Of a stretch of 23,635 bases of DNA, positions 1-23,635 are shown in pieces. Each line of letters starts with the position of its first letter. Position 1 is the first letter of the stretch. The DNA is from a virus. Under the pieces are notes generated by a model. It was not told the origin of the DNA. It searched no databases and was given only the letters and a program-made list of their open reading frames with translations. A program made the translations under genes and the position numbers. Location: the IMG/VR virus record IMGVR_UViG_3300021379_000174, positions 1-23,635 of that record. The stretch is one strand, 5' to 3'.

Positions 1-103
1 GTGCCACAATTAGGTTCACCCAGACGGTCAGGTTCACTGCCCAAAGCGGCGCAGTTATCGCAACGCTGCCGATTGCAACGTCTATGGCCGCTTTGTCCGA
101 CAT
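1..103 (-). CDS. start of a membrane protein, holin candidate, cut by the window edge
   Basis: The ATG at 103 follows the previous stop by one base (TAAGATG), and the frame is open to the window edge. The visible part reads MSDKAAIDVAIGSVAITAPL then WAVNLTVWVNLIVA, a short polar start and a long hydrophobic segment with tryptophans. This is typical of small phage holins. The ribosome site is weak, so translation is probably coupled to the previous gene. Confidence 0.6.
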   Translation of the reverse strand, partial: MSDKAAIDVAIGSVAITAPLWAVNLTVWVNLIVA

Positions 104-104
104 C

Positions 105-278
105 TTATTTGTTCTTCGCCCGGCCAATGTTCAACGCCAGCACATCCACAACTTTATAAATCGTGCCATATGCCTTCTGTGCCTTGCTGACAAGTTCGTC
201 ATCTTTCGGCGTTTTGGTTACTGCACTGACAGCAGCCGCAAAGCTGATGATGTAAGGCAGGTTTTCAAAGATTTCCAT
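105..278 (-). CDS. small hydrophobic protein, holin candidate
   Basis: The product has 57 residues. The ATG at 278 has GGAG six bases upstream; an in-frame ATG at 290 would add four residues and has AAGGA eight bases upstream. A short hydrophobic segment (LPYIISFAAAVSAVT) is followed by 'KTPKDDELVSKAQKAYGTIYKVVDVLALNIGRAKNK', an amphipathic helix. I associate this pattern with small membrane proteins in lysis regions of alphaproteobacterial phages. It may form the lysis hole or regulate it. The hydrophobic stretch is short for a full membrane span. Confidence 0.6.
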   Translation of the reverse strand: MEIFENLPYIISFAAAVSAVTKTPKDDELVSKAQKAYGTIYKVVDVLALNIGRAKNK

Positions 279-301
279 AATAATCTCCATAATGTTTTCC
301 T

Positions 302-505
302 TTATCTGTGATTGACCATATATTCGTCAAATCGTTGTTCGGCGCATCGGGTAAAGGCTGGCGTGTCTTGCTGGTGTCCAAACTTCTTGCAAAGTGTAAT
401 TGCCGTGCTGACTGCCTCTTGCTCCAATGCTTGTTTTCGTTTAACCAAATCAGCACATCCCATCAAGGTCGTTAATATGACAAAAAGGGTCACCGCTTTT
501 GGCAA
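302..505 (-). CDS. small lipoprotein, lysis-side
   Basis: The product has 67 residues and starts at a TTG preceded by TAGGAG. The first 17 residues form a lipoprotein signal: MPKAVTLFVILTTLMGC, with the lipobox L-M-G-C and Cys17 as the lipidated residue. The mature part is helical and ends '...CKKFGHQQDTPAFTRCAEQRF', with two cysteines (about 39 and 54) that could form a disulphide. It would sit in the cell envelope. An outer-membrane spanin or superinfection role is possible from its place beside holin candidates, but it lacks the proline-rich character of Rz1, so this is open. Confidence 0.65.
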   Translation of the reverse strand: MPKAVTLFVILTTLMGCADLVKRKQALEQEAVSTAITLCKKFGHQQDTPAFTRCAEQRFDEYMVNHR

Positions 506-509
506 GTTC

Positions 510-1184
510 CTATTCTCCTAGTAGTGCAGCCCTTCCCTTTGTCTGCACATATTGTTCCAATTCCTGCTTGTTGAGGCTTTTAACCCCAGCGCGAGCAGCC
601 GCACGTTGCCTCCGCTTTATCCTCATCTTGCCATAATCATCATAAACAATCCAGCGCGGAGCGTTTTTTTCGCCAAACGCTTTCATATATTCGTTGTGTT
701 TAAGATGGACGCTCTCGATGTCGCAACGCCCTTTTGGCTGACACTCACCGCAGAGGTTCTCGCAGACTTTGGGTCGGAAGCCCCAGCCACTTTGCCTAAA
801 CCAATGAAAAAACAGGCTGTAAGTCTTTGGAGCGGTTCTGCCTATATAGTGCGGCTCTGTCACATCGCGCCTCACGATACTTCCAGCCTTGCGCCAAATT
901 GCACCGTTTTCAGTATGCTCCATATACCCGCCAGACAGCAAGATAGTCAGGTTCGACCACGGGTGCGTATGGTAGTTGCCACCATCAGGGCTATGGTCAC
1001 TTTCTGGTATGTGGTGCAGCCACACATTTGGCAGCCACCGAGCCTTTGCACGGCCAGCGTCCACATCCGCTTCATCAGGCTCAACGCCAAATAAATAATA
1101 CCGCACAAAAAAAACATTGCCAAAAGCGTCCATTAACGCCTTGCACCTGCCAGTGCGTTCAAGCCACCTCAATAGCCAGTTCAT
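510..1184 (-). CDS. cupin-like HTHPW protein with four-cysteine insert
   Basis: The product has 224 residues. The core, about 50-135, looks like a cupin barrel: 'LHHIPESDH' then NYHTHPWSNLTILLSGGYMEH with His72 and His74, and 'VTEPHYI' with His112. This 'HxHPW....L.GGY' type is one I know from phages as a conserved protein of unknown function, and the histidines could bind a metal. After 'GWGFRP' come Cys141, Cys145, Cys148 and Cys154, a possible zinc site. The C-terminal 50 residues are basic and helical. Substrate and reaction are unknown. It overlaps both neighbours closely (TAATG upstream; its TAG is followed by the TTG start of the lipoprotein). Confidence 0.7.
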   Translation of the reverse strand: MNWLLRWLERTGRCKALMDAFGNVFFVRYYLFGVEPDEADVDAGRAKARWLPNVWLHHIPESDHSPDGGNYHTHPWSNLTILLSGGYMEHTENGAIWRKAGSIVRRDVTEPHYIGRTAPKTYSLFFHWFRQSGWGFRPKVCENLCGECQPKGRCDIESVHLKHNEYMKAFGEKNAPRWIVYDDYGKMRIKRRQRAAARAGVKSLNKQELEQYVQTKGRAALLGE

Positions 1185-1858
1185 TACTTGTAAACCTTTA
1201 TCACTGTGCAGCGACCTGTCGGTGTTACGTCAACCGATGCACTGCTAAGTTTTTTGACGCTATAAGCATCATAATCAGTGCCACCAATATTATAATCAGT
1301 GGAGAAAAACAGATAACAATCTGTGCCAGACTTGGCGATTGTTTCCTGTGAATTGATTGTCTTGTATTCAACAGTCCAGTCATCAACATCCACCAAACGC
1401 ATCACGCAAGCAATCTTCGCCCCACTGCTTCCTGAATTTATCCGGGCATTGCTGGAGAGAGGAACATATGCAAACGGATGAGAGACCCAATCTGTGTGAT
1501 TGTAGTCAGCATTTACAGTTGCGGTGATTGTGTTCTCTGCCCAATCTTCCGCAATCGTTATGTCGCTGCGGCTGACTAAAGATTTCCAGTTGTCTAAGTC
1601 TGATTTAACGTCAGCTATGTCTGAGGCTTCAATATCCCAAGTGATGCTGATTTCGCCATCAAACGGGAACAGGCTTGTGCCGCCCTTCATTATCCCACTA
1701 TAAGTATCGTGAACAACCCTAGCTTCAACATGATAAACGTCTTGCGCTGTGGTGCGTTGAAAATAATGGTCGGCTGACCATTCGTGAACAGTCACGCCAA
1801 TCTTGTTGTCAATATTAGCGCGATTTTCAACAATATTGGTCTCTTGGGCGATGGGCAT
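1184..1858 (-). CDS. beta-rich protein of unknown function, probably structural
   Basis: The product has 224 residues and starts at TAATG with the previous gene. It is mostly beta-strand, with many Thr, Ser, Asp and Tyr ('GVTVHEWSADHYFQ', 'ITWDIEASDIADVKSDLDNW', 'YNIGGTDYDAYSVKKLS') and no enzyme motif. It lies between the fibre block and the lysis-side genes. It might be an accessory tail or head decoration protein. I do not recognise it. Confidence 0.6.
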   Translation of the reverse strand: MPIAQETNIVENRANIDNKIGVTVHEWSADHYFQRTTAQDVYHVEARVVHDTYSGIMKGGTSLFPFDGEISITWDIEASDIADVKSDLDNWKSLVSRSDITIAEDWAENTITATVNADYNHTDWVSHPFAYVPLSSNARINSGSSGAKIACVMRLVDVDDWTVEYKTINSQETIAKSGTDCYLFFSTDYNIGGTDYDAYSVKKLSSASVDVTPTGRCTVIKVYK

Positions 1859-2220
1859 TAAAGTTCTTCCGCTTGTTCAGCGTCTAAGGCTGTTTGCTGT
1901 TCTCTTTCTTGTGATGCTTGGCTTTCGTAAAAATCATCACCATCAAACTCAAATTCTCTGCCGACAAAAGACCGCAATTCTGCTGCACGGCTATCATCGC
2001 CCTCATAATCTTCGGCAACTTTAGTGTCGTGGCAAAGGGTCGGCGCAGTTTTAGCAATTTGCAGCAAAATATCGTCTGCGCTAATATCCCCATAAGGAAC
2101 AACGTCAAACGCAAGCGATGGATAATCTTTAGCCTCACGCTTTGTTTCGTCAGACGAAAAGCTGACAAGCAGTTGATTGCTTTCCTCTAAATAACCAGAA
2201 ATGTAAATTTTGTATTTCAT
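1858..2220 (-). CDS. small acidic protein after the adhesin, unknown
   Basis: The product has 120 residues. I chose the ATG at 2220, with AGGTGA five to eight bases upstream and eight bases after the adhesin stop; an in-frame start at 2268 would lie inside the adhesin gene. It begins MKYKIYISGYLEESNQLLVS, has 'DDILLQIAKTAPTLCHDTKV', and ends in a Glu/Gln-rich helix. The size, acidity and place after a fibre gene fit a tail fibre assembly chaperone or a fibre-linked protein, but no family is recognised. Confidence 0.6.
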   Translation of the reverse strand: MKYKIYISGYLEESNQLLVSFSSDETKREAKDYPSLAFDVVPYGDISADDILLQIAKTAPTLCHDTKVAEDYEGDDSRAAELRSFVGREFEFDGDDFYESQASQEREQQTALDAEQAEEL

Positions 2221-2228
2221 GTCTTCAC

Positions 2229-3212
2229 CTATGATACGCCGCCAAGCCGCGTTCCTGTTGTTGACCAAGTAATGTTTGAATTGCCGACAGCGTAGTTGCC
2301 CGCCGCGCCGCCAGTGCCAACAGACCCAAAGGACGTGCGGAGAACCTGAGTTCCCACTCCCCCTGCGCCAGCAGAGCCTAACCCGCCACCCGCACCGCCA
2401 GCCGTGGTTAATGAATTCCCATTGGGGCTAATAACATCAAATCCTCCAGCGCCGCCTGTTGTTGCACCCCCAGTTGACCCATTTGCTGCACCAAAATTGG
2501 TGGAAGTAAATGAGCCAGCTTGAACATAATTCTTGGCTCTGCCGCCAGTGCCTCCTGCGCCACCATTTGTCCCAGCACCGCCGCCACCGCCGCCGCCGCC
2601 ACTGACATTAGAATTGTTTAACTTGCTGTCGTAAATTTTGCTGGCATTATTACCACCACCGCCACCGCCGCCGCCAGCAAACGTGCCGTTATTTGTTATT
2701 GTTGTGGCAAATTGTGAACGAAAAGCATTGCCCCCAGAAGAACCACCGGTTGCGGCTGCTTCCAAAGTAAAGTTATTAGAGCTATTGGTTCGAGCAGAAG
2801 CACCATCTCCACCACCGCCACCCTTACCAGCCACCGTGCCGTTATTGACAATAGTAATAGTGTCGCCGCTTGCCCAGCCCGTGCCAGTGTCAAGCGCGTA
2901 TGTGCCTGTGCTGGTTGAACCAACAGTCACACCACTGTTTATAGTAAGCGTGACGCTTGACTTGCCAGCAACATACGTGCCGCCCTTGTTGCTGAAGATA
3001 TTATAGTTGTTGGTGTTACTGCTAATCGTTAGGGCAATGGCAACTACGCTCGACGCGCCGTAATAATCAGAAAAAGATGCAGTCGCGCCATCAGCCGTGC
3101 CAAGCAAGGCGCGAACATCACTGCTGTTTAGGCTTATCTGCGTTCCAGCAGCGTTGCCTAACTCAGTGTTGAAATCGCTTAACGATATTTGACCTGAACC
3201 GGGAAGTGCCAT
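2229..3212 (-). CDS. glycine-rich tail adhesin, gp38-like
   Basis: The product has 327 residues. Residues 1-52 form a module common at the start of phage fibres ('MALPGSGQISLSDFNTELGN', '...SFSDYYGAS'). Residues about 55-120 are beta-stranded. From about 120 on come alternating glycine runs and variable loops: 'TIVNNGTVAGKGGGGGDG', 'TNNGTFAGGGGGGGGNN', 'VSGGGGGGGGAGTNGGAGG', 'TGGAGGFDV', 'AGGAGGGLGSAGAGG'. The 'NNGT.xGxGGGG' pattern is that of T-even gp38-type receptor-binding adhesins, whose glycine runs stack as polyglycine-II helices and whose loops contact the receptor. AGGAG lies before the ATG. It may be the main host-range determinant. Confidence 0.75.
   Translation of the reverse strand: MALPGSGQISLSDFNTELGNAAGTQISLNSSDVRALLGTADGATASFSDYYGASSVVAIALTISSNTNNYNIFSNKGGTYVAGKSSVTLTINSGVTVGSTSTGTYALDTGTGWASGDTITIVNNGTVAGKGGGGGDGASARTNSSNNFTLEAAATGGSSGGNAFRSQFATTITNNGTFAGGGGGGGGNNASKIYDSKLNNSNVSGGGGGGGGAGTNGGAGGTGGRAKNYVQAGSFTSTNFGAANGSTGGATTGGAGGFDVISPNGNSLTTAGGAGGGLGSAGAGGVGTQVLRTSFGSVGTGGAAGNYAVGNSNITWSTTGTRLGGVS
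2577..2677. repeat. GCC/ACC trinucleotide runs within the adhesin gene
   Basis: Two runs of CCG/CCA triplets on the plus strand, at about 2577-2602 and 2652-2677, encode the eight-residue glycine tracts. Such in-frame triplet runs can gain or lose units by slippage and so vary glycine-tract length without breaking the frame. Confidence 0.55.
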
Positions 3213-3221
3213 TGGTTACTC

Positions 3222-3599
3222 CTACAGGCTTGCAAACGCAGTCACATCACCTTCGACAGAAAGATTACCAGACGCATCTAGCTTCATTCTGTCAGTGCCG
3301 CCCGTGGCAAACATCAGATTGCCTGACGCATCTTCTGTGATTGTCCAGTTGTCAAAATAGAATGTTGCCGCGTGGTCGTTGGTCTGGTCAAACGCCACCA
3401 AGTTTATCCACGCATCGTCATCGGCGTTGCGTATTTTTAAGATATTATTTGTGCTGTCATACCAGAGTTGGTAAGCGAATGTCGTGCTTGGCGCTGATGT
3501 CCCGGCAGACAAGGATGCAAGTGCTTGCAGTGCCGAATTAAGGTCAGACCGAAAACTTGGAAAGCCCTGATTGGCAATTTCGAAATCGTGTTGGCTCAT
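3222..3599 (-). CDS. short tail fibre protein
   Basis: This 125-residue protein begins 'MSQHDFEIANQGFPSFRSDL' and continues 'NSALQALASLSAGTSAPSTTFAYQLWYDSTN'. This N-terminal module recurs in fibres and tail proteins of marine phages. The C-terminal half has 'NLMFATGGTDRMKLDASGN' and 'LSVEGDVTAF', a beta-repeat style typical of trimeric fibre shafts. It likely forms a stub that links the hub to the adhesin encoded next. ATGA overlap with the hub gene suggests coupling. Confidence 0.75.
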   Translation of the reverse strand: MSQHDFEIANQGFPSFRSDLNSALQALASLSAGTSAPSTTFAYQLWYDSTNNILKIRNADDDAWINLVAFDQTNDHAATFYFDNWTITEDASGNLMFATGGTDRMKLDASGNLSVEGDVTAFASL

Positions 3600-6568
3600 G
3601 TTCTCACTTCTCCATAACCTTTTGCCACATAGTCAAATGTCCTGTTCACGCCACTTCCCACTGAATTATAAAAGTTAATCGTGAACCCTGTGCGGCTCTT
3701 ACTACTTATAGCATAATAATCGCCAGTTGCCATATCTTGCGCCGCGATTGCCACCCCTTGCAATGATTGGAACGCTGGTGAGAATGTTACCACCTTTGCG
3801 CTTGTGCCACTAGCCACATCTTCTTCGGCGCGAACACTGTCGGGCATATCAATCGTCACCGACAGTTCTTCAATCGCTGGGCTGGATGTTACATCATTTG
3901 ATGACAGTTCTGCCTTAAAGCGATAAGCACGGGCGGTGTAGTCGCCCACCACAAATTCTTTATAATCCGACCAGCTTGGAGAGCCAGACGGGTCATCGTC
4001 AGTGGTCGAGACAAACAGTTGCACATTGATGTCGTCAAAGGCTGACGGGTCGCCATCGAAATCGCCGGCGCGGTCATCAAAGTTGCCGACAGCATCATCA
4101 AAGAAGTTTACAAAATCCAACCGCAAAACTTTCAGGTCGGCAGTCAGGCGGCTTGTGTATTTCTGTGTCAGGTCAACATAATTATCAAACTCATATGTGC
4201 CGCTTGTCACTTCAGTTGCAATAAATTCGTCAAAATTACCTGTTGCGTCATCAAAGTTGCCTGTGCGGCTATCAAACTGCAATTCCGAACCAAGACGCAA
4301 AACATTGTTTGCATAAGTCACGGTGTCGACGGATGTGTTTGTTTTTGTGCCAGAGAACGCTGGGTTTTGTGTTGACGTTTGCACAACATTTAGTTGCTGC
4401 AACTCGCTGATTGCGTTGACTACGCTGGTCGCATTTGCGCTGCGGTTGCCTGACGTATCAACAGCACGAATAAAATATGTGCCTGTTCGCGCCGGGACAG
4501 TGACGCTGGTTGTCGGCGCTGCAACACGCGGCACAAGGTCAACAGCATCTTGGAAGTTGGCAGATGATTGGTCTTTGGTGTGCCTGATTTGATAATGGCT
4601 CAAATCTAAGTCTGCCACTGGTTGCCAATCCAAATGTGCTTCTGCACCGACAATGTTGATGTGGAAGCCAGTGACATCTGCTGGCCTTGCGGTCTTGCCG
4701 ATAACCTGATGGCTGACCACCGTAAAGTTGGCAGACCGCACACCAAGCGCGTTGATGGCAAAAGCGCGAACATTATATGTCACGCCATCTTCGACATTTA
4801 CGCGCTCAAAGTTGTTGCCTTTGCCCCTGCCAACAATGGTGTATTCGGTGTCAGTGCTTTTCTTTGCCTCCACTTGGAATGTGTCAGAAAACTCACCTCC
4901 GCCAGATACAGTGCAGACCAGCACCGTGGTCGCTGTGTTATTGATGATGCGTAACTCATCTGTAACAGTCAGGCCAACGTCGCCAACTTGAAATGGGCTT
5001 GGTAGGTTTGTATTTGGCGCGGCATCAAACGCGGTTTCGTCAATAGCTGCGTTCCAATCGTAAATGTTCGACGCGGTTTCGCGCAAAATCAAATCAATGC
5101 CAAGCGCGGGTGAACCACCATTAGAATTGTCATAAACGATTGTCCAAGACTGCACCCGGAACAGCTTGCTACTCCAGCCAAAGTCACTATCTGTAATGGC
5201 AACCGTGTCGCCAGCTTGCAGCCTAAACGCTGTCAGCTTGGCGGGATAACGCACGACAATTTCTTGGCGCGATGCCAGCAAATGTATCTTCGCTAATCGC
5301 TGCGCTTCGCTGGCTGTATTGGTAAAAGATAGGTCAAGCTGCGTTGGTATTGTTTCGCCATCTTCTGTGGCGTATGCGCTTGATGTGACTTCCGGGTAAT
5401 CTGACAACTTGTAATTGTTGTCAGGTGCAAGAAATGTTCCCCTGACAGAATTAAACCGGTCACGCCGCGATGTCTTGGTCAGCACTTCGATTGCGCCACG
5501 GCAGTCATCTTCATCTAGGGTAATCGACGCGGCGCGATGCTCACCAGCATTTATATACCACTTGCCGTTGGTGCGGATGAGGTCGCCCATCATAGTGGTA
5601 AGCATATTGGTGATGACTTCGCTTTTTCTTGCGCCCGTATCTACAACGCCATTTATTGTATATCGCGTTTCTGTGCCTAACAGCGCTGTAACTGTTTCGT
5701 TACAAACATTCTTTGCGGCAGTAAAGCTGGCAGCATCAAAGTCACTCGCCGTGCTGTTAAAGCCAAACTCGCTTGACAGGAAATCACGCACAGCCAACGC
5801 AGGGTTTGTTGAGTATGCCGTGGTGTCAGTGTCAGGGTCGTAAAGTTTTTTGCCGCGCACAATCATACTTATATTGGGGATGCCTGTCGGGAAACTGTCA
5901 GCGTGATATTCAAACCGCGCATAAACATAGGCAATCCCGTTTAGAACGTGGTTCGATGTCCACTTACTGCTTTCAGCCACAAGGTCTGCGTCTGCGGCTG
6001 TCTGCGTTCCGTCGTAAAACTTAAACCGCACGACAGACCCCTTGCCATCTTTGGTGTCATAGTATGTGCCACTTGATGCAACATATCTGGCAACACCGGA
6101 AGCATCGTTTTCAGTTGTGCTGATAAATACTGGCTCATCATTTAGAAAAACTTTTTTAATGCTTCCCGGGCTGACAAACGTGCCTAAGTCTTCAACTTCG
6201 TGCGATGCCACAGCCATAACAATATGCAAGTATTTATTGTCATCGGTGACATCCATAAACACGATATTGCCAGCCGTTTTTACTTCTCCGTAAATCAGCT
6301 TGCGATTGCCCACCGCCTCCCTGACCATAATGTCACGGCCTTGCGCTTCTTGCTGAAACTTGGCTAGGGCTGCTGCTGCTTCGGCTGCGGCTCGTTCCAT
6401 CTGCACATTGCCATAACCAACAGATGTAGCGGCAAAGATAGCTGTGCCTGCGCCACCCGTATAAAACCCCACTGCGGCTGCAATAGCCGCCTCAAGAGGG
6501 TTGTCAAGAATGGCTTTGCCGATGTCCTCAAGGTCTTCTAAAGCATCTTCAATAAATCCCCAACCCAT
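3596..6568 (-). CDS. tail tip / central hub protein, J-like
   Basis: The product has 990 residues. The ATG at 6568 has a perfect GGGGAGG eight bases upstream. A hydrophobic Ala/Gly-rich segment lies at about 22-60 and a helical linker at about 60-85. The hub body runs to about 520 ('GNRKLIYGEVKTAGNIVFMDVTDDNKYLHIVMAVASHEVEDLG' in pattern is typical of the J family). Two fibronectin-III-like domains cover about 525-720. From about 764 to 846 there are two clusters of FDD repeats (TGNFDDATGNFDEF and VGNFDDRAGDFDGD). J proteins form the tail tip and often carry host specificity. It overlaps the fibre gene by four bases. Confidence 0.88.
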   Translation of the reverse strand: MGWGFIEDALEDLEDIGKAILDNPLEAAIAAAVGFYTGGAGTAIFAATSVGYGNVQMERAAAEAAAALAKFQQEAQGRDIMVREAVGNRKLIYGEVKTAGNIVFMDVTDDNKYLHIVMAVASHEVEDLGTFVSPGSIKKVFLNDEPVFISTTENDASGVARYVASSGTYYDTKDGKGSVVRFKFYDGTQTAADADLVAESSKWTSNHVLNGIAYVYARFEYHADSFPTGIPNISMIVRGKKLYDPDTDTTAYSTNPALAVRDFLSSEFGFNSTASDFDAASFTAAKNVCNETVTALLGTETRYTINGVVDTGARKSEVITNMLTTMMGDLIRTNGKWYINAGEHRAASITLDEDDCRGAIEVLTKTSRRDRFNSVRGTFLAPDNNYKLSDYPEVTSSAYATEDGETIPTQLDLSFTNTASEAQRLAKIHLLASRQEIVVRYPAKLTAFRLQAGDTVAITDSDFGWSSKLFRVQSWTIVYDNSNGGSPALGIDLILRETASNIYDWNAAIDETAFDAAPNTNLPSPFQVGDVGLTVTDELRIINNTATTVLVCTVSGGGEFSDTFQVEAKKSTDTEYTIVGRGKGNNFERVNVEDGVTYNVRAFAINALGVRSANFTVVSHQVIGKTARPADVTGFHINIVGAEAHLDWQPVADLDLSHYQIRHTKDQSSANFQDAVDLVPRVAAPTTSVTVPARTGTYFIRAVDTSGNRSANATSVVNAISELQQLNVVQTSTQNPAFSGTKTNTSVDTVTYANNVLRLGSELQFDSRTGNFDDATGNFDEFIATEVTSGTYEFDNYVDLTQKYTSRLTADLKVLRLDFVNFFDDAVGNFDDRAGDFDGDPSAFDDINVQLFVSTTDDDPSGSPSWSDYKEFVVGDYTARAYRFKAELSSNDVTSSPAIEELSVTIDMPDSVRAEEDVASGTSAKVVTFSPAFQSLQGVAIAAQDMATGDYYAISSKSRTGFTINFYNSVGSGVNRTFDYVAKGYGEVRT

Positions 6569-7140
6569 TAGACTGGCCTCCCCCAAGTAATGTTTAAGTC
6601 TTGAATGGACGGAACATAATCCAGCCCCAAATCAAGAGGGTGGTCAATCTTTTGGTCTTCTGGCGTGTAGCGGCGCACACGGCTGCGGTTTAAGTCAATC
6701 AAACTGCTTTCGCCTGTAATAGTCAAAGATGATTTGTCGCCAGCTTTGGCAATCGACATCGTGTCCATCTTGCCCTCAAACACCATATACGGGTCGGCAA
6801 TCACCGCGCCAGATGTATCTAATACGCCCAGCCATATCTTCATCGGTTCGCCCTGAAACGCCTCACCTAATGCCAGAGACACGGTTGCGCTGTTTAATGC
6901 GCTAAGTGTAATGCTTGCGCCATTGGCCTGTAGGTCTGTTGTCTCTGTCGCAATATCTATATTTAGAAAATCGGCAACACCCGAAAAGGTATTGCTGTCA
7001 AATGTGATGTCCCCATAGCCTGTCCAATAACGCAGCACGGTTGCCTCATCGTCATTAAACTCCAACTCAATGGCATAGAATGGCGTTAAGCTGTCGCCCT
7101 CAACCTGTGCTTGGAAATTAGATGTGACACTGCGCGTCAT
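6568..7140 (-). CDS. minor tail protein, gpL/DUF2163-like position
   Basis: The product has 190 residues. The pattern 'LTPFYAIELEFNDDEATVLRYWTGYGDITFDSNTF' followed by 'ADFLNIDIATETTDLQANGASITLSAL' and the C-terminal 'RYTPEDQKIDHPLDLGLDYVPSIQD' then 'LNITWG' matches minor tail proteins that precede the tail hub in many siphophages. A structural role in the tail tip is likely. GGAGG lies just upstream of the ATG. Its stop forms TAATG with the hub start. Confidence 0.65.
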   Translation of the reverse strand: MTRSVTSNFQAQVEGDSLTPFYAIELEFNDDEATVLRYWTGYGDITFDSNTFSGVADFLNIDIATETTDLQANGASITLSALNSATVSLALGEAFQGEPMKIWLGVLDTSGAVIADPYMVFEGKMDTMSIAKAGDKSSLTITGESSLIDLNRSRVRRYTPEDQKIDHPLDLGLDYVPSIQDLNITWGRPV

Positions 7141-7769
7141 AGTGCCTCCACAGCACGGAATGACAGACCATAGATGCTGGCTTGGTCAATGCTGAAATCA
7201 GTCTGATTATTAGCCAAGCGAAAAACACCCACAGCGTTAGCGGCATAAACCCTTGAGCCATCAACAGGAGATTGTCTCAGGTTAGGCCAAATATCAACAG
7301 TCAGTTCACCGCTACTATCGCTGTCTGCGTCATTCAATACCTTATGAAATTGCGATGTAGAAGCCGACCCGATTTGTATATAATCGCCAGCCTTTAGATA
7401 GCCTGTTATGGATGCCGTGGCTTGGTCAATGTTAAGAGAATTGCCAGACTGACTTGCGCCGTTTACTTCCATCGCGTCGCTAGGATAATCTTTAATTCCG
7501 CCACGCGGCGTTGCCGCGTTAGGGTCGCCAAGCAAGAACGTGCCGAACGAACCACTCAACTTCATCAAGAACGAAATCCATTCTTCAGCTTCGTCGCGGT
7601 CTAACGGTGGCAGTGTCACTAACGCTTCCCAGCGTTGCCCGGCGTGTTGCTGCACTTGCTGTTTAAGTGTGAATGGCGATGTTGTAACGCCAACTGTGTT
7701 ACGCGCAGTCAGCGTTATATTTGCGATGCCTGTCGTTGTCGGTAGTGCAAGTGGATAAGTAATAGCCAT
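7137..7769 (-). CDS. distal tail / minor tail protein
   Basis: This 210-residue, beta-rich protein lies directly after the tape measure. It contains 'WEALVTLPPLDRDEAEEWISFLMKLSGSFGTFLLGDP', a segment I know from phage minor tail proteins at this position, and closes with 'DFSIDQASIYGLSFRAVEAL'. By position it should be part of the tail tip, in the role of a distal tail protein or lambda gpM. No enzyme motif is visible. Its stop overlaps the next start (ATGA). Confidence 0.65.
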   Translation of the reverse strand: MAITYPLALPTTTGIANITLTARNTVGVTTSPFTLKQQVQQHAGQRWEALVTLPPLDRDEAEEWISFLMKLSGSFGTFLLGDPNAATPRGGIKDYPSDAMEVNGASQSGNSLNIDQATASITGYLKAGDYIQIGSASTSQFHKVLNDADSDSSGELTVDIWPNLRQSPVDGSRVYAANAVGVFRLANNQTDFSIDQASIYGLSFRAVEAL

Positions 7770-7771
7770 AA

Positions 7772-9262
7772 TTAGTTTCCAAACGAATTAGCATATGAAC
7801 CGCCACGGCGCGATGCTTCCAGCACTGCTGACTTGCTGGCCTCTTTAATCATTGGCAGCATACTTAATACTTCTGCGCGAACAGCCGATGCGTTGTCGGA
7901 GTTGATGGTGAGATTGTTGACAACAGTAACGCCATCACCGCCACCCAATTTGCCATTCGGCACGATATTGCCTGATTGACGCGGGACAAACAATTCCTTG
8001 CCGCGCTCACCAACAATATATGGCTGACCAGCTTGCACAGAACCCCCAGTAGCTTTGCCCGGTGTCGCGCCTGAACCACCAAATATTTTCATTCCCTTTA
8101 GACCACCAGCGATTGACTGAACCATTTGCTCGACAACCAATATGTCGAAAAGACGGGCAATAATTTTCTTTGCCATATCGTTAAACGCTTCGGCTGCGCC
8201 TTTTGTGCCTTGCGATATATTGCGAAAAGTCTCGCCAAAACTTTCAGATATTGCGTCTGCCGACTTCTCGCCATCTGTCTTGGCGGTGCTGGCAAGCGTG
8301 TTTAGCTTTTTCTCAGCGTCAACTGCTTCTTCGCCAACCTTCTTGACGTTATCAGCAAGCGGCTGAACGCTATCAGCGGCCAGCGCATAGCTTTCCGCTA
8401 TCTCGCGCAGACGTTGTGATGTGCCTTCACCAATTACAGACTTTTGCGCTTCGTCAAGAAATCCAAAGGTCTGTGCAAGGTCAATAAACTTGTTACGCAG
8501 AACGCCTACGCCATCAATAATGTTGGCAATAGCAAGTGAGCCAAGAACCGTAAACGCTTCAGCTACGCGCTGGATAGCTGGCAACACTGTGGCAGTGATT
8601 TGCTGACCAAACGAAGAAAATGTTTTGCCAAGACGGTCAAAGCCATCATTAGCTGCTTCGACAGCTTTAGCTTGTTCGCCTGTAAGCTGTATCGTGACTT
8701 CGTTAAACCGTTCTTGCAGCGCGGTCAGTTCTTCATTGCCACCCTTCAGCGTGTTAATCAGCTTCGTGCCAGAGCGACCAAACAGGTCAAACGCAATACG
8801 CACACGCTCTGCCGGGTCTTGCACATCTTTCAAGCGGTCAGATACTTCGCCAAGCAATTCGCGTGTCGGCTTGATTTGACCTTCGGAGTTGGTGACGCTG
8901 ATGCCTAAGTCTTCAAAAGAACGCTTGGCAATACCGATGCCATTGGCAGTCTCGCCAATGCTGCGGCTAAACCGTTCCAGACCTTTGGCAAGTTCTTGTG
9001 ATGATACGCCTGTTTGCCCTGCGGCAAACTCCAGCGATTGCAATTCATTAACAGTCAGCCCAAGACGCGCACTGCTTTTCGCCAGTTCGTCAATCTGACC
9101 AGCAAATTGCTTCAGTGCAAGCGTAGCACCAAGACCGACAACAGCGTTGCGGACGTTAAAAACAGATGATTTAACTTTGGAAAGACCATTACGAACAGAC
9201 GCAAAAGCACGCTGCGTCTTATCAAAAGCTGTTAGGTTAATTCGTAGGTTCTGGTCGGCCAT
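7772..9262 (-). CDS. tail tape measure protein
   Basis: This 496-residue protein sets tail length and is the last protein left in the tail tube before DNA release. The first 130 residues are helical with typical tape-measure start features ('NLRINLTAFDKTQRAFASVRNGLSKVKSSV', 'LQSLEFAAGQTGVSSQELAKGLERFSRSI'). A hydrophobic stretch lies near 225-255, and coiled coil near 285-345. The C-terminal 'ATGGSVQAGQPYIVGERGKELFVPRQSGNIVPN' is a motif common to many tape measures. It is short compared with lambda gpH (853 residues), implying a short tail. The start overlaps the end of the frameshifted chaperone. Confidence 0.9.
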   Translation of the reverse strand: MADQNLRINLTAFDKTQRAFASVRNGLSKVKSSVFNVRNAVVGLGATLALKQFAGQIDELAKSSARLGLTVNELQSLEFAAGQTGVSSQELAKGLERFSRSIGETANGIGIAKRSFEDLGISVTNSEGQIKPTRELLGEVSDRLKDVQDPAERVRIAFDLFGRSGTKLINTLKGGNEELTALQERFNEVTIQLTGEQAKAVEAANDGFDRLGKTFSSFGQQITATVLPAIQRVAEAFTVLGSLAIANIIDGVGVLRNKFIDLAQTFGFLDEAQKSVIGEGTSQRLREIAESYALAADSVQPLADNVKKVGEEAVDAEKKLNTLASTAKTDGEKSADAISESFGETFRNISQGTKGAAEAFNDMAKKIIARLFDILVVEQMVQSIAGGLKGMKIFGGSGATPGKATGGSVQAGQPYIVGERGKELFVPRQSGNIVPNGKLGGGDGVTVVNNLTINSDNASAVRAEVLSMLPMIKEASKSAVLEASRRGGSYANSFGN

Positions 9263-9736
9263 CAGCTATAAGTTCCAAATATGCAGCCCATTCAATCAGT
9301 TCAGTATAGGGCATTTGCTCAATTTCGCCAATGGTCTTGCCTAGTCGGTCAGCCAAAGCGATGACGCTAAATCGCGTTGCATCATCGCTTAGTCCTTTTT
9401 TACTTCTTCGACCCCTTGCATATCACCCATAAGCTGCCCGGCAACGTTACTGACAACGTTTACAGGCTGGCGCATCAATATCGGCTTATCGCCAACGTCA
9501 AATGCCTTGTCGCCATTTTCGTCCATTGCCTTCAGAAGTATAAGGTCAACCAGACCTTCAATGGTCATATTGTTCAGAAAATCGGGATGCTTGCGCTGTA
9601 GCTTGTTAAACTCGCCACAGTTTAGTGGGGTGGCGAACAGAACCATAGGTTCGTTATCGTCACCCCATTCTTCAACTTCAACCCGCTTCGTGGTTTTATT
9701 TGTGTTTGCGCTGATGCGCTCACCAAATGCAGACAT
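9237..9736 (-). CDS. gpGT-like frameshift product of the tail chaperone
   Basis: A -1 shift at 9395-9401 joins the 115-residue chaperone to a second frame that stays open to a TAA at 9237-9239. The added part, about 53 residues, reads GLSDDATRFSV then IALADRLGKTIGEIEQMPY and TELIEWAAYLELIADGRPEP. The 'L..RLG.....E...M...EL.EWAAY' pattern is that of gpT/DUF4035 tail assembly proteins. Without the shift this domain has no start or ribosome site of its own. It ends 26 bases inside the tape measure gene, as in other gpG-gpT systems. The shift is predicted, not shown. Confidence 0.75.
9389..9736 (-). CDS. tail assembly chaperone, gpG-like (unshifted product)
   Basis: This 115-residue protein sits between the major tail protein and the tape measure, the position of the lambda G gene. 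It is acidic and helical in its C-terminal half ('PDFLNNMTIEGLVDLILLKAMDENG') and ends VEEVKKD. Such proteins coat the tape measure and guide tail tube assembly. A G-rich site (GGGGGTGG) lies upstream of the ATG. A slippery heptamer lies four codons from its stop, so part of the ribosomes should make a longer product. Confidence 0.8.
   Translation of the reverse strand: MSAFGERISANTNKTTKRVEVEEWGDDNEPMVLFATPLNCGEFNKLQRKHPDFLNNMTIEGLVDLILLKAMDENGDKAFDVGDKPILMRQPVNVVSNVAGQLMGDMQGVEEVKKD
9395..9401 (-). other. predicted -1 ribosomal frameshift site (A AAA AAG)
   Basis: On the minus strand the codons GTA AAA AAG GAC TAA place the heptamer A AAA AAG exactly in the X XXY YYZ register. It is the same slippery heptamer as in E. 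coli dnaX, known for efficient -1 shifting. The zero-frame stop comes four bases later. The -1 frame opens directly into a gpT-like domain. Confidence 0.75.
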
Positions 9737-9759
9737 AGTGCCACCCCCTGTCTGTTATA

Positions 9760-10158
9760 TTAGACTTGCGACTGCGTTAGACCGCCAGAGAATTGAACCT
9801 CAAAACTCATGCTAACAATATCGTCAAACGAAGAAGCAACTTCTTTGCTCGTGACGATTGCAGTGCCAGTGTAATAGGTGTCACCAGCGTCAGCACCTTC
9901 AGGATACAGGTTCAGCGTTACGCTGCTTCCTACGTCCAATTCGCCTTGACCAGTTGAGCCATAGACTTCATCACCGTCAAAACGAACAGTGATTGAACCA
10001 GTTGCATCTTTCAGACCAGCTTTGTAGGTGCGTGCAGTGTCACCCATAGAGCTGTCTTCGATTACTTGTCCAGTTTCGGTTACAGTAAAGGCAGTAATTT
10101 CACCGACAGCATTGCTGCCGACCTTAACAGTGCCTTCAGAGCCAGTATGCGTTGCCAT
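9760..10158 (-). CDS. major tail protein, gpV-like
   Basis: This 132-residue, almost entirely beta-stranded protein has 'GSEGTVKVGSNAVGEITAFTVTETGQVIEDSSMGDTARTYKAGLKDATGSITVRFD' in pattern and a C-terminal 'SSFDDIVSMSFEVQFSGGLT'. The early 'GxV', the 'E..S.M.DT...Y..G' motif and the closing strand are typical of gpV-family tail tube subunits. It has a strong GAGG site seven bases upstream and lies directly before the tail chaperone, the usual order. Confidence 0.85.
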   Translation of the reverse strand: MATHTGSEGTVKVGSNAVGEITAFTVTETGQVIEDSSMGDTARTYKAGLKDATGSITVRFDGDEVYGSTGQGELDVGSSVTLNLYPEGADAGDTYYTGTAIVTSKEVASSFDDIVSMSFEVQFSGGLTQSQV

Positions 10159-10160
10159 CT

Positions 10161-10319
10161 TTAAGCCTCTTTCACTTCAGTTTCACGCGCTGCCGATTTG
10201 GTTTTTTTAGTAGCTTTTGACTGTTCGGCAGACCACCCATCAGCTACAAACTTGTCGGCGTTCTCAGGCCAAACTTCTTTGACTTCATCGCCTTTATACA
10301 ATGTCACACGTTTTGTCAT
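10161..10319 (-). CDS. 52-residue small phage protein before the major tail protein
   Basis: The open frame runs from an ATG at 10319, just after the gpU-like stop, to a TAA at 10161, two bases before the major tail protein gene. Its product starts MTKRVTLYKGDEVKEVWPEN, contains VADGWSAE, and ends in a Lys/Arg/Glu-rich tail. A GGCGG lies about six bases upstream of the start, and the AGAGG ribosome site of the next gene lies within its own last codons. It fills the gap exactly, so it is very probably real. Function unknown. The mix of a short folded start and charged tail recalls the 71-residue protein beside the capsid. Confidence 0.7.
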   Translation of the reverse strand: MTKRVTLYKGDEVKEVWPENADKFVADGWSAEQSKATKKTKSAARETEVKEA

Positions 10320-10320
10320 A

Positions 10321-10764
10321 TCAAACCGCCGTTTCTATATCGTTCTCTAAAGTAGCATATAGCACTTCTAGTGTAAATCGACCAACGCCTACAGGCTGGT
10401 CGCCATCAGCAGCATAGCTGGCTTCAAACGCTGTTATCTTAGCATCTTTGGCGTGACCGCCAAGCGTTACATCAGCAGTGATGGCTTCTTCGACTTCCAC
10501 AGCAATCGTGTCCAGCGTATTGTCCACATTGCTTGTGCCTTTTACATACGCTTCAACCATAACTTCCAGCGTGCGGAATTGCGTGCGTGGCTTAGTCATC
10601 GTGGCGTGTTCTGTGGTTTCGCTGTTCGTGTAAATGCAAAGACCCGGCAGCTTCGCTTCTGCAAGCGGATAGAAGCGCGTCTGATAGACGTTTGTGCCAG
10701 TCGTGGTAAGACCAGTCAGCGTGCTAACGACATCATCGCGGATGGATTTGCGAACATGTGCCAT
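10321..10764 (-). CDS. tail terminator, gpU-like
   Basis: The product has 147 residues. The pattern 'HVRKSIRDDVVSTLTGLTTTGTNVYQTRFYPLAEAKLPGLCIYT' followed by '...TLEVMVEAYVKGTSNVDNTLDTIAVEVEEAI' and 'FTLEVLYAT' is that of gpU-type minor tail proteins. These cap the growing tail tube and fix its end for head attachment. It starts one base before the end of the joining protein gene. Family match is by pattern and position. Confidence 0.75.
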   Translation of the reverse strand: MAHVRKSIRDDVVSTLTGLTTTGTNVYQTRFYPLAEAKLPGLCIYTNSETTEHATMTKPRTQFRTLEVMVEAYVKGTSNVDNTLDTIAVEVEEAITADVTLGGHAKDAKITAFEASYAADGDQPVGVGRFTLEVLYATLENDIETAV

Positions 10765-11061
10765 CTACTGTTCCTCTAGCACCAGCGTTGTCATGCCAGT
10801 GCCATCGTCTTGCACGACTTTGATGACATAGTTAGTCGCGTTTATGACGATGGCATCGCCTTCTGCTGCGCTGCTGACATCTGATGTGCGGCAGACAAAG
10901 CGCGGCTCATTAATCGCAAAAGCAACAGTCCCGCCAGCATCTAATTCCAAATGCTGTGTGTCCAATATACCGTTCACAGTGCCGCCGTTATAAGTCGCGG
11001 CATCACCAAAATCGTTGCTGGAAACAAAGATTGCGCGTTCTGTGTCGGTTTCAACAGCCAT
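10765..11061 (-). CDS. head-tail joining protein, gpFII-like
   Basis: This 98-residue beta-rich protein has segments 'ERAIFVSSNDFGDAATYNGGTVNGILD' and 'RFVCRTSDVSSAAEGDAIVINATNYVIKVVQDDGTGMTTLVLEE'. The early 'F..FG..A.Y.G', the 'G' at the strand turn and the closing 'Y.V....DG.G...L.L' match the lambda gpFII/Phage_attach type, which joins the filled head to the tail. The position between the capsid block and the tail terminator is the canonical one. Confidence 0.75.
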   Translation of the reverse strand: MAVETDTERAIFVSSNDFGDAATYNGGTVNGILDTQHLELDAGGTVAFAINEPRFVCRTSDVSSAAEGDAIVINATNYVIKVVQDDGTGMTTLVLEEQ

Positions 11062-11276
11062 TATTTTTTCTTGCGTGTGCGTTTAACAATAGGTTCTGCG
11101 GTGCTGGTATCGAGACCGACAGAACGATTAGTGGTTTTTTGTTTTTCTTCATACGGAATAGCTTGGCGGCTGGCGATAAGTTGCACCGCGTCATTCTCGC
11201 TAACTTCGATAATGTCGCCAGCTTCGCAGTGCTTCCCAGCGACCCTTACATTCCGTGCAATTTCAATTTTAATCAT
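11061..11276 (-). CDS. small conserved phage protein next to the capsid
   Basis: The product has 71 residues. The first 45 form a compact beta pattern ('IKIEIARNVRVAGKHCEAGD', 'IIEVSENDAVQLIASRQA') that I know as a common small phage protein near head genes. The tail is a basic, disordered extension ending KRTRKKK. The function is unknown; a structural or head-decoration role is possible. The ATG follows a GAGGG site eight bases upstream. The stop shares a base with the next start (TAATG). Confidence 0.75.
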   Translation of the reverse strand: MIKIEIARNVRVAGKHCEAGDIIEVSENDAVQLIASRQAIPYEEKQKTTNRSVGLDTSTAEPIVKRTRKKK

Positions 11277-11296
11277 AATAAACCCTCAAAAGATTT

Positions 11297-11320
11297 GGAG
11301 GGTGGCCGAAGCCACCCCCC
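11297..11320 (-). terminator. strong UUCG-loop hairpin after the capsid gene
   Basis: On the minus-strand transcript, bases 11311-11320 and 11297-11306 form a 10-bp stem with one G-U pair, closed by the very stable TTCG tetraloop. It begins 6 nt after the capsid stop codon. Only a weak T-rich stretch (AAATCTTTTG) follows, so it may be a partial terminator or an mRNA-stabilising 3' structure that sets capsid expression apart from the downstream genes. Confidence 0.6.
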
Positions 11321-11326
11321 GCATCA

Positions 11327-12604
11327 TTAGGCAGTAATGTCCGTAATGGCAGCAAACGACTGTGCGTGGCGCACAGCAACGTCTACTTCTTGCATTACAC
11401 GGATGCGAACCGCACCTGAAGAACCGCCAGTATACGGGTCAACAAGCACATCGCTCGTGCTGAACAAGCCAACCATCAACTGGCTAAAGTCACCAGCGAT
11501 AAGAGCAGACAGGCCAGTGCCTGTGCCTTTGGTCAGGTCAGACGGCACTTGGTTCGTTACAGCCATATTGTAGCCATAAAGCGAAGTCCACGGGTCATTC
11601 AGAATCATGACGCTATCAGTCGAAGACACTTTGGCGGTCTGTGCCAAGTGTGATTTGACTTTGCTGTTCGTCAGGAAGTTTACTTCACCGATTGCAGCAT
11701 TGTCTTGCTCAACTTCTTTGATAAGGTCAACAACCGAACCCCAAGTGGCGTTGCCGCCATTTGTGCCGATAGCAACTGAACCAATGCCAGTCGTTTCCAA
11801 GATGCCTGTCGGCTCGTTAGAACCAGCACCTTCAATGGCAACGTCTTCGATTTTCTGAGCAATAGCGTTCAGCAAGTCGTCACGAACGATTTGTTCGACA
11901 GACGGGTCAGACTGAATCATCAGCAGACGAGAAACGTCAGTGAAAGCACCCAGAGACTTCGGAGACATCGTGACTTGTGCAAAAGTTGCGTTGACTTCAG
12001 CAGTCGCGCCATTTTCAGCAACAAAGCCAGCAGATACGCCAGCAGACAGTTTCGGAATAGCAACGTCACCGCGCAGACCAGACATAAAGCGTGTGCCAAG
12101 CTGGTTCAGAACCAGACGGTTACGCAGAGCGTCAATGAATTGGTCGCCCAAGTGGTCGGTAGGCTTCAAGAAACCACCAGCACTGTCCGTGCCTACAGTC
12201 AGGTCACGTTTGCCAGTCCAGAAGCTATCAGGTGCGTAGAAGCCACGGGCTTCACGGCCTTGACGCTTGGCGATTTCGTCAGAAACTTCACGCTCCAGAC
12301 CATTCAGGCCAGAACCGTTTACCAAGCCACGAACAGCTTTCATAAAGCTATAGTCGCGGGTTTCTTTTTCATTCAATTCAACTGCGCCAGCAGCTTGCTC
12401 AAGCGGCTTGCCTTCGGGCAGTGCGTCCAACAGAACACCACGGAATTCGTTGATGCTCATGCCTTTGGCAATGGCTTCGTCTGCAAGGTCACGCTTGTTG
12501 TGTTTTACGGCAAGAGCAGTGATTTCTTGCGCGTTTTTGGTGAATTCGCGTTTGGCAGCTTCAGCAGCTTCCAAGCGAATTTCATCAGTGTTTACTTCAG
12601 TCAT
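11327..12604 (-). CDS. predicted separate major capsid protein from an internal start
   Basis: Inside the protease/capsid frame, Met339 (ATG at 12602-12604) is preceded by AAGAGGATATTAAA, so GAGG lies eight bases upstream. This is one of the better ribosome sites in the window and lies exactly at the boundary between the protease and the scaffold helix (MTEVNTDEIRLEAAEAAKREF). Starting here gives a 425-residue protein, the usual size of an HK97 major capsid precursor. Heads need several hundred capsid subunits per few protease copies, so an independent start makes sense. In-frame dual translation is inferred, not shown. Confidence 0.65.
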   Translation of the reverse strand: MTEVNTDEIRLEAAEAAKREFTKNAQEITALAVKHNKRDLADEAIAKGMSINEFRGVLLDALPEGKPLEQAAGAVELNEKETRDYSFMKAVRGLVNGSGLNGLEREVSDEIAKRQGREARGFYAPDSFWTGKRDLTVGTDSAGGFLKPTDHLGDQFIDALRNRLVLNQLGTRFMSGLRGDVAIPKLSAGVSAGFVAENGATAEVNATFAQVTMSPKSLGAFTDVSRLLMIQSDPSVEQIVRDDLLNAIAQKIEDVAIEGAGSNEPTGILETTGIGSVAIGTNGGNATWGSVVDLIKEVEQDNAAIGEVNFLTNSKVKSHLAQTAKVSSTDSVMILNDPWTSLYGYNMAVTNQVPSDLTKGTGTGLSALIAGDFSQLMVGLFSTSDVLVDPYTGGSSGAVRIRVMQEVDVAVRHAQSFAAITDITA

Positions 12605-13618
12605 TTTAATATCCTCTTTGACTTCTGTAGGTTCGACAAAATTAGCACTGCGCCCAATTCCAGCACCGACATTGTCTGCTGGCACGGCCACAATACTGGC
12701 TTCGTATGGAATCCACTGATTAACAACAACCGTCCCGTCATTGCTTCTCTGTTCCATATTTTTGATGACGTATCCGATACTCACGTTTCGAACCACACCA
12801 TCTTTGACATCCTCATATACTTCTCTTGCAAGTGGGTTCTTCCCGAACCGCACTACCGCACGCAGCTTTCTATCTGCCCGGTCAAGATAGGCTTCTTCGA
12901 CAATGCCAATCTGCTTAGTCATGTCGTGGTCTTTCAGCAAGGGTGCGTTACCACTTGCGATGCGCGACATGTCAATGGCTTCTTCGGTATGTTCCAAAAC
13001 TTCCATACCAAAATTTCTTTCAACGGGTTCTTCGCTTGACAGCGACATGCGAACCCTGCGGTCATCTTCGTCTGTTGCCTCTACCTCAACAGCGCGGAAT
13101 GTCAAAGTTGAACGGTCAAAGCGTTCTTCTTCTACAACTTCTTCGACCTGTTCTTCTTCATGCTCTTTGGCATAAACGATGGTCACAGTTTCGTCTGTTT
13201 CTTCAACATTGACGATATGACGTGTTTCAAGTTCTTCGCTCATAGCTTCCTCATCGGTTGCGTTAGTGTCAATGCTACGCTCATCGTCTTCTTTTTTCAA
13301 GATTTCCGTGATGCCCTTCGACCAAGTGAAGCCAGCATCACCACCCCACAATGCCCAAGCAATGCGACCATTGCTGGGATAACCATCTTCGCCGGGCGAA
13401 AAGCCTTCGCCCTGTTTGTCAACTTCATGCCGACTAAAGAACGAATACATCCGCTTGACAGTATCTTCAGACAGGTTCTTGCCGTTAACAATATCACGCG
13501 CACGCGCAATGCCAACTTCAGTGCCTCCGCGTCCGTGTTCGCGCCGCCAATCGAGACCGCGCTGCGCTTCTTCTTTCATGCCTTCTGTCGGCTTATAACT
13601 CGCCATCACTGCCCCCAT
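11327..13618 (-). CDS. prohead protease fused to HK97-type major capsid protein
   Basis: The single frame of 763 residues has four parts. Residues 7-100 are a domain beginning 'YKPTEGMKEEAQRGLDWR' and ending '...GRIAWALWGGDAG', known to me only from phage head genes. Residues 100-170 are a very acidic linker. Residues 170-325 are an HK97-type serine protease with His231 (LLKDHDM) and Ser280 (RNVSIGY). From 339 on come a helical delta/scaffold region and the HK97 capsid fold (TDSAGGFLKP, VDVAVRHAQSFAAI). The protease should cut the scaffold during head maturation. The ATG at 13618 or 13606 can start it; the second has a G-run five bases upstream. An internal start for the capsid part is listed separately. 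Confidence 0.9.
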   Translation of the reverse strand: MGAVMASYKPTEGMKEEAQRGLDWRREHGRGGTEVGIARARDIVNGKNLSEDTVKRMYSFFSRHEVDKQGEGFSPGEDGYPSNGRIAWALWGGDAGFTWSKGITEILKKEDDERSIDTNATDEEAMSEELETRHIVNVEETDETVTIVYAKEHEEEQVEEVVEEERFDRSTLTFRAVEVEATDEDDRRVRMSLSSEEPVERNFGMEVLEHTEEAIDMSRIASGNAPLLKDHDMTKQIGIVEEAYLDRADRKLRAVVRFGKNPLAREVYEDVKDGVVRNVSIGYVIKNMEQRSNDGTVVVNQWIPYEASIVAVPADNVGAGIGRSANFVEPTEVKEDIKMTEVNTDEIRLEAAEAAKREFTKNAQEITALAVKHNKRDLADEAIAKGMSINEFRGVLLDALPEGKPLEQAAGAVELNEKETRDYSFMKAVRGLVNGSGLNGLEREVSDEIAKRQGREARGFYAPDSFWTGKRDLTVGTDSAGGFLKPTDHLGDQFIDALRNRLVLNQLGTRFMSGLRGDVAIPKLSAGVSAGFVAENGATAEVNATFAQVTMSPKSLGAFTDVSRLLMIQSDPSVEQIVRDDLLNAIAQKIEDVAIEGAGSNEPTGILETTGIGSVAIGTNGGNATWGSVVDLIKEVEQDNAAIGEVNFLTNSKVKSHLAQTAKVSSTDSVMILNDPWTSLYGYNMAVTNQVPSDLTKGTGTGLSALIAGDFSQLMVGLFSTSDVLVDPYTGGSSGAVRIRVMQEVDVAVRHAQSFAAITDITA

Positions 13619-15074
13619 CTACACTTGGCGCGGCTGGCAGCTTAGTGCCAAACGGTTCAAAGGCAGTTTCAATATCGTAGCGGCTGGCAAGTTCTTTCTC
13701 GCGGCTGACAGCCTCAAACACTTCTTCGGTGTCCTTCCCGTATTGGCTATGAACGTCTTGCAGTGAGATGATGCCGTTATTGACCGCAGTGACAGCAGCA
13801 GTGATTTCTTTCTGCGGGTCAACCCAGCTAAAGCCACGCGGACGGTAAGTGACTTGGTCAGCAAACATATCATACTTGGTCATCGGCAGTGTTACCGCGC
13901 CAAACGTGATGGCTTGTTCCAGCCAATCGCGGTAAACAATGTCAACAAAACTTTCGACCATAAACTGTTGCAACATCTTAAAGTGGTCACGGTCTTCAAT
14001 CGTGCCTTGCCTGATGCTGCTGTAGCTAACGCCTTCAAGATTATTCGACAGCGACACATAGCTAACGCCAAGACCAGATGCGATGCCGCGCAGGATTGCT
14101 TTCTCAAAGTCACCAAATGCTGTGGTTGGGTGCTGCGGGTCAAAGCTGGTAAAGTTCATGCCTTCGGGCAGTTGTGAGAACGTGCCGGGTTCAGCTTCCA
14201 TAATCGGTGCTGCGCCATCATAGTCATCGCCAATAAATTCATCGCCAGACGGGCTGGTAAAGAAGCCCATCTTGCTTGCGCCAATGCGTGCAGCAACCAG
14301 TTCAGCTTCTTCGTAACCGTCAAGCATCTTCAGACGCGACAGCACATTTGACATCATAGGCACGCCACGGGTCTGGCCGGGGCGTTCTTGAATATAAGCG
14401 TGGATGATTTCCGAAGCTGGCACTTGAACGTGCTTTTTCTTCGTGCGTGAACCAAACGCTTGTTCGTGATACGGGTGGTCTTCAAACAAGAAATATGACT
14501 GCGGCTTGCCAGCGCGGTCAATCTCAACACCCATACGCACTTCGTTGCCGTTCTCTAAGCGCGTATTGTAATCTTCGTCAATATAATCGCTTTCAATGAA
14601 TTGCAGCGAAAAGCCAAATGCGTTATTGCGCTGGTTCTTAACTTTGCGAACAACAACTTCACCATCACGCGCCAGCGTTTCAATAAACAGGCGTTGTGCT
14701 TGCAGCCACGACAAGCGACCATCGACTGTGCAAGTGCCTTTGCGACCCCACGTTGCCCAAGCGGTTTCGACAACGCGGTTGCCCGGCGTGTCCAAGCTGC
14801 CATCGGTGTTGCGTTTACGCACTTGCAGCTTTACGCCAGTTGAACCAACAACATTGGTGGTCAGGATTTGCAGATAGCGGCGCGCATATGGATGGTTGCG
14901 GCTAATCTCACGGCAACGGTCACGCAAAACGCGCAGTGATGGTTTAATCTCACTGTCTGCGCTTCGGCTTGATGTTACGAAGTCTGCGAACAGCCGCCCT
15001 GTGTTCGCTCCGTGATAGGCACGCTTTTGCATACGTTTCTTCGGCTGGCGGCGCAAAAAGTCAAAAAGTGCCAT
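13593..15074 (-). CDS. portal protein, lambda family
   Basis: The product has 493 residues and forms the dodecameric ring through which DNA enters and leaves the head and to which the tail attaches. Recognisable lambda-portal features are the early 'VLRDRCREISRNHPYARRYLQILTTNVVG', the '...WATWGRKGTCTVDGRLSWLQAQRLFIETLARDGEVVVRK' core, 'SEIIHAYIQERPGQTRGVPMM' and 'GVSYVSLSNNLEGVSYSSIRQG' (residues about 340-365). Length and order match the family. Its ATG has GAGG eight bases upstream, inside the end of the connector gene. Its 3' end overlaps the protease/capsid gene by up to 26 bases. Confidence 0.93.
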   Translation of the reverse strand: MALFDFLRRQPKKRMQKRAYHGANTGRLFADFVTSSRSADSEIKPSLRVLRDRCREISRNHPYARRYLQILTTNVVGSTGVKLQVRKRNTDGSLDTPGNRVVETAWATWGRKGTCTVDGRLSWLQAQRLFIETLARDGEVVVRKVKNQRNNAFGFSLQFIESDYIDEDYNTRLENGNEVRMGVEIDRAGKPQSYFLFEDHPYHEQAFGSRTKKKHVQVPASEIIHAYIQERPGQTRGVPMMSNVLSRLKMLDGYEEAELVAARIGASKMGFFTSPSGDEFIGDDYDGAAPIMEAEPGTFSQLPEGMNFTSFDPQHPTTAFGDFEKAILRGIASGLGVSYVSLSNNLEGVSYSSIRQGTIEDRDHFKMLQQFMVESFVDIVYRDWLEQAITFGAVTLPMTKYDMFADQVTYRPRGFSWVDPQKEITAAVTAVNNGIISLQDVHSQYGKDTEEVFEAVSREKELASRYDIETAFEPFGTKLPAAPSVDGGSDGEL

Positions 15075-15076
15075 TG

Positions 15077-15658
15077 TTAAAACCTCACCTTAATGGTCTG
15101 GCTGGTCGCATCGCCGTTCTCTGCCAGTTCTTTGTTAAGTTCCTGCTTATACTCGCGCCGATAGTAGTCACGCGCTTCGACCAATTCAGCAAACGTCATC
15201 TTAGTCAAGCTGCGACCATTGATGCTGTAGTTTGCCACATCGCTGTCGGCTTTGCCGTGCAAGATGCTTTCAATCTTGGCAATCATCTTCTCTGCATGAC
15301 TGCGCGGGTCAACATTATTGACATCCAAGTCATCAATAATGTCAAAAGTTCCGCTATCAACGACAATGCGGTTGGTCGATGATGTTTCGACAATCTCAAG
15401 CTGCCAATGATAGTGACCAGCACTATAGGCGGATGTTGCTGCGCTGTTCGCGGTAAACAGATAATATGTATCGGCTTCGGTTGCTGTGATTTTAATTTCG
15501 TTGCCGCCAGTGGATATGCGCGCAACTAATTCAGCAGAATGGGTGGCAACAGGATAATCGTCAACAAGGTCTGTGCGTTTCCACTGAACGAAGTCACCAA
15601 TAACAAGTTTTTTCGGTTCTGTAGTTGGCGCATTAGCGACATCGAATAAATTAGCCAC
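15077..15658 (-). CDS. head-tail connector protein with gpW-like C-terminus
   Basis: The product has 193 residues and starts at a GTG. The N-terminal 110 residues are beta-rich (VIGDFVQWKRTDL..., TEADTYYLFTANSAATSAY, GHYHWQLEIVETSS...IVVDSGTFDI), like an immunoglobulin-type domain. The C-terminal part, from about 118 on, reads 'HAEKMIAKIESILHGKADSDVANYSINGRSLTKMTFAELVEARDYYRREYKQEL' in pattern; its helix, short turn 'YSINGRSL' and second helix recall gpW-type head completion proteins, which plug the portal. The position between terminase and portal matches gpW in lambda. The function is inferred from this pattern and context. The stop lies two bases before the portal start. Confidence 0.6.
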   Translation of the reverse strand: MANLFDVANAPTTEPKKLVIGDFVQWKRTDLVDDYPVATHSAELVARISTGGNEIKITATEADTYYLFTANSAATSAYSAGHYHWQLEIVETSSTNRIVVDSGTFDIIDDLDVNNVDPRSHAEKMIAKIESILHGKADSDVANYSINGRSLTKMTFAELVEARDYYRREYKQELNKELAENGDATSQTIKVRF

Positions 15659-15782
15659 GGCAAGACCCCTGTGTAAAGAACGACTGCTTCTTGTCGCGCC
15701 GTTTAACCACTTTGCTGTGCCGCCCCTTGCGCCGTATTCTCAACTTAACACGCGGTTCGGCAAGCTTAATTCTCTTTGCCAT
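15651..15782 (-). CDS. 43-residue basic mini-protein between terminase and connector
   Basis: This small open frame begins at an ATG at 15782, eight bases after a GGAGAT site that overlaps the terminase stop, and ends in a TAA that overlaps the GTG start of the next gene by eight bases. The product is extremely basic (MAKRIKLAEPRVKLRIRRKG ... VVKRRDKKQSFF). Position and coupling on both sides strongly suggest it is translated. In lambda the gpW gene sits at this spot, but the sequence does not resemble gpW. It may bind DNA or help head completion. I do not recognise the family. Confidence 0.7.
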   Translation of the reverse strand: MAKRIKLAEPRVKLRIRRKGRHSKVVKRRDKKQSFFTQGSCRG

Positions 15783-15788
15783 CTTACA

Positions 15789-17645
15789 TTATCTCCACGA
15801 ATTAGCAAACCCCCCGCGCTTCGGCTGTCGGCGCAGTGGTCGCTGTTGCGGTTTAACTTCGTCTGCCACCTGTTCTGGCTCTTTGCGCGCGCGTTGACGT
15901 GCCGCCATAGCGTTGACATTCGTGTTGAGTATAGCAGAAGCCGCGATTGCATAAACCCTACAATCAAGTGCTTCGTTTCGTGGTCGCATCTTGCGCCATT
16001 CGCGTTTCTTGAAGCCTTTATGAAAGCGTGTCACGACTTGTTCGGCTGTTAGCATCTTAAAATACTCATCATCGCGGTCTGCGGGGAAATGGCAGTAGCC
16101 AGCCCCTTCTTCTTGAATACGCAGACGCGAATAGACAATCTCTTTGGCTGTATCAACGCCAATCGGGAATAGCTTGCACTTCATGTTGTTGTTCGTGCTA
16201 GGTCTGCCGACCAGTGGCTTGGCTTCGCCGCCTACACCCTTGATGGCAAAGATGCGCCGGCCATAGCGAGGCTTGGCGTATTTATAGACCTGCTGCGTAT
16301 GATGACCGCCTGTGTCAATCGCGGCGCATTGAATGGTCATCTTCATGCCATCTTCGCGTTCATACTCTGTAGCCAGCAGCGTATCTAAGTCAGCCCATAT
16401 CTGCGGCGCAGACGGGTCGCCGGGTATTTCGCGGTAATCCAGTGACCACGTTTCTTCGTCAAGGCCAATTCCGACCTGCTCAATAGCCAAACGGTCTGAT
16501 TGCACATCAATACCAGCAGTAATCATCACAACGCCTTCGGGTATCTTCTCGCCCCAGTCTTCGCGTCTGTCGGCAATCATAAAGTCTTCAATCTTCTCGC
16601 CCTGTTCTTCAAAAGTCTCGCCAAGATAGGTGTTGACCCAAACGCGCAAAGTCTCTGGCAGCTTCTTGGCTTCCAGAAAATCACGCACCGCATGTTCCAT
16701 AGGTGTCCACGGGCTATACAAGCCAGATAGTCGGAAACCCGCCTTGCCGACTGATGGGTTGGTGGCGACCCATCTTCCCCTGCGTATTGCACGAAAGCGT
16801 GCCGCATCATCCCATACCGAACCGCAATGTTCGCAGATATAAGATGCCGTTTCTGGCTTATCCTTATCCCACTTTACGTTGCTCCACCGAAGCACTTGTT
16901 CTTCACCGCAGTCGTTACACGGCACATGATATTCGCGTTTGTCTGTTTCTTCAAACGCTGCTTCGATGCGGCTGGCGTTTTTTACAGTCGGCGTGCTGAC
17001 CATCACAATCTTTCTGTTCCAGAATGTAGCAGCCCTGCGTTTCGCCAGTTCAATCGGGTCGCCTTCTGTGCCAGCACTAGGCGGGAAGCGGTCAACCTCA
17101 TCGCACAGCACAATACGGATAGGACGCGATGCCAGACTTGACGGGCTGTTCGCACCGCACATTGTAATATGACCGCCCGGAAACTGTTTCTTCAAAATGC
17201 TGTTGCCACTGTCTCGCGCACGCGGGTCTTTGATTTTGCCAGAAAGTGACGAACAGTCACGAACCATCGGCGCAAGTCGGTCTTTAGAGAAGGTCTGCGC
17301 CATTTCCAGTGTCGGCTGCACGACAAGCATCGGTGACGGGTCTTGTGCTACATGATAGCCAATCAGGTTTAGTATCATTTCAGTCTTGCCAACTTGCGCG
17401 CATGACATAATCACGACTTCTTCAATGCGCTCGTCACTGATAGCGTCCATTATGCCACGCTGATATTCGGCGCGGCTTGTTGACCACGCGCCATACTCTG
17501 CCGATGCTTCGCTGGATAACACGCGATATTGGTCAGCCCATTGGCTGACTGTCAAGTCAGGTGGCGGTTTGATTGCATCAAGCGTGCGTTCAACAACCGC
17601 CCTAGCTGCTGGCTTGTTTGGTATCAGTATTGGTATCAGCTTCAT
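15789..17645 (-). CDS. terminase large subunit, GpA family
   Basis: The product has 618 residues and packages DNA into the prohead by ATP hydrolysis and nuclease cutting. The ATPase has an adenine-binding region (WADQYRVLSSEASAEYGAW), Walker A-like SCAQVGKTE near 81-89 and Walker B IVLCDEVDRFP with Asp182/Glu183. A zinc ribbon follows with Cys243, Cys246, Cys271 and Cys274. The C-terminal nuclease includes AGIDVQSDRLAIE and AAIDTGGHHTQQV, as in the lambda GpA family. I chose the ATG at 17645, which has GGAG four bases upstream. An ATG at 17675 would add ten residues but lacks a ribosome site. The TGGAGATAA end doubles as the ribosome site of the next small gene. Confidence 0.95.
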   Translation of the reverse strand: MKLIPILIPNKPAARAVVERTLDAIKPPPDLTVSQWADQYRVLSSEASAEYGAWSTSRAEYQRGIMDAISDERIEEVVIMSCAQVGKTEMILNLIGYHVAQDPSPMLVVQPTLEMAQTFSKDRLAPMVRDCSSLSGKIKDPRARDSGNSILKKQFPGGHITMCGANSPSSLASRPIRIVLCDEVDRFPPSAGTEGDPIELAKRRAATFWNRKIVMVSTPTVKNASRIEAAFEETDKREYHVPCNDCGEEQVLRWSNVKWDKDKPETASYICEHCGSVWDDAARFRAIRRGRWVATNPSVGKAGFRLSGLYSPWTPMEHAVRDFLEAKKLPETLRVWVNTYLGETFEEQGEKIEDFMIADRREDWGEKIPEGVVMITAGIDVQSDRLAIEQVGIGLDEETWSLDYREIPGDPSAPQIWADLDTLLATEYEREDGMKMTIQCAAIDTGGHHTQQVYKYAKPRYGRRIFAIKGVGGEAKPLVGRPSTNNNMKCKLFPIGVDTAKEIVYSRLRIQEEGAGYCHFPADRDDEYFKMLTAEQVVTRFHKGFKKREWRKMRPRNEALDCRVYAIAASAILNTNVNAMAARQRARKEPEQVADEVKPQQRPLRRQPKRGGFANSWR

Positions 17646-18105
17646 ATGTCTCCACCACGCTATTCGCCAATTCATCTAAGGCAGCGTTGATATGTTGCTT
17701 CAGCAGCGTCTTCGCTTCGGTCAAGCTGTCTGCGCTGAACACATCTGGCGCGGCCTTTGCAGGAAGCGCAGTCATACGCGCCCTGAACACGCCAAAGATG
17801 TTTTCGTTTATCTCTGCCACCATTTCTACAGGCAACAGCAGACCGCGTTCTTTGGCAAGTTCCATCTCTGCCATCTCCGCTTCTGCCGCCACCTTACGCG
17901 CACGCGCTTCGTCCCAGCTTATTACGTCAGGCATACTCGCCCCGGCGAAGATGGCGCGCGCCGCATCTTCCATTTTGTAGTAGCTGGTCTTCTTATCTTT
18001 CCGCACTGGCGTTACGTCATTCATGCGTTTCGCCAGTGTGCGTCTGTCCATACCAAACTCAACCGATAAAGCGGAAATTGTCCAATCTTTCTGCATCATT
18101 GCCAT
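17602..18105 (-). CDS. terminase small subunit, Nu1-like
   Basis: The product has 167 residues. The N-terminus reads DWTISALSVEFGMDRRTLAKRMNDV, a winged helix-turn-helix like that of lambda Nu1 and related small terminases, expected to bind the packaging site. The middle is a long charged helix (DEARARKVAAEAEMAEMELAKERGLLLP), followed by 'EINENIFGVFRARMTALPAKAAP', which is typical of Nu1/DUF1441-type proteins. The C-terminal helix would bind the large subunit. Its end overlaps the large-subunit gene by 44 bases, and the candidate cos region lies just upstream. The ribosome site before the ATG at 18105 is weak (GAAAG). Confidence 0.85.
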   Translation of the reverse strand: MAMMQKDWTISALSVEFGMDRRTLAKRMNDVTPVRKDKKTSYYKMEDAARAIFAGASMPDVISWDEARARKVAAEAEMAEMELAKERGLLLPVEMVAEINENIFGVFRARMTALPAKAAPDVFSADSLTEAKTLLKQHINAALDELANSVVETYEADTNTDTKQASS

Positions 18106-18209
18106 TTGTAATTTTCTTTCGTTTCAGGTGGTCAATTAGTCATTTTCTGTCGCTACAATTTATCTGCGGTTGCGCGTTACCCGCAGTTGGTTGCTGTAGC
18201 AAGAACCTA
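18106..18209. other. gap upstream of small terminase, candidate cos region
   Basis: This 104-base stretch contains no supported gene. It holds two dyads: TTGCT/AGCAA at 18191-18195 and 18198-18202, and CTGCGG/CCGCAG at 18164-18169 and 18181-18186, the latter around a GC-rich centre. In lambda-type phages with Nu1/GpA terminases the cos cleavage and binding sites lie immediately upstream of the small-subunit gene, which is exactly this position. The assignment is positional inference. No known cos sequence is recognised. Confidence 0.35.
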
Positions 18210-18824
18210 TCAACGCCGCCTCGCTGTTCGTTTGGCTTGATTGAAGCGTTTTGCAAAGTTCTTTTCCATAGCACGCCGGGCGGTGCTGTTCGCGTCTTCA
18301 TAAAAGTCAAACGTCTTCTTAATCCTGCCGCTTGGTTCAAGTAAGTATAGCATCTGCAACGGATAGCGTTTCTTGGTAGCACGGCGCACGATTGCTTGCT
18401 GCCCACTTCGCCGCAGCGTTGTCTTAAATACATTCTTGCGATTAAGAAGTTGTCGTGGCCGATTTGCTTTGGTCACACCACCACGCGCGCGTGTCTTCAT
18501 ATCGCGTGCAGGTATAGCAATGTTAGACCCGCGCGGTGTCTTGATGCCGCCAGTCGTATGCGTAACCATATAGTCTTTCTTCAGCCTGTCGAATACAGCA
18601 GATTGCAGCTTACGCTTGTTGGCCTTCTCTACACGGAACATAGTCTTAGGCAACACAGGGTTACGCACAGTAAATGCGTCAGGATATGTGTCTTCGACTA
18701 TTTGTTTACGCACAGCAAATGCAGCATCATTTAACGTGTTAGCCATAGCAAATGGCATCTGCTTGCTGAAGCCCTGTATCGCCTTCTGCACTTTGCTTGC
18801 GTTAGTTGTCAGATTGATATTCAA
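18210..18824 (-). CDS. minor tail / tail completion protein, gpZ-like
   Basis: This 204-residue, very basic protein has the plan of lambda gpZ-family proteins. An N-terminal helix pair comes first ('VQKAIQGFSKQMPFAMANTLNDAAFAVRKQI'), then 'DAFTVRNPVLPKTMFRVEKANK' and a long Arg/Lys-rich remainder ending TARRR. Such proteins help complete the tail and join it to the head. The likely start is a TTG at 18824 that overlaps the previous stop (TTGA). No better ATG lies nearby. Its place upstream of the terminase, apart from the other tail genes, is unusual. It could instead be another head-tail adaptor of the HK97 gp10 type. Confidence 0.6.
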   Translation of the reverse strand: MNINLTTNASKVQKAIQGFSKQMPFAMANTLNDAAFAVRKQIVEDTYPDAFTVRNPVLPKTMFRVEKANKRKLQSAVFDRLKKDYMVTHTTGGIKTPRGSNIAIPARDMKTRARGGVTKANRPRQLLNRKNVFKTTLRRSGQQAIVRRATKKRYPLQMLYLLEPSGRIKKTFDFYEDANSTARRAMEKNFAKRFNQAKRTARRR

Positions 18825-19405
18825 AACGGTATCTCATCGTCAAAGTGTTCGTCGCCCTTGATGCTGATTATCTCTGCACCGGGGAACGCAGTCTTGGCAG
18901 CATGAACGTCCATCTGACTACGCCAAGCACGCACGATGCGTGCTATCTCTGTCACAGTATACACGGGCAGGTCGGTCTGCGCCAATGTCGCTGCACTGTT
19001 ATCTTTTGCGATAACTATTTGCATCTGTTGTTTACCGTCTTCATCAGGCGCAGTGGCATACCATAGTTCTGGCGGTGCTGGCTTATGACCAGCTTCTATA
19101 GCCTCAGTCTCTAGTGCTTTCCAGCCAGCCATCATGTTCTTAGCGCGCCGTATGACTAACGCCACATCTTTGTCAGCAATAGCGACATCCAGCTTGGCTT
19201 TAGCTGCCTCAAACTTAGCAGCAGTGTCAGGGCTGACCAGACCTTGCAAGCGTTCCTTGCCCCACCGCAGTTCGCAGTCAGACGCTACTTCATCAAGCGG
19301 CTTCAGCGCGCCGTGTATCTGGTCAAGCTGCCAGTCTTGCATCGGCGCATAATCTGGCTTGCCGATGGCATCTACATCATATCTGCTTTTGCGCTCTGTC
19401 ATCAC
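18821..19405 (-). CDS. unknown protein with SSB-like C-terminal tip
   Basis: This 194-residue protein has a mainly helical N-terminal two thirds (LDQIHGALKPLDEVASDCELRWGKERL, AAKFEAAKAKLDVAIADKDVALVIRRAKNM). A beta-rich segment follows (PELWYATAPDEDGKQQMQIVIAKD), then another helix. It ends with GDEHFDDEIPF. The last six residues closely match the DDDIPF tip by which bacterial SSB recruits partner proteins. No OB-fold signature or enzyme motif is seen, so I do not assign a function. It may be an SSB mimic, an SSB-pathway adaptor or an unusual ssDNA-binding protein. It starts four bases before the end of the nuclease gene and its stop overlaps the next start. Confidence 0.7.
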   Translation of the reverse strand: MMTERKSRYDVDAIGKPDYAPMQDWQLDQIHGALKPLDEVASDCELRWGKERLQGLVSPDTAAKFEAAKAKLDVAIADKDVALVIRRAKNMMAGWKALETEAIEAGHKPAPPELWYATAPDEDGKQQMQIVIAKDNSAATLAQTDLPVYTVTEIARIVRAWRSQMDVHAAKTAFPGAEIISIKGDEHFDDEIPF

Positions 19406-19818
19406 AGCCCCTTAAACTCATCCACCGCGAAGAAAGCATAAACGCCTGTGTCTTGCGGGTCGTTCCTGTCTGCCCTGCCACCAATAGCAAGGGTGCAATC
19501 CTTATTCATCGAAATATATGCCAATTCGTCCGTCCACTGCACGAACAAAAACGACTTCACGCCAAAGTGCTGATACACCTGCCGCGCATATAACACTTTG
19601 TCCATACCGCACATCGTTGTCGGATATTTAGCCTTCTCAAATGTGCGGCACTTTATTTCAAGAAAAAACTTGATGCCATTGTCACCCACAGCAGCATAAT
19701 CCATCGCATGACGCGGTGGTAGCTTCTGCAACATTACAGGTCGCGCAGCCACAATCTGTTCTGCCACTTTCTGTTCGTTTAGCTTATCTTCGCCAGTTTC
19801 GTATATCGGTCTATTCAT
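19402..19818 (-). CDS. small PD-(D/E)XK nuclease, VRR-NUC or resolvase-like
   Basis: The product has 138 residues. An N-terminal helix with Glu20 (NEQKVAEQIV) is followed by 'HAMDYAAVGDNGIKFFLEIKCR', in which Asp40 and Glu54-x-Lys56 form a classic PD-(D/E)XK metal-binding core. A helical segment and two more strands follow (SFLFVQWTDELAYISM). The size and layout suit a single-domain DNA nuclease such as a Holliday-junction or branched-DNA resolvase, or a VRR-NUC-like protein. The substrate is not readable from sequence. It lies after the repeat cluster and overlaps the next gene by four bases, so it belongs to the replication/recombination operon. Confidence 0.65.
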   Translation of the reverse strand: MNRPIYETGEDKLNEQKVAEQIVAARPVMLQKLPPRHAMDYAAVGDNGIKFFLEIKCRTFEKAKYPTTMCGMDKVLYARQVYQHFGVKSFLFVQWTDELAYISMNKDCTLAIGGRADRNDPQDTGVYAFFAVDEFKGL

Positions 19819-19839
19819 TGGTTTTCACATTCTTCATGT

Positions 19840-19917
19840 CATACCCCTTATAGGGGGGTATGAACATGTATGAATATACATGCCCATACCTTCATGCCAC
19901 CTTCATACCTTCATGCC
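19840..19917. repeat. direct-repeat and palindrome cluster, candidate origin or operator
   Basis: The 84-base gap after the primase-helicase gene is packed with symmetry. An exact 14-bp direct repeat, CATACCTTCATGCC, occurs at 19885-19898 and 19904-19917, a 19-bp period, with the second copy inside the last codons of the primase-helicase. Two palindromes sit beside it: CATACCCC/GGGGTATG at 19840-19847 and 19855-19862 (7-nt spacer), and CATGTAT/ATACATG at 19865-19871 and 19876-19882 (4-nt spacer). Iteron-like repeats beside a replication initiator fit an origin. Repeats in front of the next gene would also fit an operator. Which one applies cannot be read from the sequence. Confidence 0.5.
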
Positions 19918-21780
19918 TATGTTAAACAACCCATTGTTTTTGCTTAGTATTTGTTTTGAAACTAGGCGTGAAGTGAAGTCTGACCACCCACTGTCGGAGT
20001 AGCTTTTGCCATCTGCCGCAATAGCCCGGCGCAGAACGTCAGATTTGACCCCACGCGACCCATCATCGTCCGTTTCTACGAATGTCCCTGCGTTTAACAG
20101 TTCAGCTAATACGTCCACGCACTGCTGCTGCCCTTCGCTTAACTTAGCCTGTTTTGATGGCTTGCCCTCAATAACGTCTAGCACAAGGCTGCTTTGCTCA
20201 GACGCAAAACGGTCTTGCACAAATCGCACTTCACGCGCTTCCAGCCATATCGGTTCGGCTTCGGATACGTCTTTTTGCTTCTGCACCACAATTTCGACAT
20301 ATTCTGTCCCTGTCGTGCGTTTTATGGCAATAGATGTATCAACCGCACCCAGCAGCGCAGATGACCCACGCAAGCCCTTTTCAACGTCCTTGCCGCTATG
20401 GTGAACAGCCAGCACAGAGCAATCAAACCACTCTTTCAGCAGGTCGCATGACCTGATAAACATACCCATATCGGTTGCGCTGTTCTCATCTGCACCAGAC
20501 CCGGCAAATGACCGCGCCAATGTATCGACCACGATAAGGTCAGGCGATACACCACCCAGCGTTTCTTCTATTGCTTGCTTTAGCTGCATGACATCTGGTG
20601 CGTTCTCCATAGCCATACCAATCGGCGTAGTGACCGCGTAGAACGGCACATTCTCATCTGTTAGCTGATGGTCACGATGCCACGCTTCTGCACGCACAGC
20701 GATGCCTGACTGGCCTTCCATAGCCAAATAGACCACCGCACCCTGTCTGGTTGGTCTGCCGTTCCAGTCAACGCCGTGTGCCACTGACAATGCCCACGAA
20801 ATCGCCACAAAACTTTTATATGAAGCTGGAGCGCCAAACAGCACCGCGAAGCTATTTTCTATGATATAATCCGCGACCATAAACGATGGCGGTGGCGTTG
20901 CACGCAGTTCGCCTAGCGTTTTGACCCTGATTTTTCGTTCAGGAATTTCTGCAATACGCCCGGATACACTTGCTGGCGCATCTGCCTTTGCTGGCGCAAC
21001 ATCAATATCCGCAATCTTTCCTTCTCGCGCTCTGATAAGAGTGGCGGTGACTTTCCTTCTAAACTCATCTATTCCCCGTCCTTCAGCGTTTAAATCGCCA
21101 GTTCTGCTTTTTACTTTCGCTTCGTATGTCGGATATACGTTCTTTTCCATCCATTCAAGTGTCGGATAAGTGCCTGTGTCGCGCTTATAATCGGCAACAG
21201 CAGCCAGAACCACCCTAGCCATAAACTTCTCGCGGCCATCAACCACATTGCCCCAAGCATCAATATCAGAACCACCCATAGGACGCTCCAGAGCGTTAGC
21301 AGCCAATCCAACAGCTTGACTTGCCACCTTTTCTGGAAACGCTCCAAAGTCTTCGTCATTTAGCCACCTGTAGCCAGTGCTTTCAGGGTGGATAACATAG
21401 CCCCCATCTCCCCTGACATCCACGCAACCGTCAATACCAGCGCGATTTCGTATATCAGGAACGTGACGATAATAATAATGCCAGCCGCCCGATTGCGTTT
21501 CAGCGACCCTTGTAACTCCAAGCATTTCTGCATTTTTCTCCACCCATTCTTTGCCCTGCTTGCCATCACGCACATCAATGTCAATCACTGACACGCCGCT
21601 TGCTTCTCCCGTAGGTATGCCAATCAATGCTGCACCTGATATGGCAAACAGACGTTCTATTTCGTCAGGGTCTTGTGTAGCTGCTTTGAACCCGCCCTGA
21701 CAAACTGGCCGCTTCTTGCTATCGCACGGAAAGACAGGGTAGTCTTCTGCCACTTCCAGTGCTTTGCTTATAATATCCAT
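19903..21780 (-). CDS. primase-polymerase fused to RepA-like helicase
   Basis: This 625-residue protein is the central replication enzyme of the window and should make primers and unwind DNA. The N-terminal part (about 1-150) is a bifunctional primase/polymerase domain: VIDIDV with Asp67 and Asp69, SGGWHYYYR with His101, and VDVRGDGGYVI with Asp121. These match the DxD, sxH and D/E motifs of the PrimPol/AEP fold. The middle is an AAA ATPase of the RepA/AAA_25 kind, with Walker A FGAPASYKS near 310, Walker B LIVVDTLAR near 415, and AVHHSGKD...LRGSSALLGAVD near 457-480. The C-terminal 80 residues look like a winged helix. The start codon ATG follows GAGGGATTATA. No separate DNA polymerase is visible in the window, so this may start host-dependent replication. 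Confidence 0.92.
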   Translation of the reverse strand: MDIISKALEVAEDYPVFPCDSKKRPVCQGGFKAATQDPDEIERLFAISGAALIGIPTGEASGVSVIDIDVRDGKQGKEWVEKNAEMLGVTRVAETQSGGWHYYYRHVPDIRNRAGIDGCVDVRGDGGYVIHPESTGYRWLNDEDFGAFPEKVASQAVGLAANALERPMGGSDIDAWGNVVDGREKFMARVVLAAVADYKRDTGTYPTLEWMEKNVYPTYEAKVKSRTGDLNAEGRGIDEFRRKVTATLIRAREGKIADIDVAPAKADAPASVSGRIAEIPERKIRVKTLGELRATPPPSFMVADYIIENSFAVLFGAPASYKSFVAISWALSVAHGVDWNGRPTRQGAVVYLAMEGQSGIAVRAEAWHRDHQLTDENVPFYAVTTPIGMAMENAPDVMQLKQAIEETLGGVSPDLIVVDTLARSFAGSGADENSATDMGMFIRSCDLLKEWFDCSVLAVHHSGKDVEKGLRGSSALLGAVDTSIAIKRTTGTEYVEIVVQKQKDVSEAEPIWLEAREVRFVQDRFASEQSSLVLDVIEGKPSKQAKLSEGQQQCVDVLAELLNAGTFVETDDDGSRGVKSDVLRRAIAADGKSYSDSGWSDFTSRLVSKQILSKNNGLFNIGMKV

Positions 21781-21811
21781 TATAATCCCTCAACTCCCCC
21801 GCCACCAAATT

Positions 21812-21850
21812 GGGGCAGCGCAGTGAGGGAGTTAAAAACCGCGCCGCCCC
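21812..21850 (-). promoter_or_regulatory. intergenic hairpin B in the primase-helicase leader
   Basis: Bases 21812-21821 and 21841-21850 pair as a 10-bp stem with one G-U on the minus-strand RNA. They enclose a 19-nt loop that begins GGTTTTT, as in hairpin A at 23527-23565. It lies 13 nt after the stop of the SSB-like gene and 31 nt before the primase-helicase start. The loop also contains AACTCCCTCA, which can pair with the GGGAGTT and TGAGGG stretches around the ribosome site of the next gene. There is no terminator-like U-run. Confidence 0.6.
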
Positions 21851-21863
21851 GTCTTGTTACTGA

Positions 21864-22445
21864 TTAGATAAATTCATCATCGTCCTCAGTAGTATCAGGC
21901 GTTGCGTCTAAGGAGGGATTTGCGTTGTCGCCTGAAACCTCATTTTTGTCCAGTTCGGCTGGACGGTCAATTAGCTTCTCAATGGTAAAGCCCGGCATCT
22001 TAAAGGTCTTCATGCCCATAGATACTGGCACAGCACCGTCAAACTTCACGACAGCAGCTTTGCTAGTGTCGCCCATTTGCTCCCACTGATTATAGACTGT
22101 CTCAATAGCCTTCTGTGCGGTGCGTGACGTATCACACCATTCGCGCAGTGGGTTGGCATCGCCAAATGCCTTTTTGCTAAACATATTGACCAGAAAGCCG
22201 CGTTCCCACTCTTTGCCATCGTCAGGCTTAGTGGATGGTGCAGTTGTTGACGGGTCAGGTCGCCATTCTGGTCGCCCACCGTCAAACGTCTTCCAGCCAG
22301 TTTGTAGCTTTGGAAAATCAAACACGATAGGTGATGCGATAGTCGCTACACCATCGCGGTCTTTCCATTCGCCATCAGTCGGTTTCCAACTAATATATGG
22401 CGTATATTCACTGACCTCATTAGGGTCACGAAATGATAGTGGCAT
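21864..22445 (-). CDS. probable phage ssDNA-binding protein with acidic tail
   Basis: The product has 193 residues and a strong AAGGAG eight bases before the ATG. The body is rich in aromatic residues and beta-type sequence (FDFPKLQTGWKTFDGG, WERGFLVNMFSKK, AVVKFDGAVPVSMG, FKMPGFTIEKLIDRPAEL). A disordered stretch follows, then a very acidic terminus, TEDDDEFI. This plan of an OB-fold-sized core plus an acidic tip with a hydrophobic end is that of SSB and T7 gp2.5. I also recall similar proteins beside phage nucleases and primases. Placement between the exonuclease and the primase-helicase supports the call. No catalytic motif is visible. Assignment rests on tail, composition and context, not on a recognised OB motif. 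Confidence 0.6.
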   Translation of the reverse strand: MPLSFRDPNEVSEYTPYISWKPTDGEWKDRDGVATIASPIVFDFPKLQTGWKTFDGGRPEWRPDPSTTAPSTKPDDGKEWERGFLVNMFSKKAFGDANPLREWCDTSRTAQKAIETVYNQWEQMGDTSKAAVVKFDGAVPVSMGMKTFKMPGFTIEKLIDRPAELDKNEVSGDNANPSLDATPDTTEDDDEFI

Positions 22446-22469
22446 AGTAATACTCCTTCTGTTCCACCA

Positions 22470-23234
22470 TTAAAGTCCGAAAATGCGTTTGCCTTCGGCA
22501 CGCATCACCGGGTCATTCCAGTAGAAACTGGAATAGCTTGGCGCAAAGATGGTCGCCAGTTCTTTCGCGTCATTAGACAGCGCAAGCAACTGCTTCATCC
22601 TCTTTGCTGCAATCTTAAAGTCTTCGACTAATTCCTTCGCCTCAACCGCGTTTATTTCGTAAATCGCGTGCTTTTTCGGCGTTACATAAGCAAACATGAT
22701 TTTGTGTTTTGGCCGCATTGCTTGATACAATGCACCCTGCCGCTTGTGGTTATCTGGCATTTCGGACGGGCAGCGCATCGTGGTCTTCAGGTCAATCGAC
22801 AGCTTCGGTGTCCCGTCAAACTCAAAATCGTCAAACCCTACAATCGGCACGCCAATGCCAATGTCCAGTTCCAACGCTGTCTGCGTAGCTATGGGCTTGC
22901 CAAAGCCACTAAACGCTTCGATGGCTTGCCGCACATAACCGTCCAGCACTTCAATTTGCTTTTCGCGGTCTTCTTTGTCCACGACCAGCGCAGTCTCTTT
23001 GTTAAATTCTTCTTTGGCTTTCTTAACCGCCTCATCTGGCGTAGCAATGCCAAACTCATCGGTCAAATACCATTCCAGCGCGTGTTCGACTGCGTTACCG
23101 CGTGCCATATTTGCATTTGTGCTGCCCCGCACACCTAGCGGATAGCGCAACAACCACGCTGCCGGGTCAGTGCGGAACATATCGACCGCACTGTAAGACA
23201 GCCTTGTAATTCTGTGTATATCCCAAACGCTCAT
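22470..23234 (-). CDS. PD-(D/E)XK exonuclease, RecB/Cas4-like
   Basis: This 254-residue protein probably degrades DNA ends in phage recombination or replication. Core motifs of the RecB/Cas4 nuclease family are visible: GNAVEHALE with His about 51, the GFDDFEFDGTP segment with Asp about 135, IDLKTT with Asp148 and Lys150 as the D-x-K active site, and a downstream KRQGALYQA helix with Gln166 and Tyr170 (the QxxxY motif). No cluster of four cysteines for an iron-sulphur centre is seen, unlike typical Cas4. I chose the ATG at 23234, which has GGAG six bases upstream and overlaps the previous stop. An upstream in-frame TTG at 23246 is less likely. The following gene is a probable ssDNA-binding protein, as in exonuclease/SSB recombination pairs. 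Confidence 0.85.
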   Translation of the reverse strand: MSVWDIHRITRLSYSAVDMFRTDPAAWLLRYPLGVRGSTNANMARGNAVEHALEWYLTDEFGIATPDEAVKKAKEEFNKETALVVDKEDREKQIEVLDGYVRQAIEAFSGFGKPIATQTALELDIGIGVPIVGFDDFEFDGTPKLSIDLKTTMRCPSEMPDNHKRQGALYQAMRPKHKIMFAYVTPKKHAIYEINAVEAKELVEDFKIAAKRMKQLLALSNDAKELATIFAPSYSSFYWNDPVMRAEGKRIFGL

Positions 23235-23503
23235 GCCGTTCTCCAAAAGCGTGTGCTTCCTTCAATTTCAAGAATAGACACTTTTTTGCCATATCTACCC
23301 GCATAAACGCGCACTCGATTTTTTGCTTTTCTTACCTCATGAGATGGCACAGTCGAAACTTTACCCTTAAACTCAGTCTCGCGTTCGTGCTTTATGGCAA
23401 AAGATTGCCCGACCTCAAGTTTGGCAAAGGTTTTTACAGCTTCACACTGCGTCTCAAAACCTCTCTTTTTTGGCAATTTAATGTTGTCTTCAATTTCATA
23501 CAT
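23231..23503 (-). CDS. small conserved phage protein, function unknown
   Basis: The product has 90 residues and is preceded by GGAG seven bases before the ATG. It has an acidic start (MYEIEDNIKLPKKRG), a 'LEVGQSFAIK' segment, and a basic C-terminal half (HEVRKAKNRVRVYAGRYGKK) ending in 'RFWRTA'. The layout 'VG-S-F ... basic helix with R/K-YGKK ... RxWR' resembles a family of small proteins often found next to phage replication genes, whose function I do not know. The basic helix followed by a short strand could bind nucleic acid, which is inference. Its stop overlaps the start of the exonuclease gene by four bases (ATGA), so the two are probably translationally coupled. Confidence 0.7.
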   Translation of the reverse strand: MYEIEDNIKLPKKRGFETQCEAVKTFAKLEVGQSFAIKHERETEFKGKVSTVPSHEVRKAKNRVRVYAGRYGKKVSILEIEGSTRFWRTA

Positions 23504-23526
23504 TATAAAACTCCACTCATATTAGG

Positions 23527-23565
23527 TGGCGGGTGGTCATCCTTCTCCAAAAACCCCACCCGCCA
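23527..23565 (-). promoter_or_regulatory. intergenic hairpin A, 10-bp stem with 19-nt loop
   Basis: Bases 23527-23536 and 23556-23565 form a perfect 10-bp GC-rich stem. On the minus-strand transcript the 19-nt loop begins GGTTTTT. It starts 3 nt after the stop of the upstream gene and ends 23 nt before the next start codon. No U-run follows the 3' arm, so it is not a standard intrinsic terminator. A second hairpin with the same stem length, loop length and loop start lies at 21812-21850. This suggests an RNA- or protein-recognised element, but its role is unknown. Confidence 0.6.
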
Positions 23566-23568
23566 TAG

Positions 23569-23635
23569 TTAATGTGCTTCGGCTCTCCAAATCGTTACCT
23601 TTGCACCTTCAAATTCATTCGTCCACATCAGCGTC
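23569..23635 (-). CDS. 3' end of an upstream gene, cut by the window edge
   Basis: On the minus strand an open frame enters from beyond the window and ends at a TAA at 23569-23571. The visible end reads TLMWTNEFEGAKVTIWRAEAH. It is too short to name. It lies on the same strand as everything else and stops 3 bases before a strong hairpin. The other minus-strand frame that could be continuous here stops within about 20 bases, so this is the most likely coding frame, but coding is not proven. Confidence 0.4.
   Translation of the reverse strand, partial: TLMWTNEFEGAKVTIWRAEAH

What the first reader, a model, noticed from the sequence alone, without database searches (positions are those of the whole stretch)
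1..23635. GATC appears to be absent and GANTC nearly absent from the whole window
Reading the full plus strand once, I found no GATC and only three GANTC sites. A random 23.6-kb sequence of balanced composition would carry roughly 90 of each. Both are palindromes, so one strand suffices. GANTC is the CcrM methylation site of alphaproteobacteria; GATC is the Dam site and a common restriction target. Strong avoidance of both suggests long adaptation to a host that cuts or regulates through them, and it is a clue to the host.
Basis: partly seen in the sequence, partly recalled or inferred. Interest (0 to 1): 0.72.

Follow-up and report, generated by a model that had tools for sequence, protein, structure and literature searches.

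The report
Marine phage purged of restriction sites
This window is part of a small marine virus of bacteria that has lost almost every copy of at least seven short DNA words that bacterial restriction enzymes cut, mostly by silent codon changes, and its relatives have purged different sets of words, so each lineage appears to record which DNA-cutting defences it has met.

Summary
GATC occurs 0 times (about 70 expected given the proteins and codon usage) and GANTC 3 times (about 44). GTAC, GGNCC, CCWGG, GGYRCC and GRCGYC are also at zero, while most other 4-base palindromes are only mildly reduced. The window is a fragment of a CRP-822-type marine siphophage, a family whose isolates infect pelagic roseobacters. 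The depletion acts on DNA in every codon frame: Asp before a C is GAC 82 times and GAT never. It is shared across the window's genus and changes between lineages. One clade has CATG at 0 but normal GATC; CRP-821 relatives lack CCGG; one relative nested in the GATC-free clade has regained GATC genome-wide. The three remaining GANTC sites all lie in the capsid gene, where the alternative Ile codons would create GATC or use the rarer codon ATA. Best explanation: long selection by Type II restriction enzymes, answered by site removal, with no methyltransferase found. CCWGG has a concrete enzyme (EcoRII-type, in 23 of 395 Rhodobacteraceae). GATC, GTAC and GANTC do not. CcrM alone does not explain GANTC loss. 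The phenomenon is known; its breadth and turnover here are what is notable.

The parts
1..23635 (.). Fragment of a CRP-822-type phage genome with no GATC, GTAC, GGNCC, CCWGG, GGYRCC or GRCGYC
   Evidence: Counts and synonymous-codon shuffles; per-frame protein-conditional test; a virus record of 23,635 bases
11602..11606 (.). Residual GANTC site 1 (GAATC); coding strand ATG ATT CTG (Met-Ile-Leu)
   Evidence: AAATC, TAATC or GGATT at this place in the aligned relatives
11914..11918 (.). Residual GANTC site 2; coding strand ATG ATT CAG (Met-Ile-Gln). Relatives hold GAATC here or, in G014 and L010, GGATC, which is the only GATC in each of those two records
12709..12713 (.). Residual GANTC site 3; coding strand TGG ATT CCA (Trp-Ile-Pro)
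11327..13618 (-). Major capsid gene (assigned by synteny with CRP-821); holds all three residual GANTC sites and uses no ATA codon (0 of 40 Ile, against 80 of 343 elsewhere)
13593..15074 (-). Portal gene (by synteny)
15789..17675 (-). Terminase large subunit, used for the family tree; 62-64% identical to CRP-821, CRP-811 and CRP-406
19402..19818 (-). Phage PDDEXK_14 endonuclease (candidate self-cutter, a rival explanation)
   Evidence: Pfam PF24579, E 4e-33; no homologue found in G020-G022
19903..21780 (-). Prim-Pol/AAA replication protein. In G020-G022 a C5 methyltransferase lies directly upstream of the homologue; in the window that place is only about 85 bp wide
22470..23246 (-). PD-(D/E)XK nuclease (exonuclease-like recombination gene)

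Best explanation
The window comes from a presumably lytic phage of a marine alphaproteobacterium, probably a pelagic roseobacter or a neighbour. Its lineage has been exposed for a long time to several orthodox Type II restriction enzymes with the specificities GATC, GTAC, GGNCC, CCWGG, GGYRCC, GRCGYC and GANTC. A genome survives entry only if it lacks the unprotected sites, so any mutation that creates a site is removed, and existing sites have been replaced mostly by synonymous codons. No methyltransferase was found that would protect the sites instead. Shown: the depletion, its action at the DNA level, its spread over the genus and its turnover between lineages. Inferred: that restriction is the selective agent. 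Supported by a concrete host-group enzyme only for CCWGG.
For: The avoided words are mostly palindromic Type II-like sites, and they are absent in all three codon frames: GATC 0/38.9, 0/3.5, 0/27.4; GTAC 0/14.5, 0/27.5, 0/11.3. Codon choice bends only where a site would form: Asp before C is GAC 82, GAT 0 (elsewhere 204:234); Ile ATC 0 of 81 after a codon ending in G (elsewhere 117 of 302); Tyr TAC 0 of 23 after G. Pooled over the window's genus: GATC 2/407, GTAC 2/269. Related lineages avoid different sets: CATG 0/187 with normal GATC in one clade; CCGG 4/220 in CRP-821/811/831; GCWGC 0/59 in G007/L011. On the TerL tree CATG avoidance needs 1 change of state and GATC avoidance 3. G005, nested in the GATC-free clade, has GATC 32/58 spread evenly, mostly one transition from refuge sequences (GGTC in 12 of 19 aligned sites). 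The residual sites sit where avoidance rules and codon choice conflict. C5 MTase + Vsr + EcoRII loci (CCWGG) were confirmed in three Rhodobacteraceae genomes, and EcoRII-C occurs in 23/395; CCWGG is also missing from the unrelated roseophages SIO1, DSS3phi2 and CRP-1. No C5 or D12 methyltransferase was found in the window, G001 or G014.
Against: No GATC-cutting enzyme of the DpnII or MutH/Sau3AI families was found in 395 Rhodobacteraceae genomes, and no Eco47II either, though in that search nothing rang in the controls. No library model for GTAC- or GANTC-cutting enzymes was at hand. The host of this phage is not known. Some avoided words are not palindromes (CATGG here, CGAG in CRP-406), which orthodox Type II systems do not readily explain. 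Beyond the two MTase families searched, other methyltransferase families were not tested.
Confidence: 0.85

Rival explanations
1. GANTC is avoided because host CcrM methylation (with GcrA) would disturb phage transcription or replication, not because GANTC is cut.
For: CcrM-type genes were found in many Rhodobacteraceae and other alphaproteobacteria and CcrM usually has no restriction partner; GANTC depletion in about half of pelagiphages is reported where hosts lack known R-M systems (PMC9516812); Rhodobacteraceae and Caulobacterales chromosomal stretches are themselves low in GANTC (165/380 and 228/626).
Against: Roseophage DSS3phi2 keeps GANTC at 131/167, and SIO1 and CRP-1 are only partly depleted, although roseobacters carry CcrM. 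Loss is nearly complete inside coding regions too, in all frames, whereas a regulatory effect should weigh most on promoters. It cannot explain GATC, GTAC, GGNCC or CCWGG.
Confidence: 0.2
2. The phage encodes its own sequence-specific nuclease (for example PDDEXK_14) that degrades host DNA, and it must lack the sites itself.
For: A PDDEXK_14 gene lies at 19402-19818; CRP-811, CRP-831 and CRP-406 have a gene annotated as putative PDDEXK endonuclease.
Against: G020-G022 avoid GATC and GTAC at 0 but have no detectable homologue. One small nuclease cannot account for seven unrelated words. The avoided set differs between lineages.
Confidence: 0.04
3. Compositional or mutational bias, host codon adaptation, or general palindrome avoidance.
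For: Several palindromes are mildly under-represented (GGCC 0.31-0.36, CATG 0.36-0.57).
Against: Zero counts persist after conditioning on protein and codon usage; GCGC, CGCG and ATAT are not depleted or only slightly; close relatives of like composition differ sharply; Rhodobacteraceae chromosomes are rich in GATC.
Confidence: 0.02
4. A sequencing or library artefact, such as DNA digested before assembly.
For: The close relatives are metagenomic contigs.
Against: Contigs from one sample show both patterns (L010 against L011 and L027, prefix 3300017782); several separate metagenomes agree; isolates CRP-821/811/831 show the same kind of purge for other words.
Confidence: 0.01

Closest known systems
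Restriction-site avoidance in prokaryotic viruses (Rusinov et al. 2018, PMC6286503)
   Same: Near-complete loss of orthodox Type II sites in a dsDNA, probably non-temperate phage; that survey reports complete or almost complete elimination in about one tenth of viral genomes.
   Different: Here at least seven sites are gone together in one fragment, lineage-specific sets turn over within one phage family, and the host enzymes are mostly unknown.
GANTC depletion in pelagiphages (Seong et al. 2022, PMC9516812)
   Same: Marine alphaproteobacterial phages split by clade into GANTC-poor and GANTC-normal groups.
   Different: Another phage family (CRP-822-type), and GANTC is one of several words lost; GATC and GTAC losses are not in the passages of that report that I read.
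CRP-822-type phage family (Wu et al. 2025, PMC12629253)
   Same: Same gene order from terminase through tail; TerL 62-64% identical to isolates CRP-821, CRP-811, CRP-406.
   Different: The window's genus has no C5 methyltransferase detected, a shorter genome (G001 spans nearly the whole circle in 24.9 kb), and avoids GATC, which the four isolates examined do not. The paper's text does not mention restriction or these motifs.
Puniceispirillum phage HMO-2011
   Same: GATC 0/71 and CCWGG 0/34 in 25 kb.
   Different: An unrelated phage; GTAC 83/110 is not avoided and GANTC is only halved.

Membership tests
Restriction-site avoidance (Type II) | Site count far below a codon- and composition-aware expectation | tested here: met
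   GATC 0/69.8, GTAC 0/53.3, GGNCC 0/38.0, CCWGG 0/34.2, GANTC 3/43.7
Restriction-site avoidance (Type II) | Specific to certain sites, not all palindromes | tested here: met
   Other 4-base palindromes 0.31-0.99 of Markov expectation; GCGC and CGCG not depleted against codon shuffles
Restriction-site avoidance (Type II) | Cognate restriction enzymes occur in the host group | tested here: inconclusive
   CCWGG: yes, EcoRII-C in 23/395 Rhodobacteraceae, with C5 MTase and Vsr in three loci examined. GATC: 0/395 Rhodobacteraceae, 6/172 Alphaproteobacteria by PF04556. GTAC, GANTC: no model
Restriction-site avoidance (Type II) | Restriction in fact lowers infection by site-bearing DNA | not testable with these tools
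   Needs host cultures
CRP-822-type phages | TerL and structural gene order of the family | tested here: met
   TerL 61.7-64.1% identical, same order TerS-TerL-portal-capsid-tail
CRP-822-type phages | Placement by five core genes in one of the subgroups I-V | not tested
   Only a TerL tree was built
CcrM-driven GANTC avoidance | All phages of CcrM-bearing hosts avoid GANTC | tested here: not met
   DSS3phi2 131/167, SIO1 28/104, CRP-1 32/80; that these particular hosts carry CcrM rests on general knowledge of roseobacters and

The most novel reading that the evidence does not exclude
Some of the purged words are read by defence systems that are not orthodox Type II R-M and are not yet described in these marine hosts: a system that uses CcrM's GANTC mark as its self-label, or systems that target the non-palindromic words CATGG (window genus) and CGAG (CRP-406). 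The phage family's avoidance sets would then be a map for finding them.
Probability: 0.15. Interest if true: 0.8.

Novelty: new member of a known kind. Interest (0 to 1): 0.45.

Why it matters
Many marine bacteria are uncultured, and hosts of most marine phages are unknown. A phage family in which each lineage lacks a different, cleanly defined set of words gives a readable record of which enzymes its hosts carry, and so a test for host assignment. It also shows loss of avoidance (G005) and conflicts between avoidance rules and codon choice at single sites, which lets one rank the strength of selection against each word.

Tried and rejected
Whole-window DNA match to deposited phages: none. Host restriction enzymes for GATC through DpnII and MutH/Sau3AI families: none in 395 Rhodobacteraceae. 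The six DpnII matches in 172 Alphaproteobacteria lie in genomes of 0.7-2.3 Mb; the three strong ones are in AT-rich DNA (30-40% GC at the locus), which does not match this phage's 50%. Eco47II search uninformative, nothing rang in the controls. The C5 methyltransferase of G020 gave no host link among plasmids or phages. My first scan for methyltransferases by short sequence motifs proved unreliable, since the same kind of scan missed the roseobacter C5 enzymes; I replaced it by profile searches. Phage-encoded nuclease and library artefact were considered and rejected (see rivals). Conserved function of the residual GANTC sites was considered: two of three recur in the nearest relatives, but the codon conflict explains them.

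Full report
What was claimed and what is there. A computed count gives exactly that: GATC 0, GANTC 3, all GAATC at 11602, 11914 and 12709. Four expectations agree that this is not chance: base composition 90.7 for GATC; second-order Markov 75.2; 200 synonymous-codon shuffles 69.7, minimum 50; protein- and codon-usage-conditional 69.8. For GANTC the last two are 42.5 and 43.7. Other 4-base palindromes are at 0.31-0.99 of Markov expectation, so this is not general palindrome avoidance.

What the window is. It is a virus record of 23,635 bases, 93% coding, with large genes on the minus strand. Its TerL is 62-64% identical to Roseobacter phages CRP-821, CRP-811, CRP-831 and CRP-406, and the order TerS-TerL-portal-capsid-tail is the same. 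These isolates define the CRP-822-type family, siphoviruses of pelagic roseobacters, described as almost all lacking integrase. The nearest relative, G001, is 93-96% identical in DNA over the head and replication parts but only 64-70% in the tail part, and it bridges the two ends of the window, so about 3.1 kb are missing from the window. That stretch of G001 holds only open frames under about 180 residues, too short for a methyltransferase. Profile searches find no C5 or D12 methyltransferase in the window, G001 or G014; G020-G022 and CRP-821 have a C5 enzyme.

How the sites are avoided. Conditional on the encoded proteins, GATC and GTAC are at zero in each of the three codon frames. Asp before a C-starting codon is GAC 82 times and GAT never, against 204:234 elsewhere. 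Ile is ATC 0 of 81 times after a codon ending in G, against 117 of 302. Tyr is TAC 0 of 23 times after G, against 58 of 187. The constraint thus acts on DNA, and proteins are kept by silent changes. Refuge sequences one step away, GACC/GGTC among them, are in excess (217 against 140).

The three exceptions. All three GANTC sites lie in the capsid gene in the contexts Met-Ile-Leu, Met-Ile-Gln and Trp-Ile-Pro, where the base before Ile is a fixed G and the next codon starts with C. There ATC makes GATC, ATT makes GANTC, and only ATA avoids both. In the other genes all nine such contexts use ATA. The capsid gene uses no ATA at all (0 of 40 Ile codons, against 80 of 343 elsewhere; Fisher P = 1e-4), as expected of a highly expressed gene that shuns a rarer codon (inference). 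At the second site, relatives G014 and L010 carry GGATC instead, and that is the only GATC in each of those records. The exceptions therefore look like conflicts between rules, with GATC usually the stricter one.

Turnover between relatives. Pooled over the window's genus, GATC is 2/407 and GTAC 2/269. G020-G022 and G023 also lack GATC and GTAC. A clade around L015-L024 has CATG at 0/187 and normal or raised GATC. CRP-821/811/831 lack CCGG (4/220) and GTAC. G007/L011 lack GCWGC (0/59). CRP-406 lacks the non-palindrome CGAG (1/89). GANTC and CCWGG are low in nearly all members of about 50% GC, but GANTC is not low in the low-GC members G012/G013 (111/115, 62/62). On a TerL tree of 40 rows (quick method, some open forks) CATG avoidance needs one change, GATC three, GTAC five. 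G005 sits inside the GATC-free clade by TerL but has GATC 32/58, evenly spread; 12 of 19 of these sites that align to G014 are GGTC there, one transition away. This looks like relaxed selection after a change of host (inference). Contigs of one metagenome show both states, which rules out a simple library artefact.

Who cuts. In a sample of 395 Rhodobacteraceae genomes, 23 have an EcoRII C-terminal domain. In three loci examined it is encoded next to a C5 methyltransferase and a Vsr gene, and one of them matches solved EcoRII by sequence: what looks like a complete CCWGG system. CCWGG is also missing from the unrelated roseophages SIO1 (1/47), DSS3phi2 (0/47) and CRP-1 (0/31), and from HMO-2011 (0/34), but not from RDJL1 (142/74) or the cyanophage S-CBS1 (97/68). 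For GATC no enzyme of the two known families searched was found in Rhodobacteraceae, though DpnII-type genes exist in 6 of 172 sampled Alphaproteobacteria. For GTAC and GANTC no model was at hand. The host of the window may not be a roseobacter: HMO-2011, whose host is in SAR116, also has GATC at 0/71. I do not assign a host.

GANTC and CcrM. GANTC depletion in about half of the pelagiphages examined is on record, unexplained (PMC9516812). Here DSS3phi2 keeps GANTC (131/167) and RDJL1 has none (0/142), so CcrM in the host is not sufficient. A GANTC-cutting enzyme in some hosts is the simpler reading, unproven.

Verdict. This is restriction-site avoidance, a known phenomenon (PMC6286503), in an extreme and well-resolved form. 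The restriction cause is inferred from the nature of the words, the codon evidence, the turnover and, for one word, a matching host-group enzyme. The CRP-822 paper's text does not mention it.

Noticed in passing
window 1-23635: CATGG/CCATG, a non-palindromic 5-mer, is absent (0 of 32 expected; 0 of 75 with G001), while CATG itself occurs 37 times; no orthodox Type II site fits this directly.
   Followed up: partly
L056 (CRP-406): The non-palindromic word CGAG/CTCG is nearly absent (1 of 89 expected) in a cultured roseophage.
   Followed up: no
L011, L078 (G007): GCAGC/GCTGC (GCWGC) absent, 0 of 59 expected, together with CGWCG near zero.
   Followed up: no
L015-L024, L079, L080: A clade of related contigs with CATG completely absent (0 of 187) although GATC is above expectation.
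   Followed up: partly
L077 (G005, IMGVR_UViG_3300017749_000296): A close relative that has regained GATC, GTAC and GGNCC genome-wide while still lacking GGYRCC (0/12).
   Followed up: yes
L204 (HMO-2011, 1-25000): The SAR116 phage lacks GATC (0/71), CCWGG (0/34), CGWCG (0/12) and RAGCTY (0/27).
   Followed up: no
L211 4363-7339; L213 3889-6843; L215 3667-6586: C5 methyltransferase, Vsr and EcoRII-type nuclease encoded side by side in Rhodobacteraceae genomes; EcoRII-C in 23 of 395 sampled.
   Followed up: yes
L055 7501-8983 (CRP-821): A C5 methyltransferase gene adjoins a 138-aa hypothetical gene; sister phages CRP-811 and CRP-831 have a putative PDDEXK endonuclease and no C5 methyltransferase in this region.
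   Followed up: partly
window 101-8060 against L075/L076 (G001): Mosaic genome: the tail module is only 64-70% identical to G001 while the rest is 93-96%, yet both versions lack the same words.
   Followed up: partly
G020:C1:17086-18896 and G023:C1:8060-9919: The TerL match runs across an in-frame TGA in these two related contigs; a split gene, an error or a start-site effect was not resolved.
   Followed up: no
window 510-1184: Minus-strand gene near the tail module with a match to a phage family annotated as cysteine dioxygenase (phrog_4786, E 4e-17).
   Followed up: no
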